Origin: Flavobacteriaceae bacterium
GTDB lineage: Bacteria; Bacteroidota; Bacteroidia; Flavobacteriales; Flavobacteriaceae
DNA: 64,000 nucleotides
Assembly: GCA_026709415.1 (NCBI GenBank)
Contig: JAPOSZ010000006.1
Location: 1-64,000, forward strand
Direction: 5' to 3'
Shown here piece after piece: positions 1 through 64,000 of this stretch. The position numbers and the translations under genes are program-made. Under the pieces are notes generated by a model that was not told the DNA's origin, did no database searches, and saw only the letters and a list, made by a program, of their open reading frames with translations. Numbering within the stretch: the stretch's first letter is position 1; the number at the start of each line of letters is the position of its first letter.

Positions 1-24
1 TTTCGACCAAATCCTCTATCTTAG

Positions 25-189
25 CGGAAAGCCGAAATTTTAGTGCAAAGGTCTCATGTATTAATTGGAATGGACATTATTAGTCAGTCGGATTTTAGTT
101 TGGGATATAATGCTCAAAATAAAGGCACGGTTTTTTCAGTTACATTTCCCTCAAACGGTATTTTTCAGTTATTAGGTAAAAATAAATAA
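25..189 (+). pseudogene. Possible C-terminal remnant of a sensor histidine kinase
   Basis: An open frame from 25 to the TAA at 187-189 encodes a segment ending with NKGTVFSVTFP, which resembles the last strand of a HATPase_c domain (typically GKGTxFxIxLP). The upstream part lies beyond a stop at 22-24 or in another frame, so the gene is either broken here or starts outside the window in a shifted frame. The match is one short motif only. Any other protein ending in a similar beta strand would look the same, so the call is weak. Confidence 0.25.
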
Positions 190-489
190 AAAAAGTCCCC
201 AATTAAAATAAGTCAAACCCTCCAACTACCACTCCAGTGCTAAAAAATTCAGGAAAGGACACGTCGTGTTGTTGATGAAATCAGAGAGTTATTCTTTAAA
301 CCTGTAGGGTAACTTACCCTTGTCTTATCAGAAAATAAAACAATCATTACGTCTCAGTTATTGGGTTGGTTATAAAAGGATATCATTCCCGTAATTTAAA
401 TCACAGACATAGCGTCTAAAAACACCGATTGTAAAGTTTAAAAAAAACAGACGATCATCATTTTCTTTTCATTTGATTGTGAATTTACT
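190..489. other. Intergenic, no gene recognised
   Basis: About 300 bases with stops in all frames and no RNA-like fold that I recognise. It lies between the kinase-like remnant and the 3' end of the FAD oxidoreductase gene. Confidence 0.6.
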
Positions 490-2373
490 TTAATCAGTCA
501 AGGATTTAAGATGAATAGGAGTAGAAAGTTCTCCTAATAAAGTAACTGGTTGTTCGAATGGCTGAATCAATGCATCTAATAAAACAGAAAACTCACCTCT
601 TGTGATGATTTTTTCAGGTTGACCCTCGTCATAGTTGATGAATGTTTCCATTTCGTTTTTGCTAAATGTGACACTAGTTTCAGTATCATTCATATAATTT
701 AAAAACCAATCAATGATTTGGCTTTGAGTTAAGCTTTCGGGTAAAGGATAACGATTCGTATCAATATATTCGTCAATAAAAATATCTTCAATTCGAAGAT
801 TCGAATCGGGATAAAACCATGTTTGATTTTCCCAGCCAATATTCTTTCCAGTTCCTCTCAAAATGCCTGTAACCCCAATTCTTTGATAGGTTTTAAAGTG
901 GGGATGCGATTTTTGAACATCTAAAAAAGGCATTAAATAATGCTCATTGTCAAGTAATATTTTTTGAATTTTTCGCACATCAATATTTCTGGGTAAATCA
1001 TTGGATAATGCGGCACTAGCGGCAACGATGCCAGCCACTTGACCAATTTGTAAAACAACGGGTTGTAACCTTGTGGTCCCATTAACAATATTAGATACCG
1101 AAATGGACTTTTCAGCCACTACTAAATTTTCTTGAGTTTCCGGAATCAAGCTTCCCAATGGAATGGAATAGGAAGGCACGGGATAAAAATGAAGTTCCGG
1201 TAGCTCATCTGCCTGAGGATGAGCAGCATGATGATGATCGACCGGATAATCGCCTACGGCAATAGAAGTTCTATACGTTGGATGGCTTTGCTTATAAGGA
1301 TGGCTCAAATGATTCATGGAGAGAGTGGTGACACCATCAATGCGTAGAGATTCTCGGTGATAGGGGATTAAAGGCAAACCGTCATCGGTTGGAAATTCGT
1401 CGTCAGCTATGGATAAATTTTCAAATCCTAACTCAGTTTGTAAATAGTATAGAAATTGAAGCGACTTTAATTTGGCCAATTTAAAGACAGAGTCTCTTTC
1501 TTCGGGACTCATATAGATAGCATTGACATAGTAATCGTTTCCATTGATAGGCCAATTAATCATGTATTTATCATTGGGGAGTTTTCCATAAGTGATTTTT
1601 CGTTCTTTGGGCCATAAGGTGCGAATCATGGTTGATTCTTCATGGCACTTTTCAGATTGAGTGGCACAATAAAAAACCGAAGGGTCATATCCTTTGGGTT
1701 GGTCTATGATTTTGGGTTCTCGATAATCTTTTAAAATCAATGCATAAGTCAAATCTTGGATAATATCATTGGACCGGTCAGGGGCAATATATTCATCATA
1801 ATCGTCTTTTGAATCCATGCCTATGCGGTGTGAAACTTCAAGCTCTTGAATGACATCCCCTAATTCAGTGGCTTCTACTAATTGTTTGGTTCGGATTTTA
1901 TCACCTTCACTTAATTCAATAACCCAGTATGGTTCCACTCGATAAATAGTATTCCAACTTTGATTCATCTTTAGGGTAAGATTTGATTCGGCTTTGGCTA
2001 TGTTGTGAAAAATATCATTTCCGATATGAGGTTCAAATAGCGTATTGCTCACCCAACCCGTTTTCATAGCATCTAATGATCCATATCGCCCCACTAAACT
2101 ATCTCTAAATTCTCCCCAAAAACCGGAAGGTAATTTATTATTACCATCGACAGCACTAACTCCTGCTGAAGTTAACATACCACCGAGCCAAGGACCTTGT
2201 TCTATCAAAAGTGTCTTGGCTCCTAATCGGGCACTCGAAACACCAGCGGCAATTCCCGAGGTTCCACCACCAACCACCACCACATCATAAACCTCTTGAT
2301 TTGAGGTCGTATCACAATTTGTCAGGATTAAGGAAAGAGATAGTAAAAGAGGAGTAAATAGTGTTTTATACAT
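490..2373 (-). CDS. FAD-dependent oxidoreductase, predicted lipoprotein
   Basis: A 627-residue protein of the FAD_oxidored (PF12831) type, often annotated as FAD-dependent oxidoreductase or xanthan-lyase-like. The start is a lipoprotein signal: a hydrophobic stretch ending LTNC, with Cys20 as the lipidation site. The Rossmann motif GGGTSG follows at about residues 35-40, then a second conserved stretch GPWLGGMLTSAG near residue 60. The rest is a long substrate domain that I cannot tie to a substrate. It probably sits in the cell envelope. It is a monocistronic minus-strand gene, with a divergent tRNA-Thr about 100 bases upstream. The family is clear but the reaction is unknown. Confidence 0.8.
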   Translation of the reverse strand: MYKTLFTPLLLSLSLILTNCDTTSNQEVYDVVVVGGGTSGIAAGVSSARLGAKTLLIEQGPWLGGMLTSAGVSAVDGNNKLPSGFWGEFRDSLVGRYGSLDAMKTGWVSNTLFEPHIGNDIFHNIAKAESNLTLKMNQSWNTIYRVEPYWVIELSEGDKIRTKQLVEATELGDVIQELEVSHRIGMDSKDDYDEYIAPDRSNDIIQDLTYALILKDYREPKIIDQPKGYDPSVFYCATQSEKCHEESTMIRTLWPKERKITYGKLPNDKYMINWPINGNDYYVNAIYMSPEERDSVFKLAKLKSLQFLYYLQTELGFENLSIADDEFPTDDGLPLIPYHRESLRIDGVTTLSMNHLSHPYKQSHPTYRTSIAVGDYPVDHHHAAHPQADELPELHFYPVPSYSIPLGSLIPETQENLVVAEKSISVSNIVNGTTRLQPVVLQIGQVAGIVAASAALSNDLPRNIDVRKIQKILLDNEHYLMPFLDVQKSHPHFKTYQRIGVTGILRGTGKNIGWENQTWFYPDSNLRIEDIFIDEYIDTNRYPLPESLTQSQIIDWFLNYMNDTETSVTFSKNEMETFINYDEGQPEKIITRGEFSVLLDALIQPFEQPVTLLGELSTPIHLKSLTD

Positions 2374-2474
2374 TTTAAAATTTGTTTAAAATATTTTGAG
2401 GGGTTCTAAAAATGGTATCTTTGACCACCTATCTAAGAGCAATAGAATAGGAAATTTGATAATCTTATTCATTA

Positions 2475-2546
<72 letters not shown>

Positions 2547-2582
2547 CGAGGGGGCGTTTTTATTCACTAAAATTTCGAGTGA

Positions 2583-4844
2583 TTAGCCAATAGTGCGTAA
2601 AAGGTTTAGTGCTGATCCAGCACGATACCATTGAATTTGTTGTTGGTTATAAGTGTGTTTGGCTTCAATGATGCTTTTGGAATGGTTTGCGTGAATAATT
2701 TCAATTTTAAGATTTTTATTTGGGGCTAAATCGATCAAGTCTATAAAATGAAAGGTATCGTCTTCTTGAATCAAATCATAGTCGTTTTCATTACAAAAAG
2801 TTAATGCCAACATGCCTTGTTTTTTCAAATTGGTTTCGTGTATTCGGGCAAAGGACTTGACCAAAACAACTTTAACGCCTAAGTGTCTCGGTTGCATGGC
2901 AGCATGTTCTCTAGAAGACCCCTCACCATAATTATGGTCACCAATGACGATGGTTGGTATGCCAACTTTTTGATAATCTCTCTGAACATTAGGAACCCCA
3001 TCATATTCTCCGGTGAGTTGATTTTTAACAAAGTTGGTTTTGCCATTGAAAGCGTTAACCGCGCCAATAAAACTATTATTGGCAATGTTGTCTAAATGGC
3101 CACGATAACGCAACCATGGCCCTGCCATAGAAATATGGTCAGTAGTACATTTGCCCAATGTTTTGATCAGTAATTTTAATCCAGAGAGATTTTGGCCATC
3201 CCAAGGGTCAAAAGGAGTCAATCGCTGTAATCGTTCTGAATTTTCATCAATAATCACTTCAATACCACTGCCATCTTCCGGTGGTTCAATGTATCCATTA
3301 TCTTCGACATCAAAGCCTTTGGGAGGCAATTCTAATCCATGCGGTGGATTTAATTTGACTTGTTTGCCTTCTTTGTTGGTTAAAGTATCCTTGATGGGAT
3401 TAAAGTCCAACCGGCCAGCCAGAGCTATTGCGGTCACCATCTCCGGGGAGGTCACAAAGGCATGGGTGTTTGGATTGCCATCGTTCCTTTTGGCAAAATT
3501 TCGATTAAATGAATGGATAATGGTGTTTTTTTCTTTTTTGGATGCCCCTGCTCGATCCCACTGACCGATGCAAGGCCCACATGCATTAGTAAAAATCTGA
3601 GCTCCTAAATCTTCAAAAGTTTCCAACAGTCCGTCCCTTTCTGCTGTATAGCGAACTTGTTCAGATCCTGGATTAATACCAAATTCACTTTTGGTGGTTA
3701 ATTTATTTTCCACAGCTTGTTTCACAATGGATGCCGAACGAGATAAATCTTCATAAGATGAATTCGTGCAAGAACCGATCAACCCCCATTCGACATCGAT
3801 AGGCCAACCATGCTCTCGAGCCTTTTCAGCCATTTGGTTAACGGGCGTGGCTAAATCTGGTGTAAAAGGCCCATTAATATGCGGCATGAGTTCATCCAAA
3901 TTGATTTCGATTAATTGATCAAAATATTTTTCTGGTTGAGCATATGCTTCCGGGTCAGCCGTTAGGTGTTCTTTAATTTTTAGAGCTTCATTGGCAATAT
4001 CATTTCGATCGGTGGCTCGTAAATAACGTTCCATCGCTTGATCGAAACCAAACGTTGAAGTGGTCGCTCCAACTTCGGCGCCCATATTGCAAATGGTCCC
4101 TTTACCTGTACATGACAAAGAAAGAGCACCATCGCCAAAGTATTCAATGATGGCTCCAGTACCCCCCTTGACTGTTAGGATACCGGCAACTTTTAAAATA
4201 ACATCTTTGGCTGAAGTCCAGTTGTTGAGTTTTCCAGTCAATTTCACACCAATCAGTTTAGGAAACTTGAGTTCCCAAGGCATTCCAGCCATCACATCCA
4301 CCGCATCGGCTCCTCCCACGCCAATGGCCAGCATTCCCAATCCACCAGCATTAACCGTATGGGAGTCCGTACCGATCATCATTCCACCAGGGAAAGCATA
4401 ATTTTCCAAAATCACCTGATGAATAATGCCGGCACCAGGTTTCCAAAAACCAATCCCGTATTTATTAGAAACGGATTCTAAAAAATTAAAAACTTCAGCA
4501 CTGGCGGTATTAGCGCTCTTTAAATCTTCTTTGGCTCCTTGTTTCGCTAAAATCAAATGATCGCAATGAACCGTTGTTGGCACTTGAGCTTTGGACTTTC
4601 CAGCTTGCATGAATTGTAATAAAGCCATTTGGGCTGTGGCATCTTGGAGAGCCACTCGGTCGGGTGCAAAGTCGACATAGTCTTTACCTCTCAAATATGG
4701 TTTTGAAGGTAATCGATCCCACAAGTGAGTATAGAGAATTTTTTCTGATAGGGTCAATGGCTTTTGAATGAGTTTGCGAACCTTCGTAATTCTTTCATCC
4801 ATTTTATGGTAAACGGAACGAATCATTTCAATATCAAAAGTCAT
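2583..4844 (-). CDS. acn: Aconitate hydratase (mitochondrial type)
   Basis: A 753-residue aconitase that interconverts citrate and isocitrate in the TCA cycle. The three [4Fe-4S] ligands are visible as Cys359 in [11 protein letters not shown] and Cys422 and Cys425 in [11 protein letters not shown]. The substrate-binding segment [13 protein letters not shown] lies near residue 158, and the C-terminal swivel domain carries [15 protein letters not shown]. Length and motifs match the mitochondrial-type enzyme used by Bacteroidota rather than the longer AcnA/IRP or AcnB forms. It stands alone, with its 3' end 36 bases from the convergent tRNA-Thr. Confidence 0.95.
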
Positions 4845-4980
4845 TTCTTATGCTTATTTATGGTGTATCGGACAAAATTACATAAAATTTCAGCTAGGTA
4901 TTTCAACATAAACCGTGACTAGAGGATTCAATGGAGTGTTTTTAAGAGAATAGATGTTTCAACAATTTAACTTGGTAGTA

Positions 4981-5009
4981 TGAAGTGTCCCCCATCGTTA
5001 GGACAGTTA
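4981..5009 (+). repeat. Possible IS3-family (IS150-like) terminal repeat
   Basis: The sequence starts TGAAGTGTCCCCC and continues to TTAGGACAGT. This is the pattern of IS150-group ends (TG..CTG.CCCC followed by GTT.GGACA). No transposase is intact nearby, so this would be a solitary relic. A similar hairpin-like end occurs at 45392-45412. Confidence 0.35.
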
Positions 5010-5216
5010 TTGACCCAATTGAAGTTATCGATCACTTGTGTTTTTGTTTGGAATGAGGTTCTGAAAAAAGCACCATTCCGATTTAAAATGAATGGCTGAT
5101 TTCTTTTGAGTTTTGGAGTTTGTTGAATACAACCTATCGGATACTTGCCATGGGCTATCGAAAATCAGTCAAATCATGCTCTTTTGGACAGAGTATGAAT
5201 CATTCGGGTTTATTGT

Positions 5217-5738
5217 TTGCGGAAGGTGATTTGGAAAAGAAGAGGGTGTATTGACAAGAAATCTCATCACGCCTGCCGAAACATCCCCGCAAGCTCAAAA
5301 AAAGCACTCACCAAAAATAATTTTGAAAGACTCAAAGTCAGCCGTTTTGAAGCTTTCATGGACGAACTCTGGGGCTTTTATCGCTTGGTGGTGATGCCCA
5401 AACTAGCGGCAGACAAAAAGTGAGAAATCGTGACGAAGCAACAGAAAACGGCCATCCAAAAAAAGGCCTTCAAACGGTTGCTGATTCCATTGCTGTAGTT
5501 CCTAGGGATTCGAAACGGAGACCTCAATCTTCAAATCTTCCCCAACGAAATCATCTGTGCTGTCGAAAAAACATTCCGTGAAAGACTCTTTTTAGTCTCA
5601 GAAAAAATCAAAACAGGGGTCAGTTATGATGAATTCAATAAGCGATGTCGCAATATCTGTTATTTGCCACCTATATTTAAGAATTTAAAGGCTGAGAATC
5701 ATTTAGTGGATGCCAATGATAATCGCCCCATATAACCC
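5217..5738 (+). pseudogene. Decayed coding sequence, family not recognised
   Basis: Protein-like fragments occur in different frames. A 68-residue piece (5217-5423) contains SRFEAFMDELWGFYRLVV. A second stretch (about 5540-5738) contains EIICAVEKTFRERLFLVSEK and ends at several stops. Composition and the run of open segments suggest one former gene, possibly a transposase given the IS-like end upstream. I cannot name the family. Confidence 0.3.
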
Positions 5739-5889
5739 TAGCTTCTTCAGGTTCTATGGTTTGCGGCACTCCATCAGTCCCTTTTTGATTTTGATGTGTT
5801 TAGGTTTTTCTCTTGATGCTAGAACTCAAAGATTTTTTGAGTGGTCTCTCTTTTGAATTACCTTTTATTGCTCTTTTCACTTGATTTCT

Positions 5890-6990
5890 TTAGCTATTCC
5901 CATATTGTTCAAACAGCCATGTTTTAAACGAGGGGATAGGAATCGAAAAAGCGCCATCGACTCTTAAATGAAAAACCCCTTTGACAACTGAAGCATCCCA
6001 AAATTCTTCTTTGCTCATGGTCAATAAATCTTTTTCTTTTTTAAGAAATTCAATGACATCAATTTTATCAAAAATTGGGGGGAGATTTTGAACAAGTTTT
6101 GCAAGGACTTTACGGTCTGTTCTTAAAAGCCTTTCACATCGTTGGTCATAATATTTTACTTTTAACACATCACCGCGTTCCAATATAGCTTTTAATTTAC
6201 TATCAGTTAATACTTCATTTTTTTGAAGATAAACATCTATTTGATTACAATAGGAAGCGATGTGTCTTGGCCATCGACTAGTTCTAGTGGTTATTTGATC
6301 AATCCAATGTTCTATTTCATTTTTATATTTTTTATATTCCACCTTTTCAGTAATCCAATCCCGTATAATCGCTCGTTCTGAACTATTGTCTAAGGGTTGT
6401 AAATTAATGCAACATTCTTCATTGATTCTCGATAATCCAAATTCTACAAGAACTTTTCGTGTATGGCTTAACCCACCAAAAAACATCACAAATCCGTTAT
6501 TTGTTTTTAGGTTATGATATCGATCTAAAAAATCAACTATTTTTTTTTTGTCTTCATTGGAAAAAGTATCCTTAATCCCTAAATTTTGAGCTTCATCTAA
6601 CACAAATAATGTTGGCTTTGATTTCACTAAATCTTCATTCACATAATCTATTTCTTCTCTTGTTTTTGTCTGAATAGAGGCTTTCCAAACTTTAAGGTTA
6701 ACTTCTTGGGATTTTATGATTTCTTTCGAGTTTGTGTTTTTAGTGATACGGTTGAGCAAATCAGTTTCATTTGAAAGTGATCTGATTCCAAGTTTCACAA
6801 CATTCCACCTCAATTTTCTTGCAATCTCTTCGCATTCGTGAATAAGGGCTGATTTACCAACACCCGGTGCCCCTTGAACTAAAAAACTACTGCCAATCCC
6901 TCTTTTTTTGCTGAGGTTCAACAAAAATTTGAATTGTTTCAATTCTTCTTCGCGACCATGAAAGTATTTGGCTTTATCACGTTCTATCAT
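5890..6990 (-). CDS. AAA ATPase of a five-member local paralogue family (copy 1)
   Basis: A 366-residue P-loop ATPase. The N-terminus reads KAKYFHGREEEL, the entry motif of AAA_16/ORC-like ATPases. Walker A GAPGVGKS is at residues 40-47 and Walker B LFVLDEAQ near residues 127-134. A sensor-1-like stretch FFGGLS is followed by RKVL...SRIN, and then by the family motif RWPRHIASY. The C-terminal third looks like a winged helix ending IPIPSFKTW. The same order of motifs is found in the ORFs at 7844, 53818 and 56345 and in the broken 42543 copy. No partner gene is adjacent. The family resembles regulatory STAND/ORC-type ATPases, but the biological role is unknown to me. Confidence 0.75.
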   Translation of the reverse strand: MIERDKAKYFHGREEELKQFKFLLNLSKKRGIGSSFLVQGAPGVGKSALIHECEEIARKLRWNVVKLGIRSLSNETDLLNRITKNTNSKEIIKSQEVNLKVWKASIQTKTREEIDYVNEDLVKSKPTLFVLDEAQNLGIKDTFSNEDKKKIVDFLDRYHNLKTNNGFVMFFGGLSHTRKVLVEFGLSRINEECCINLQPLDNSSERAIIRDWITEKVEYKKYKNEIEHWIDQITTRTSRWPRHIASYCNQIDVYLQKNEVLTDSKLKAILERGDVLKVKYYDQRCERLLRTDRKVLAKLVQNLPPIFDKIDVIEFLKKEKDLLTMSKEEFWDASVVKGVFHLRVDGAFSIPIPSFKTWLFEQYGNS

Positions 6991-7464
6991 GTTTTGTATT
7001 CTTATGGATAGAAAAATTCACACAACACGAAGATACGATTTTTAAGGTCAGTAAGAGGTATTGCAAGTTTTATTTGGAACACCCGATACTTCTAAAATAT
7101 TGTTTTATCTCGGGTATTCAATCATGAGCCTTTTAAATTTAGTCATTTTTATCCACGTTTGGGAGGTTTGACTTTCTGTATCCGTTTGTAGGCAATTCGA
7201 ATACTTTTTAATGAATCTTTTCTAACTTCGTGGACCAATCTAAGAACCATAAAGCCTTCTAATTAAAAGTAAAATCGAAACTTAAACCTAAAAAATCTCC
7301 AAAGAATTCCATTTGGAAGTAGAAAAATCGGTAAAAAATTTATAAATCTTAAATTTTCCTAAAAAGAATAAATAATTAGCCAATAGTAGAATTAGAGAAA
7401 TCATATCATCATTCTTCATTGCGGGCTACGTTTTAAAGTGACGGAGTGTAATGAAGTGTCTAGT
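6991..7464. other. Intergenic upstream of AAA copy 1
   Basis: No gene is visible. The stretch contains the R-like repeat at 7054-7092 and very AT-rich DNA. The region continues to the repeats at 7465-7551, and then to the 3' end of AAA copy 2 with nothing recognisable. Confidence 0.6.
7054..7092 (-). repeat. R-like element upstream of AAA copy 1 (R8)
   Basis: Read on the minus strand, the core GTTCCAAATAAA (7069-7080) followed after a short gap by CAATACCTCT is shared with the element upstream of AAA copy 5 (56269-56290: GTTCCAAATAAA, CAATACTTCT). It lies about 65-100 bases upstream of the start codon, in the sense of the gene. The outer half, which is well kept in other R copies, is poorly conserved here. 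It could be an upstream regulatory site rather than an element end. Confidence 0.5.
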
Positions 7465-7551
7465 TTTCTTTATCAAAGGGACTTATGTATTTACCTTGAA
7501 TGAGGATTTTCTCTTTTTGGGATCGCAGAGCCATCAGAACGGGTGCTTCGC
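7465..7551 (+). repeat. Repeat pair left of AAA copy 2 (segments A and B)
   Basis: Segment A (7465-7519) contains GGGACTTATGTATTTACC and recurs inverted at 9262-9315 with few mismatches. Segment B (7517-7551) contains CCATCAGAACGGGTGCTTCG and recurs in direct orientation at 9202-9236. The two pairs sit on either side of AAA copy 2. A short open frame (7451-7693) spans them; I read it as incidental or as decayed coding DNA. Confidence 0.7.
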
Positions 7552-7843
7552 TGTTCATGATTCACTCTTATCTTCACGAAAGACATCACTTATCACCGCA
7601 TGCACTTTTAAGTGGAATGTTAAAGGAATGTTTTCATGGTTGGGTAATTGTTCAAAAAGTAACTTCTCGGTAGGTTTTTTCACCATGATTTGATTTTAAA
7701 TGACGAGATTAAAAAAATCATTGCCTGATATAAAGGCGTTTATTCGATCTCAAATGGATTGGTCAAATAAACTAGATTCCCCTTTAACGCATTTTAAAAG
7801 ATAGAAGGCTAATCTTGGGAAGGTGAGGATTTTAAAATAATTT

Positions 7844-9088
7844 TTAATGAAGGGTAACGTTTGTTTTATTCATTGATTGGATGCCTTTATCTATTTTAGA
7901 AGCATCCAAGGATTTGAATATTTGTTGCATTTTTAAGCTTGGTTTCGATTGCATTAACTGATGATACATTTGACATTGTTTGATCATCCATGTTCGCATG
8001 GATGGGATAGGGATTTGATAAAAACCGTTTTTTCCAATCTGAACAATCCCTCGACCGATTAAATTATCCCATGTTTTTTGAGGATCTTCGATATAAGGAC
8101 GGGATGTAAAATCGTCCAATACTTTATCCACGTTAATAACATTTGCACTTATTTCATTTTCGAGTATCCCATGATAAATAGAGCATCGATGACCAGGATT
8201 GATTTCATAAAATCGATGTTCATAATAATCATTTTTTAAAAACAATCCTTTTTGTAGCGTTTCATTTAACACTTTATCTGATAAAATCCCTTTGTTGTTT
8301 CGTATCATTTTTGAAGCCGTTTCGCCATAAGAAACAATATGATGCGGCCATTGATAGGTTTGTTTTGATAATTGATGAATCCAATGATCTAAATCAAGGT
8401 GTTTTGGATTAACTTCAGCTCCCCTGACTAAATAATCTTTTATTATATTGGTTTCGGATGTTTCATCTATGGGGCCTAAATCAATCACACTATTGGCGTA
8501 GAACCTGGATATTCTAAAATCATGGTATATTTTTCTTGTATTCCCTAATCCAGCGAATAAAGTAATCCATCCGTATCCGTTTTCCAAATTATGAATATTA
8601 TTTAAAGTACTAGATACTTGTCGCCACAATTCGGTGTCTTTTTTTAGTTGAATTTCAGCCATTTGGGCTTCATCTAACACTAAAAGCGTTGGTTTATCTA
8701 ATAATGATAGTATTTCTGATACCGTATCGTTTGTTTTTTCATAGATTATTTTTCCTTTTATAGCCTTTAAGTCTAATCCAATTTCTTTGGCTGTTTTTTG
8801 AAATTTTTTTCGTCCTAATAGTGAATTTCCTAATTTGACTGGATCAGCTAGATCAGTTATGGTGTCTAATTCGATCACTTGCCAAGTATCTTTCGTGATT
8901 TGTTTTAACTGATTTTTTAGAGCGGTCTTGCCAACGCCAGGCGGACCTTGGATTAATATCGATTTAGCTTTACCAGTTTTTTTACATCGTTCAATCGATG
9001 CTTTAAAAAAATCTATTTCAGGCTTTCTCCCATGGAAATATTCTGCCGTACCTCGGTCATCAATTTCTATTATTTCTTGTGGGTTCAT
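7844..9088 (-). CDS. AAA ATPase paralogue (copy 2)
   Basis: A member of the same family as the 5890 gene, 414 residues from the ATG at 9088. A TTG at 9109 would add seven residues, but the ATG fits better because the conserved block begins shortly after it. Motifs in order: GTAEYFHGRKPE, Walker A GPPGVGKT, Walker B LLVLDEAQ, LFAGLGNTRKIY...SRF, QWPHHIVSY, and the C-terminal IPIPSMRTW. It has an extra tail of about 35 residues after that motif, which the others lack or have shortened. It is flanked by the A/B repeats at 7465-7551 and 9202-9315. Function is unknown; ATP binding is predicted from intact motifs. Confidence 0.75.
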   Translation of the reverse strand: MNPQEIIEIDDRGTAEYFHGRKPEIDFFKASIERCKKTGKAKSILIQGPPGVGKTALKNQLKQITKDTWQVIELDTITDLADPVKLGNSLLGRKKFQKTAKEIGLDLKAIKGKIIYEKTNDTVSEILSLLDKPTLLVLDEAQMAEIQLKKDTELWRQVSSTLNNIHNLENGYGWITLFAGLGNTRKIYHDFRISRFYANSVIDLGPIDETSETNIIKDYLVRGAEVNPKHLDLDHWIHQLSKQTYQWPHHIVSYGETASKMIRNNKGILSDKVLNETLQKGLFLKNDYYEHRFYEINPGHRCSIYHGILENEISANVINVDKVLDDFTSRPYIEDPQKTWDNLIGRGIVQIGKNGFYQIPIPSMRTWMIKQCQMYHQLMQSKPSLKMQQIFKSLDASKIDKGIQSMNKTNVTLH

Positions 9089-9156
9089 ACCATTCGATGA
9101 ATACTCCAAAGATATAGAATTTAAAAATAAACGTCAGTGTGTCTGAGAATGATTCT

Positions 9157-9176
9157 ATTATCGTTTGACCGATAAT
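9157..9176. promoter_or_regulatory. Inverted repeat upstream of AAA copy 2
   Basis: ATTATCG and CGATAAT are separated by six bases, forming a perfect 7-bp dyad about 70 bases upstream of the start at 9088. Its position would suit an operator, but no protein or conserved motif supports this beyond the symmetry. Confidence 0.3.
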
Positions 9177-9201
9177 ACTTGATGTTCTTCTTTTTCTATT
9201 T

Positions 9202-9315
9202 TTGGGATGGCGGAACCATCAGAATGGATGCTTCGCCCATTGGAAGGCTTGTTGGCTTTTTCAAAAAGAGAAAACCCACATTCAAGGTAAATACATAAGT
9301 CCCTTATCAAAGAAA
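9202..9315. repeat. Repeat pair right of AAA copy 2 (segments B and inverted A)
   Basis: Segment B (9202-9236) repeats 7517-7551 in the same orientation. Segment A (9262-9315) repeats 7465-7519 in inverted orientation. Third-position-like differences within B (AAC/AAT, GGG/GGA, GCT/GCC in one frame) hint that B was once coding. Together with the left pair it brackets the AAA gene at a spacing of about 1.8 kb. Confidence 0.7.
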
Positions 9316-9348
9316 CTGTAAAGTGAATATATTTATAAAGTTAATGTT

Positions 9349-10662
9349 TTGAAAAAAAACAAAAAGGGTAGTAAAAGGTTATTGCGAGCTTGGGCTACAT
9401 ATGACTGGGCTAACTCAGTGTATACTGCTGTGATAACGACTACTATTTTCCCCATTTATTATGGAACACTATTGGATGATAGTGATACAATTCTTGTATT
9501 AGGTCAACAGATACGTAGTACAGCCATGATTAGTTTTATTGTTGGTTTGACCATTAGTTTGGTGGTTCTTCTTTCACCAATTCTTTCGGGAATCGCAGAC
9601 TATATCGGCAATAAAAAAATATTCATGAGGTTCTTTGTCTACTTAGGGGCGTTTTCTTGTATTGGACTATACTGGTTTAATTTAGATACGATTTATTTAG
9701 GATTGGTTTTTTATGCGCTAGGCATTGTTGGATTTCAAGGGAGTCTTGTTTTTTATAATTCTTATCTACCAGATATAGCCCATCAAAATCAAATGGATAA
9801 AGCCAGCGCCATGGGCTTTTCCTATGGCTATTTAGGAAGTGTTATCTTATTGATTTTCAATCTCAGTATGGTCATGAGACCAGATTGGTATGGCATTCAA
9901 GGCTCCAGTTCGGAAAAGCCTTTAGTTGCGATGCGTTATTCGTTCGTTACGGTAGGTGTTTGGTGGCTATTGTTTAGTCATTATTCTTTTTATTTTTTGC
10001 CAAAGGGGAACAAAAACATCAAAGAGGTTAAGAATATTGTTTTCAATGGATTCAAGGAGTTATTGTCGGTCTGGAACATTGTTAAAAAACACTTGAATAT
10101 CAGGAGATTCTTAGGAGCTTTTTTTGTTTATAGTATGGCACTTCAAACCGTGATGATTATTGCGGCTTATTTTGGAGAACAAGAACTTTATTGGACCAGT
10201 GATACTGAAAAAACAACAGGACTCATCTTGAGTATTTTACTCATTCAATTAATTGCCATTTTGGGGGCCGAATTAACGGCTAGAGCCTCTGGTCGATTTG
10301 GCAACATACCAGTGCTTATTGGATTGAATATCATTTGGGCGGGTATTTGTATTGGGGCCTATTTGGTGTATTATCCAATCCATTTTTATTTCATCGCAGG
10401 TTGTGTCGGTCTCGTTGTTGGTGGCATCCAATCTTTATCTCGTTCGACTTACTCTAAATTATTGCCAAAAACTAAGGATACAACGTCGTTTTTTAGTTTT
10501 TATGACGTGTCAGAAAAAGTGGCTATCATCATGGGAATTACTATTTTCGGATTTCTCGATCAAACAACAGGGAGCATCAGAACATCAATCACTTTCTTTC
10601 CAGTTCTTTTTCTAATAGGAGTGGTATTATTATTAAGAATTCCTAAGGATACTTTTCAATAG
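9349..10662 (+). CDS. UMF1-family (Atg22-like) MFS transporter
   Basis: A 437-residue inner-membrane protein with about twelve hydrophobic segments. The N-terminus RLLRAWATYDWANSVYTAVI is the signature of the UMF1/Atg22 branch of the major facilitator superfamily. The substrate is unknown; relatives are proposed to export amino acids or other small molecules. The start is taken as TTG at 9349, because the nearby ATG at 9344 is out of frame and meets a stop two codons later. It stands alone, after the repeats of AAA copy 2. Confidence 0.85.
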   Translation: MKKNKKGSKRLLRAWATYDWANSVYTAVITTTIFPIYYGTLLDDSDTILVLGQQIRSTAMISFIVGLTISLVVLLSPILSGIADYIGNKKIFMRFFVYLGAFSCIGLYWFNLDTIYLGLVFYALGIVGFQGSLVFYNSYLPDIAHQNQMDKASAMGFSYGYLGSVILLIFNLSMVMRPDWYGIQGSSSEKPLVAMRYSFVTVGVWWLLFSHYSFYFLPKGNKNIKEVKNIVFNGFKELLSVWNIVKKHLNIRRFLGAFFVYSMALQTVMIIAAYFGEQELYWTSDTEKTTGLILSILLIQLIAILGAELTARASGRFGNIPVLIGLNIIWAGICIGAYLVYYPIHFYFIAGCVGLVVGGIQSLSRSTYSKLLPKTKDTTSFFSFYDVSEKVAIIMGITIFGFLDQTTGSIRTSITFFPVLFLIGVVLLLRIPKDTFQ

Positions 10663-10995
10663 AACATGATGGCTATTATGAACTTTATAGAAAATATAAA
10701 CCCTTTAATACTCTCGTTAGAACAACTAAAAAACATTCACTAAGTTCAGATGGAATTCAATAAGAGTTGGGGTTTTACAAGGCATTATTGTTAACCACAA
10801 GATTATAGAGCTTTTTACTTGCCGATATGCCAACAATATAGTCTGAAACTTTTATTCTTTGGTTTCTTTTAAAGCCACTTATTTCCAACTGGATATTGTA
10901 AGTTTCAAAAACTGGTTCATTATATTGGATTGTACTAAAATTCTCTACGCAATAAAATTTCAGTTAAATGTAATTTTGTGTTTATTCTCAAAAAA
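10663..10995. other. Intergenic with a probable promoter for the ABC-3C operon
   Basis: There is no gene here. TAATTTTG at 10971-10978 matches the Bacteroidota -7 box TAnnTTTG. It sits directly before the first possible start (GTG 10978), which argues that translation begins at the later ATG at 10996. The stretch TTCCAACTGGATATTG near 10877 has a near copy (TTCCAATTGGATATTG) near 27329, ahead of the second defence-like island. Confidence 0.5.
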
Positions 10996-11867
10996 ATGGA
11001 TAGGGTGTTAAGAAATTCGTTTAGAGTTAGTATTGAGACAAGAACTGGATTTGAATTTGAAAAGTTTATAGATGAGTTGTATCTTCTAAAGTATGGTTCT
11101 GAAAACTACATTCCAATTAGAAGTATTAAAGACAAGGGGAACGATGGTGCCGTTTTAATAGAAAAAAAGTATTGGCTTGTTATGCCCCAAAAAAATATGA
11201 CAAAAGTCAGTTTGAGAGAAAGATTTTAACTGACTTCAAAAAATATGAAACTCACTGGAAATCACAATTTCCCAACTGGGAAGTTTTATTAAATCATGAA
11301 GTCTCTCCCGAGCAATTTAAACTAATTGATAAATTATCAGCAAATACTCAGGTTAAAGGCATAAATCAAATTCTCCATATAATCGAAAACGAGCTCAATA
11401 ATTCACAAAGAAGAAGATTAGCCACTTTTTTTGGCATTGAAGACCACTATAAAGAAGATTACATCAAGGAAATAATTCAAGATCTTTTAATTCAAGCTAA
11501 AAACGCGGGTTTTATTTCATATAACAAATCGGATCTGCTTCCTTTACACAAAAAAATTGAAATCAATTTTGATAAAGAAGATTGGGATGGGATAAAAAGT
11601 GAAATAGATACAGTGGTGAATGAGTTTAAAGCCATCGAGAACATAATAAGAGGGTATGAAGACAATGAAAAAGAACTTATAAAGCGAAGAATAATGGATG
11701 ACTACAACAAGCTTGGAGGAGTTTTCAAAAAACGATTATACAATTTGACAGAACAGTATACAAAGCAGTATAGTAATATAGATGATGACGGATATAAATT
11801 ATCAATTAAAGCTGTGTTACTCTATATGTTCGAACAGTGTTTAATTGGAAAGAAAGCAAGACAGTAA
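10996..11867 (+). CDS. ABC-3C system accessory protein, -1 frameshift in the middle
   Basis: Two overlapping frames join into one protein of about 290 residues. The first (10996 to about 11169) begins MDRVLRNSFRVSIE and contains FEFEKFIDELYLLKYG and KDKGNDGAVLI, the look of a nuclease-like or target-binding N-terminal domain. The second (from 11169) continues ACYAPKKYDKSQFERK into the C-terminal domain found in ABC-three-component accessory proteins. The frame changes at 11163-11169, which reads A AAA AAG in the zero frame, the classic -1 slippery heptamer. Slipping there gives EKK-VLACYAPKKY with nothing missing. The stop overlaps the next start (TAATG). Programmed frameshift, mutation and sequencing error all remain possible. 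Confidence 0.65.
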
Positions 11868-12151
11868 TGATTTTACCACATCCAGAAAGTAATTTGAAGC
11901 TTAATATTTTAGTGTTGGGGGCTGAGATAATTAAGATTATGAATAAAAGAAAATTTAAAGAAAAGTACAGTTTAGTTGATGATGTAATGAGTGAATTTTT
12001 AAATGAAGACAAGGACCGGTCTCCAGATCTTTTTTTGTATGCTGTCACTCTTCTACACACAATCGGCAGTATAAAAAAAAATGGATACAAAATCAGATTG
12101 TTAAAGGATAGCAAACAAGAGGTTCCAAATTTATTTGAAAATGCTGACTAA
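11867..12151 (+). CDS. ABC-three-component system middle component (MC6-like)
   Basis: A 94-residue protein beginning MILPHPESNLKLNILVLGAEI, the pattern of middle component 6 of ABC-3C systems. These components are thought to link the ATPase to the effector or sensor protein; this is family knowledge, not visible here. The ATG at 11867 overlaps the upstream stop in TAATG, and the 3' end overlaps the ATPase start, so the three genes are translationally coupled. The frame is also open upstream to 11837, but the overlap start fits the family. Confidence 0.75.
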   Translation: MILPHPESNLKLNILVLGAEIIKIMNKRKFKEKYSLVDDVMSEFLNEDKDRSPDLFLYAVTLLHTIGSIKKNGYKIRLLKDSKQEVPNLFENAD

Positions 12152-13916
12152 ATTGTATTCTGAAACAAATTTGATAGAGGATATTTCATTTCACAAGGGT
12201 ATCAATATCATTATGGGCAAGTATTCCCAAAATGGGGAGACTAGAGGAATTAATGGAATTGGAAAGTCATTGGTCATTCGTTTAATTGATTTTGCTTTAT
12301 TGAGTGGCAAAGCTGAAAAAGTTTTCGCTCAAAAGAAGTATCGTTTTTTAAGAGAAGATGAGCATAGTATATCACTTGAATTTAAAGTAGGTCAGAAAAC
12401 ATATTTTCTGAAGCGATTTTTTTCTGACTTAGATATTATACATTTTGGAGACAATTCAAGCAGGTTAGAAGAGTTCCAAAAGTCAGCGTTGAATAAAATA
12501 TTAGAAGGTATATTTTTCCCAACTCAGAACAACAAGGTTTTTTTTGAAGGGAAAAGATATAGAACACTGATGGAGTTTTTTATTAAAGATAACCTACAAA
12601 ATCAACAGCGTGTAGACCCTTTAAACTTTTTTTCATACAATGCTAACTCAAGAGAAAAAGCGTTGTATAGTTTTTATTTATTGAATGTTCCCACTAAGAA
12701 TATAGTTCAGTTCAACAAGGTATCGAATGATTATGATTTAAAAAAAAAGACTTTGAAAGTTCTTACTGAAAAGTTTCAAACCGATACGGGTAAAGGAATT
12801 AATGAATTTCGATCTGAAATATTAAAAATCGAAAAAAAAATTCATAAGCTAGAAGACAGTCTCAATAACTATGACTTTCTTGAAACGCATCAGGATATTC
12901 AAGTAGAATTGAATAAAGTGATAAATCAAATTAACAAGAAATCCACAGTATATCATACTACAAATAGAGAGTTAGAAAAATTAAAAACATCTTATTCAGA
13001 CGTTTCAAATATTGATGTCGATAAGATAAAAAAACTTTATAACGATACTAAATCAAAATTTGGCAGCTTTGTTAAAAAAACACTCGACGAAGTCATTGAA
13101 TTTAAGAAACAACTTTTAGAAAACAGGTATAAGTATTTATTAGATCAAGAGAATAAACTAACTAGATTCATAGAAACAACTTTAAAGGAACTTGAAGATT
13201 TAGAGAAAAGACGTAGTGTGTTATTATTATCACTCAAAGAAAAAGGAGCTTTAGACAAAATTGAAAGCACTTTTGAGAAATTGATTGAGGAGAAAACGCA
13301 ACTAGAGCAAAATATGACTTCTATAAAGCAAATTGAAGAGATTAAAACATTTATCGCAATGAATAATGCTGAGATTACGAAAATAATTCTTGAGATTGTA
13401 AATGAGGTCAAACGTGAATCTAACAAATTGGACGAATTAAGATATTTATTCCAAGAAATATTAGATAATGCTATCTACCTAGATGAAAACCATGATAAAT
13501 CCTACTTTGATGTTACACTTCAACCTTCTAAAAGAAATCAATTGCCATTTTCTATAAACGTTCAAATTCCAAAAGCGGATGCGTTGGGGCAAGAAAGATT
13601 AAAAATTGTATCCTATGATCTAATGGTTTTTCTCAATAGTAGAAGAAACCATAGAAGAAATCCAGATTTTCTCATACACGACGGAGTATTTCATGCTATT
13701 TCTAAAGAAACCATATTCAACGTGTTGAACTATGTGTATCATGAAGCTAATAGATTGCAAAATTTTCAATACGTTCTTACGTTTAACGAAGATGAGATTG
13801 ATTTTTATGGAAAAGATATTAGTGAAGTTGAAAAATTAAAATTTGATATATTCAATCATATCATCGTTGAATTATCAGACGATGAAGAAAAAACCTTATT
13901 CAAAAGATTTTTCTAA
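12141..13916 (+). CDS. ABC-3C ATPase (DUF2326-type SMC-like protein)
   Basis: An SMC/RecN-like ATPase of about 590 residues. Walker A is GINGIGKS, about 40 residues from the start. A long coiled-coil region rich in Glu and Lys fills roughly residues 170-430. The C-terminal head holds NPDFLIHDGVFHAI, the Walker B region of DUF2326 proteins. It is the third gene of the ABC-3C operon and overlaps the middle component by 11 bases. These systems are inferred in the literature to act in biological conflict, probably against phages or plasmids. The start is ATG 12141; a TTG at 12135 in the same frame would add two residues. Confidence 0.8.
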   Translation: MLTKLYSETNLIEDISFHKGINIIMGKYSQNGETRGINGIGKSLVIRLIDFALLSGKAEKVFAQKKYRFLREDEHSISLEFKVGQKTYFLKRFFSDLDIIHFGDNSSRLEEFQKSALNKILEGIFFPTQNNKVFFEGKRYRTLMEFFIKDNLQNQQRVDPLNFFSYNANSREKALYSFYLLNVPTKNIVQFNKVSNDYDLKKKTLKVLTEKFQTDTGKGINEFRSEILKIEKKIHKLEDSLNNYDFLETHQDIQVELNKVINQINKKSTVYHTTNRELEKLKTSYSDVSNIDVDKIKKLYNDTKSKFGSFVKKTLDEVIEFKKQLLENRYKYLLDQENKLTRFIETTLKELEDLEKRRSVLLLSLKEKGALDKIESTFEKLIEEKTQLEQNMTSIKQIEEIKTFIAMNNAEITKIILEIVNEVKRESNKLDELRYLFQEILDNAIYLDENHDKSYFDVTLQPSKRNQLPFSINVQIPKADALGQERLKIVSYDLMVFLNSRRNHRRNPDFLIHDGVFHAISKETIFNVLNYVYHEANRLQNFQYVLTFNEDEIDFYGKDISEVEKLKFDIFNHIIVELSDDEEKTLFKRFF

Positions 13917-14118
13917 TATTTATAATGACGAGTGTTTTTTTCAACCATTTACTTTCATTGGATCGAAACGATTTTGTGAATCAAAACAGTCTGCTTCTTG
14001 TGTTATGACTCTTAATCGAGTAAAATAGCACAAGGGCACTATCATTACTCACTGATAAATCACTGTAAAACAAATGGTTATGTAGTTGTATTTAATATTG
14101 CCTGTCAATTTGATTGCA

Positions 14119-14149
14119 TTTTGTTTTTAATCTAAAAACTGTATATTTG
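14119..14149 (+). promoter_or_regulatory. Bacteroidota promoter for tuf
   Basis: The -7 box TATATTTG (14142-14149) matches TAnnTTTG and follows a TTTTG (14119-14123) at the spacing expected for the -33 box. It lies 34 bases upstream of the tuf start. The rest of 13917-14118 shows no gene. Confidence 0.7.
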
Positions 14150-14183
14150 CAAACCTTAGAAATAAAGGGTAAAAAATCAAAAT

Positions 14184-15371
14184 ATGGCTAAAGAAAAATT
14201 TGACAGATCCAAACCCCATTTGAACATTGGGACCATTGGACACATTGATCATGGTAAAACGACTTTGACAGCTGCAATTACTAAAGTTTTAGCTGATGCC
14301 GGCTTATCTGAAGCAAAGAGTTTTGATCAAATTGATAATGCACCAGAAGAAAAAGAACGAGGAATCACCATCAATACGTCTCATGTCGAATACCAAACTG
14401 AAAATAGACATTATGCCCATGTGGATTGTCCTGGACACGCTGACTATGTTAAAAATATGGTTACTGGTGCAGCACAAATGGACGGGGCCATCCTTGTCGT
14501 TGCAGCGAATGATGGACCCATGCCTCAAACTCGTGAACACATTTTGTTGGGCCGGCAGGTTGGGGTCCCTAAAATTGTTGTTTTCCTCAATAAGGCCGAT
14601 ATGGTTGATGACGATGAGTTGATTGAATTGGTGGATATGGAAGTACGAGAATTGCTGACATTTTATGAATACAACGGAGACGATACACCAGTGGTTTTGG
14701 GGTCAGCCCTGGGAGCCCTTAATGGAGAAGAAAAATGGGTGAAATCCATTCGTGAACTCATGGAAGCGGTCGATAGTTGGATCGAATTACCCAAAAGAGA
14801 TGTTGAAAAAAGTTTTTTGATGCCCGTTGAAGATGTGTTTTCGATTACTGGAAGAGGGACCGTTGCCACAGGACGTATTGAAACAGGAGTCGCCAACACA
14901 GGTGATGGCGTGGAAATTATCGGAATGGGTGCTGAAAAACTAAAATCAACCATTACCGGGGTTGAAATGTTTCGTAAAATTTTAGATCGAGGGGAAGCTG
15001 GGGATAATGTGGGCATTCTTTTGAGAGGAATAGATAAAGATGAAATTAAAAGAGGAATGGTGATTTGCCAACCGGGTTCGATTACGCCCCATTCAAAATT
15101 TGAAGCCGAAGTGTATATACTAACCAAAGAAGAGGGGGGGCGTCATACACCCTTTAAAGATAACTATAGACCTCAGTTTTATGTTCGAACGACCGATGTG
15201 ACGGGTACGATATCACTAGCCGAAGATCGAAAATTAGTCGTGCCTGGTGACAATTTAACGGTTACTGTTGAGTTGATTCAACCCATAGCATTGAACGTTG
15301 GCTTGAGATTTGCCATTAGAGAAGGTGGTCGGACAGTAGGGGCTGGTCAAGTCACTAAAATTCTTGACTAA
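14184..15371 (+). CDS. tuf: Elongation factor Tu
   Basis: A 395-residue GTPase that delivers aminoacyl-tRNA to the ribosome. The G1 loop is GHIDHGKTT at residues 19-27 (most EF-Tu have GHVDHGKTT). G3 is [12 protein letters not shown], and G4 is NKADMVDD where NKCDMVDD is more usual. Domains 2 and 3 follow with the typical end [17 protein letters not shown]. It heads the tuf, tRNA-Trp, secE, nusG, ribosomal protein and rpoBC block, an order that is standard in Bacteroidota. Confidence 0.98.
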
Positions 15372-15440
15372 ATCGTATTTCTGAATAAAAGCGTAACTAA
15401 AATTTCTTCAACAAATGGTTTTGGTGGATTTAGGCCATAT

Positions 15441-15513
15441 ACGGGTTTAGCTCAGTTGGTAGAGCACTGGTCTCCAAAACCAGGTGTCGGGAGTTCGAGT
15501 CTCTCAACCCGTG
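15441..15513 (+). tRNA. tRNA-Trp (anticodon CCA)
   Basis: Acceptor stem ACGGGTT pairs with AACCCGT. The D arm is AGCTCAGTTGGT. The anticodon stem CTGGT/ACCAG encloses CTCCAAA (anticodon CCA). The T arm is GGGAGTTCGAGTCTCTC. It sits between tuf and secE, its usual place in this phylum. Confidence 0.96.
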
Positions 15514-15543
15514 CTGAAGGACATCAAATAAAAGAATTGTTAG

Positions 15544-15729
15544 ATGATTGACTATATCAGAGATTCTTTTAGAGAATTGAAAAATCATGTAACCTGGACC
15601 CAATGGTCCGAGTTGCAACGGTTAACAACCATTGTTTTGGTATTCTCAATTATTTTTTCATTGGCCATTTGGGGGGCGGATACGGTTTTGACTAGGATCG
15701 TACAATTCTATTTTGATGTCATCGGATAA
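15544..15729 (+). CDS. secE: Preprotein translocase subunit SecE
   Basis: A 61-residue single-span membrane protein that clamps SecY in the Sec translocon. It has an amphipathic N-terminal helix with the conserved pattern ELKNHVTWTQWSEL and one transmembrane helix (about residues 28-50). The short single-helix form is the common bacterial one. nusG follows after six bases. Confidence 0.93.
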   Translation: MIDYIRDSFRELKNHVTWTQWSELQRLTTIVLVFSIIFSLAIWGADTVLTRIVQFYFDVIG

Positions 15730-15735
15730 AAAACA

Positions 15736-16293
15736 ATGGTAGAAACAAAAGATAAAAAGTGGTACGTTATTCGAGCCATCAGTGGTAAGGAACTAAAATT
15801 AAAAGATGAGTTGGTCAAAGAACTCGCTTTTGAAAATTTAGATCAATATATCGATGATGTTTTAGTCCCAACAGAGCGCGTGATACAAATTCGCAATGGT
15901 AAAAAAATCAACAAAGAAAAAGTCTACTATCCGGGTTATGTACTAGTGAAATCGGGAGATATCGAAAAAGTAGTTTCGTCTATAAAGTCCATGAATAACG
16001 TCATCGGGTTTTTGAAAGAATCTAAAACATCGGAAGGATTACCAACACCGTTGAGACCTTTGGAAGTGAGTCGATTACTTGGAAAAGTTGATGAATTAAC
16101 CATGGCGACAGAAATGGTGGCCATACCGTTTAAATTGGGTCAAAGCGTCAAAGTCATCGATGGTCCATTTAATGGGTTTAATGGCACCATAGAAAAAATC
16201 AATGAAGAAAAACACAAATTGGAAGTGATGGTGAAAATATTTGGTCGTAAAACACCATTGGAATTGAGTTATCTACAAGTAGAAAAAATTTAA
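15736..16293 (+). CDS. nusG: Transcription antitermination factor NusG
   Basis: A 185-residue protein with an N-terminal NGN domain (starting KWYVIRAISGKE) that binds RNA polymerase, and a C-terminal KOW domain with GPFNGFNGTIEKI. It couples transcription with Rho or the ribosome. Its place between secE and rplK is the conserved one. Confidence 0.96.
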   Translation: MVETKDKKWYVIRAISGKELKLKDELVKELAFENLDQYIDDVLVPTERVIQIRNGKKINKEKVYYPGYVLVKSGDIEKVVSSIKSMNNVIGFLKESKTSEGLPTPLRPLEVSRLLGKVDELTMATEMVAIPFKLGQSVKVIDGPFNGFNGTIEKINEEKHKLEVMVKIFGRKTPLELSYLQVEKI

Positions 16294-16343
16294 TGCTATA
16301 AACTAGAATAGAAGTCAATCCCCATTAGAATAAGTATTAAATC

Positions 16344-16787
16344 ATGGCAAAACAAGTAAGCAAAAAAGTAAAAATGAGGATTATGGGAGGAACCGCCAAC
16401 CCAGGACCTCCCATCGGACCAGCCCTGGGTGCGGCGGGGGTGAATATCATGGAATTTTGCCAACAGTTCAATGCCAGAACCAAAGAACAACAAGGTGAAA
16501 ATCTCCGGGTATACATGTCAGTATATACCGATAAGTCGTTTGATTTTGAAGTGAAATCTTCTCCTGCTGTCCATCAAATTTTAAATGCCATTAAAAAGAA
16601 AAAAGGATCTAGTGAACCCAATCGAAATAAAGTCGGAACCCTCACTTGGGATCAAGCCAAAGAAATTGCTCAGTATAAAATGAAAGATTTAAATGCTTTT
16701 TCCGTCGAATCGGCTGTCAAAATGGTCGCCGGGACGGCACGATCGATGGGCATTAAAATGTCTGGAGAATCGCCATTTAAAAAATAA
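16344..16787 (+). CDS. rplK: 50S ribosomal protein L11
   Basis: 147 residues, the normal length. The proline-rich N-terminal motif [20 protein letters not shown] and the C-terminal 23S rRNA-binding domain ending GTARSMGI are present. It helps form the GTPase-associated centre of the ribosome. rplA starts three bases after its stop. Confidence 0.97.
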
Positions 16788-16790
16788 AAA

Positions 16791-17480
16791 ATGCCTAAGC
16801 TATCAAAAAAATATAAACAAGCGATCTCTAAAATTGATAGAGAAAACTTTTATACACTCCAAGAAGCTTGCCAACTGGTCAAAAAAACAAGTACGACTTC
16901 TTTTGATGCATCGATTGATTTGGCACTTCGTCTGGGAGTAGATCCTCGAAAAGCCAATGAAATGGTCCGAGGTGTGGCTAGGCTCCCCCATGGTACAGGA
17001 AAACAAATCAGAGTCCTGGCCTTAGTGACAGCAGATAAGGAAAAAGAAGCTAGAGAAGCTGGAGCAGATCATGTGGGCCTGGAGGAGTATTTAGAAAAAA
17101 TAAAAAAAGGATGGACTGATATTGATGTGATTGTCACCAATCCACCGGTGATGGTTAAACTGGGACCACTAGGGAGAATTTTAGGTCCAAGAGGTTTGAT
17201 GCCGAATCCTAAAACCGGTACCGTGACCATGAATATCAAACAAGCTATTTCTGATATTAAAAAAGGTAAAATTGATTTTCGAGTGGATAAAACAGGTATT
17301 GTTCATGCATCGATAGGCAAGGTGTCTTTCGATGAAAAAAAGATTTATGAAAATGCCTATGAACTCATTAATACGGTGATTAAAATGAAACCTTCTGGTT
17401 CAAAAGGAACCTATTTGAAAAGTCTTTACATGTCCAGTACAATGGGGCCAGGGATACCCATTGAGCCAAGAATGGCATAA
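16791..17480 (+). CDS. rplA: 50S ribosomal protein L1
   Basis: 229 residues, full length. The conserved L1 motif LGRILGPRGLMPNPKTGTV is near residue 125, and the end matches the GTYLKSLYMSSTMGPG pattern. It binds 23S rRNA at the L1 stalk and in many bacteria represses its own operon; I saw no obvious L1 site in the short leader here. Confidence 0.97.
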   Translation: MPKLSKKYKQAISKIDRENFYTLQEACQLVKKTSTTSFDASIDLALRLGVDPRKANEMVRGVARLPHGTGKQIRVLALVTADKEKEAREAGADHVGLEEYLEKIKKGWTDIDVIVTNPPVMVKLGPLGRILGPRGLMPNPKTGTVTMNIKQAISDIKKGKIDFRVDKTGIVHASIGKVSFDEKKIYENAYELINTVIKMKPSGSKGTYLKSLYMSSTMGPGIPIEPRMA

Positions 17481-17510
17481 GTATATAGTAAACCTAGCTA
17501 TGACACTCAA

Positions 17511-18038
17511 ATGACAAAAGCAGAAAAAAAGGAAACCATACAAGAGCTAACTGAAATTTTGGACAGCACCGAAGTATTGTATGTTGCTGATTTGGATGGC
17601 TTGACTGCTAATAAAAACAATCGTTTTCGAAGACTTTGTTTTGAAAACGAAGTCAAACTAAAAGTGGTGAAAAACACTTTGCTGTTAAGAGCCATGAATT
17701 CATCGTCTAAAGATTTTGGTCAGCTTGATCAAGTATTGAAAGGAAGCTCTACCATCATCTATGGCATACAGGCTAATCAACCGGCTAAATTGATTCGATC
17801 GTTTCAAAAAAAAGAAAACAAGCCTAAATTAAAAGGAGCCTATGTGCACCAAAGTGTCTATGTAGGAGAAGATAAGCTATTAGAGTTAGAAAAACTCAAA
17901 TCCAAAGAAGAATTACTCTCCGATGTACTGGGCTTACTTCAAGCTCCTGCAATCAATGTGATTTCGGCGTTAAAATCGGGAGGACATAATTTAATGGGTA
18001 TTTTAAAATCAATATCAAATAAAGAAAATTCAAACTAA
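17511..18038 (+). CDS. rplJ: 50S ribosomal protein L10
   Basis: 175 residues. The N-terminal rRNA-binding domain includes VVKNTLLLRAM, and the C-terminal helix that anchors L7/L12 dimers follows. The 30-base gap from rplA is too short for a classical L10 leader with attenuator, so autoregulation of that type is not visible. Confidence 0.95.
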   Translation: MTKAEKKETIQELTEILDSTEVLYVADLDGLTANKNNRFRRLCFENEVKLKVVKNTLLLRAMNSSSKDFGQLDQVLKGSSTIIYGIQANQPAKLIRSFQKKENKPKLKGAYVHQSVYVGEDKLLELEKLKSKEELLSDVLGLLQAPAINVISALKSGGHNLMGILKSISNKENSN

Positions 18039-18062
18039 CAAACAATTCAATAATTAATCATC

Positions 18063-18443
18063 ATGGCAGAAGTAAAAGAACTTGCAGAGCAATTGGTCAA
18101 CTTGACCGTTAAAGAAGTCCAAGAGCTCTCTGATTTTCTCAAAAACGAGTACGGCATAGAACCAGCATCGGCTGCAGTCGCTGTTAGTGCGGCCGCTACT
18201 ACCGAAGCAAGTGATCAACAAGAGAGTGTTCAAAGTGAATTTGAAGTCATTTTGACCGCCGCTGGTCAAGCCAAACTGAAAGTTGTTAAACTGGTCAAAG
18301 AATTAACGGGCACCAATCTAAAAGAGGCAAAAGGTCTTGTGGATAGTGCTCCAAGTCCAATTAAATCTGGAATTTCAAGAGAAGAAGCAGATTCATTGCT
18401 AAAAGCACTTACAGAAGCTGGAGCCGAAGCTGAAATCAAGTAG
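18063..18443 (+). CDS. rplL: 50S ribosomal protein L7/L12
   Basis: 126 residues. The N-terminal dimerisation helices are followed by an Ala-rich hinge (around [14 protein letters not shown]) and the globular C-terminal domain with [20 protein letters not shown], which recruits translation factors. A 117-base gap without a gene separates it from rpoB. Confidence 0.96.
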
Positions 18444-18560
18444 TATTCAGATTCAAATCAGATTCATTGAAAAAGATTTCTCGATGGGATAACAACTCGA
18501 GGCATATTTCTGTGGAATAAACCCAAATGATCAATAGCTATTTAAAAAATAAAAAAGTAA

Positions 18561-21500
18561 ATGTCTAGTAATAAAAACGGAAGAATTCAATTTTCAAGAG
18601 TAGAACACATCCCTGAATATCCTGATTTTTTGGATGTTCAGTTAAAGTCGTTCAGAGATTTTTTTCAATTAGATGCTAAACCTGAAAATAGGGTTGAAGA
18701 AGGCCTCTACAAAACCTTTAAAGATAATTTTCCAATAAAGGATTCAAGAGAACAATCCGTCTTAGAATTTGTAGATTACTTTGTTGACCCACCGAGATTC
18801 GGGATTAAAGAATGTATTGAAGGAGGATTGACTTATTCTGTTCTTTTAAAGGCAAGACTTCGTCTTACTAGAGAAGAATCCGATGGTGAAAATTTCCCAC
18901 CGATGACTCAGGATGTGTACTTAGGTAAAATACCATACATGACCCCTAGTGGAACCTTTGTGATCAATGGAGCTCAACGTGTAGTGGTTTCTCAATTGCA
19001 TCGATCCCCTGGCGTGTTTTTTGGGCAATCGGTACACACCAATGGAAAAGTACTCTATAATGCACGAGTCATCCCATTCAAAGGATCTTGGATAGAATTT
19101 GCTTCGGATGTGAATTCAGTCATGTACGCTTACATCGATAGAAAGAAAAAAGTACCTATAACCACGCTGTTGAAAGCCATTGGTTACGAAACAGACCATG
19201 ATATTTTCGAAGAATTTGATATTGCAGAAAAAGTAAAGGTTTCTAAAACAGCTCTCAAAAGAGTTTTGAATCGGAAATTGGCGGCTCCAGTATTAAAAAG
19301 TTGGGTGGAAGATTTTGTGGATGAGGATACAGCAGAAGTGGTGTCAATCACCAGAAACGAGGTTGTCATTGGAAGAAATGAAATCTTGGTAAAAGACCAT
19401 ATTGAAAAAATATTGAATGTTGGGACGAAAGAAATTCTGTTGCATAAAGAAGGGATAACAGACAATGCCATCATTTTCAATACCCTTGAACGGGATCCCA
19501 CCAATACACAAGGTGAGGCCTTGGAGTATATCTACAGGCAATTAAGAAACGCTGATGCCCCCGATGAAGCAACGGCTAAAGATACCTTGAATAAACTGTT
19601 TTTTTCGAATCAGAGATACAACTTAGGGGATGTTGGTCGATTCAAAATGAATCAAAAATTAGGTCTTGACATCCATCCGGAAACACTCGTATTGACTAAT
19701 CAAGATATCATCCAAATCATTAAAATTTTGATTGAATTGATTAATTCAAAGGCAGAAGTAGATGACATTGACCATTTGTCTAATCGAAGAGTAAGAACGG
19801 TAGGCGAGCAGCTTTCATCGCAGTTCGGGGTGGGGCTATCAAGAATGGCTCGAACCATTAAAGAGCGCATGAATGTTCGTGACAACGAAGAATTTACGCC
19901 TTCAGATTTGATCAATTCTAAAACCATCACCTCTGTGATTAATTCCTTTTTTGGAACTTCTCAACTGTCTCAGTTTATGGACCAAACCAATCCATTAGCA
20001 GAAATCACGCATAAACGGCGATTGTCGGCTCTTGGTCCAGGGGGATTGTCTAGAGAAAGAGCAGGGTTTGAAGTGCGCGATATTCATTATACTCACTATG
20101 GTCGTATCTGTCCAATTGAATCACCTGAAGGACCAAATATCGGATTGATATCATCATTGAGTGTTTTTGCTAAGATCAATAAGCTTGGATTTATTGAAAC
20201 CCCATATCGTAAAGTGGATGAAGGGAAAGTGGATTTAGAAAACATTCATTATCTCGCCGCGGATGAGGAAGAAAATAGAAATCAATCCGATGAAGTAAAA
20301 AGCAAAGATCAATTAGATGAAGAAAAGGGATATGCTGGTGAACGGAGGGCTTTAAATTTTGGACGGGCTAACGTGTCATTAAAAGATGATGGAACCATCG
20401 ATCAGAATAGGGTGGTGGTTCGACGACAAACTGAATTTCCCGAAATTGATCCAAACGAAGTTGATTTTCTTGAAATCGCTCCCAATCAAATTGCATCAAT
20501 TTCAACTTCATTGATTCCTTTTATTGAACATGATGATGCCAACCGAGCCCTGATGGGTTCCAACATGATGCGCCAAGCGGTTCCATTGATTAAACCTGAA
20601 GCCCCGATTGTTGGGACGGGGTTAGAACGTAAAGTCGCCACGGATTCTCGGGTGCTATTAAACGCAGAAAGAGATGGGGAAGTACAATATGTTGATGCTG
20701 ACAAAATAGTTGTCAAGTATGAATATTCACCAAATGAAAAATTGATTGATTTTGATGGAGATATTAAAACGTATCCTCTTACGAAATTCCAAAGAACAAA
20801 TTATGGTTCGTGCATCAATCTAAGATCGATTGTTAAAAAAGGCGATAAAATTAAAAAGGGTCAAGTCCTTACCCAAGGGTATGCGACAGTTAATGGGGAG
20901 TTAGCATTAGGTCGAAATTTGAAGGTAGCCTTTATGTCCTGGAAAGGGTACAATTTTGAAGATGCCATCGTTATTTCAGAAAGAGTGGTTCGAGATGATA
21001 TCTTGACGTCGATACATATCGATGAATTATACTTAGATGTCAGAGATACTAAATTGGGAGCTGAAGAATTAACTCGAGATATTCCTAATGTTTCTGAAGA
21101 GGCCACCAAAGATTTAGATGAAGGTGGACTGATTCGAGTCGGTGTTGAAGTAAAACCAGGTGATATTTTAATTGGTAAAATCACCCCTAAAGGAGAATCA
21201 GACCCAACACCTGAAGAAAAGTTGTTACGAGCCATTTTTGGTGAAAAAGCAGGAGATGTTAAAGATGCTTCTTTAAAAACCCCTCCTTCGACGTTTGGAA
21301 CGGTTATTGACACCAAAGTTTTCTCCCGGTCGACAAAAGAACGTTGGTCTCAAGCCAAGGAAGATATTCAAAAGCTCAACGAACAATACGATGAGCAGCA
21401 GGACGAACTTCGTCAAGTGTTGATTGAAAAATTATACAGTATTTTAAAAGGAAAAAAATCTCAAGGTATTTATAGGGAAAACGGTGATGAAGATGAGACG

Positions 21501-22436
21501 ATTCCAAAAGGAAAGAGTATCACTCGGGCCGATTTAGAAAGAATCATGGATTATACCCAAATTGAAGGGCGCTGGGTATTTAGCCAAAAAACCAATCAAT
21601 TGATTGACGATATTCTTCACAACTATAAGATTAAAAATAAAGACATAGAAGGATCTAGAAAAAGACAAGAAGATGCCATTCGGGTTGGGGATGAATTACA
21701 AAGCGGCGTCAAACAAAGAGCCAAAGTCTATATAGCTAAAAAACGAAAATTAAAAGTAGGGGATAAAATGGCTGGACGTCATGGTAATAAAGGGATTGTC
21801 GCAAAAATTGTTCGTCAAGAGGATATGCCATTTTTAGAAGATGGCACACCCGTTGACATTGTATTGAATCCACTAGGTGTTCCTTCTCGAATGAATTTGG
21901 GACAGATTTATGAAACGGTGTTGGGTTGGGCTGGTCAAAAGCTAGATCACACTTATGCCACGTCCATTTTTGATGGAGCCAAAATGGACCAGATTAATGA
22001 ATTAACGGATCATGCAGAAATCCCACGTTTAGGACATACCTATCTTTATGATGGGGGAACTGGAGAGCGGTTTGATCAAAAAGCCACAGTTGGTGTTATT
22101 TACATGCTAAAATTAGGGCATATGGTTGATGATAAATTACATTCACGGTCTATTGGTCCTTATTCGTTGATAACACAACAACCGCTTGGTGGTAAAGCCC
22201 AATCAGGTGGACAGCGTTTTGGTGAAATGGAAGTTTGGGCGTTAGAAGCCTATGGAGCATCAAAAACATTACAAGAAATTCTAACGGTGAAATCTGATGA
22301 CGTGGTGGGACGTGCCAAAACATATGAAGCTATTACCAAAGGGGAGTCCCTACCCGAACCGGGTTTACCCGAATCATTTAACGTACTGATGCATGAACTC
22401 AAAGGATTGGGTATCGATATCAGATTGGAAGAATAA
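18561..22436 (+). CDS. rpoB: DNA-directed RNA polymerase subunit beta
   Basis: 1291 residues, close to the usual Bacteroidota length of about 1270. The rifampicin region reads [19 protein letters not shown]. Other signatures are [34 protein letters not shown], and [12 protein letters not shown] near the active site. An acidic insert around [17 protein letters not shown] is of the kind seen in this phylum. No frameshift was seen. Confidence 0.98.
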
Positions 22437-22454
22437 AACAGAAAATTATCATCT

Positions 22455-25400
22455 ATGTATAAAAGTCAAGAAGGTATTTCACAAAAAAAGATTAATAAAA
22501 TCACCATTGGTCTAGCCTCTCCAGAAGTCATTCTAGCCGCTTCAAGAGGTGAAGTACTAAAACCCGAAACCATTAATTATAGAACCCATAAACCAGAGAG
22601 CGATGGTCTGTTCTGTGAAAGAATTTTTGGACCAGTTAAAGATTATGAATGTGCTTGTGGAAAGTACAAACGCATACGGTATCGAGGTATTATATGTGAT
22701 CGTTGTGGGGTTGAAGTCACTGAAAAACGAGTGAGAAGAAATCGAGTGGGGCATATTCAATTGGTTTCACCAGTGGCTCACATTTGGTATTTCAGATCCC
22801 CACCAAGTAAAATGGGATATCTTTTAGGGATGTCTACGAAAGTGCTCAGCTCCATTATTTATCATGAAAAGTATGTCGTTATCAATCCTGGGATGGCTTA
22901 TCAAAATCCAGAATATGCTGAAAAAGTCATTGAAAACAAAGTCATTTTAACTGAAAAAGAGTATAATCAAATACTAGAAGAACTCCCCCCTGGTAATGAA
23001 GAACTAGATTTGGAACATGAGGATAAATTCATCGCCAATCGGCGTCGTTTGGATGGAAAATATTTAGTAGCCAAACCTGGTCGAGCCGTTTGTTGTAAAT
23101 CTTGGCCAATGGATGGGAACGTGGTTTTCCTTTCGGAAGAAGAATATCTCAACATTTTGGAAAATCTTCCTAATAAAGCGGAGAATCAGTACTTAGACGA
23201 TGATAATCCAGAAAAGTTTGTCGCTAAAATGGGGGCCAATTGTCTAGCTGAATTATTAGCAAAAATTGATTTGAATGAATTATCCCAAAAACTTCGTATC
23301 AAAGCTCGAACCGAAACTTCAAAACAAAGAAAAGCCGAAGCATTAAAAAGACTCGGTGTTGTTGAAGCCTTTCGAGAAGCCAATGAAGAAGGAGAAAATA
23401 GACCCGAGTGGATGGTCATGAAAGTGATTCCTGTCATTCCTCCGGAGTTGCGTCCTTTGATCCCATTGGATGGTGGGCGTTTTGCGACATCTGATTTAAA
23501 TGAATTATATCGAAGAGTTATCATTCGAAACAATCGACTCAAAAGACTTGTCGAAATCAAAGCTCCTGAAGTGATTTTAAGGAATGAAAGACGGATGTTA
23601 CAAGAAGCGGTGGATTCATTATTTGATAACACTAGAAAATCTTCGGCGGTTAAAAGTGACTCGAATCGATCATTAAAATCACTTTCTGACGCCTTGAAAG
23701 GAAAACAAGGTCGATTCAGACAAAATCTATTGGGTAAACGAGTCGATTATTCTGCAAGAAGTGTGATTGTTAGCGGTCCAGAACTCAAAATGTATGAGTG
23801 TGGATTGCCTAAAGCCATGGCCGCTGAGCTATTCAAACCCTTTATTATCAGAAAATTAACCGAGCGGGGTATTGTCAAAACCATTAAATCAGCTAAAAAG
23901 ATTATTGAAAAGAAAGAGCCTGTCGTTTACGATATTTTAGAAAATGTGCTGAAAGGGCATCCTGTATTATTAAACAGAGCACCCACATTACATCGACTGG
24001 GCATCCAAGCGTTTCAACCTAAATTAATTGAAGGAAAAGCCATTCAATTACATCCATTGGTTTGTACTGCTTTTAATGCCGATTTTGATGGGGATCAAAT
24101 GGCTGTTCATTTACCGTTGGGGCCTGAAGCTATATTGGAAGCACAACTATTGATGTTGGCTTCACACAATATTTTGAATCCTGCGAATGGGTATACCATC
24201 ACCGTGCCATCACAAGATATGGTGCTAGGGCTTTATTATATGACTAAAATTAAAAAGTCAACGACTCAAGAAAAAGTCAAAGGAGAAGGAACCTTATTTA
24301 GTTCAACGGATGAAGTTAAAATAGCGTACCATCAAAATGCCGTGGATCTTCATGCACAAATCAAAATAAGAACAAATAAACTCCTCGTAGATAATGAAGA
24401 GCCTTACATGGAAACTTCGGTGGGACGGGTGCTTTTCAATGAAGTGGTACCAGAAGATGTCGAATTTTTTAATATTCTCCTAACTAAAAAGAGTCTTAGA
24501 GAAATTATCGGTAAAATTTTAAGAGCTACCGATGTGCCAACCACTTCTGAATTTTTAGATGCCATTAAAGAAATGGGCTTTTATTATTCATTCAAAGGCG
24601 GATTGTCTTTCAATTTAAATGATATTACCATTCCTTCTGAGAAGAAACAAATCATTTCAGAGGCGGTGGGTGAATTGAGAAACGTTCAAGAAAATTATAA
24701 TTTGGGTTTCATAACGTCCAATGAACGATACAATCGAATACTGGATTTATGGACTTCAGCGAGCGCCAAATTGTCCAATATCATCAATGAGCGAACAGCC
24801 AAAGATCGTCAGGGATTTAATTCAGTTTACATGATGTTAGATTCTGGAGCACGTGGTTCCATGGAGCAGTTACGCCAAGTCATTGGTATGCGAGGTTTGA
24901 TTGAGAAACCTAGAAAAAAAGCTAACGTTGGCGGTGTGATGATGGAAACGCCCATCAAATCAAACTTTGTTGAAGGCTTATCGATTTTAGAATACTTCAT
25001 GTCCACGCATGGTGCCCGTAAGGGATTGACGGATACGGCTTTAAAAACGGCAGATGCGGGTTACTTAACTAGAAGGCTTCATGATGTTGCCCAAGATGTG
25101 ATAGTGGCAATGGATGATTGTGGCACTTTGATTGGTCTTGAGATTGAAGCTTTGAAAAACAATCAAGAGATTGTTGAACCGCTATCTGAGCGTATTTTAG
25201 GAAGAGTGGCTTTGGTTGATGTTATCGATCCGTCAACAAATGAAATATTAGTTTATCGTAATGAAGAAATCGACGAAGAAAAGGCTGAAATTATCGGTAA
25301 CTCACTCGTAACATCGGTGGAAGTTCGTTCTCCGTTGAACTGTATTGCTACAAAAGGAATTTGTGCCAAATGCTATGGACGAAATCTGTCGACTGGTAAA

Positions 25401-26990
25401 ATGGTACAGCAAGGAGAAGCTGTGGGGGTTATCGCTGCACAATCCATTGGAGAACCTGGAACTCAGTTGACCCTAAGAACATTCCATATTGGTGCTGTTA
25501 AGGGATATGTAGAAGGAGAGAATAAATTAGAAGCTCAATTTGATGGTATTGTGAGGATTAGCAGTGAATTAAGAATAGAAAAAAATCGTCAAACGGGAAA
25601 CAATATCGTCACTTCGACACGGCCAGCTGATTTTGAAATTTTGGACCCCAATACTGGAAACGTATTGACTTCAGATAAAATTAGGTATGGTTCTTATCTC
25701 TTTGTTAAAGATGGGGATAATATCAAGCAAGGGGATTTGATTTGTCGTTGGGATCCATACAACCGATTGATTGTTTCAGATCATAAAGGGGTCATTCAGT
25801 TTCAAAACATGATCAAAGGAGTTAGTTATCAAATTGATTTAGATGAACAGACTGGAAAAGAAAAGTGGAATATCATTCCATCGCCATCCAAGGAAGTCCC
25901 ATCCATGGAAATCTGTAAAACTTTAGCTTCCAAAGCAGGCAATGATTCTGAAGTCGATTATCAAGTCATCAAGAGTTATGTACTCAATGTGAGTACCCAA
26001 CTCAATGTCAAAGAAGGAGACAAAGTAGAACCTGGAGATATATTGGCTGAAATACCGAGATCTTCTCAAAAATCTAGAGATCTTACTGGGGGCTTGCCAC
26101 GAGTTACTGAGTTGTTTGAAGCTCGGAACTCTTCCAATCCAGCTGTGGTTGCTGAAATCGATGGTATGGTTTCATATGGTAGAATACGTCGAGGGAACCG
26201 TGAAATTACCGTGACAGCTAAAAATGGAACCAAAAAGACATATATTGTCAAGCTTTACAATCAAATCATGGTCCAAGAGTATGATCATGTCGAAGCAGGA
26301 ACCCCATTATCTGAGGGACCGGTGACCTTGGCCGATTTATTAAAAATAAGAGGTCCATTAGCCGTACAAAAACACTTGGTCAATGAAATTCAAGAAGTTT
26401 ATCGACTGCAAGGCGTGAAAATCAATGACAAACACTTTGAAGTTATCATTAGACAAATGATGAGACGGGTGCGTATCATCGAACCAGGTGATGCCTTGTT
26501 TTTAGAGAATCAGTTGGTTTTTAGAAATGATTTTATCAAAACCAATGAAGATTTGTTTGGAAAGGTTGTTGTTGAAGATCAAGGGGAATCAGAAAACTTT
26601 AAAATTGGTCAATTGATTTCAAAAAGAGAATTGCGAAATGAAAACACGTTGCTCAAAGGCAAAGGGTTAGCATTAGTTGAAGCACGCGACGCACAACCTG
26701 CTTCAGGTGCCACTGAATTACAAGGAATCACTAAGGCTTCTAGCGAATCTAAATCGTTTATATCAGCGGCTTCTTTCCAGACCACCACAAAAGTGTTGAA
26801 CGAGGCCTCCATAAGACGAAAAGTCGATCACCTGGAAGGGTTGAAAGAAAATGTCATTGTCGGTCATCGAATCCCAGCAGGAACTGGGCTTCGGGAATAC
26901 CAAAACATTATTGTGGGTAGTAAAGATGAGCAGTTATCCCTACTATCACATCCTGAACCAGAACAAAGCATTTTAGAACCCGCTGAATAA
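22455..26990 (+). CDS. rpoC: DNA-directed RNA polymerase subunit beta'
   Basis: 1511 residues. The N-terminal zinc site is [13 protein letters not shown] followed by CDRCGVEV. The catalytic magnesium loop is [12 protein letters not shown]. The second zinc site includes [11 protein letters not shown], and the trigger-loop region reads [16 protein letters not shown]. The gene ends TAATG, overlapping the DUF3467 start by one base. Confidence 0.98.
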
Positions 26991-27304
26991 TGACCGAAAA
27001 TAAAAAACAGGAAAAGCAAAAATTGGATATTAGCATTGATGAACGAACGGCTGATGGTGTTTATTCTAATTTGGCAGTCATTAATCATTCGCGTACTGAA
27101 TTTGTGGTTGATTTTCTTTCGGTCATGCCGGGTTCATCCAAGGCAAGAGTTAAGAGTAGAATTATTTTAACACCTGAGCATGCTAAGCGATTGCATCGTG
27201 CACTGGGTCAAAATATTCGAAAATATCAAACTGCTTTTGGAGAAATCAGCAGCAAAGAACCCATGGACATCCCTTTGAATTTGGGTCTAAAAGGAGAAGC
27301 TTAA
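26990..27304 (+). CDS. DUF3467 family protein
   Basis: A 104-residue soluble protein with the DUF3467 core (DGVYSNLAVINHSRTEFVVDF and RIILTPEHAKRLHRAL). Its molecular role is not established. It is found directly after rpoC in many Bacteroidota, and here its ATG overlaps the rpoC stop by one base. That arrangement implies co-translation with RNA polymerase and suggests, without proof, a link to transcription or translation. Confidence 0.9.
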   Translation: MTENKKQEKQKLDISIDERTADGVYSNLAVINHSRTEFVVDFLSVMPGSSKARVKSRIILTPEHAKRLHRALGQNIRKYQTAFGEISSKEPMDIPLNLGLKGEA

Positions 27305-27571
27305 TTCCACGATTTTAATCACTGCTTTTTCCAATTGGATATTGGTACGCGATCAACTTCAAAACGACGGATTAGTTCTTGGATTGTTGTTGTGTTCTTT
27401 TAGAGTTTCTTTCACCAACTTGAATTTTGCAGTCTGTTATCCTTGCTTCAGATTCGAAAATTCATCCCATAATATAAAACATAAGTTAAACGACTATCCT
27501 CATTTGGGATATAAAACAAAGCAAAGTTTTGAAAGTTGTTTAAAAGAAAATTTCAGAGGTAGTAATTTTAG
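27305..27571. other. Intergenic, possible 5' debris of the TrlF gene
   Basis: An open frame (27342-27605) gives no recognisable protein. The last part, in a different frame, leads into the TrlF-like fragment, so this may be degraded upstream coding DNA. Confidence 0.4.
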
Positions 27572-28150
27572 GGACAACAATTTCAAGATAATCACAGCGA
27601 TTTAATTGAAGTTTATGAAGATTTAAACCAATTGGAAACTAGAATTTCTGAAAGGATTGGTAATACTCAATTAAATACTTATAGAGAATATTTCAACAAC
27701 AATTTAGAATCTTTTTTAACCTATAGGGTCCCCAATAAGTTTGATATTATCTATGAGAATCGAAGATTTAACGAGCATTCTTTAGGCCAAAAAGCTTCTG
27801 TTCTGATTAGATTCTTATTGACGTTAAAAGGTAGCGACCTGATGATTATTGACCAGCCAGAAGGTGATTTGGATAACCAAACAATCTATAGAGATGTAAT
27901 TTTGCTATTAAAGGGGTTAAAAAACTCTTCACAATTCATTTTTGCTACTCACAATCCGAACATTCCAGTACTTGGAGATTGTGAACAAGTCATTTCGTGT
28001 CAATATGACTCAAACAGTACTCAAGCAAATCTTGGAAGCGTTGGTAATAAAATCATCCGAAATAAAATAGGAAACATCATGGAAGGAGGTCAAGATGCGT
28101 TCAACAACAGAAAAAGAATTTATGAATTATGGACACATTTGATTTATTAG
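27572..28150 (+). pseudogene. C-terminal fragment of a TrlF-type AAA-like ATPase
   Basis: About 190 residues corresponding only to the C-terminal head of TrlF-family (PHP plus SMC-like ATPase) proteins. It has the signature helix HSLGQKASVLIRFLL, Walker B LMIIDQPEGDLDNQTIY and the D-loop/switch region QFIFATHNPNIPVLGD. The PHP domain, Walker A and coiled coil are missing, and the frame opens after a stop at 27569-27571. Without a P-loop it cannot hydrolyse ATP, so I regard it as a remnant. Its end overlaps the next gene by 22 bases, as in an intact operon. Confidence 0.75.
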
Positions 28151-29291
28151 ATTCAATTCAAATGGGAGAATCGAGTAAAGTTCAGTTTAAAACTCGTGTA
28201 TTGAATGCCAATTCTATTGGTGCCGAAATGGTGGCTTTTTCTAATACAAAAGGCGGAGTCTTAATCGTTGGAGTTGATGATAAAACAGGAAACATTAAAG
28301 GGCTTTCATTCAAAGAGCTTCAAGACACCAATGAGTTATTAGCCAATGCAGCATCTAATAATGTTAAGGCCCCAATCAACATCTATACAGAAACGATAAG
28401 AGTAGAAAACCAAAATGTTCTTGTTGCTCATGTTTCCGAAGGGACAAGCAAACCACATATGGACAATAACGGAATCATTTGGGTGAAAAATGGTTCAGAC
28501 AAAAGAAAAGTGGTTACCAAAGAAGAAATTGTGAGAATACTTCAAGGTGATGGAAATATTTTTGCAGAGAAGGCCATTGTAAAAGGAACAACTATTAATG
28601 ACATTGACCATGAATTTTTTCAAGAGTTCATCCTTGCAAAAACTAAAAAAAATTGGAACAATCCCCCGCTTCAATTCTTTCTAATCTTGGTATGTCCAAA
28701 GAAGGAAAAATCAACCTAGCGGGCTTACTTTTGTTTGGTAAGAACCCCCAACAATTCAAGCCAATATTCACAATACAGTGTGTTTCTGTTTTTGGTAATG
28801 AAATCAGTTCCAATCAATTCCGAGATAAAGAAAATCCTTTTTCTGGAAATCTAAAGAAATTGTACAACAAAACACGTTCTTTTATCACTCGAAATTTAAG
28901 AAAGGTGCAAGTAGAAGATGGGTTTAATTCACAACCTAAATTAGAAATACCGATAGAAACTATTGAAGAATTGCTTGTCAATGCTCTTATACACCGAGAT
29001 TATTTTATCTCTTCAAGTATCAAGGTGTTCATTTTTGACAATAGAATGGAGATTGTAAGCCCCGGTAAACTTCCAAATTCATTGACTATTGACAATGTTA
29101 AAATTGGAACTTCTGTACCAAGAAACCCCATACTATTCACCAACGCAAGATTTGTTATTCCATTTTGGGGAGTTGGTAGCGGCATACCGAGAGCCTATGA
29201 AAATACTCCTGATTTGGAATTAATCAATGACCCTGACAGAGAACTATTTATTTCCGTGATTAAAAGACCGAATCAAAATGATAATCAGTAA
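28129..29291 (+). CDS. AlbA_2/Schlafen-type ATP-binding protein, frameshifted at A8
   Basis: Two overlapping frames together make a protein of about 387 residues. The first part has the AlbA_2 (Schlafen-like, nucleic-acid-binding) domain: GESSKVQFKTRV, EMVAFSNTKGGVLIVGVDD and IWVKNGSDKRKV. The second part begins near 28653, has NLAGLLLFGKNPQQF and VNALIHRDYF, and continues into a HATPase_c_4-type ATP-binding domain. The frame changes by -1 at an A8 run (28645-28652, zero-frame reading A AAA AAT). Such proteins often sit in defence islands with TrlF-like ATPases. As read, it may be a pseudogene, a frameshifted gene or an error. Confidence 0.65.
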
Positions 29292-29699
29292 ATAATGGAG
29301 TCTTTTCCCATTATCCAAATTGGGACACCAATGCAAAAGTGAAGTCCGTAGTTCTCAGAGAGAAAAAACGGAAACCAATACATAGGATCTTTGGTCAATC
29401 GCTATTAAATCAGTAGTAAACCCCCAACATCTCCTGTTCTGAAAACTCGTTTCTACTCCGATGGTGTGGTGTGCCTTGCTAAGGTGACTTGGATTGGGTG
29501 ATATCACCACCGGGATGTCCTTGGCGATGATGCAGAGCTATACACTTTTCTTGACAGCACACTTCTATGATTCGATGGATCAATTTGGCTTTATTGGGTG
29601 GGTCAGTTTGACTGAAACGAGCGGCTCAATGACACTGATATACGCAATACGGATAAAATTATTCTGTTTGTGGCTTTTATGAATGCGCAAAAAAAAAGA
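29292..29699. other. Intergenic, nothing recognised
   Basis: About 400 bases between the defence-like island and dnaN. A 62-residue open frame (29494-29682) shows no domain. GGTGATATCACC at 29498-29509 is a perfect 12-base palindrome without further support. Confidence 0.5.
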
Positions 29700-30818
29700 T
29701 TACCTAGTGGGCATGATCAACATTTCAGTCTCGTGTTCAATTTCTTGATTTTCTTCGACAAATGGAGTCAAAATACTAATGGCATTGGGTAATCCCATCT
29801 TTAAATGCACATATTGACTATCTAAAGTTTTTAACATTTCAGATAAAAAACGAGCATTAAAAGAGATGTTCATATCATCGCCATGATAATCACAATTGAT
29901 AGATTCAACCGATGACTGATTATAATCTGAATTTTGAGCATTAATAGTTAAGCTTGACCCTTCGAGTTTTAAATTAACTTCTGAGCCCGTTCTAGAAGCA
30001 AAATGAATGCTTCGATCAACTAAGCTTTTGAATTGAATTCGATCGATGGTTAAAACATTGGGTAAATCAGATTTTGGAGGAAAGACATTTTTATAGTTTG
30101 GAAATTTACCATCAATCAACTTACAAGTCACCATCGAATGATCAACTTTAAATCGAGCGTTGGATTTATTATATTCAATGGTTACAACCCCCTCACTCAC
30201 CGACAATATCCCCTTTAATAAACTCAATGGTCTTTTAGGAACAATAAACCCAACGGCCTCTTTTCGAGTAATTGATTTTAAACTGTATAGAACCAATTTA
30301 TGCCCATCGGTAGAAACCAAATCGGTAGACTCATCACTAAAATAAAAGAAAACCCCCGTTAAAACTTTTCTCAACTCCTCTGGACCTACAGCAAAAAGAG
30401 TATTATTTAATCCTAAGTTTAATTGATGTAGGGGAATCGTCACCGATTCAGGAGATGGAATTTCAAGAGGTTTGGGAAAATCATCTCCGGGAATACACGC
30501 CAATTGAAACCGTCCTTTTTTTGAAACAAAAGTGATGTTATCTCCATTTTTTGAAAATGTAAGTGGCTGTGGTTGAAATGTTTTAAGTGCTTCAAACAAC
30601 ATTCTTGCAGGAAGACAGAAGATGGCTTTCTCTTTAGACTCTACTTCAATAACAGAAGACAAAGTCGTATCAAGATCCGAAGTGGTTAATTTGAGACTAT
30701 TATTATCCAATTCAAACAAGACATTATTTAGAATAGGTAAACTATTCGTGGTGTGTACCACACCAATTAAATTGGTTAATTCATCGACTAACGTTTGACT
30801 ATTGACTAAAAATTCCAT
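29700..30818 (-). CDS. dnaN: DNA polymerase III beta subunit (sliding clamp)
   Basis: 372 residues, the normal clamp length, with three repeated clamp folds. Recognisable parts are CLPARMLFEALKTF, FYFSDESTDLVSTDGHKL and the C-terminal end EHETEMLIMPTR, where clamps usually end in PMR or a close variant. It forms the ring that tethers DNA polymerase III. It does not lie beside dnaA here, which is common in Bacteroidota. gldG lies 35 bases upstream on the same strand. Confidence 0.96.
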   Translation of the reverse strand: MEFLVNSQTLVDELTNLIGVVHTTNSLPILNNVLFELDNNSLKLTTSDLDTTLSSVIEVESKEKAIFCLPARMLFEALKTFQPQPLTFSKNGDNITFVSKKGRFQLACIPGDDFPKPLEIPSPESVTIPLHQLNLGLNNTLFAVGPEELRKVLTGVFFYFSDESTDLVSTDGHKLVLYSLKSITRKEAVGFIVPKRPLSLLKGILSVSEGVVTIEYNKSNARFKVDHSMVTCKLIDGKFPNYKNVFPPKSDLPNVLTIDRIQFKSLVDRSIHFASRTGSEVNLKLEGSSLTINAQNSDYNQSSVESINCDYHGDDMNISFNARFLSEMLKTLDSQYVHLKMGLPNAISILTPFVEENQEIEHETEMLIMPTR

Positions 30819-30853
30819 GCGATGCTAATTTGACAAATATAAGTTTAATGATT

Positions 30854-32521
30854 TCAATTAATTATCGTTTTTTTGGGATGTTTTACTAAAATCTGAATTA
30901 ATACCCAAAGTACACCAATAACGATTAATGGAATGGATATCATGAATAATTTTATGCCCATTTCGTTTCTTTCGATCTTCACTAAATCCAATTGAGACAA
31001 ACTCATTTTCTTTTGTCCTAAAGATAAAATTTCATGATGACCAGTCAAATGATGGACACTATTGACTAAAAACGATTTATTTTCATAGGTGTTGTTGGTC
31101 CACTTATCATACCCCAATGGTAGTGGCCGGCTTTGCTCTATTTGATTTTCACCAAAATTACCATCAGTAATAACCAACCAAGCAGAATGACCGTTATTTT
31201 TGAAGTCATCCATATCAAAAGGATGTATTCTATGGGTAAAAAGAGATTCGAATAGCCCCTCCACTAGAATTCCTACCATAAAATGTTGTTGATTAAAAGA
31301 TTCAAATTCAGGCGTTTGACCAGCCGTTTTCAAATCCAGGCGTATAGGATAGCCTGAGCCCTTAGAATATTCAGAAGAGGCTAATAAAACCGTTTTGTTT
31401 AGATCGCCTTTTAATGTGTCGATGGGACTAGTCAATCGTGTCCACACGCTATTGATTCGATTTGAAATTGGATGATTTTGATTGGGTTGTATTATTGGAA
31501 AATAGGGATATAAAAAGGGGGCATACTGACTAGATTCATTTTTACCTGTGGCTAGAACGATAGGGGAAGCGTATAAATCAGCAACCAACTGATTTTGAAA
31601 ACGAAATTGATATTTAAAAAATAGATCATCCATTGCTAAATCATTAATTTGTGGCAAATACCCATTTTCAGTTTGGTAAAGATTTTTCAAATTGACATCC
31701 AATGGATTGATGAGCCAAATGATACGACCCCCATGGCAAGTGAATTGGTCTATAATAAACTTTTCTTCAAGGGTAAATTCTTCTCTTGGATTAGAGATTA
31801 TTAAAACTTCAAAACGGTTTAGATTTTCATACGTTTTTTGTGTTGATATTCCAGCGGCTTTAAAATCAAATGAAGCCAAATCATAATATTTTTTTAATGA
31901 TAATAACCAATCAGTCAAATACAAATCATCACTTGTCTTGTTAGATTTTAAAACAGCGATGTTCTTTTTATTTTTAATGGCAGCTTGGTAAATGCCTTCC
32001 AGTAAAGTTTTTTCCAATAACTCAATAGATTCAAGGACTAATTCTGGTTGTGTCAGGGATTGTTTTGAGGATAATAAACTAATGGGAAAAGAAGCCGTCT
32101 CATTATGAATAATTAACCAAGGAAATACCGTCGTTTGATTGGTTGTGTTTCTTATTTGCCTAAAAACATAATGGGGTTGAATACCCAAGTTTTCACTTAT
32201 CAAATTTGCATTTTGATTGTTTTCTAACCATTTTGAATCAACCATGTTGATAACAATGGAATCGGTTTTTTCTGTGATTAATTCAAGGAATTGATCCAGC
32301 TCAGATCGAAGTCTCAAAAAAGAAGGGGGGAGATGACCTGATAAAAGAATATCTATCGTTATTAATTGACTCACGTCTTCAATCAGCTCGATGGTCGTTG
32401 TGGATAAACTGTACCGTTTATCAGAAGTCAGATCAACTCGGTGATGTATAAAATGAAGTCGATTCGCTAGGAATAAAACAGACAACGAAAATATCCACAG
32501 AAAATGTGTTAACCAATTCAT
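30854..32521 (-). CDS. gldG: Gliding-motility protein GldG (ABC-type, substrate-binding-like)
   Basis: 555 residues with an N-terminal membrane anchor (about 1-20), then a periplasmic domain starting VDLTSDKRYSLSTTT, the hallmark of GldG and related ABC-type auxiliary proteins. A second transmembrane helix near the C-terminus (about 525-547) is also typical. With GldF and the ATPase GldA (not in this window) it forms an ABC transporter needed for gliding in Flavobacteriia and found widely in the phylum. Its ATG overlaps the gldF stop by four bases. Confidence 0.9.
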   Translation of the reverse strand: MNWLTHFLWIFSLSVLFLANRLHFIHHRVDLTSDKRYSLSTTTIELIEDVSQLITIDILLSGHLPPSFLRLRSELDQFLELITEKTDSIVINMVDSKWLENNQNANLISENLGIQPHYVFRQIRNTTNQTTVFPWLIIHNETASFPISLLSSKQSLTQPELVLESIELLEKTLLEGIYQAAIKNKKNIAVLKSNKTSDDLYLTDWLLSLKKYYDLASFDFKAAGISTQKTYENLNRFEVLIISNPREEFTLEEKFIIDQFTCHGGRIIWLINPLDVNLKNLYQTENGYLPQINDLAMDDLFFKYQFRFQNQLVADLYASPIVLATGKNESSQYAPFLYPYFPIIQPNQNHPISNRINSVWTRLTSPIDTLKGDLNKTVLLASSEYSKGSGYPIRLDLKTAGQTPEFESFNQQHFMVGILVEGLFESLFTHRIHPFDMDDFKNNGHSAWLVITDGNFGENQIEQSRPLPLGYDKWTNNTYENKSFLVNSVHHLTGHHEILSLGQKKMSLSQLDLVKIERNEMGIKLFMISIPLIVIGVLWVLIQILVKHPKKTIIN

Positions 32522-33264
32522 TTCTGAAATTTTAAACGTTCAAGAAATAAAGTCGATAAATACAAAAACAATAGAATATTCAATAAATAATAAACTATAT
32601 CTGAAACATTCAATATCCCTTTTGATAACCCCTTGTAATGATCAATAATTCCAAAGCTTTTTAAAGCATTGAACCATTGGGTGCTACTGGACAGCTCGGC
32701 TAAATAAAACCACCCATAGTAATGAAAACAACAGATTATCAACCCGATAATTAAAACTAAAACCGAGTTTTTAAGTAGCAATGATAGACATAAAGTAATG
32801 GCGCTAAAAACCAATGCGATTAAAAAAATTCCCATTAATCCACTCAAATGGCTTATCAGTTCGAATGAGCCGTTTGAAACGATTAATAGTTGAATAGTAA
32901 AAAAATAAATTAGAAGAGGAATCAGACTAACACAAATCAACAATAGCAATCCAAAAAACTTTCCTAGTACCAAGTGCGAACTGGATAGGGGTTTTGAAAA
33001 CAGCACTTCAATGGTTTTATTTTGGATTTCATCAGTAAAGCTTTTCATGCCAATGGCTGGAATCAATAGAGCCAAAAGCCATGGACTCAATTCAAAAAAC
33101 GGTCTTAAATCGCCAATACCTGTTGAAAGAATGTTATATGGATTTTCAATAATCCAAAACAATAAACTGTTCACAATTAAATAAACGCCAATGATGAGGT
33201 AACCTATTTTGGTTCGATGCATCAGCTTTAGATCGCCAATAGCTATTTGAGAAATATTTTTCAA
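32518..33264 (-). CDS. gldF: Gliding-motility ABC transporter permease GldF
   Basis: A 248-residue integral membrane protein with about six hydrophobic segments. The motif KSFTDEIQNKTIEVLFSKPLS after the second helix is typical of ABC-2 type permeases. It pairs with GldG downstream (four-base overlap). The SAM hydrolase gene lies immediately upstream, with no gap, so the three genes probably form one transcript. Confidence 0.9.
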   Translation of the reverse strand: MKNISQIAIGDLKLMHRTKIGYLIIGVYLIVNSLLFWIIENPYNILSTGIGDLRPFFELSPWLLALLIPAIGMKSFTDEIQNKTIEVLFSKPLSSSHLVLGKFFGLLLLICVSLIPLLIYFFTIQLLIVSNGSFELISHLSGLMGIFLIALVFSAITLCLSLLLKNSVLVLIIGLIICCFHYYGWFYLAELSSSTQWFNALKSFGIIDHYKGLSKGILNVSDIVYYLLNILLFLYLSTLFLERLKFQK

Positions 33265-34098
33265 CTAGTTTGAATTGAAAAATTCGATGGTTATGGGATC
33301 TCTATAATTCAAGCCATATAAAGAACTGGCGCTTCCAACGGTGTTGGGATCGCCTTTATAAACACCTATTTCCAAAAGTTTATTAGAATTGAAAATAGCA
33401 AATTTTGATCCCAATGGACTTCTGGTCGAGTTGTATTTTGTGGCGCATTCGCTGTAAGAATGAAAAATTTTATCGATGACAAAACTTCTAGCATGGATAC
33501 GAAAACTTTGATTGTTCAATACCGATCTAAAGATGGATTGGGTGATATTAGTGACCAAATTACCATACCGATCGATATAAATAATACTTCCTTTAATTTT
33601 TGATTGTAACGGATCAATAATGGGTTGATCTGGCGTCAATAAATCGATTTGATTTACTATAGTGCCAAGAGATGTTGGACTTTTTCCTTTGACCAATTCG
33701 ATACCGATTTCCGTCAAGGTATCTAGCGTAATAAAAGGAGTTTGGTTAATCATTTGTTTTGAAACGGATATGATTTGCTCTATTTCTTTTTTTTGTGTGA
33801 TCAATCCCATTAATCCATTATCAGCCACGACAAAAAATTGCTTATGTAATTGAACGATTAATATCGGGATGTCTGGTTTGGGTGAAGCTTCAAATCCAAT
33901 GATGTGAACTGTATTGGGTTTATGTAGAGGAATACAACTTTTGAGAACATAGGCACACTCTAAATAATTATAGGGACTTATGTCATGAGAAATATCGATG
34001 ATAGATACATGGGGTACCGCTTGAATTATTTTGGTCTTGATAGCTGATAACCAATAATTTTTGGTTCCAAAATCCGTCGTTAATGTAATGATATTCAT
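33265..34098 (-). CDS. SAM hydroxide adenosyltransferase (DUF62 family)
   Basis: 277 residues. The N-terminus MNIITLTTDFGTKNYWLSAIK and the stretch IDISHDISPYN are diagnostic for the family that contains the fluorinase, the chlorinase and the widespread SAM hydrolases. The plain hydrolase form splits S-adenosylmethionine with water into adenosine and methionine. I see nothing that favours a halogenase, so hydroxide adenosyltransferase is the default. It lies directly before gldF on the same strand, with a divergent phoH gene 76 bases away. Confidence 0.88.
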   Translation of the reverse strand: MNIITLTTDFGTKNYWLSAIKTKIIQAVPHVSIIDISHDISPYNYLECAYVLKSCIPLHKPNTVHIIGFEASPKPDIPILIVQLHKQFFVVADNGLMGLITQKKEIEQIISVSKQMINQTPFITLDTLTEIGIELVKGKSPTSLGTIVNQIDLLTPDQPIIDPLQSKIKGSIIYIDRYGNLVTNITQSIFRSVLNNQSFRIHARSFVIDKIFHSYSECATKYNSTRSPLGSKFAIFNSNKLLEIGVYKGDPNTVGSASSLYGLNYRDPITIEFFNSN

Positions 34099-34174
34099 GG
34101 TCGAAACAAAACTATAAAATCAAATTTTGTAAAAAATGAATACGATCAATTCTCCTTAATTTTGTAGTCACCAC

Positions 34175-35158
34175 ATGGAAGAAAATTCAACCACCATCCA
34201 TCTAAGGGATATCAGTCCGTTGGATTTTTATGGCCATCAAAATACATATATCAATCGGATTAGTTCATTTTTTCCTCATCTGAAATTAGTCGCCCGAGGA
34301 AACTCTATTCAAGTCTACGGCCAGGAGCTGGAAATCAAAAATTTAAAAAATAAAATGGAATTGATGTTTGATTATATCCAAAAACATAACCGTTTTGGTA
34401 TCGATATCATTGATCAGATTTTAAACCATCATTCCAACGGAATTGATTTACAGGTCAAAAAAAAATCTAAATCGGATCTAATTGTGCATGGCGTTGGGGG
34501 GAAAATCATCAGTCCTAAAACACCCAATCAACGAAAATTAGTCCATAAAGTGACTGAAAGCGATTTGGTATTTGTTGTTGGACCGGCTGGTACCGGTAAA
34601 ACATACATCAGTTTAGCATTAGCGGTTGAGGCTCTCAAAACTCATAAAGTAAAACGTATCATATTGACTAGACCAGCCGTTGAAGCGGGAGAACACTTGG
34701 GTTTTTTACCTGGTGATATTCAGGAAAAACTCGATCCATACATGCAACCTTTATACGATGCTTTACAAGTGATGATTCCCCATGTCAAGCTGGTGCACTA
34801 CATCGAAAAGAAAGTCATTCAAATGGCTCCCATTGCTTTTATGAGAGGTCGAACTTTAGATGATGCCTTTGTCATTTTAGATGAAGCTCAAAACACGACT
34901 CAAAAGCAGATGAAAATGTTTTTGACTCGAATGGGTACGGGATCAAAGTTTATCGTTACGGGGGATTTAGGACAAATTGATATATCTAAAAAAAGTAATT
35001 CGGGATTATTGGAGGCTATACAATTATTTAAAAATATTAAAGAAATAGCCACCATCCGATTTAATGAAACGGATGTTATCAGGCATCATCTCGTCAAAAA
35101 AATTATTAAGGCTTATCAAAAATCAGATTCTCAAACAAATAGTGAATCTTCATCATAA
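34175..35158 (+). CDS. phoH: PhoH-like ATPase
   Basis: 327 residues. An N-terminal KH-like region is followed by the PhoH P-loop domain: Walker A GPAGTGKTYIS, then RPAVEAGEHLGFLPGD, Walker B DDAFVILDEAQNTT, and GTGSKFIVTGDLGQID. PhoH proteins are cytoplasmic ATPases proposed to act on RNA. The stop overlaps an ATG of another frame; purC begins six bases later. Confidence 0.93.
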   Translation: MEENSTTIHLRDISPLDFYGHQNTYINRISSFFPHLKLVARGNSIQVYGQELEIKNLKNKMELMFDYIQKHNRFGIDIIDQILNHHSNGIDLQVKKKSKSDLIVHGVGGKIISPKTPNQRKLVHKVTESDLVFVVGPAGTGKTYISLALAVEALKTHKVKRIILTRPAVEAGEHLGFLPGDIQEKLDPYMQPLYDALQVMIPHVKLVHYIEKKVIQMAPIAFMRGRTLDDAFVILDEAQNTTQKQMKMFLTRMGTGSKFIVTGDLGQIDISKKSNSGLLEAIQLFKNIKEIATIRFNETDVIRHHLVKKIIKAYQKSDSQTNSESSS

Positions 35159-35164
35159 TGCTTC

Positions 35165-36142
35165 TTGTTATTGATCAAATTGGATAATCAACCAACTCTA
35201 TTAAAAAGTCATTTACAATTCGATAGAATTAAAAAAATCTATCGAGGTAAGGTCAGAGATCTTTATCATTTGGAAAATGATTTATTGATTATGATTGCAA
35301 CAGATCGAGTATCTGCTTTTGATCGGGTCATGGATGTGGGGATACCATTTAAAGGACAAGTATTGAATCAATTATCTGTTCACATGCTTCAAAAGTCAAA
35401 AAAAATAGTCCCTAACTGGTTCCTCGTGAGTCCAGATCCCAATGTAAGTATTGGACACTATTGCCAACCCATTGAAGTAGAAATGGTCATTAGAAACAAC
35501 CTCATAGGTCATGTCTATCGTTTATATCAGAGTGGAAAACGAGAAATCTGTGGGGTTGAATTACCTGATGGCTTAGCTTTATATGATGCATTTGAAAATC
35601 CCATCATCACGCCGACTACAAAGGCAAAACAGGGGCATGATATGGATATATCCAAAAATGAAGTCATTGAAAATGGAATCGTAAGTCTTTCGGATTATGA
35701 ACTGATGGAGAAGTACACATACGATCTATTTGAATTTGGCTCTCAAATGGCTTTAGAAAATGGATTGATTTTGATGGATACCAAGTATGAATTTGGAAAA
35801 ACGCAAACGGGTGACATCGTTTTAATAGACGAAGTTCATACAGCGGATTCATCTCGATATATGCATGTCCATAGTCTAGAGAATAAAAACAAAAACCCCA
35901 ATCAAGTCAAGCATCTATCTAAAGAATTTTTTCGTCAGTGGCTTATTTCTAGAGGTTATCAAGGTGGGAAGCCTCAAACCATACCCTCTATTGATTTCAA
36001 TGTGCAAAACCAGTTATCGGAACGTTATATCCAACTGTATCATTTGTTAACAAGTCAAAAATTTGCAGCTTCTTCCACTAAAGATATTAATGGACGAATA
36101 CAACAAAACATGGATCAATTTCTAATTTCCTATTTTCAATAA
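35165..36142 (+). CDS. purC: Phosphoribosylaminoimidazole-succinocarboxamide synthase
   Basis: 325 residues, the longer form used in Bacteroidota. It joins CAIR and aspartate with ATP to give SAICAR in purine synthesis. Motifs: IYRGKVRDLYHLENDLLIMI, ATDRVSAFDRVM, GLILMDTKYEFG, and DEVHTADSSRY. There is no ATG in frame near the start; TTG 35165 or TTG 35171 is the likely start, since a stop lies at 35156-35158. Confidence 0.95.
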   Translation: MLLIKLDNQPTLLKSHLQFDRIKKIYRGKVRDLYHLENDLLIMIATDRVSAFDRVMDVGIPFKGQVLNQLSVHMLQKSKKIVPNWFLVSPDPNVSIGHYCQPIEVEMVIRNNLIGHVYRLYQSGKREICGVELPDGLALYDAFENPIITPTTKAKQGHDMDISKNEVIENGIVSLSDYELMEKYTYDLFEFGSQMALENGLILMDTKYEFGKTQTGDIVLIDEVHTADSSRYMHVHSLENKNKNPNQVKHLSKEFFRQWLISRGYQGGKPQTIPSIDFNVQNQLSERYIQLYHLLTSQKFAASSTKDINGRIQQNMDQFLISYFQ

Positions 36143-36155
36143 ATCGATGATACAT

Positions 36156-37463
36156 TTATTGTTGATTTGATGAGCGAGATTCCATGATTTTTTCTATTTT
36201 TTGATAGCTGCGGAAAAAGAAATCAATGGCACCATCGGTATGATTTTCGCCTTCGATTTCAATCAGTTCACTTTTAATCTGTTGGTCGACTAGATATTGA
36301 TGAGTTTTTTTTGAAAGGATATCGGAAAAAGTCACTTCATCTTGAGGAACGTAAAATAATGAGATGGGCGAATTCAGATTTAATGATTCGATGCTATTGT
36401 CATGTAATGCGGTAATAAATTCGTTATCCTCTCCTGATTTAATGCCTTCAATGAAGGATTTTTTGAAGAGTTTCTGTGGGTTTCGTTCGATGAGATCATC
36501 TGGAATCAAACCATTAATTTGACCAAAAGCCTCTAGTTTTTGATCATTAGGTTCATTGAGGTAAAATGACCATGGACGATTTAAATCTTTGTCTAGTTGA
36601 TTTAGTGTGTTTAAGCCCCAAATATAATTGGGGATACTTTCTACATCTTCATCTTTCGAAGTCAGAATTTTGATAAATTCAAGTTTATCATATGCTCCGG
36701 CACCGACAAATGAACCGAGCAGCTCAAAATCATCATGGTTTTGTAATAATTCAGCATGTGAAATAGTTGCGGTTGCCCCTTCTGAGTATCCGACTAGAAA
36801 TAATTCTTTGGAATGCTTGATTTCTTGAACCTCCAAATATTCTTTAGTGGCTTTCAGCATATCATGAGATGTGCTGCCAAGGGAAGCTAAATCTTCATAG
36901 GGATGATTGATTTCACCTGAAGAACCATACCCAATATAATCTGGAAAACTCACAATGTATCCCAATGAAGCATAGTATTTAGCTAATGTGATTTCATTGA
37001 TTCCTAACACTTGTTGAGAAGGAGTTTCCTGATCGGTATCAATGGTTGCATGGTGAAGGCTGATGATGGCTGGATTAAAATCAATTTCTGTGGGAATTAA
37101 TATAGCTCCTGAAGCTTCGATCACTTGACCAGTCCAAGGTTCTTTGGTTGTGTATGTGATATCAATGGGTTGGACATTGTATTTCGCTTCGGGAACTTCA
37201 ATATTTTGAATAAATGCCCCTAAGAGATTGAGTAATATTATTGAGACGATGTCGTCTTCCTTTGCTGATTGAACAATTTCAAAAGTTGGCTTTGGTTTTT
37301 CAATCACCATTGGAGTCGGCACTGGTTGTTCAGTCACTATTGGAGTGGGAGTCGGACCTTGCTCGATAATAGGCGTTTCTTCAGGAGGTGAATTTTCTGA
37401 GCAAGCCATCAACATCAAAAACAAGAAACAAGATGATATTATTTTGGTATAAAGATTTTTCAT
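36156..37463 (-). CDS. Lipoprotein alpha/beta hydrolase (secreted lipase/esterase type)
   Basis: 435 residues. The signal peptide ends LMACSE, with Cys21 as lipid site, so it is a predicted envelope lipoprotein. A Pro/Thr/Glu-rich linker with repeats of the type PTPIVTEQPVPTPMVIE follows to about residue 62. The hydrolase domain has the nucleophile elbow GYSEGA, an acid candidate in YVPQDEV and a His in GENHTDGA. The substrate is unknown; homologues include LIP-type secreted lipases. Its start overlaps the miaA stop by four bases, so it is co-transcribed with miaA. Confidence 0.82.
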   Translation of the reverse strand: MKNLYTKIISSCFLFLMLMACSENSPPEETPIIEQGPTPTPIVTEQPVPTPMVIEKPKPTFEIVQSAKEDDIVSIILLNLLGAFIQNIEVPEAKYNVQPIDITYTTKEPWTGQVIEASGAILIPTEIDFNPAIISLHHATIDTDQETPSQQVLGINEITLAKYYASLGYIVSFPDYIGYGSSGEINHPYEDLASLGSTSHDMLKATKEYLEVQEIKHSKELFLVGYSEGATATISHAELLQNHDDFELLGSFVGAGAYDKLEFIKILTSKDEDVESIPNYIWGLNTLNQLDKDLNRPWSFYLNEPNDQKLEAFGQINGLIPDDLIERNPQKLFKKSFIEGIKSGEDNEFITALHDNSIESLNLNSPISLFYVPQDEVTFSDILSKKTHQYLVDQQIKSELIEIEGENHTDGAIDFFFRSYQKIEKIMESRSSNQQ

Positions 37464-38377
37464 ATACAGACTTTCTGAATTTGTTTGAAAACGTCATCTA
37501 AACGATAAGGAGGATTGATGATCAGGGGATTAATAAATTTTTTGGAAAACGTGATTTGTCTTTTAGCAAATCTTCTTGAGTTTTTTTTTATTTCAGAAAT
37601 GGCGCCGTTTAAAGTCATGTACCCATCGAAATAACCAAATAATTCTTTGTATCCAATGGTATTCAAAGGGGATAGATTTTTATAAGCCATAAGAGATTGT
37701 GCTTCTTTTAGTAGTCCATCCTGCATCATGTTATCGACTCGTCGATTGATGTTTTGATATAAATTCTTTTTAGAAATTTCAAGTTTGATGACATATGATT
37801 TAAAATTTCTTGAAGGTTTATCTTTTTTAATAAGGTCAGAATATTTATGACCAGTTTGTTCCATAAGTTCCAATGCTCTTAAAAGTCTTCTCGGATTGTT
37901 TTGGTCGACCGTTTGAAAATATTCTAAATCTTTTTTTCTTAATTCATGCTGAAGAAATTGAATGCCTTTTTGTTCATAATGATGACGAAGTTGAAAACGA
38001 ATGTGTGGTGAAATTTTGGGAAATGGATGCAACCCATATAACAGACCATAGGCATATAAGCTTGGTCCTCCAACCAAAATGACGACATGATGAGATTGAA
38101 AATAATCTTCTAAAAGTTGAAGGACCTCTTTTTGGTAATCTCCAGGAGTATAGGTATCACGAATGCTTTTATGTTGAATGAAGTGATGCGGTATCTCCTT
38201 TAGTTGTTCTTTATTTGGCACTGCCGTTCCGATGGTCATTTCTTTATAAAACTGCCTAGAATCGCATGAAATAATTTGTGTCTTTAGGGCTTTTGCTAAT
38301 TGGAGGCTAAGAGAAGTCTTGCCAATAGCTGTAGGACCCGTTACAAAAAGTATTGTTGGTTTTTTGAATTCAAACAT
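37460..38377 (-). CDS. miaA: tRNA dimethylallyltransferase
   Basis: 305 residues. It adds a dimethylallyl group to A37 of tRNAs that read UNN codons. The P-loop is GPTAIGKTSLSLQLA (residues 15-22 for the core). SCDSRQFYKEMTIGTAVP holds the catalytic Asp. LVGGPSLYAYGLLYG and the C-terminal NTIGYKELFGYFDG are typical. It overlaps the ion channel gene upstream by eight bases and the lipoprotein gene downstream by four. Confidence 0.95.
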   Translation of the reverse strand: MFEFKKPTILFVTGPTAIGKTSLSLQLAKALKTQIISCDSRQFYKEMTIGTAVPNKEQLKEIPHHFIQHKSIRDTYTPGDYQKEVLQLLEDYFQSHHVVILVGGPSLYAYGLLYGLHPFPKISPHIRFQLRHHYEQKGIQFLQHELRKKDLEYFQTVDQNNPRRLLRALELMEQTGHKYSDLIKKDKPSRNFKSYVIKLEISKKNLYQNINRRVDNMMQDGLLKEAQSLMAYKNLSPLNTIGYKELFGYFDGYMTLNGAISEIKKNSRRFAKRQITFSKKFINPLIINPPYRLDDVFKQIQKVCI

Positions 38378-39188
38378 CCTTCAGACTATTCCCACAAGCA
38401 TGGCAATAGAGTGCTCCATCTTTATGATCAGATTCGAGACAGTGAGAACAAGTTTGCGTATTCGATACTTTTTCTTCTTCTGATAAATGTTTACTGGCTT
38501 CCGATGTCACAATTAATGCGGAAACAGCAATCACCCCATAACCAATCACCATGATAAAAGAAGCGATGGTTTTGCCAGCTACCGTTAATGGCGTTATATC
38601 ACCGTATCCAACGGTTGTCAGCGTCACAATACACCAATAAATGCCTTTGGGAATAGAAGTGAATCCACTTTCTTCTGGCTCAATCAAATACATGATCGTG
38701 CCAAAACAAGTGCATAAAAGAATAAAAGAAAAAACAAAGATTAAGATTTTGTTCCCACTTTGTTTCAGCGCGTTGAGCAAGGCATTGGATTCTTCTCTCA
38801 ACTGTCTAAATTTCAACACCTTAAATACTCTTAAAAAGCGAAGAATTCGAACGACTACTAAAAAATGGAGTTTATATTCAAAGAAGACGGAACTCAATGC
38901 CAGAATGGCCAAAAAATCAAGGATGCCGTAAAAACTAAAAATATATTTGATCGATTGATCTGGTATGATGATTCTGAGAAAATACTCGACGATAAAGCAC
39001 GCCAATACGATTAACTGAATAACAAATAGAAGCAAGCCATAATGTTCTTCAATCGTGCTGACACTTTCCAAGGCAACGGACGTAACCACCAGCCATATGA
39101 ATCCAAACAGTACATATTCATAAATCAAACCAGGTTTGGTATCGGCTTCATTTAGAATTTGATGAACTCTAATCTTCCAAAGTTTCAT
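38370..39188 (-). CDS. Voltage-gated-type potassium channel with C-terminal zinc ribbon
   Basis: 272 residues with six predicted membrane spans and the K+ selectivity filter TLTTVGYGDITPLT between the last two. The fourth segment carries spaced arginines (VVRILRFLRVFKVLKFR), as in voltage-sensor S4 helices. After the pore helix the C-terminus has two CxxC pairs (CSHC and CHAC, 16 residues apart), a zinc-ribbon-like end. The family is clear; the gating stimulus is unknown. It is the first gene of the run channel, miaA, hydrolase lipoprotein. Confidence 0.88.
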   Translation of the reverse strand: MKLWKIRVHQILNEADTKPGLIYEYVLFGFIWLVVTSVALESVSTIEEHYGLLLFVIQLIVLACFIVEYFLRIIIPDQSIKYIFSFYGILDFLAILALSSVFFEYKLHFLVVVRILRFLRVFKVLKFRQLREESNALLNALKQSGNKILIFVFSFILLCTCFGTIMYLIEPEESGFTSIPKGIYWCIVTLTTVGYGDITPLTVAGKTIASFIMVIGYGVIAVSALIVTSEASKHLSEEEKVSNTQTCSHCLESDHKDGALYCHACGNSLKDV

Positions 39189-39254
39189 AACACCTTTTTA
39201 TGGAATAAATTTAGTTTGTTCAAAACAACTGCCCATGGTTTTACTACAAAATCT

Positions 39255-39905
39255 CTAAGTTGATCTTTCGCCAAAAATTTTTCGACCGATACGAACCATC
39301 GTGCTTCCATGAGCTATGGCTTGTTGGTAGTCTTGAGTCATGCCCATAGACAGAACTTCTATTGAGGGATGTTTTGTTTGGAGGTTGTTAAACAGATCTT
39401 TTAATGTGCTAAACTCTTGATCCAATTGATTTTTATTGTCGATAAAACTAGCCATCCCCATAAGCCCCACGATTTTAATCGCTTCCAATGGATAACTTTT
39501 TTGCATTATATCGTCTATTTGATTTGGTTCTAGACCAAATTTAGTGGTCTCAACAGCAATCTTTACTTGTAATAATACTGGCAGTTTTCGATTGTTTTTT
39601 AACGCTTGTCTGTTGATTTCTTTTAGTAGTTTTAGAGAATCTACACTATGAATCAGAGAAACAAAAGGGGCAATGTATTTTACTTTGTTGGTTTGTAAAT
39701 GACCAACCATGTGCCACTTGATATCCTGTGGTAACTGTGATTGTTTTTTGATGATTTCTTGAACTTTACTCTCTCCAAAATCTCGATGACCTGTATGATA
39801 TGCTTTTAAAATATCTTCAAAAGTTTTTGTCTTTGAGATAGCGATGACTTTGACATCAGGAGGTATGGAGTTTTTAATCCGATTAAGATTTTCGGCAATA
39901 GACAT
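39255..39905 (-). CDS. YggS-family pyridoxal phosphate homeostasis protein
   Basis: 216 residues with the alanine-racemase-like fold. The PLP lysine lies in VIAISKTKTFED. HMVGHLQTNKVKYI and LSMGMTQDYQQAIAHGSTMVRIG are family signatures. It binds PLP and influences vitamin B6 and amino-acid balance without a known enzymatic reaction. It is followed on the same strand by a 66-base gap to the ion channel start. Confidence 0.93.
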   Translation of the reverse strand: MSIAENLNRIKNSIPPDVKVIAISKTKTFEDILKAYHTGHRDFGESKVQEIIKKQSQLPQDIKWHMVGHLQTNKVKYIAPFVSLIHSVDSLKLLKEINRQALKNNRKLPVLLQVKIAVETTKFGLEPNQIDDIMQKSYPLEAIKIVGLMGMASFIDNKNQLDQEFSTLKDLFNNLQTKHPSIEVLSMGMTQDYQQAIAHGSTMVRIGRKIFGERST

Positions 39906-39935
39906 TTTAATATGAATTATTCTTTTATCATGAGA

Positions 39936-41009
39936 TTAAAACGGACTAAGCACCAAATTTTGAGTCAATTTCGGTAGGGCGTAGGTCGACTTTTGGGGTA
40001 ACAAATCGTTTTTGATTGCCATTTCAATCAATTGGGCTTTTGTAAGAGATTGCATTAAAAAGGACACGCTATGGTTGAAAGTTTTTGTTTCAAGATTATC
40101 ATCGCCTAAGTATGGAATATATTCCTTTTTCCAATGGGATGAGGAAGGTATGGCATGATAAAATTCTTCTTCAATAAACCGAGGGATTATCGAATCGTTT
40201 ATGGACTGTTTGTGGAATTTATAACAACTATTTTTCCAATAAACCATTAATGGAAATAAGTGAGACGGAGGATCTAAATTTTGTGTTTTTTGAGAATGAA
40301 AGGCTTTTAATATACGCTCTATTTTATTACACTCAAATTCCGTCAATGCCGTGTGAATGTTCCAAATAAAACTTTTTAATTCAATTTGTTCCAACTCGAT
40401 TAAAAAGCAGAAGATATGATTGGATTTAGACGTTTGCTTTTTTAGATTTTCTATGGCATTGGTGCGATGGTGACCATCAACCAGGTGGAAATAATCGATT
40501 TTATGAAAACAGTTTTGTAAGGTTTGGCTCGTCTTGTGATCAATCAACCAAAATTGATGTTGTTGCCCATCTATTGAAGTCGAAAAGTCTGAATGGGTAT
40601 CAATGATATTAGAAATCAAATTTTTGATATTCTCATCATTTTCAAATGCCACGATAATGGGTTCTGCTTTTATGGACGTGTTATGGTATTGCTTTTCTAT
40701 GTCAAGAACCTTTTTATGATCAATTTTTTCATGTTTGGTAATATTTCCATTTTGAAAATCAGTTGTCTGTAGACAACATAATAAACCATGATATTTCTTG
40801 TTATTGCTTTCAAATTCATAAAGCAATAGTCCGGGATTATTCAACTGGTACAAATGTTTAGAAAAACGTTGAAAATGATCGTTGTTTGTGACGTTTAACG
40901 AAACGGGAGATTGAAATGGATTGCTGCTTTTGAGTGCTTCAGAGAATAAACTGGAATTTTTGACCAATTGATCTGTTAAGTAAAATGTTTGGGGATATAT
41001 CCTAGGCAT
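39936..41009 (-). CDS. DUF1015 family protein
   Basis: 357 residues. The motif YFHLVDGHHRTNAIENL matches the DGHHR signature of DUF1015 (some members are described as SAM- or serine-kinase-like, but the role is not settled). The order of blocks from the N-terminal PRIYPQTF region to YEFESNNKKYHGL also fits the family, although this copy is shorter than the usual length of about 400. It lies between the Gfo/Idh oxidoreductase and yggS on one strand, with short gaps, probably an operon. Confidence 0.75.
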   Translation of the reverse strand: MPRIYPQTFYLTDQLVKNSSLFSEALKSSNPFQSPVSLNVTNNDHFQRFSKHLYQLNNPGLLLYEFESNNKKYHGLLCCLQTTDFQNGNITKHEKIDHKKVLDIEKQYHNTSIKAEPIIVAFENDENIKNLISNIIDTHSDFSTSIDGQQHQFWLIDHKTSQTLQNCFHKIDYFHLVDGHHRTNAIENLKKQTSKSNHIFCFLIELEQIELKSFIWNIHTALTEFECNKIERILKAFHSQKTQNLDPPSHLFPLMVYWKNSCYKFHKQSINDSIIPRFIEEEFYHAIPSSSHWKKEYIPYLGDDNLETKTFNHSVSFLMQSLTKAQLIEMAIKNDLLPQKSTYALPKLTQNLVLSPF

Positions 41010-41030
41010 GATGAAATACCCATTTGGTTG

Positions 41031-41996
41031 TTAGTCACTACAAATTTGTGCGATTTCTATAGCTAGATGGAGTGCTTTTGCTCCATCTTCAAGTGATGGA
41101 CTAGTTGGTGTATCATTCGTGATGGCGGAGGCAAAACTATTTAATTCTTGAAGTATGGCATTGCTGTTTTCGAATTGTTTATCGTCGAAAAATAATTGCT
41201 TTTTTTCACCCTCTGCGTTTTTTAAAATAAGACTATATTCATCAGGCTTTTCAGGAGCCTTTTTAAGAGATACTAACTCTGTTTTCCTAGAAAGAAAGTC
41301 AATAGAGATATATGAGTTTTTTTGAAAAAATCTTGATTTTCTCATTTTTTTTAATGAAATCCGACTAGCTGTTAAATTGGCCACACACCCATTTTCAAAT
41401 GTTATCCGAGCATTACATATATCTGGAGTCTTACTGATCACTGAAACACCCGAAGCATCAATTTTTTTTACCTTGGATTCAACTAAGTGGAGAATGATAT
41501 CGATATCATGAATCATCAAATCCAAAACAACGCTAACATCGGTACCTCTGGGATTAAATTCTGCTAATCGATGTGTTTCAATAAACATAGGATTATCGAT
41601 TTGATTTTCAGCATACTTGAAAGCTGGATTGAACCGCTCAACATGACCTACTTGCCCTTTGATATTATTTTTAAGCGCTAGTTCAATAATTTCATTTGCT
41701 TGATTAGTGGAGTAAGCGATGGGTTTTTCAATAAAAATGTGTTTGTTTTTATTGATAGCAATTTTGGCCATTTCATAGTGTGAAAGGGTTGGCGTAACGA
41801 TATTTACAACATCGACAGTATCCATCAATTCCTCTGCAGAACTGAATTTTTTTAATGAATCATTGGGTTGATGGCATTGACTTAAATCAACTTTAGGATC
41901 GTAATAGCCAATCAAATGATAATGAGGCGAAACTTTGAGATTTTTGATGTGAATTCTACCAAGGTGTCCAGCACCAAGAACGCCTGCTGTTAACAT
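41031..41996 (-). CDS. Gfo/Idh/MocA family oxidoreductase
   Basis: About 321 residues. The NAD(P)-binding motif is AGVLGAGHLGRIH at the very N-terminus. HIFIEKPIAYSTNQA carries the EKP signature and GQVGHVERFNPAF follows. These enzymes oxidise sugars or related alcohols; the substrate cannot be told. The frame is open upstream to 42062, but the conserved fold begins at the ATG at 41996, so I use that start. Confidence 0.88.
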   Translation of the reverse strand: MLTAGVLGAGHLGRIHIKNLKVSPHYHLIGYYDPKVDLSQCHQPNDSLKKFSSAEELMDTVDVVNIVTPTLSHYEMAKIAINKNKHIFIEKPIAYSTNQANEIIELALKNNIKGQVGHVERFNPAFKYAENQIDNPMFIETHRLAEFNPRGTDVSVVLDLMIHDIDIILHLVESKVKKIDASGVSVISKTPDICNARITFENGCVANLTASRISLKKMRKSRFFQKNSYISIDFLSRKTELVSLKKAPEKPDEYSLILKNAEGEKKQLFFDDKQFENSNAILQELNSFASAITNDTPTSPSLEDGAKALHLAIEIAQICSD

Positions 41997-42542
41997 AAGT
42001 TCGTTTAAGAAACTCCGCAACAAATGTATCAGAATGACATTGAAAAAACGGTTTGACATCAACTTTAGTAGATTCAGTGACTATTTACTGATGTTCATTT
42101 CACTTTGATGAAGTCAAACTGACAAAACTTGAATTCATGGTGAGGGTTTTCCACGATTCATATGAAATCAATGATGCATCAAAGAGCCAAGAAACGAATA
42201 GAATTTAACCTAGAAGGGATCATTTTAATGTTTCATTCATTGATGCCTTTTTCTCAGATTATTGTTTTTGAGAATGATATGCCAAAGTACCAGAGAGATT
42301 GTATAGGTTCCCCTTAGAATGGTAAATGCTTGTTCATCAAATCCATAATGATTTTTGGGAAATGCCACTGATTGAATCCTTCCGTATCGGTCTCATTTTG
42401 AAAATTTTCTTTTCTGCAATTAGAATTTTCACTCAATTCTTTATTGCAACCCCTTCCAGTATATATTTTCTTTAATTGGTGGATAGACTTTTAGATGTGT
42501 TTTTTTATAGATTGCTTTTCACTCACCACCATAATGCTCTAC
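41997..42542. other. Intergenic, no gene recognised
   Basis: About 540 AT-rich bases between the oxidoreductase start and the broken AAA copy. GAATGATATGCCAAAGTACC near 42274 weakly resembles the R repeat. Nothing else was recognised. Confidence 0.5.
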
Positions 42543-43037
42543 TTACCAAGTTTTAAAAGATGGCATTGAAATTGAAAAATCGCCATCAATTCCTAAATTT
42601 TGTGTTTCATCTAAAACTAACAAGGTCGGTTTCGATTTTATTAATTCTTCATTGACATAATTTATTTCTTCTTTCGTTTTTGTTCTTAATTCCGTTTTCC
42701 ACAGAGCAAGATCTACTTTTTGAGCGTGTATACATGTTTTCGGATCACTATCCTTTGTGGTTCGATAAAATAAATCAGTTGGATTTGAAAGCGTTTCAAT
42801 ATTTATTTTTACCACACTCCATTTTGACTTTTTAGCTGTTCTATCGCATTCGTGAATTAATGCGGTCTTGCTAATCCCTAGTGCTCCTTGAATTAAAAAA
42901 CTACTTCCTACGCCTTTTATTTTACTTTCGTTTAATAAATTTCTAAAATGATTTAATTCTTCCTTTTGTCCATGAAAATATCTTGCTTTATCTCTTTCAA
43001 TTCCAAAATAGACTTCTTTTTTATCAGATTTTAACAT
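42543..43037 (-). pseudogene. Broken AAA ATPase paralogue (copy 3), internal deletion
   Basis: 164 residues remain. The first 150 or so align closely with copy 1 (ERDKARYFHGQKEEL, SSFLIQGALGISKTALIHEC, TLLVLDETQNLG). The frame then jumps straight to the family C-terminus DFSISMPSFKTW, so about 200 codons are missing, and it then ends. The P-loop is also damaged: GALGISKT has Ser where the invariant Gly before Lys should be. It is almost certainly a non-functional relic of a copy-1-like gene. Confidence 0.85.
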
Positions 43038-43042
43038 ACCAT

Positions 43043-43082
43043 AAAAATATAGGAATTACTACATACCAAAATGCCAAAAGGT
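43043..43082 (+). repeat. R element (R5)
   Basis: It begins ATAAAAATATAGGAATTAC and continues to ATGCCAAAAGGT. It aligns with R4 100 bases to the right (ATAAAAATTTAGGAATTAG, then AAGTGGCAAAAGTT) in the same orientation. It lies just upstream of the broken AAA copy 3, but in antisense orientation to it. Confidence 0.6.
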
Positions 43083-43142
43083 CTCATGGAAATACCAATT
43101 AGAGTGTATATTCGAGTAATTCGGTGAGATTAAACTACTCTA

Positions 43143-43181
43143 TAAAAATTTAGGAATTAGATACTAAAGTGGCAAAAGTTA
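43143..43181 (+). repeat. R element (R4), at the 3' end of the Fic gene
   Basis: ATAAAAATTTAGGAATTAG followed by ATACTAAAGTGGCAAAAGTT. Its inner end touches the stop codon of the Fic gene (43179-43181), so it would be the left end of a cassette containing Fic. No clear inverted partner was found to the right of Fic. Confidence 0.65.
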
Positions 43182-44090
43182 GTACGATACCTCCCCTTGG
43201 TAGGAGTTATCTTTGTCCAATATTCTTTCTTTTGTTTTTTCAAAACAAATTTCTTTTTGGGGAGATAATTGCTTTACTCTTGTTCTCAAAAATTTTTTAG
43301 TCTGATTTAGCATAAACGATTGAAAATACTTTAAATCATTGGTGTCTTGACTTTGGTATAAGGCTTTCCAATACTTCGGTTTATCACGCAATAAAATAAT
43401 GCTTAAAGTACATTGATGATAATGCTGTATGTAATTCATTAATAATCTTGATAAACGACTATTTCCATTAATAAACGGATGTATCGTGACCGTTTTTAAT
43501 TGTATCTCAAATGCAAAGTCGTAAATCTTAAAAATATCACCAGAGAATGTTTTGATTCGGCTATTGATATCTTCTACTAAACTCGCAACATGAGAAGGAA
43601 TCACATGAAAATCAATTCCAGATCGTCTGGGCTCAATCCCGTAACTCACATTGACTCTGCGAAAATGTCCTTTTCGTCCATCAAAAGTTCCATTTGGCGA
43701 TGGATACAATTTTTCTTCGTTTTTCAAAATGGTCGCAGATAAATCTTGGATCGTATCGACCGACAATTCTTTTTTTTGCTCTGCAAGTTCTAAGACAACT
43801 TTTAATGCTTCGTGATGATCTTCTAAGCGAGTAATATAATTGGGATGTTGAATGTTATCGGGATAAATTCCATGTTTTAATATCATATAAGTGTCGGCAT
43901 GGGAATAAGGAATCCCCTCTAATTTGCAACTATGATAAGTAATGGACATCTTATTGAAATCAATGTAATCACTATCGTATTGGGTTAGATCTAAATAACT
44001 ATTAGATAACGCAATAAATTTTTTTTTGTCCATCTCGACACCGAAAAATGATGTGTCTGGCAAAGTTAAAAAATCCTCATGGCTCCACAA
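43179..44090 (-). CDS. Fic-domain protein (probable AMP transferase, class II)
   Basis: 303 residues from TTG 44090; a later ATG at 44033 (MDKKKF) could also be the start. The catalytic motif reads HPFINGNSRLSR, where HPFxxGNGRxxR is standard; His and the Arg that hold the phosphates are kept, but Ser replaces the second Gly and Asn takes the acidic position. The N-terminal SCKLEG matches the inhibitory (S/T)xxxE(G/N) helix of class II Fic proteins. Such enzymes AMPylate protein hydroxyls. The altered motif may reduce or change activity. Neighbours are the broken AAA copy and IS debris. Confidence 0.8.
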   Translation of the reverse strand: MWSHEDFLTLPDTSFFGVEMDKKKFIALSNSYLDLTQYDSDYIDFNKMSITYHSCKLEGIPYSHADTYMILKHGIYPDNIQHPNYITRLEDHHEALKVVLELAEQKKELSVDTIQDLSATILKNEEKLYPSPNGTFDGRKGHFRRVNVSYGIEPRRSGIDFHVIPSHVASLVEDINSRIKTFSGDIFKIYDFAFEIQLKTVTIHPFINGNSRLSRLLMNYIQHYHQCTLSIILLRDKPKYWKALYQSQDTNDLKYFQSFMLNQTKKFLRTRVKQLSPQKEICFEKTKERILDKDNSYQGEVSY

Positions 44091-44449
44091 TCAGTGATTT
44101 ACGAAAAACACATCAAAAATAGCTGCACTATATTGTTCTCATTTCATCTATTCTTCGTGTGCGACTGACTATTAAAGCATGATTTGTATGCATTTAATGG
44201 AAATTTTACGATTGTCTAGCATCGGAGAAAAAGCCGAAAAACGGTTGATTGATGAACTTATACCAATTTGTGTTCTGTATTATTGTTACTTGATTCTCAT
44301 CTTATGGCCATCAAACTAAGCAGATACATTATGAAATACAAAGATTTTGTCCTAACTCTAAAAAGCAATTTAAAATGCAAATTAGTATTAGGAAGAACAA
44401 AATGTGATGACCCAAATGTCAATCGTGACCTATCCAACAACACGTAGGG
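44091..44449. other. Intergenic, no gene recognised
   Basis: About 360 bases upstream of the Fic gene without a recognisable coding or RNA feature. It merges into the IS1595-like relic. Confidence 0.4.
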
Positions 44450-45060
44450 CACCAAACAATGGCATATTGTTGTCTTGACGGTCCCAATAAAACGAAATTT
44501 TCTATTAAATCAAGTCCAGTGATAGGAAGCTTCCAAGTCGAGTTATCCGACATGGACTATTCTCATTTATTACAACACTAACCATGTTAAAGGCATATCA
44601 TCCGCTCGGTAATCCAAAGAACTGGGTCCCACACAAAAATCGGCTTAGTTTCTATTGCGACACATCCGATCGACTTTCGAAAGTAATAAAGAAAAACTCA
44701 AAGGAACTATTGAAGTTGATGAAACCGATTGGCGAATTATGAAAAAAATACCTTTAAAAAACGATTAGCATGACGCATATTAAGTTGAAGTGCCGTAGGG
44801 AGATTCTTTGTGAATGGGGTGAAATGCCGAGAAACCAACCAAATCATTGTGTATTCTACAAACATACGAATAGCGAAACACTTCATGAATTTAGAACAAT
44901 CATACAGCTGACGATAGCCACATTTATACTGATGCCGCACGTTGTTATTTCGGTGTTCTAAGAAATCATCAGGTGTTGAATCAACGGTAATACCAATTAG
45001 TTTTCTAAATGACTATTCCGAGATGTGGAAAAAAGATTAAAGACTTCTATTTTTCTCCAT
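44450..45060 (+). pseudogene. Heavily decayed IS1595-family (ISXO2-like) transposase
   Basis: Short segments in changing frames keep the order of an IS1595 DDE transposase. LKGTIEVDETDW (near 44700) corresponds to the first catalytic Asp region (usual form GxxExDExxxGG). HIYTDAARCYFGVLRNHQVLNQ (near 44920) corresponds to the second Asp region. Many stops and frameshifts lie between them. No ends or target duplication could be identified. Confidence 0.55.
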
Positions 45061-45434
45061 ACAGAGAAATCGCTTTTAACCCATGGGGTAGTTGATCTAT
45101 CAAATCTTTAAGTGTTTCAAACAGTTTGTTGTCCAGAAATTTTTCTCGAACTTCCGTCTATATCCGCTTGACAAGATATAGTCTCGATGAAGCAATCCTT
45201 CGGCTCGTTGATCAAACTCCTTTTTTCAATGGGATATTTGAACCAGACGAAATTCAAAACGACGAACGACTCACTACTAGTTACCGTGATGCTCTTTGGA
45301 GGCTTATTATACCACTTTATATTTGAATTCTAGAGTATGCCGTCATCGTTTCATATCACTAAATGTTCGCTATAAAATATAACTTAAGCCACTGTCCTAA
45401 TTTTAAGGACAGAACAGTGTGATAACTCATATGG
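45061..45434. other. Intergenic debris with an IS-like hairpin
   Basis: A 66-residue open frame (45126-45326) shows no known domain. CTGTCCT at 45392-45398 pairs perfectly with AGGACAG at 45406-45412 around a seven-base loop. This resembles the GGACAGT end noted at 4981. It could also act as a terminator-like hairpin, but no T run follows. Confidence 0.4.
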
Positions 45435-45902
45435 TTAATCAAAATTTAGACTTTGCTTTTTGATTCTTTCCAAATCTTTTTGAGTTTCTTTTTCTTTCAA
45501 CGCTTCTCTTTTATCATGTAGTTTTTTCCCACGTGCCAAGGCGATTTCTAATTTCGCAAATCCTTTGTTATTTATAAAGAGTTTGGTAGGGATTATGGTA
45601 TGCCCTTTAGTGGTAACTCTTCGAAATAAAACCCTCAATTCCTTTTTATTCAACAGAAGCTTTCGAGAATGTTTTGTTTTGTGATTGAAGTTGTAAGCAT
45701 ATTCATACGGTTCGATATGCATGTTGATGACAAATAACTCGCCCATTTTATTGAATTCACAAAAACTCTCAACGATAGAAACCTGCTTTAACCTAATGGA
45801 TTTGATTTCACTGCCAGTCAAAACAATTCCAGCGGTGTACTTTGAGAGAAGGTCATATTGAAATCGAGCTTTTCTGTTGACAACAATTGTAGAAGCTTTC
45901 AT
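45435..45902 (-). CDS. smpB: SsrA-binding protein SmpB
   Basis: 155 residues from the ATG at 45902 (MKASTIVVNRKARFQYDLL). It is the partner of tmRNA in ribosome rescue. Motifs: TAGIVLTGSEIKSIRLKQV, EPYEYAYNFNHKTKHSRKLLL, and the basic tail GKKLHDKREALKEKE that reaches the decoding site. The frame is open to 45974, but that extension is not part of the family. tmRNA itself is not in the window. Confidence 0.96.
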   Translation of the reverse strand: MKASTIVVNRKARFQYDLLSKYTAGIVLTGSEIKSIRLKQVSIVESFCEFNKMGELFVINMHIEPYEYAYNFNHKTKHSRKLLLNKKELRVLFRRVTTKGHTIIPTKLFINNKGFAKLEIALARGKKLHDKREALKEKETQKDLERIKKQSLNFD

Positions 45903-46006
45903 AATCTTGAAATCAAGAAACTGATGACTCAGTGAAGTAATCTCGTTATCGAATCCACAAAAGTAACCAACCATAAAGGGATTGGAAACCTATGGCGATC
46001 TCATGG

Positions 46007-48607
46007 TTATACGCTAGTCACTAAATCGAGAGGGGAAATTGTAAAGGAATCGTTTAGATAGTCAATCAATACGCCAGATTGGGAAAGTTCTGAACTTCTT
46101 ATCAGTTCTTTACTCAATGGGTTTAATATTTTTCGTTCAATCGTTCTTTTGACTGGTCGGGCACCATACTCTGGTTCAAATCCTGTTTTGGCAATAGCCT
46201 TTCGAGCATTTTCACTAACCTTAACGGTTAACTCAGCTTTGATTTTTTCAATGACTCGATTAATTTGAATATCTACAATTTGAAAGATTTCATCAAACGT
46301 TAATGGTGAAAACATAACAATATCATCGATGCGATTTAAAAATTCGGGTCTAATGGTTTGTTTTAAAAGCTTCAGCACATGATTCCTTGCGTCTCTTTCA
46401 GCCTCTTCAAAGTCTTCAATCGTACCAAAAGAGGCCATGATTAAATCAGAACCTAAATTGCTCGTCATGATGATGATGGAATTGCGAAAATTGGCGATTC
46501 TCCCTTTGTTGTCGGTTAATCTACCTTCATCCAATACCTGAAGTAATACATTAAACACGTCTGGATGGGCCTTTTCAATTTCATCAAGCAAAATCACGGA
46601 ATAGGCTTTTCTGCGGACCGCTTCGGTTAACTGTCCTCCTTCATCATAACCAACATAGCCAGGTGGGGCGCCAACCAACCTGCTGACCGAGTGCCGTTCT
46701 TGATATTCGCTCATATCAATGCGAGTGATGTTTTTCTCGTCATCAAAAAGGACTTCTGCGAGTGACCGAGCTAATTCTGTTTTTCCGACCCCTGTGGTCC
46801 CTAGAAACAAAAAACTTCCGATGGGTTTGTTGGCATCTTGTAATCCCGCTCGAGATCTTCGCACGGCATCACATACTTTTTGTACGGCTTCATCTTGTCC
46901 GACCAATCGTTTAAAAATATGGGTTTCCAAAGAGAGCAGTTTTTCTTTTTCAGTTTGTAATAATTTGGCTACAGGTATTCCAGTCCATTTAGCTACAATT
47001 TCGGCAATATCATCATAGACGACAACTTCAGTAATCAAAGGATTATTCGATCGGATTTGGGTTATCTGTTCTTGAATGGTTTCCACTTTGATTTGCTGTT
47101 CTTTCAGTTTACCATATCGAATTTCAGCCACTTTAGCATAATCCCCTTCTCTTTCAAAGCGATCGGCTTGAAGTTTCAAATGTTCAATTTCTTGCTTGGT
47201 GGATTGAAGTCGATCGATTAATTCTTTTTCTTGACTCCATCGAGCATAAAGTTCAGATCGCTCTTCTTTTAATTCAGCTAAAGTACTTTTTAATTTGGTG
47301 ATTTTTTTCTGATCTTTTTCTCGAATAATAGCGGCCAATTCTATTTCAAGTTGACGAATTTTACGATCTAATGAATCCAACTCCTCGGGTTTTGAATTGA
47401 TTTCAATTCTCAATTTTGAGGCCGCTTCATCAATTAAATCGATGGCTTTATCAGGAAGAAATCGATTGGAAATATAGCGATCGGATAAGGTTACCGCACC
47501 GATGATAGCATTGTCTTGAATGCGCACCTTATGATGCGCTTCATATTTTTCTTTGATGCCCCTCAATATTGAAATCGCATCTTCTGTAGACGGTTCATCA
47601 ACGATCACTTTTTGGAATCGTCTTTCCAATGCTTTGTCTTTTTCGAAATATTTTTGGTATTCATCTAGGGTGGTCGCCCCAATGGCTCGGAGGTTCCCTC
47701 GAGCCAGTTCGGGTTTCAAAATGTTGGCGGCATCCATAGCTCCATTATTGGCTCCGGCTCCAACCAAGGTGTGAATTTCATCGATGAACAAAATGATACG
47801 TCCATCGCTTTTGGTCACTTCTTTAATCACACTTTTAAGTCTTTCTTCGAAATCACCCTGAAATTTTGCACCAGCAATCAAACTACCCATATCTAGAGCA
47901 TAAACAACTTTTTCTTTTAGGTTTTCTGGGACATCTCCATTGATGATACGATGCGCCAAGCCTTCAGCAATCGCTGTTTTTCCCGTTCCGGGTTCGCCAA
48001 CTAAAATGGGATTGTTTTTCGTTCTTCGAGAAATGATTTGTAATAATCTTCGAATCTCATCTTCACGTCCGATGACGGGATCTAATTTATTTTCTGAAGC
48101 CAATTGGTTAAGGTTTTTTGCGAATTTTTCAAGGGCTCGATAATTGGACTCTGCATTAGGCGAGGTCACTTTCTCGCCCTGTGAAAGCTCTTTAAGGGCA
48201 CTTTTTAAAAATCGCTTACGCACCCCTTGTACTTTTAGCATTTTACCCACTTCTGTATTGGAATCCAGAAGGGCTTCAATCAAGTGCCCAGCAGTTACGT
48301 ATTGATCGCTTTGTTCTTTGGCTATCGATGCCGCAGTAGACAAGATTTGATATAGTTCCATGGACACAACACTTTCTTTGTCAAATACTTTGGCTATGCT
48401 TTTAATCAATAAATCATTTTCTTGTTTGATTCTATGGATGTCGATACCGATTTTTTCAAAGACAACAGGTAACACATTCGCATCAATTTTTATCATAGAA
48501 TCCAAAAGATGTTCTGCTTTGGTCTCCTGGTGATTCAATGATTTTGCCAACACCAAAGATTGATTCAAAATCTCTTGTGCCTTTAATGTCAAATCATTCA
48601 CATTCAT
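46007..48607 (-). CDS. clpB: ATP-dependent disaggregase ClpB
   Basis: 866 residues with the full ClpB layout: N-domain, first AAA module with Walker [11 protein letters not shown], a middle coiled coil (about residues 410-520), and second AAA module with Walker [11 protein letters not shown] and the ClpB sequence [22 protein letters not shown]. It rescues aggregated proteins with DnaK. The coiled-coil M-domain separates it from ClpA and ClpC. It is divergent from glyA across a 339-base gap. Confidence 0.97.
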
Positions 48608-48946
48608 TTTGATTTACAGTTTTATAAAAGTTACAACACTTTAATTTCAATTATTGTACCAATGCCATAAAGCGACAAATTGTCAGTCATTTAAAATAAT
48701 GATTAATCTTTTGAAAAACAACATTTTATAAATAATATTTTGAGTTACTGTTGAACTATTATATCTAGAAAGGAAGCCATGTTTTATCGACTTTCCAATA
48801 AAATGTCAATCGGAAATAATCTGTGGTTGATTCAAATCTTATGGCTTTATTTGATGAGTTAAATGTTTAATTTTCAAGAGATTTAATCCTTATATTGATG
48901 CTTAAAAATTTACTTTTGACATCCAACTTCAATCGTATTTACAGTG
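48608..48946. promoter_or_regulatory. Divergent clpB/glyA promoter region
   Basis: 339 AT-rich bases between two divergent genes. TTTTGACATCC near 48914 followed by TATTTAC about 20 bases on is a plausible -33/-7 pair for glyA. I do not recognise a CIRCE or HAIR site for clpB. Confidence 0.4.
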
Positions 48947-50215
48947 ATGGATGCCGAACTATTTTCTCTCATAGAAGCTGAAAAAAAAAGACAAACAGAG
49001 GGTATTGAACTCATCGCCTCAGAAAACTTTACTTCTCAGAATGTCCTCAAGGCCACCGGTTCGATTTTGACTAATAAATATGCCGAAGGATATCCTGGAA
49101 AGAGATATTATGGGGGGTGTCAAATAGTCGATCAAATCGAACAATTAGCCATTGATCGGGCCAAAGAATTATTCCATGTGCAATTTGCTAATGTTCAACC
49201 TCACTCGGGATCTCAAGCTAACACTGCCGTGTATTCTACATTTTTAAAACCTCATGATTCCATTCTTGGATTTGATTTAGCTCATGGTGGTCATCTCACC
49301 CATGGTTCACCCGTTAATTTTTCAGGTTTGCTGTATGATGCCCATTTTTATGGCGTGGATAAAAAATCAAATACTATCGATTATGATTTATTGGAATCAA
49401 AAGCCAAGAGTGTCAAACCTAAATTAATTATTGCGGGAGCTTCAGCATATCCAAGGGATATTGACTATGAAGCATTCGGAAGCATTGCGGACAAAGTTGG
49501 CGCGACATTACTGGCCGATATTTCTCATCCAGCTGGTTTAATTGCCACAGGGTTGTTGAATAATCCGTTTCCGCATTGTCATGTGGTGACCACCACGACT
49601 CATAAAACATTGCGAGGCCCTAGGGGAGGCGTTATCTTGATGCACAAAGACTATGAAAATCCTTTTGGTTTAAAATTCAAGAATGGTAATCTCAGAAAGA
49701 TGTCTCACTTGATCAATATGGCCGTTTTTCCTGGTAACCAGGGAGGCCCTTTGGTCCACTCCATTGCAGGAAAGGCGGTTGCTTTTAAAGAAGCTCAAAC
49801 AGAAGATTTTAAAATATATGCCATGCAGGTCCAAAAAAACGCAAAAGCACTGGCCGAGTCATTTATCGAAAGAGATTACCATTTGGTTTCTGGTGGTACC
49901 GATAATCATTTGATGTTGATTGATTTGAGAAATAAAAATATCACAGGAAAACAAGCCGAAGAAACACTAGAAAAAATTGAAATAACGGTCAACAAAAATA
50001 TGGTTCCGTTTGATGATCAGTCTCCTTTTGTTACATCGGGAATTCGAATTGGAAGCCCCGCTATGACAACCCGCGGGTTAAAAGAAAATCATATGGATCA
50101 AATTGTTGATTTTATAGATCAGGGACTAACACATATGAATAATGAATCCAAATTAAACGCGATTGCCATAGAGGTCAATCGATTTATTTCGCCTTTCCCA
50201 TTGGTCAATCTGTAA
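48947..50215 (+). CDS. glyA: Serine hydroxymethyltransferase
   Basis: 422 residues. It interconverts serine and glycine with tetrahydrofolate and PLP. The N-terminal [32 protein letters not shown] and the PLP lysine region [14 protein letters not shown] are all intact. ATG 48947 is used; a GTG three bases earlier is the only alternative close by. Confidence 0.97.
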
Positions 50216-50403
50216 ATTGGCTTTAAATTCTTTAAAGTTATTAAAAATCATGGGGATATGAAATCACCTCTCTGTTCGACTCAAAGCAGAAAGAATTAAG
50301 ATTCTACCATTTCATATAGTTTTGCAACTTCGGAATTTTCTTTTGAGGGCTGATTCTACTTATTCACTCATTAACCAATGTTTTAATTCAAAAAATCACA
50401 CAA

Positions 50404-51684
50404 ATGATAAAAAAGCTAGTTTATGGAATTTGTTTGCTTCCTATCCTTTCCAATGCTCAAAAAACTTATATACATGCTGGAGAGTTATTTGATAGTGAAA
50501 ATGGAAAGATTCTTAAAGAGCAAACGATTATTATCCAGGATAATCTCATTGAATCTGTTGAAGATGGTTACCTAACCCCTGAAGATAAGAACATAAAAGT
50601 TGTTGACTTAAATGAGAAAACAGTCTATCCAGGATTTATTGATTTGCATGTTCATATTGAAAGTGAAAGCAATCCTAATGCATATCTGCAAAGATTTCAA
50701 TTAAATCCTGCGGATATCGCTTTTAATTCTACGGTTTTTGCATTAACGACTTTGAAAGCAGGCTTTACTACGGTTCGAGATGTGGGAGGAACTGGTGTTA
50801 ACATCGCCATTAGAAATGCCATTAATACTGGAAAAGTTAGAGGACCACGAATTTTCACTTCAGGAAAAATAATTTCTTCTACCGGAGGTCACGGAGATCC
50901 AACTAATGGATTTCGAGATGATATAAAAGGAGATCCAGGGCCCAAACAAGGTGTTGTTAACTCCGTTGATGATGCCAAAAAAGCGGTACGCCAGCGATAT
51001 AAAAACGGTGCTGATTTGATAAAAATCACAGCAACTGGCGGGGTGATTAGTGTTGCTAAAAGTGGACAAAATCCACAGTTTTTTGAAAACGAAATCAAAG
51101 CGATTGTTGATACGGCAACGGATTATGGAATGAAAGTCGCTGCTCATGCTCATGGTGATGAGGGAATCGCAAGAGCTGTTCGAGCAGGTGTCACCACCAT
51201 CGAACACGGAACTTTAATGAGTGACAGTACGATGGCATTAATGGTGGAAAGAAATGTTTATCTAGTTCCAACCATCACTGCAGGAAAGTCAGTTGCCGAA
51301 TATGCCAAGATACCAGGATACTATCCAGCTATTGTCGTACCTAAAGCCATAGCCATAGGAGCTCAAATTCAAGATACGTTTGGAAAAGCTTACAAACGTG
51401 GTGTTCCTATTGCATTTGGTACTGATGCAGGAGTTTTTCCTCATGGAGATAATGCCAAAGAGTTTTTTTATATGGTAGAAGCAGGTATGCCAAATGTTGA
51501 AGCTCTTCAGTCGGCAACAATAACGGCAGCTCGATTACTTGATCAAGAAAATACAATAGGTCAAATTGCGCCGGGATATTATGCCGATATTGTGGCTTCT
51601 GATGAAAATGCGTTGGATAATATTAAAACCCTTCAGAAAATCACTTTTGTCATGAAGGATGGGAAGATATACAAGCACAAATAA
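50404..51684 (+). CDS. Secreted metal-dependent amidohydrolase
   Basis: 426 residues with an N-terminal signal peptide (MIKKLVYGICLLPILSNAQ, cleavage after Ala). The amidohydrolase metal ligands are visible as DLHVHIES near residue 80, a Lys in ADLIKITATGG, His in VAAHAHGDEG, His in TTIEHGTLM and Asp in AFGTDAGVFPHG. Bacteroidota members are often annotated as imidazolonepropionase-like or Xaa-Pro dipeptidase-like exported amidohydrolases. The substrate is not known. It is monocistronic, after a 188-base gap from glyA. Confidence 0.87.
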   Translation: MIKKLVYGICLLPILSNAQKTYIHAGELFDSENGKILKEQTIIIQDNLIESVEDGYLTPEDKNIKVVDLNEKTVYPGFIDLHVHIESESNPNAYLQRFQLNPADIAFNSTVFALTTLKAGFTTVRDVGGTGVNIAIRNAINTGKVRGPRIFTSGKIISSTGGHGDPTNGFRDDIKGDPGPKQGVVNSVDDAKKAVRQRYKNGADLIKITATGGVISVAKSGQNPQFFENEIKAIVDTATDYGMKVAAHAHGDEGIARAVRAGVTTIEHGTLMSDSTMALMVERNVYLVPTITAGKSVAEYAKIPGYYPAIVVPKAIAIGAQIQDTFGKAYKRGVPIAFGTDAGVFPHGDNAKEFFYMVEAGMPNVEALQSATITAARLLDQENTIGQIAPGYYADIVASDENALDNIKTLQKITFVMKDGKIYKHK

Positions 51685-51724
51685 TCAAATTGAGCTGTTG
51701 GTGGTTTTCTTCGGATAAGTCATG

Positions 51725-52762
51725 TCAATCGAATGACTTTCTTGGATTGATGGATACTTCAAAGAGTTTGTCCCAATTTTTTCCAGTGACAAAGAATGTC
51801 CCTCTTTCATGATGATAAGCAATACCATTGAGCACGTCGGGATTGGCACTAGGGTCGACTAGGTCTTTCAGTCCTTGAAAATTGATAAGGCCAACCACCT
51901 GTCCATTTTTTGGGTCTATGATGACCACCACATCACGTTCTAGTTGATACGTATTGGCATAAATATATCCATTGTGATATTCTAATTCATTGAGTTTTTG
52001 AATCGTATTTCTGTGGGTAGTGGCCTGTATGTTAGCCATTTCTTCAAATGATTGACTGTCCAAAGACCAAATTCGGGGTGTGCCATCGGATTTGAAAAGT
52101 GTCGAACCATCATTACAAAGTCCCCATCCCTCTTGACTTTCACCATAGTCAAAAGAATGCTTTAATTCCATGGTTTCTAAATCATAGACAAACCCGATTT
52201 TGGAAGTCCAAGTCAATTGAATGATTTCACCGTTCAGTATGGTGAGTCCTTCACCAAAATAAGAGTCGTCTAATGAAACAATTTTTAAAACTTCACCTGA
52301 TAGATAATCCACTTTTCGTAAGCTAGATTGCCCTCTTAAACCGGTACTTTCATAGAGCGTATCCCCATAGAATTCTAGTCCTTGGGTATAGGCGGTTGGA
52401 TCGTGAGGATAAGTATGGCGTAATTCATATTCATAAAGTTGTGGTGAAACATCTGAGTATAGATTGAGTTTTTTATCAGCGAAATAACTTTTACCATCGA
52501 TATATCCCGTGGCTTTTAACGTCTGTTCTCCCAATGGCTGATTATTTAACACCTGTGGTGGATCGATGGGTTCTCCATTGAGTTGAAATTTTATCGAGTC
52601 TAAAGAAATATTAGATGTTTTGATCGTCACTTTTAAAGAATCTCCCCAAGTCAATCGACCGGCTTTGTGTACATCTATTTTTAATCGATTTTTGGTGTTA
52701 TCGTTACATGTCAACGACGCCAAAAACAACAATGGAAGAATACTGAATTGCATTTTTTTCAT
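51725..52762 (-). CDS. Glutaminyl-peptide cyclotransferase, lipoprotein
   Basis: About 345 residues of the bacterial/plant-type glutamine cyclotransferase (PF05096), a five-bladed propeller that converts N-terminal Gln to pyroglutamate. Motifs: HDPTAYTQGLEFYGDTLYESTGL, EGWGLCNDGSTLFKSDGTP, ELEYHNGYIYANTYQ and VLNGIAYHHERGTFFVTGK. The start at 52762 gives a lipoprotein signal ending LASLTC. The frame is open to 52933, but that stretch is the antisense of the SRP RNA gene and must be non-coding on this strand. Confidence 0.9.
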   Translation of the reverse strand: MKKMQFSILPLLFLASLTCNDNTKNRLKIDVHKAGRLTWGDSLKVTIKTSNISLDSIKFQLNGEPIDPPQVLNNQPLGEQTLKATGYIDGKSYFADKKLNLYSDVSPQLYEYELRHTYPHDPTAYTQGLEFYGDTLYESTGLRGQSSLRKVDYLSGEVLKIVSLDDSYFGEGLTILNGEIIQLTWTSKIGFVYDLETMELKHSFDYGESQEGWGLCNDGSTLFKSDGTPRIWSLDSQSFEEMANIQATTHRNTIQKLNELEYHNGYIYANTYQLERDVVVIIDPKNGQVVGLINFQGLKDLVDPSANPDVLNGIAYHHERGTFFVTGKNWDKLFEVSINPRKSFD

Positions 52763-52786
52763 TGGAATCAAATTTAACAAATAGCA

Positions 52787-52818
52787 CTTTTGTTCATCGT
52801 ATAATATATTTTTACGAC
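52787..52818 (+). promoter_or_regulatory. Probable promoter of the SRP RNA gene
   Basis: TTTTG near 52789 is followed, at about 17-19 bases, by TATATTTTT just before the RNA. This is close to the Bacteroidota -33/-7 pair, although the -7 box ends in T where TAnnTTTG has G. Confidence 0.45.
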
Positions 52819-52912
52819 GGCAAGTTCTATGCAACCAGCTCCTGCCGAGTCCCCCAGGGTGGGAACACAGCAAGGGTAGGTAGTCGTAGCGGTGTGATGT
52901 AGGTCGCTTGCC
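52819..52912 (+). ncRNA. ffs: Bacterial small SRP RNA (4.5S-type)
   Basis: The two ends pair: GGCAAG (52819-52824) with CTTGCC (52907-52912). The apical part is the conserved SRP helix 8: CCCCCAGG, a GTG/CAC stem closed by the GGAA tetraloop, then AGCAAGGGTA as the asymmetric loop that binds Ffh. Together with Ffh it targets nascent membrane proteins. The gene is short (about 94 nt), without Alu domain. It lies between the divergent cyclotransferase gene and the SDR gene. Ends are judged from pairing and may be off by a few bases. Confidence 0.88.
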
Positions 52913-52924
52913 ACTTTTCAATTC

Positions 52925-53734
52925 ATGTCGCAAGTTGTATTAATTACGGGTGCTTCTTCTGGATTGGGTCTCACGACGGCTCAGTACTTGGCGCGTAACG
53001 GATACATCGTTTATGGAACATCACGATCTCCTCAAAAATATGCTGGCATTACAGATTTTCAACTACTAAAAATGGATGTTACATCTAAAGAATCGATAAA
53101 AAAATGTGTGGATCAAGTCCTCCAGTCTGCTGGAAAAATAGATGTGCTTATTTGCAATGCGGGTTTAGGAATGATAGGGCCATTAGAATCTGTTGATCCT
53201 AAGAGTGTTGAAACTTTATTTCAGACCAATGTCATGGGAGTCTTATCGGTCATTCAAGAAGTGTTGCCATCCATGAGACAATCTGGTAGTGGATTTATAT
53301 TAAATATTTCATCCATTGCTGGATATATGGGATTACCTTATCGAGGCATTTATTCGGCAACGAAGTCGGCATTGGATAAATTGACCGAATCATTGCGTTT
53401 AGAGGTCATGGAATTTGGTATCAAGGTGTCCGCTTTGGCTCCTGGTTCATTTGCTACACCAATTACAAACCGAAGAGTCACCGTTGATATCGATGAATCT
53501 TCTCCATATCATCATACGTTTCACCGGATTCACAAAAAAATTGATCAAGATGTTAATCAGGGGGGAAATCCCCATGATGTTGCAAAGGAGATTTATAAAA
53601 TCATCCAGAAGAAAAAGCCTAAAATTCATTACCGGGTGGGGCCATCACTTCAAAAACTATCGATACGCTTAAAAGATATTCTACCTGGAAAGACTTATGA
53701 AAGATTATTAAAAAACCATTATCAATTGAAATAG
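52925..53734 (+). CDS. SDR-family oxidoreductase
   Basis: A 269-residue classical short-chain dehydrogenase/reductase. The nucleotide motif is TGASSGLG at the N-terminus, then CNAGLG, the catalytic Ser in NISSIAGYMG, and YSATKSALDK with the Tyr and Lys. It will use NAD(P)H; the substrate is not known. It starts 12 bases after the SRP RNA. Confidence 0.9.
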   Translation: MSQVVLITGASSGLGLTTAQYLARNGYIVYGTSRSPQKYAGITDFQLLKMDVTSKESIKKCVDQVLQSAGKIDVLICNAGLGMIGPLESVDPKSVETLFQTNVMGVLSVIQEVLPSMRQSGSGFILNISSIAGYMGLPYRGIYSATKSALDKLTESLRLEVMEFGIKVSALAPGSFATPITNRRVTVDIDESSPYHHTFHRIHKKIDQDVNQGGNPHDVAKEIYKIIQKKKPKIHYRVGPSLQKLSIRLKDILPGKTYERLLKNHYQLK

Positions 53735-53771
53735 GGAATGATATTCAATAGTGTCAAAGGTTGTTCAAAGT
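53733..53771 (+). repeat. R element left of AAA copy 4 (R7)
   Basis: AGGGAATGATATTCAATAG followed by TGTCAAAGGTTGTTCAAAGT. The inner part GTGTCAAAGGTTGTTC matches R6 upstream of AAA copy 5 (GTGACAAAGGTTGTTC). It starts at the SDR stop codon, lies about 45 bases upstream of AAA copy 4, and has an inverted counterpart (R11) after that gene. Confidence 0.7.
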
Positions 53772-53817
53772 ATGAGAAAATTTGTATTTTTAAGAATCAA
53801 AGACACTTCGTCAAATA

Positions 53818-54927
53818 ATGAGAGATCGAGGAGAAGCCGAATTTTTTCGTGGGCGTCAAGAGCCATTAGAAGCTTTTGATCAATTAGTTGTGAAGGCGGA
53901 AAGAGAAAAATCAGGAACGATTTTTTTAGTACAAGGGGCACCAGGCGTTGGGAAAACAGCTTTTTTAGAAGAATGCAAAAAAAGAATCAGTAAAGAAACT
54001 TGGGACGCTGTTTGGTGTGATCCTGATGTATTGTGGGATGTTCATGAACTGCGAAAATCATTAAGATTAGGCGATCAAATTCAACTTGTCAAATCGTTCG
54101 TTCAATTAGGAATCGAGAATTTAATTAAAATAGGAGCCTATTTCCAATTAGCGGACCGAACCATCATTGGGAGTATTAATCAAAGAAGAAAAAAAAGAGG
54201 GTTAATGTTAGTAATTGATGAAATTCAAGATTTAGGAAAAAAAGCATCACCCCCAGACAAAGCTGCACAGAGAAGGGTTCGAAACACGTTATACCAGATG
54301 CATAATTGGCGAATGAAAAACCCCTTTATTCTTTTAGTTGGCGGACTAGGCATGTCCAAAAGTGTGTTGAAGCAATATGGTATTTCGAGATTTAATAATG
54401 ATTGTGATTTTAACCTTGGTACATTAGATAAAAAATCAGAAACAGAAATTATTAAACAGTATATGACGAAAAAGGGAGGTGTTCATGAAAACAATCCAAA
54501 TTTCAATCATTGGATGAATGCCATTGTAAAAGAAACACATGGCTGGCCTCATCATATCACCAATTATGGCAATATTTTGTCTGAATATTTAAAAGAAAAC
54601 CATCATGTGTTAGATGATAAAGGATTGAAATGCATTGTAAAACAAGGAACCAAAAAACGATTTCAGTATTATCAAAGAAGGGTGGAGGATTTAGATATTG
54701 AAGAAAGAAGATTCATCGCCTCTTTATTACTGAAAAAGAAATCGCAACGATCAAAAAATGACATCATATCCTTTTTTCAAAATACATTGAACCGTCAACA
54801 ATCAAAAGAGCTTTTTGATATGGCATTAGAAAAAGGAGTGTTTCATCAAAATGAAGAAGGTGAATATGTTGTGCCAATTCCATCGATGCAAACTTGGATA
54901 TTGACTAAATTTGGTGATCAAGAATGA
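53818..54927 (+). CDS. AAA ATPase paralogue (copy 4)
   Basis: 369 residues. Motifs in order: EAEFFRGRQEPLEAF, Walker A GAPGVGKT (residues 40-47), Walker B LMLVIDEIQ (about 128-136), LLVGGLGMSKSVL...SRF, GWPHHITNY, a KKRFQYYQRRVEDL helix, and the C-terminal VPIPSMQTW. The catalytic motifs are intact, so ATP hydrolysis is expected. It sits alone between an SDR gene and fsa, bracketed by R7 and R11 in opposite orientation. The housekeeping neighbours and bracketing suggest it arrived as a unit. The role is unknown; phage defence or regulation are guesses. Confidence 0.75.
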   Translation: MRDRGEAEFFRGRQEPLEAFDQLVVKAEREKSGTIFLVQGAPGVGKTAFLEECKKRISKETWDAVWCDPDVLWDVHELRKSLRLGDQIQLVKSFVQLGIENLIKIGAYFQLADRTIIGSINQRRKKRGLMLVIDEIQDLGKKASPPDKAAQRRVRNTLYQMHNWRMKNPFILLVGGLGMSKSVLKQYGISRFNNDCDFNLGTLDKKSETEIIKQYMTKKGGVHENNPNFNHWMNAIVKETHGWPHHITNYGNILSEYLKENHHVLDDKGLKCIVKQGTKKRFQYYQRRVEDLDIEERRFIASLLLKKKSQRSKNDIISFFQNTLNRQQSKELFDMALEKGVFHQNEEGEYVVPIPSMQTWILTKFGDQE

Positions 54928-55112
54928 GAATCAATAGAAATAACTATAAGTCTGTTAAACTTGAAATAAGCCAAAAGACGAACTAAAAAATTTATTTCGA
55001 TTAAGAACAACCTAAAACCTTAACAAAGACAAGACAGCGGCTTAGTACGGTAAGTTGAATATAAAGTTTCGATTCTATAATCATGATTAAGAATGGGTTA
55101 ATATTGTCGTTA

Positions 55113-55147
55113 GATAACCTTTGACCCCTTATATAATTCATTAAAAT
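55113..55147 (-). repeat. R element right of AAA copy 4 (R11)
   Basis: On the minus strand it reads TGAATTATATAAGGGG then TCAAAGGTTATC. It shares GAATTATATA with R1-R3 and TCAAAGGTTRT with R6 and R7, and faces R7 across AAA copy 4. It also lies just upstream of fsa, so part of it could belong to the fsa promoter. Confidence 0.6.
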
Positions 55148-55155
55148 AAAAAACC

Positions 55156-55809
55156 ATGAAATTTTTTATCGATACGGCAAATCTGACCCAAATTGCTGAA
55201 GCCCAGGAATTAGGGTGTTTAGATGGTGTCACCACCAACCCCTCCCTAATGGCCAAAGAAGGCATCAAAGGACACGATAATGTGATGCAGCATTATCAGG
55301 ATATATGCACAATCGTTTCGGGAGATGTTTCGGCTGAAGTGATTTCGGTTGACTTCGATGGAATGGTTAAAGAAGGAAAAGAATTAGCCTCAATAAATCC
55401 TCAGATTGTTGTTAAAGTTCCCATGATTGAACAAGGGGTTCGGGCATTACGATATTTTACGGATAATGGCATCAGAACTAATTGTACTTTAGTCTTTTCA
55501 GTTGGTCAAGCTCTTTTAGCTGCTAAAGCTGGAGCATCGTATGTTTCTCCTTTTATCGGTCGAATAGATGATATATCGAGTGATGGTTTGGCATTGATAG
55601 AAGAGATTCGTTTGGTTTATGACAATTATGGTTTTGAAACCGAAATTTTAGCGGCTTCCATTCGCCATACGATGCATATTGTCCATTGTGCTAAAATTGG
55701 GGCCGACGTCATTACGAGTCCACTCAGTGCCATCAAAGGTTTGCTAAAACATCCTTTGACAGACATTGGATTGGAAAAGTTCCTTTCCGATTACAGAGAA
55801 TCACAATAA
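55156..55809 (+). CDS. fsa: Fructose-6-phosphate aldolase / transaldolase
   Basis: 217 residues, the short TalC/FSA type of transaldolase. The Schiff-base lysine is in QIVVKVPMIEQG. MKFFIDTANLTQIAEAQELG, DGVTTNPSLMAKEG, and the C-terminal ADVITSPLSAIKGLLKHPLTD are diagnostic. It moves a dihydroxyacetone unit or cleaves fructose 6-phosphate; sequence alone does not separate the two activities. Confidence 0.93.
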   Translation: MKFFIDTANLTQIAEAQELGCLDGVTTNPSLMAKEGIKGHDNVMQHYQDICTIVSGDVSAEVISVDFDGMVKEGKELASINPQIVVKVPMIEQGVRALRYFTDNGIRTNCTLVFSVGQALLAAKAGASYVSPFIGRIDDISSDGLALIEEIRLVYDNYGFETEILAASIRHTMHIVHCAKIGADVITSPLSAIKGLLKHPLTDIGLEKFLSDYRESQ

Positions 55810-56230
55810 ATCAATCGTCTATGGATATTGATAGTCCATTAGATTATCGATTATTCTTAAAGAAATACGGTTTCAAGTATTGGCCTTCTCAAGCATTTCT
55901 AAAAAAGAGGGGATAGACAAGCAACATGAGTCAAATGTTTTTTAATCTCTTGAATGGCAAGTTCAAGCCTCTAGTGCATGATCGATCAACGAGATAAAAT
56001 CTCATCGTTACGTAGAGGATTTATTAAGTCATATTGTGATGCTTCCTTGGATACCATTAGATTGGGTTCAACTATTGATCATAGGTCATGTTTTGAATGT
56101 TTTGAAACACATGAATTCCCTTGTAAATCCAGGCCCATCCATAGTTGAATTAGGGTTATTCACATTGCACTGAATCGTTGAATTTGTCATAGGGCCAAAA
56201 AAATCACGAGTTTTTCATCTTTATCGAGTC
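55810..56230. other. Intergenic, no gene recognised
   Basis: About 420 bases with stops in all frames. No IS, RNA or promoter feature stands out. Confidence 0.5.
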
Positions 56231-56290
56231 ATAAAAATGAGGCATTATCTATAAAAGTGACAAAGGTTGTTCCAAATAAACAATACTTCT
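56231..56290 (+). repeat. R element left of AAA copy 5 (R6)
   Basis: ATAAAAATGAGGCATTATC followed by AAAAGTGACAAAGGTTGTTC and then CAAATAAACAATACTTCT. The first part aligns with R4, the middle with R7, and the last with R8. It thus links all the other copies and gives the longest version of the repeat (about 60 bases). It ends 54 bases before the AAA copy 5 start. Confidence 0.75.
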
Positions 56291-56344
56291 GCCAAATACA
56301 TGTTATCTCATTGAAAACCATAGAATCTTCTTAATTTTAACAAT

Positions 56345-57553
56345 ATGTTTGAACGAGGAAAGGCAGAATACTTTCACGGTAGAGAAACAGAACAAGTCTT
56401 TTTCAGGAATGCTTTGGAAAAAGCAAAAAATAAAAGCTTAGGAACCTCATTTTTGATTCAGGGCTCGCCTGGTGTTGGGAAAACAGCACTGCTTGAAAAA
56501 TGCAAAGAAATTGCTCTAGAAAAGAAATGGGGTGTTGTTCAAATAAAACCCGATGGACTATGGGATGCAGAACAATTGAAAAAATATCTAAAAAAAGAAT
56601 GGAAAATAAAATTGGAAGGAATCAACGCAAAAGCAGCTGTACATGGCATTGGTGTCGAGGCTAGCTTTTCATTTACCGAAAAATCTGTTTTACAGGTTTT
56701 AAATTCAAGTAAAAACCCCTTATTATTAGTATTAGATGAAGCCCAGCACTTAAAATCAATCACCAAAGCTGATTTTCTATTTCAAGATTCGGTGAGAAAA
56801 GTATTAGATGAACTTCATAATGGAGGGTTTAAGAAACCGTTACTTTTTGCTATTGGTGGTTTAGGTCATACCATAAACATTTTTGAGCAGTTAGGCGTTT
56901 CAAGATTCGATGGGGATTTTGTGTTTGATTTAGAAGCATTGGATAAGATATCTGAAAGAAATATCATAAGGGATTTTATTTACAAAGAAGGTGGCTTGAG
57001 TCCAACAATAGGGTGTGATTTGTGGATTAATAAAATTTCCAAGCAAACACATGGTTGGCCTCAACATATTTCCGCTTATGGATACTCCGTATCAAATTAC
57101 TTGAAATATAAAGCAAAAAATATGAAGGGCAAACAATTGACTGAAGATGGATTAGATGATGTATTGAAAGACGGTTCACGAAAACGATTTAAGTACTATG
57201 AAAAAAGAGTCGCCTCTTTCACCAAACAAGAAATTAAAAGTTTTGTAGAGGTTTTAGATAAGAATAAACCACTACTACCAATGAATTATGAAGATATCAT
57301 TAATTCTTTTCAAAAAAAGTATACACTAAAAAAATCCGAAAAATTGTTTGAGAATGCCAATGAAAAAGGCGTTTTTCATCGGATTCCAGATGGGAGTTAT
57401 ATTATTCCAATTCCTTCGATGCATCATTGGTTTGTGTCAGGAGATTGGCAAGTAAAAGCAGAAAACTTGAAAAGAAAAGAAAAAGAGGATTTAGAATCGG
57501 TTCGATATATTCCTGCCTTTATCAATTCCGAAAAAACTTCCAAGAAAAAATAA
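56345..57553 (+). CDS. AAA ATPase paralogue (copy 5)
   Basis: 402 residues. Motifs in order: KAEYFHGRETEQVFF, Walker A GSPGVGKT (residues 40-47), Walker B LLLVLDEAQ (about 126-134), LFAIGGLGHTINIF...SRF, GWPQHISAY, RKRFKYYEKRV and the C-terminal IPIPSMHHW. It then has a charged tail of about 35 residues ending in lysines. All motifs are intact. Bracketed by R6 (left) and a weaker R10 (right). No partner gene is adjacent. Confidence 0.75.
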   Translation: MFERGKAEYFHGRETEQVFFRNALEKAKNKSLGTSFLIQGSPGVGKTALLEKCKEIALEKKWGVVQIKPDGLWDAEQLKKYLKKEWKIKLEGINAKAAVHGIGVEASFSFTEKSVLQVLNSSKNPLLLVLDEAQHLKSITKADFLFQDSVRKVLDELHNGGFKKPLLFAIGGLGHTINIFEQLGVSRFDGDFVFDLEALDKISERNIIRDFIYKEGGLSPTIGCDLWINKISKQTHGWPQHISAYGYSVSNYLKYKAKNMKGKQLTEDGLDDVLKDGSRKRFKYYEKRVASFTKQEIKSFVEVLDKNKPLLPMNYEDIINSFQKKYTLKKSEKLFENANEKGVFHRIPDGSYIIPIPSMHHWFVSGDWQVKAENLKRKEKEDLESVRYIPAFINSEKTSKKK

Positions 57554-57600
57554 CGAAAAAGATTTTACCCTTTGAAACCATAGGCCAGTTTGAATTAATA

Positions 57601-57644
57601 TAACTAAAGTTATAAATTTAGTGTCTAATTATTTGATTTTCAAT
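57601..57644 (-). repeat. Weak R element right of AAA copy 5 (R10)
   Basis: On the minus strand AATAATTAGACACTAAATTT aligns with R4 (GGAATTAGATACTAAAGTGG) over ATTAGAYACTAAA; the inner end is diverged. Its orientation opposes R6, as expected for a right-hand end. Confidence 0.4.
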
Positions 57645-58039
57645 AGATTTTTTTTGAAAAACAGATGACTTAAATTTACTTAATAAATGTTCTACTAAGG
57701 GGCACTTCACAACAGCAAATAGATTTGAAACTAAAAGGAAAGAAAAAAGTAGTTGCGATTCATTTGGCGATGTCCCCATAAGGACTTCATATAAATGAAT
57801 AAAAATGGTTAACTTGAACTGCGAAGTTTTGGGTCTAAAGATGGGGAGCATCACAATATAAATGGACAAATTGAATGGAGAACCATGAATTATATTAAAG
57901 GAAATAATATACTACGAATGAGACTGTAGAACCGCATAGAACTAGCAAACTATGGATACCAAAACCTAAGTAAACAAATAGTAGTAAGGTCGAACTAGAA
58001 GAACCTATTATAAGGGGAATAAATCTAAAAATAACAACA
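57645..58039. other. Intergenic, no gene recognised
   Basis: About 395 AT-rich bases. A minus-strand open frame at 57618-57869 has no recognisable domain. Confidence 0.4.
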
Positions 58040-58396
58040 ATGAATGTCACTAAGGATGATATAAAAGAATTAAGATCACTGATACAGAGTTCTAATAAGG
58101 AATTAAGATTACTGATACAGAGTTCTAATAAGGAATTAAGAGAACAGATACAGAGTACTAATCAGGAATTAAAAGAAATATCCAATAAGGTTAATGATAC
58201 CTATACAGAGGTACAAGTACTTAAAACAGAAATCAAGTACCTTAGAAAGGATGTAAAGAGCCTAGAAACAAATACAGAACCTATACAACAGGAACTAAAG
58301 CTACAAAAGAATAATATACGTTGGATAAGAATTGCAGGGGGATTTTTAGCACTTTTGTTGGCGGGATTATTAGTAAAAGCAATAGCAGCGTTTTAA
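58040..58396 (+). CDS. Small coiled-coil protein with C-terminal membrane anchor
   Basis: 118 residues. Residues 11-43 consist of three 11-residue repeats of the type LIQSSNKELRx, which predict a parallel coiled coil. More helix follows to about residue 95, then one transmembrane segment (IAGGFLALLLAGLLVKAIAAF) at the very end, so a tail-anchored topology is likely. No known family is recognised. The next two small ORFs have a related helix-rich character. Confidence 0.65.
   Translation: MNVTKDDIKELRSLIQSSNKELRLLIQSSNKELREQIQSTNQELKEISNKVNDTYTEVQVLKTEIKYLRKDVKSLETNTEPIQQELKLQKNNIRWIRIAGGFLALLLAGLLVKAIAAF
58070..58168 (+). repeat. Three tandem 33-bp repeats within the coiled-coil gene
   Basis: Units at 58070, 58103 and 58136. 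The first two differ at one base; the third is more diverged. Each encodes 11 residues, keeping the frame, so unit number can change without breaking the protein. Confidence 0.9.
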
Positions 58397-58446
58397 GAAC
58401 AAAATCAATACACAGCACTATTGTTATTGAAAGTTTGAAATTAACC

Positions 58447-58545
58447 ATGAAGCCAATGAATGATAATAACACAAAACAGATACTAACCGCTATAGAAAGT
58501 GTAAAAACCCATACAACAAAACAGGTGAAAATTGTAAAAGTTTGA
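58447..58545 (+). CDS. Possible 32-residue helical ORF
   Basis: Starts MKPMNDNNTKQILTAIESVK. The pattern QILTAIESVKTHT resembles the starts of the neighbouring small helical ORFs (LLEAINKNTDKL at 58576 and TLLDAIKSNSKAI at 62388). It may be the truncated front of such a gene. Confidence 0.35.
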   Translation: MKPMNDNNTKQILTAIESVKTHTTKQVKIVKV

Positions 58546-58575
58546 TGGACATAAAAGCCAACTGATTAGAAAACA

Positions 58576-58805
58576 ATGAACCAACGAAAAGTAACCAATA
58601 GAGAGCTATTAGAGGCTATTAATAAGAATACCGATAAATTAGATGGAGAGGTATTAAAGAGGTTAGATAATATAGAAAAAGAGATAAAGGGAATGAATGG
58701 TAAGATAACAAGTAACGCAAGGATATTTATTGGATTAAAAGAATAGGGATATTTGTTGTAGTGGTTATGGGGACAGCTGTAGGCTATTTTATAAACAAAT
58801 CATAA
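58576..58805 (+). pseudogene. Small coiled-coil/membrane protein, frameshifted
   Basis: The frame from ATG 58576 (MNQRKVTNRELLEAINKN) ends at TAG 58744-58746. In another frame the reading continues at once as RIGIFVVVVMGTAVGYFINKS to a stop at 58803, which is a perfect membrane anchor. Restoring the frame gives a protein of about 75 residues with the same plan as the 58040 gene: helix then C-terminal span. Confidence 0.55.
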
Positions 58806-58872
58806 GTAATACAGAACAATTGCTGTTGAAAAAATGAAAACAATTAAAAATAGTTCATCAAATTATATTTTA

Positions 58873-59640
58873 GGGTTCTATCACGATTGGTGTGGATAGA
58901 GTTTTAATCCACCACAGAAAAATAAGACCGCCGATCGGAAATTTTCAAACTTTCGATATCCTCTGGCCACGGTTTTGATTGGTTGGATTTTCCCATTGAT
59001 GCGCTCGGCTCTGGCATGGGATGGTTTGGAAGCTAGCGCATTAATAATCCCATCGAGATGTCTTTGGAACATCTTGGCCACGTCCATGACTTCTTGGATG
59101 CCCGTCGCTATCACCTCATCAAGCCATGTCGCCCGACGCTTTCTAGCTGATTTCAAATGCTTCGCCTGGAAAATAGCCTTAAAATCTTCACGACACTGCC
59201 AAGCCTTACCCCGAATTATTCATACTCCTTGATAGAGAATCAATAGCATCAGGATTAGAGTTTCAAGATGCTTTGGATCCCCTTTTCAACAAATCACGCC
59301 ATCCTATTCTCTTGATCGATGGCTTTTGTTCTCCAAAAAGCATCTTTTGCAGTCCCTTTCGACCATATTTTGTTCTTTCAAGGCCAGGTTGGACCCTATG
59401 GGCCATCCCCATTCATGAAAAAGAGAAGATAATGGTGTTGGTTGATGGCCCAGCTAAGTGAATCAGAGATTTTTGAAGAGTTCCTGATGCACCAAACTCT
59501 TGGAACATGGAATCACCATGCTCGATTTTTTGATGTGGACGATGGCCGCCCTCTTCAATAAAAACAACCGAATGTGATCGATTGGCCAACTCTTGGCTCT
59601 TTTTAACCCGACTTTTTACCAATAATTTTCGTTTAAACGC
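58873..59640 (-). pseudogene. Remnant of an ISL3-family transposase
   Basis: The intact part (58881-59156) is the C-terminus of an ISL3 transposase: SHARAERINGKIQPIKTVARGYRKFENF and LFFCGGLKLYPHQ. Upstream to about 59640 the coding trace is broken by stops and frame changes. GGTTCTATCACGATTGGTGT directly after the 3' end looks like an ISL3 terminal repeat. No matching end was found on the other side, so the element is truncated. Confidence 0.75.
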
Positions 59641-59758
59641 TTTTTGTACAGTCTTTTAAGGACTATTTTGCTCTTTTCAACTTGTATATTGTTGCCATGT
59701 CAATACAATCTATTTTGATATTTATTTCTTTTTATTCAATCTATTGGCTATTATTTTG
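59641..59758. other. Short intergenic with a possible repeated motif
   Basis: TGTCAATACAATCTATTTTGA at about 59698 resembles TGTCAATACAATTTTATTTAG at about 61479, outside R3. The two copies flank the R1-R3 region in the same orientation. Confidence 0.35.
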
Positions 59759-59785
59759 GGAATTATATACTTAAGTAACAAAAAC
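59759..59785 (+). repeat. R element (R1)
   Basis: GGGAATTATATACTTAAGTA followed by ACAAAAA. It is nearly identical to R2 and R3. Its inner end faces the 46-residue ORF and the HNH remnant. Confidence 0.8.
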
Positions 59786-59834
59786 CACCCGATTTTTCAG
59801 CTGCATCATATTATCAGGCATGATGGATGGGGCG

Positions 59835-59975
59835 CTACTTTTTAAATCTCGGCATGGGACGAAATGCTCTTCTTAACAATTCTTCGGGTGTGGTATCAAT
59901 GCGGACATCTTCTTCCAATTCCGCTTTGTTGGGTTGGTAGTCGTAGGGTTTAACTTTTGGTTTTTTAGATTTCAT
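59835..59975 (-). CDS. Small conserved-looking protein, 46 residues
   Basis: Reads MKSKKPKVKPYDYQPNKAEL, then DVRIDTTPEELLRRAF and a basic C-terminus. The pattern (basic Pro-rich start, KxELE-D-xIDxTPEEL-xRAxxRP) is one I have seen in small bacterial proteins next to toxin or restriction genes. It lies 28 bases downstream of the HNH remnant on the same strand. Role unknown. Confidence 0.65.
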   Translation of the reverse strand: MKSKKPKVKPYDYQPNKAELEEDVRIDTTPEELLRRAFRPMPRFKK

Positions 59976-60003
59976 TATATGATGATGAATTATTAACACA
60001 AAG

Positions 60004-60560
60004 TTAAAGATTAAAAAAGAATTTTAAATGTTCATTCAACCAATTTTTTATTTTTTGTTTTACTGATTCATGAGCTTTTTTAACAAGTTCAACATTAGCT
60101 GCCGATTTCACTCGACCATATTCATCAAATGTGACTTTATCTTTATATGCTTTATTACAAAATTGACATTGGGGAATATAGTCTTCTTTACTTTTCGCTA
60201 CATGTGGATCTTTATGTCCTTTTTCTAATTTAACAATTTCTTTGTAAAAACGGTGTTTTTCTCCCTCTCTTTCACCACAAGTTGCACATCTATAATCATA
60301 AATTTTTTTTATTTCATCAAATTCAGGACGATTTATACGAATTTGATCTAAATGTTGTTTTTGAATAAAAACTTCTGAAGGTTTTAAAGGATTTAATTTG
60401 AAATATCCTCTTCTATTTTCAGGATCTTCTATTTCCCAACCATCTCTTTTTAAATGTCTTACTTGAGTATCTAAATTAGCATCTGGTAAATATTCCCTAA
60501 CAATTTCAGAAACATCATCTTTATGAATACTTTCATCTTTATAGTAATGTAATAAAGAAA
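60004..60560 (-). pseudogene. HNH endonuclease, 5' end cut off at R2
   Basis: About 185 residues starting at PLSLLHYYKDESIHKDDVSE. The first part is a winged-helix-like region (LDTQVRHLKRDGWEI). Then comes a zinc-finger HNH nuclease with CATCGEREGEKHRFYKEIVK, LEKGHKDPHVAKSKEDYIPQ and CQFCN. It would cut DNA and may be a restriction enzyme or mobile-element nuclease. The frame continues past 60561 (to 60756), but that portion is antisense to the neighbouring cassette, including R2 itself. So the natural start appears to be lost, unless a non-standard start near 60555 is used. Confidence 0.65.
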
Positions 60561-60590
60561 GGGGAATTATATACTTAAGTGCCAAAAAAA
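60561..60590 (+). repeat. R element (R2), left end of the TA cassette
   Basis: GGGGAATTATATACTTAAGT followed by GCCAAAAAAA. It is an inverted match of R3 (61431-61457) over about 27 bases with only a one-base gap or mismatch. It interrupts the 5' end of the HNH gene. Confidence 0.85.
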
Positions 60591-60628
60591 GATCCAATTT
60601 TTTGTATTTATGGTTGTCCGATTTCAAG

Positions 60629-60799
60629 ATGATGTTATGTGTTAGTATTGATCCGAAAGATGAGAATAGGTTGAAGGATTTCGTTAGAACATCAGGAACA
60701 GCTAAATTGAAACCGTTAACACACCAAGTGTTATTGGAACGGGCTAACGAAATCAAAAAAAACGGTTTTGAATGGGACTATAGTGGTTATGAATTCTAA
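60629..60799 (+). CDS. Small ORF at the head of the TA cassette
   Basis: About 56 residues from ATG 60629 (MMLCVSIDPKDENRLKDFV); the frame is open to 60602. C-terminal EIKKNGFEWDYSGYEF. No family recognised. Its stop overlaps the next start by 11 bases, so the three cassette genes are coupled. It could be part of the antitoxin function. Confidence 0.5.
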   Translation: MMLCVSIDPKDENRLKDFVRTSGTAKLKPLTHQVLLERANEIKKNGFEWDYSGYEF

Positions 60800-61006
60800 T
60801 CAAAAACATTTTTTTATCGATATTGACGAAACCGAAATGGGGGGGGGCATGAACAGGCTATTAAAAACCAATTTCCCCATGCGATGGTGGATGTTCTTGA
60901 AAAAGAAGACATCATTCATGTTGTTGAAATGAGAGAATCGATGCAGGAGGTGGTGGATCATCAATTAGGCATTCAAGAAATCCCTCGTGATCCATTCTTT
61001 TCTTGA
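60789..61006 (+). pseudogene. Antitoxin-like ORF, out of frame at a G9 tract
   Basis: It begins MNSNQKHFFIDIDETEM, then meets nine Gs at 60839-60847. As written, the frame ends at TGA 60930-60932 (47 residues). One more G, or two fewer, would restore a 72-residue reading: HEQAIKNQFPHAMVDVLEKE and on to IPRDPFFS, ending at 61006 and overlapping the toxin start by 20 bases. The position directly before a RelE-like gene suggests an antitoxin or a third component. I do not recognise the family. Confidence 0.5.
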
Positions 61007-61385
61007 GTATACGATTTACCGAACACCAAAGGCAGATCGACAAATACAAAAAATAATCAAACAATATCCTACATTTCAATCTGTTTTTAAAAAAACATTG
61101 AAATCTTTTTTAGCTTTTCCAGATACTCGTCAATCGTGGATTAAACAATTAAATAAGAATACGTATTCGATTCGTATAGGAACGGGATCATGTGGGAAAA
61201 GAGGGGGTTTAAGAAGTGTTATCTTCACGATTAGAGAAAATCAAGAGTTGTACATTGTTGGCATTGATAAAAGATATCAGGAAAAAGACTTAAATCGACT
61301 TTATGAACCTTCTATCATTGAGAATATAGTGCATCAATCGATTCAAGATAAAACAAGGATGGAAGATCCTTTGTTTAAAAGATAG
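60987..61385 (+). CDS. RelE/ParE-like toxin
   Basis: 132 residues starting at GTG 60987. The core matches the RelE/HigB plan: an N-terminal helix pair (DRQIQKIIKQYPTF), IRIGTGSCGKRGGLRSVIFT (usual pattern GKxGGxRxIY) and LYIVGIDKRYQEKDLN, where KSEQED-like residues occur in homologues. Such toxins cut mRNA on the ribosome or poison gyrase. The C-terminal extension of about 25 residues is unusual. It is the last gene of the cassette, before R3. Confidence 0.7.
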   Translation: MIHSFLEYTIYRTPKADRQIQKIIKQYPTFQSVFKKTLKSFLAFPDTRQSWIKQLNKNTYSIRIGTGSCGKRGGLRSVIFTIRENQELYIVGIDKRYQEKDLNRLYEPSIIENIVHQSIQDKTRMEDPLFKR

Positions 61386-61430
61386 TTTTTTTTGGGAGGG
61401 GTATCGATTTCAAACTATGATTTTTAATTA

Positions 61431-61457
61431 TTTTTGGCACTTAAGTATATAATCCCC
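61431..61457 (-). repeat. R element (R3), right end of the TA cassette
   Basis: On the minus strand it reads GGGGATTATATACTTAAGTG followed by CCAAAAA. It faces R2 across 897 bases (outer to outer). No target-site duplication is evident in the flanks. Confidence 0.85.
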
Positions 61458-61511
61458 TTTTGTTTTAATTGGCTTGTCAATACAATTTTATTTAGATGGC
61501 AAAACTGAAAA

Positions 61512-61706
61512 ATGAAATACACTAGATCTGAGGACTTAAAAGCAGGGCAATGGATTAAAGTAGCCTCAGAACCAAAGCCCGTGCAAGTCAAGTCCATCAG
61601 AATCAATCATACCTACTCAATACCTTTATTTCTTTTAGAAATTGAAAATCTACAAGGACAACGCTTTGAATTTGCCAACCTTTTAAGTCAAGGGTATTAT
61701 ATTTGA
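61512..61706 (+). CDS. Small beta-rich hypothetical protein
   Basis: 64 residues, MKYTRSEDLKAGQWIKVASE and a C-terminal FEFANLLSQGYYI. Alternating hydrophobic residues suggest a small beta barrel. No family recognised. It lies just outside R3. Confidence 0.55.
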   Translation: MKYTRSEDLKAGQWIKVASEPKPVQVKSIRINHTYSIPLFLLEIENLQGQRFEFANLLSQGYYI

Positions 61707-61800
61707 CTGAGAAGCCAAAAGAGTGCGATATTTCAAAAGAAATCGATGATTAGGGTATCGGTGCTATGCTACTGAGGTCTTTGAATAAAAGCCGTCTAAT

Positions 61801-62170
61801 AATGAAAACAACTAATTAAAAATACAATCATGACACCCATCGGAGTCGGTTTTATTATAATAGTATTAATCGTTATTATTGGTATTTATCATAACACCAA
61901 ATTAAGTCGTCAAAATACAGACGATGTTAAATCAAGTCAAGTTTATGAATGGAATAATCAAACAGGAAAACTATCAGACGAGGTTAAATCATCACAAACA
62001 GAATCAGAGACCTTAGAGCAATTAAAAGCCATCCGTAGAAATACCAATATCACGGCTACGATAATTGTTGTTTTTACAATCCTTTGGACTTTGGGAGCCA
62101 TTATCTTTATTTTTAGTTAAATGCCCCATAGTAAAAGAAAATCCTTTCATATATCGCAAGGAATCAACAT
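61801..62170 (+). repeat. Duplicated unit, copy 1
   Basis: Begins AATGAAAACAACTAATTAAA ahead of the ATG at 61830, includes the two-span protein gene, and ends in ATGCCCCATAGTAAA and the CCTTTCATATATCGCAAGGA box. The same order recurs at 62673-63018. Confidence 0.85.
61830..62120 (+). CDS. Small two-span membrane protein (paralogue 1)
   Basis: 96 residues. One membrane helix at the N-terminus (IGVGFIIIVLIVIIGIY) and one at the C-terminus (ITATIIVVFTILWTLGAIIF), with a polar, helical middle that ends SETLEQLKAIRRNTN. It is paralogous to the gene at 62701; the C-terminal 40 residues are nearly the same. No known family recognised. Confidence 0.65.
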   Translation: MTPIGVGFIIIVLIVIIGIYHNTKLSRQNTDDVKSSQVYEWNNQTGKLSDEVKSSQTESETLEQLKAIRRNTNITATIIVVFTILWTLGAIIFIFS

Positions 62171-62183
62171 ACATAAAGAATAA
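62121..62183 (+). CDS. Possible 20-residue ORF in the duplicated unit
   Basis: MPHSKRKSFHISQGINIHKE. It starts directly after the stop of the 61830 gene. The second unit has MPHSKENPFIYRKE at 62971-63015 after a one-base indel, so the frame is not conserved. The conserved DNA is therefore more likely an RNA or regulatory segment than a coding one. Confidence 0.25.
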   Translation: MPHSKRKSFHISQGINIHKE

Positions 62184-62210
62184 ACCAACTCAATAAAAAG
62201 CTATCAAACC

Positions 62211-62339
62211 ATGATTATCCTTATTGCTATCGGAGCCGTTATTTTAATCGTTATTCTCAGTAAAGCCAAAGAACCCAGAACAAAGGGGGAGATAGAGGAC
62301 ACCATCGATAACATCCGAAAACATGGGAGAAAGGAATGA
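62211..62339 (+). CDS. Small single-span membrane protein, 42 residues
   Basis: MIILIAIGAVILIVILSKAK followed by a polar tail ending NIRKHGRKE. One membrane helix at the N-terminus with a positive cytoplasmic side. It lies between the duplicated units. No family recognised. Confidence 0.45.
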   Translation: MIILIAIGAVILIVILSKAKEPRTKGEIEDTIDNIRKHGRKE

Positions 62340-62387
62340 ATACAAAACACTAATTTTGCTAAATAAACCAACCTAAATGAAAACATC

Positions 62388-62651
62388 ATGGAAAACCAAC
62401 AATTTACAACCTTATTAGACGCTATTAAAAGTAACTCAAAGGCTATCGAAAGCAATAAAAAAGATATAAGCGATCTCAAAAAATTTATAAGCAATTGTTT
62501 TGAAAAAAGTTCTAGAGATAGAAGCCAATTATTTGAAGTTTTAAAAACGGATATAGAAAAAGGCAATGAGGAATTATGGCGGCGTATCAAATTTTTGCGT
62601 AGCCAAATCGATACGATTAATGAAAGGGTTGAAGCCTTAGAATCGAATTAA
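62388..62651 (+). CDS. Small helical (coiled-coil) protein
   Basis: 87 residues, MENQQFTTLLDAIKSNSKAI, then SNKKDISDLKKFI and a C-terminal INERVEALESN. Heptad-like spacing of Leu and Ile predicts a coiled coil. The N-terminus resembles the small ORFs at 58447 and 58576. No membrane span. Function unknown. Confidence 0.55.
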   Translation: MENQQFTTLLDAIKSNSKAIESNKKDISDLKKFISNCFEKSSRDRSQLFEVLKTDIEKGNEELWRRIKFLRSQIDTINERVEALESN

Positions 62652-62672
62652 AGCCATAAACTCAATAAATCC

Positions 62673-63018
62673 AATGAAAACAACTAATTAAAATACAATC
62701 ATGGATATAGGAGTTATCGTATTAATAGCAATCTTTGTTATTATAGGCGTTTGTTTGATACCCGTAATCAAAAATCTCAATAGAAACGAGCCCGAATCAG
62801 AGTATCGAACTTTCAATGTATCGAATAAGCAAACAGAATCCCAATCATCAGAATCAGAGACCTTAGAGCAATTAAAAACAATCAGTAGAAATACAACCAT
62901 CATCGCAACGATAATTGTTGTTTTTACCATCCTTTGGACTTTGGGAGCAATTATCTATATTGTTAGTTGAATGCCCCATAGTAAAGAAAATCCTTTCATA
63001 TATCGCAAGGAATGAAAG
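62673..63018 (+). repeat. Duplicated unit, copy 2
   Basis: Same leader (AATGAAAACAACTAATTAAA), a paralogous two-span protein gene and the same trailing ATGCCCCATAGTAAA and CCTTTCATATATCGCAAGGA box as 61801-62170. The leader differs by one A. Confidence 0.85.
62701..62970 (+). CDS. Small two-span membrane protein (paralogue 2)
   Basis: 89 residues. The N-terminal span (GVIVLIAIFVIIGVCLIPVI) and C-terminal span (IIATIIVVFTILWTLGAIIY) are conserved relative to the 61830 protein, as is SESETLEQLKTISRNT before the second span. The middle is diverged and shorter. It precedes the DUF285 lipoprotein gene by about 95 bases. Confidence 0.65.
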   Translation: MDIGVIVLIAIFVIIGVCLIPVIKNLNRNEPESEYRTFNVSNKQTESQSSESETLEQLKTISRNTTIIATIIVVFTILWTLGAIIYIVS

Positions 63019-63065
63019 AATATAAGACACTAATTTTGCCAAATAAAACGCTTAAATAAAAACCA

Positions 63066-64000
63066 ATGAAAAAACGACTCTTATTACCCTTTCTATGCTT
63101 GATGTTTGTTTTGGGATGTTCCAAAAATGAAACGGATCCTATCCAGCAAATTGAATTAAATCCACAAATTTCAAATATAGAATTAGAGCAACCACTAGAA
63201 AACTTTGAACCAAAATATACAGAGGACGAAATCAACGCCTTTTATGAGGAATGGAATCAATTGGAACCAACGAAAATAAGTGTCGAAAAATGGAATTACT
63301 CAAATAAAAAAAAGCAAGGGAGGTGCGGTAACAATCAAAGTCCTTTGTATTTAGATGATAACGGAGTAACTATCAAGTCTAGAAAGTGCAAACGAAGTTT
63401 AATCGGTGAAAAGCATATACTCAAAGGGGTAGAATATGAAATTGTCGATAATCATACACTTTATTGGAAAGTCCAAAAGGGTGAGGATGTCAGTAAAGTG
63501 GTCACCACTTTCGTAACGAATATGAACCGCTTATTTTACAATCAAACCAAGTTTAACCAAGATATAAGTTCATGGGATACTAGTAACGTTAGGCAAATGG
63601 GAGGGACGTTTGAAAATGCCATTTCATTTAATCAAGATATAGGCCAATGGGACGTTAGTAAAGTCAGAAACATGTTTGAAATGTTTAGAGGGGCTTTTAC
63701 ATTTAATCAAGATATAGGCCAATGGGACGTTAGTAAAGTCAAAAACATGTATCAAATGTTTTATTGCCCCGAAATGGAAGTAGGGTGGAGTTGGCTAGGA
63801 GGTATAAATTACAATTCCCACCTTTTTAACCAAGATATTAGTAAATGGGATGTTAGTAGTGTAGAGGATATGTATGGCATGTTCAGAAGAGCTAAATTAT
63901 TTAACCAAGATATTAGTAAATGGGACGTTAGCAATGTATATGATATGAGCTACATGTTTGCAGGGGCGATGTATTTTAATCAAGATATTGGCAATTGGGA
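63066..64000 (+). CDS. DUF285 (BspA-like) repeat surface lipoprotein, incomplete
   Basis: Open to the end of the window. The signal peptide is MKKRLLLPFLCLMFVLGC, with the lipidated Cys at residue 18. A unique region of about 140 residues follows, ending near KVVTTFVTNMNRLFYN. Then come repeats of about 25 residues of the form FNQDIGQWDVSKVxNMxxMF, five or more of them before the window ends. One repeat is spaced by an insert (CPEMEVGWSWLGGINYN). DUF285 repeats form parasite- or host-contact surface proteins in several groups. The full length is not known. Confidence 0.85.
   Translation, partial: MKKRLLLPFLCLMFVLGCSKNETDPIQQIELNPQISNIELEQPLENFEPKYTEDEINAFYEEWNQLEPTKISVEKWNYSNKKKQGRCGNNQSPLYLDDNGVTIKSRKCKRSLIGEKHILKGVEYEIVDNHTLYWKVQKGEDVSKVVTTFVTNMNRLFYNQTKFNQDISSWDTSNVRQMGGTFENAISFNQDIGQWDVSKVRNMFEMFRGAFTFNQDIGQWDVSKVKNMYQMFYCPEMEVGWSWLGGINYNSHLFNQDISKWDVSSVEDMYGMFRRAKLFNQDISKWDVSNVYDMSYMFAGAMYFNQDIGNW

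What the first reader, a model, noticed from the sequence alone, without database searches (positions are those of the whole stretch)
43043..61457. A dispersed repeat (R) brackets accessory genes like shared cassette ends
About ten imperfect copies were found by eye. The outer half is GGAATTATATACT and the inner half AAGTGNCAAAGGTTGTTC. Outer ends point away from the gene in R7/R11 around AAA copy 4, R6/R10 around AAA copy 5, and R2/R3 around the toxin cassette. R1 ends the HNH region and R4 touches the Fic stop. All cargo is of the defence or conflict type. No transposase is encoded between the ends, so mobilisation in trans, or a regulatory meaning of R, must be considered.
Basis: partly seen in the sequence, partly recalled or inferred. 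Interest (0 to 1): 0.8.

Follow-up and report, generated by a model that had tools for sequence, protein, structure and literature searches.

The report
Transposase-less mobile defence-gene cassettes
The repeat is the end of a jumping-gene family (IS1595 type) that in this bacterial genus often carries a single toxin-antitoxin or defence gene instead of its own transposase, and a near relative shows the same cassettes sitting in different places.

Summary
R is real and is a transposon end. In the window R1-R4 score 31-42 with a matrix trained outside it (highest of 100 shuffles 16.0); R6 and R7 are borderline; R10 was not found. R occurs 34 times in the genome (control 0) and in 2 of 99 genomes searched, own included. 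R pairs are terminal inverted repeats: 13 elements in 407 kb of fetched own DNA have matching ends and an exact 8-bp target duplication; reversed control 0. Twelve of the 13 hold no transposase; cargoes are AbiEii-, MNT/HepT-, Fic- and RelE-like units, an ORC-like AAA ATPase, and TnpB. The same 25-nt end bounds an IS1595-family transposase with restriction-modification cargo. A congener has empty sites and relocated copies: one cassette differs by 1 substitution and 2 gap bases in 1628 yet sits elsewhere with its own duplication. The window's RelE cassette (60562-61457) also lies elsewhere there, matching exactly end to end, and is the uninterrupted form of a copy that a second cassette entered. 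Best reading: mobile insertion cassettes moved in trans by IS1595 transposases.

The parts
60562..61457 (+). RelE-like toxin-antitoxin cassette bounded by R2 and R3 (896 bp), no transposase
   Evidence: 94% identical copy (845/896) at a different place in G001 (C151:18908-19793); the match runs exactly from terminal GGG to CCC. No duplication at this copy (AAAGAAAG vs TTTTGTTT, 0 of 8).
60562..60586 (+). R2, left terminal inverted repeat
   Evidence: matrix score 40.8, shuffled maximum 16.0
61433..61457 (-). R3, right terminal inverted repeat, identical over 25 nt to the ends of the IS1595 element C151:56-3993 of G001
   Evidence: score 42.1; C151 ends
60987..61385 (+). RelE/ParE-like toxin ORF (132 aa)
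   Evidence: Pfam RelE E=0.0037 and ParE_toxin E=0.033, both below curated cut-off
60632..60799 (+). small ORF upstream of the toxin; the next small ORF before the toxin differs from the G001 copy by a length change at a G-run, which seems to shift its frame
   Evidence: read from sequence and alignment
61093..61204 (+). uninterrupted insertion site of the nested MNT/HepT cassette C33:5851-6888
   Evidence: C33 flanks minus element and one 8-bp copy match here 98.2% over 112 bp
59758..59782 (+). R1, lone end, probably of a broken larger element
   Evidence: score 35.7; the 200 bp inside it resemble the left end of the IS1595 element C151 (81 bp, 87.7%) and other R-ended places in G001
   Evidence: ORF list; no Pfam hit over cut-off; weak PtuB hit E=0.004
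43152..43176 (+). R4, lone end next to the Fic stop; partner not found
   Evidence: score 31.2; partner test reached by 5.8% of shuffles
43179..44090 (-). Fic protein; Fic genes are cargo of intact cassettes at G000 C27:58133-59406 and G001 C129:9717-11110
   Evidence: Pfam Fic 9.8e-08
7478..9303 (-). AAA ATPase cassette (1826 bp); ends 7478-7502 and 9279-9303, duplications TTATCAAA at 7470-7477 and 9304-9311
   Evidence: ends 25/25 identical, exact 8-bp duplication; absent from G001 C39, with a 14-bp indel at the site
7979..9058 (-). AAA ATPase gene, cargo of the 7478-9303 cassette
53734..53758 (+). R7, borderline R-like site upstream of AAA copy 4 (53818-54927)
   Evidence: score 13.9
55116..55142 (-). 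R11, weak gapped R-like site downstream of AAA copy 4
   Evidence: gapped score 14, reached by 0.4% of shuffles
56240..56264 (+). R6, borderline R-like site upstream of AAA copy 5 (56345-57553)
   Evidence: score 11.2
   Evidence: score 16.1
58881..59156 (-). ISL3-family transposase remnant beside R1; not taken as the transposase of R
   Evidence: PF01610 4.3e-17

Best explanation
R is the terminal inverted repeat of an IS1595-family transposon lineage. Two inverted R copies around one short accessory operon make a transposase-less transposon (a mobile insertion cassette). IS1595 transposases encoded by larger elements with the same ends act on R in trans, move the cassette, and insert it at A/T-rich sites with an 8-bp duplication. 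Shown: the ends, the duplications, the cargo, transposase elements with the same ends, empty sites, relocated copies and a nested insertion. Inferred: that this transposase moves these cassettes, that movement still goes on, that lone R sites in the window are decayed cassettes, and that the cargo is kept because it protects or addicts the host.
For: Pattern GGGRATTATATACTTAAGTGNCAAA: 34 matches in own genome, 0 in control. 13 own elements with matching ends (15 or more of 25) and exact 8-bp duplication, 0 in the reversed sequence (14 listed, one dropped because its duplication is AAAAAAAA), and 9 in the G001 stretches examined (no control run there). IS1595 transposase within R-type ends: G000 C21:68990-72326, G001 C37:4334-7906 and C151:56-3993; both Pfam domains found in C21 and C151. 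C151 ends are identical over 25 nt to window R3. Own genome has a transposase of that type at C13 (325 identical residues of 333 aligned to C151) with R at C13:1517. Empty site for C23:109342-110263 in G001 C69, 95.5% over 112 bp with one copy of the 8 bp. C23:112532-114159: empty site in G001 C74 (81% over 106 bp) and a copy with 1 mismatch and 2 gap bases in 1628 at C40 with a different duplication. AAA cassette C19:22980-24336 differs at 10 of 1357 bases from G001 C128:16560-17916, with a different duplication. Window RelE cassette elsewhere in G001. Nested MNT/HepT cassette in the C33 RelE copy, window copy uninterrupted. Family traits (8-bp duplications, Zn ribbon, DDE_Tnp_IS1595; GG ends for the related Merlin elements) agree with passages of PMC8101967; A/T-rich 8-bp duplications with passages of PMC12561309.
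Against: The window's own R2-R3 copy has no duplication (0 of 8), and its G001 copy has one only with a 3-nt offset. Five of the 15 adjacent outward pairs in G000 lack an unshifted exact duplication, one of the five having it with a 2-nt shift. Strict ends plus duplication were found for only 4 of 117 AAA loci examined; two are the same cassette in two genomes and one has ends of another type. Five of the nine IS1595 search loci of own genome show no R-like site within the fetched flanks. Some insertions are shared by both genomes and so are old (C12:289468-290268, same duplication in G001). At the empty site of 7478-9303 there is a 14-bp indel. Both genomes are drafts and several R copies sit near contig ends. 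No transposition was observed.
Confidence: 0.88

Rival explanations
1. R is a promoter or regulatory motif shared by accessory genes.
For: The borderline R6 and R7 lie 46-67 bp upstream of AAA genes in the same orientation.
Against: R pairs face outward above shuffled orientation, many are followed by exact 8-bp duplications, and whole units including R are absent at empty sites.
Confidence: 0.03
2. The cassettes are internally deleted or replaced relics of autonomous IS1595 elements and no longer move; differences between the genomes reflect old insertions and loss.
For: R1 looks like the broken end of a larger element; a 471-bp internally deleted AAA cassette exists (G001 C25:7937-8407); several insertions are shared.
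Against: A cassette with only 1 mismatch and 2 gap bases in 1628 at two different sites with different duplications and a nested insertion with exact duplication imply that the cassettes themselves moved, one of them recently.
Confidence: 0.12
3. A different transposase, for example ISL3 (remnant at 58881-59650), moves the cassettes.
For: ISL3 stretches are common (17 matches), one lies beside R1, and 8-bp duplications also fit ISL3 (recalled).
Against: None of the elements with exact duplications covers an ISL3 match, whereas three cover IS1595 transposases.
Confidence: 0.04

Closest known systems
Mobile insertion cassettes (MICs; IS231-MIC231 of Bacillus cereus, De Palmenaer 2004, content recalled; term and trans activation in passages of PMC3129680)
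   Same: IS ends enclosing passenger DNA without a transposase, which a related intact IS in the genome can activate.
   Different: IS1595 instead of IS231; several different defence or toxin-antitoxin cassettes with related ends in one genome, nesting, and relocation between congeners.
IS1595 family with passenger genes (Siguier, Gagnevin and Chandler 2009; only its title seen in reference lists; content recalled)
   Same: Zn ribbon plus DDE_Tnp_IS1595 transposase, 8-bp duplications, passenger genes.
   Different: Passengers here are restriction-modification systems that differ between elements with 91% identical transposases; most exact elements lack a transposase gene.
TIMEs and mosaic non-autonomous Tn3 transposons (PMC4133298, passages)
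   Same: Transposase-less elements, movement in trans, A/T-rich targets.
   Different: Tn3-derived ends and 5-6-bp duplications there; 8 bp and IS1595-type ends here.
Mobile integron cassettes (recalled)
   Same: Small gene units reshuffled within a genome, often toxin-antitoxin or defence genes.
   Different: Inverted repeats with target duplications at scattered sites instead of attC sites in an array.

Membership tests
IS1595 family | transposase with DDE_Tnp_IS1595 and zinc-ribbon domains in an element with these ends | tested here: met
   C21 (L114) and C151 (L168) transposases: DDE 3e-38 and 7.6e-39, Zn ribbon 7.8e-08 and 2e-08; holds for the autonomous elements, not for the cassettes
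IS1595 family | 8-bp target duplications | tested here: met
IS1595 family | terminal inverted repeats starting GG | tested here: met
   one end starts GA (C12:289468) and one GC (C17:120198); the GG trait is stated for the related Merlin elements in PMC8101967
IS1595 family | own transposase inside the window cassettes | tested here: not met
   60562-61457 and 7478-9303 show no transposase ORF
Mobile insertion cassette (MIC) | IS ends around passenger genes, no transposase | tested here: met
Mobile insertion cassette (MIC) | cognate IS with the same ends in the genome | tested here: met
   C13 transposase with R at C13:1517; complete copy C151:56-3993 in G001. The C13 element runs off its contig.
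Mobile insertion cassette (MIC) | movement in trans shown by experiment | not testable with these tools
   only comparative evidence
MITE | short, non-coding element | tested here: not met
   window cassettes are 896 and 1826 bp and coding; G001 C25:7937-8407 (471 bp) comes near it
Integron cassette | no target duplication, array of cassettes at one site | tested here: not met
   8-bp duplications and scattered sites
Integron cassette | attC sites and integrase | not tested
   not searched

The most novel reading that the evidence does not exclude
In this genus an IS1595 lineage has become a dedicated exchange platform for immune genes: a few transposase elements carrying interchangeable restriction-modification systems supply transposase to a larger pool of one-operon conflict cassettes with graded versions of the same ends, so that the immune repertoire is reshuffled by transposition instead of by islands or integrons.
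Probability: 0.35. Interest if true: 0.78.

Novelty: new variant of a known kind. Interest (0 to 1): 0.62.

Why it matters
Defence and toxin-antitoxin genes are known to gather in islands and prophages (recalled); here single units ride on bare IS ends, which would explain scattered orphan defence genes and gives a sequence tag (R) for finding the set. Two near genomes give direct empty and filled sites, so whether one transposase serves many cassettes, and whether cargo is chosen for conflict functions, becomes testable. One cargo is an AAA ATPase family with 34 near-full-length matches in this genome.

Tried and rejected
Promoter reading of R: rejected by orientation and empty sites. ISL3 as the driver: no exact element covers an ISL3 match. 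AAA genes as a transposition helper of the TniB/TnsC kind: considered because of weak TniB hits; the predicted fold (pLDDT 87.5) is nearest to ORC/Cdc6 and archaeal SSO1545-type ATPases, with NLR and Apaf-1 among the first 50, and cassettes without AAA move too, so AAA is taken as cargo. General bracketing of AAA genes by R: not supported (4 of 117 loci strict; an earlier scan with shorter flanks found 1 of 79). R in other organisms: 0 of the 97 other genomes searched have the 25-mer; L215 (CAR4_bin_2) holds an R-like element with an exact duplication and L228 a weaker one, not followed. Empty site for the window RelE cassette at its window position: not obtained, because G001 diverges at 59706 into other sequence. 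PADLOC was run once; PHROGs and NCBIfam were not run. Eight print searches, of which the listings were seen, showed no title or abstract start describing IS1595-type cassettes with toxin-antitoxin or defence cargo; only open PMC text is held. Passages were seen of PMC3129680, PMC4444841, PMC4133298, PMC12561309 and PMC8101967; no paper was read whole.
Full report
What was checked. The window is contig C4:1-64000 of a 2.66-Mb, 34-contig genome, here G000, G+C 35.8%. A matrix trained on 30 R sites outside the window gives R1 35.7, R2 40.8, R3 42.1 and R4 31.2; the highest score in 100 Markov windows was 16.0. R7 (13.9) and R6 (11.2) are borderline; R11 needs a gap; R10 was not found.

Genome-wide. 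The 25-mer GGGRATTATATACTTAAGTGNCAAA with up to 3 mismatches occurs 34 times in G000, 0 in the reversed control. The outer 13-mer with up to 1 mismatch occurs 73 times (control 5) and 96 times in the congener G001 (control 5). Of 99 genomes searched, own included, 2 have the 25-mer (34 in G000, 39 in G001) and 97 do not, a third congener G002 among them. Neighbouring 13-mer sites 0.3-6 kb apart face outward, + then -, in 15 of 27 cases in G000 and 17 of 33 in G001 (the reverse order 4 and 9); shuffled orientation gives means of 6.8 and 8.3, reached by 1 and 0 of 2000 shuffles.

Anatomy. In 80 merged stretches (407 kb) of own DNA, inverted pairs were examined for flanking 8-mers. A scan that asks for ends matching at 15 or more of 25 and an exact 8-bp duplication lists 14 elements in G000 (0 in the reversed sequence) and 9 in the G001 stretches (no control for G001). 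I drop one of the 14 (C27:139977-140900, duplication AAAAAAAA). The 13 are: C4:7478-9303 (AAA, in the window), C19:22980-24336 (AAA), C21:68990-72326 (IS1595 transposase, methyltransferase and a third ORF), C27:58133-59406 (Fic), C10:54212-55527, C23:22963-24280 and C30:28763-30084 (TnpB), C12:287227-288646 and C23:112532-114159 (AbiEii-like), C12:289468-290268, C23:109342-110263 and C33:5851-6888 (HepT with a nucleotidyltransferase-like partner), C33:5539-7478 (RelE-like, holding C33:5851-6888). Two more have the duplication with a shift (C17:127918-129324, C21:237910-239433). C10:98125-100232 and C17:118146-120198 carry AbiEi/AbiEii pairs without an exact duplication. Cargo names rest on Pfam where tested: AbiEii 8.7e-10, 1.3e-06 and 4.2e-27, AbiEi_3 2.2e-24 and 4e-34, HepT-like 3.9e-20 and 6.3e-16, nucleotidyltransferase 2.8e-15, Fic 8.3e-13 and 2.3e-09, Cas12f1-like TNB 1.6e-16. 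The partner ORF of HepT at C23:109342 and the ORF upstream of AbiEii at C23:112532 had no hit. The C12 cargoes and C21:237910 were named by eye from their ORFs, the RelE hits are below cut-off, and the cargo of G001 C142:73-3064 is unassigned.

The transposase. Own genome has 9 matches to DDE_Tnp_IS1595; R-like sites lie in the fetched flanks of 4 of the 9 loci (L134, L135, L137, L139) and not of the other 5. Three complete elements have such a transposase within R-type ends and exact duplications: G000 C21:68990-72326 (TTAAAAAA), G001 C37:4334-7906 (AAAAGTTT) and G001 C151:56-3993 (CAAAAAAA). Both Pfam domains of the family were found in C21 and C151 (C37 was not scanned). The C21 and C37 transposases share 310 of 340 residues and nearly the same ends but different cargo: an N6/N4 methylase in C21, a C5 methylase with an NgoFVII-type protein in C37; C151 carries a type IIG-like enzyme. 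The ends of C151 equal window R3 over 25 nt. In G000 a transposase sharing 325 residues with that of C151 (333 aa) sits at C13 with R at C13:1517, the element running off the contig.

Mobility. G001 is a congener whose contigs include lengths 68295, 23174 and 14654, the lengths of three records titled Flavobacteriaceae bacterium isolate CAR1_bin_5. (1) C23:109342-110263: in G001 C69 the two flanks meet with one 8-bp copy, 95.5% over 112 bp. (2) C23:112532-114159: flanks meet in G001 C74 (81% over 106 bp), and a copy with 1 mismatch and 2 gap bases lies at C40 with duplication AAAAATAT instead of TTAAAAAT. (3) AAA cassette C19:22980-24336 (CGTTTTTT): a copy differing at 10 of 1357 bases at G001 C128:16560-17916 (TAAAAAAT), between two further R copies. 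(4) The window RelE cassette: 94% copy at G001 C151:18908-19793, the match starting and ending exactly at the terminal GGG/CCC. (5) C33:5851-6888 lies with an exact 8-bp duplication inside the RelE-like gene of a second copy of the window cassette; the window holds the uninterrupted site (98.2% over 112 bp). (6) The window AAA cassette 7478-9303 is absent from G001 C39, with flanks of 91% and 88% and a 14-bp indel at the site. Against this, C12:289468-290268 has the same duplication in G001 (shared insertion), C17:118146 and C17:127918 have counterparts with the same flanking 8-mers, and the region of AAA copies 4 and 5 is co-linear in both genomes at 98.7%.

The finding's region. R2-RelE-R3 is a cassette. 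The missing right part and missing duplication of R2-R3 suggest a deletion next to R3 (inference). R4 beside the Fic stop is a lone end; Fic is a cargo of intact cassettes elsewhere. A small gene ahead of the toxin seems frameshifted in the window copy; the G001 copy differs there.

AAA family. The window gene 56345-57553 has 61 matched stretches in own genome, 34 of them near full length by my count of the rows covering 350 or more of 402 residues. In G001 46 matches were scored of 85 candidates; 38 other relatives have none. A capped collection scan with the family alignment returned 79 loci, from Flavobacteriaceae CAR1_bin_5, Rhodothermales and other Bacteroidetes, and a few Gammaproteobacteria, Pseudomonadales and Rhodobacteraceae MAGs; that bin names such as CAR, COS and RHO mean sponge sources is recall, not a call. 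The model has pLDDT 87.5; its nearest solved folds are ORC/Cdc6 and SSO1545, with NLR and Apaf-1 ATPases further down. Strict ends plus duplication were found at 4 of 117 AAA loci, control 0.

Verdict. The elements work like mobile insertion cassettes of IS1595 type and meet the features tested, except that movement in trans is not shown by experiment. What is new, as far as the print searches went, is the scale and content: in one genome seven exact toxin-antitoxin or Fic cassettes, two AAA and three TnpB cassettes beside one transposase element; restriction systems that differ on a 91% identical transposase; nesting; and relocation between two near genomes.

Noticed in passing
G000 C10:54212-55527, C23:22963-24280, C30:28763-30084 (loci L115, L116, L117); G001 C144:38127-39448 (L160): TnpB is the only long ORF of R-type elements with exact 8-bp duplications (in C23 it is split in two frames); in the intact copies its last codons reach into the terminal repeat. 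Worth a guide-RNA study.
   Followed up: partly
window 5890-57553 and genome-wide: An ORC/Cdc6-like AAA ATPase family with 34 near-full-length matches here, many in one congener, none in 38 other relatives, and relatives mainly in other Bacteroidota and Rhodothermales MAGs.
   Followed up: partly
L203 2681-4670: A Rhodothermaceae MAG has an AAA gene inside a different type of terminal repeat (GGTTCTACCG...) with 8-bp duplication AAATATTT: the gene may ride on several transposon types.
   Followed up: no
G000 C21:68990-72326 and G001 C37:4334-7906: IS1595 transposases sharing 310 of 340 residues, nearly the same ends, different restriction-modification systems.
   Followed up: partly
L215 5434-6836; L228 2813-5596: R-like elements with exact 8-bp duplications in MAG CAR4_bin_2.
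   Followed up: no
window 59840-59976 (-) and G001 C18 (L184): A small ORF with a TPEELLRRAF motif just inside R1, also in a G001 locus and, diverged, in L042.
   Followed up: no
window 61830-64000: Related small membrane-protein-like ORFs in tandem and a DUF285 repeat lipoprotein (4.6e-58) downstream of the cassette.
   Followed up: no
G000 C13:1487-2068 (L134): The C13 IS1595 element appears to interrupt an ORF that looks Fic-like by eye.
   Followed up: no
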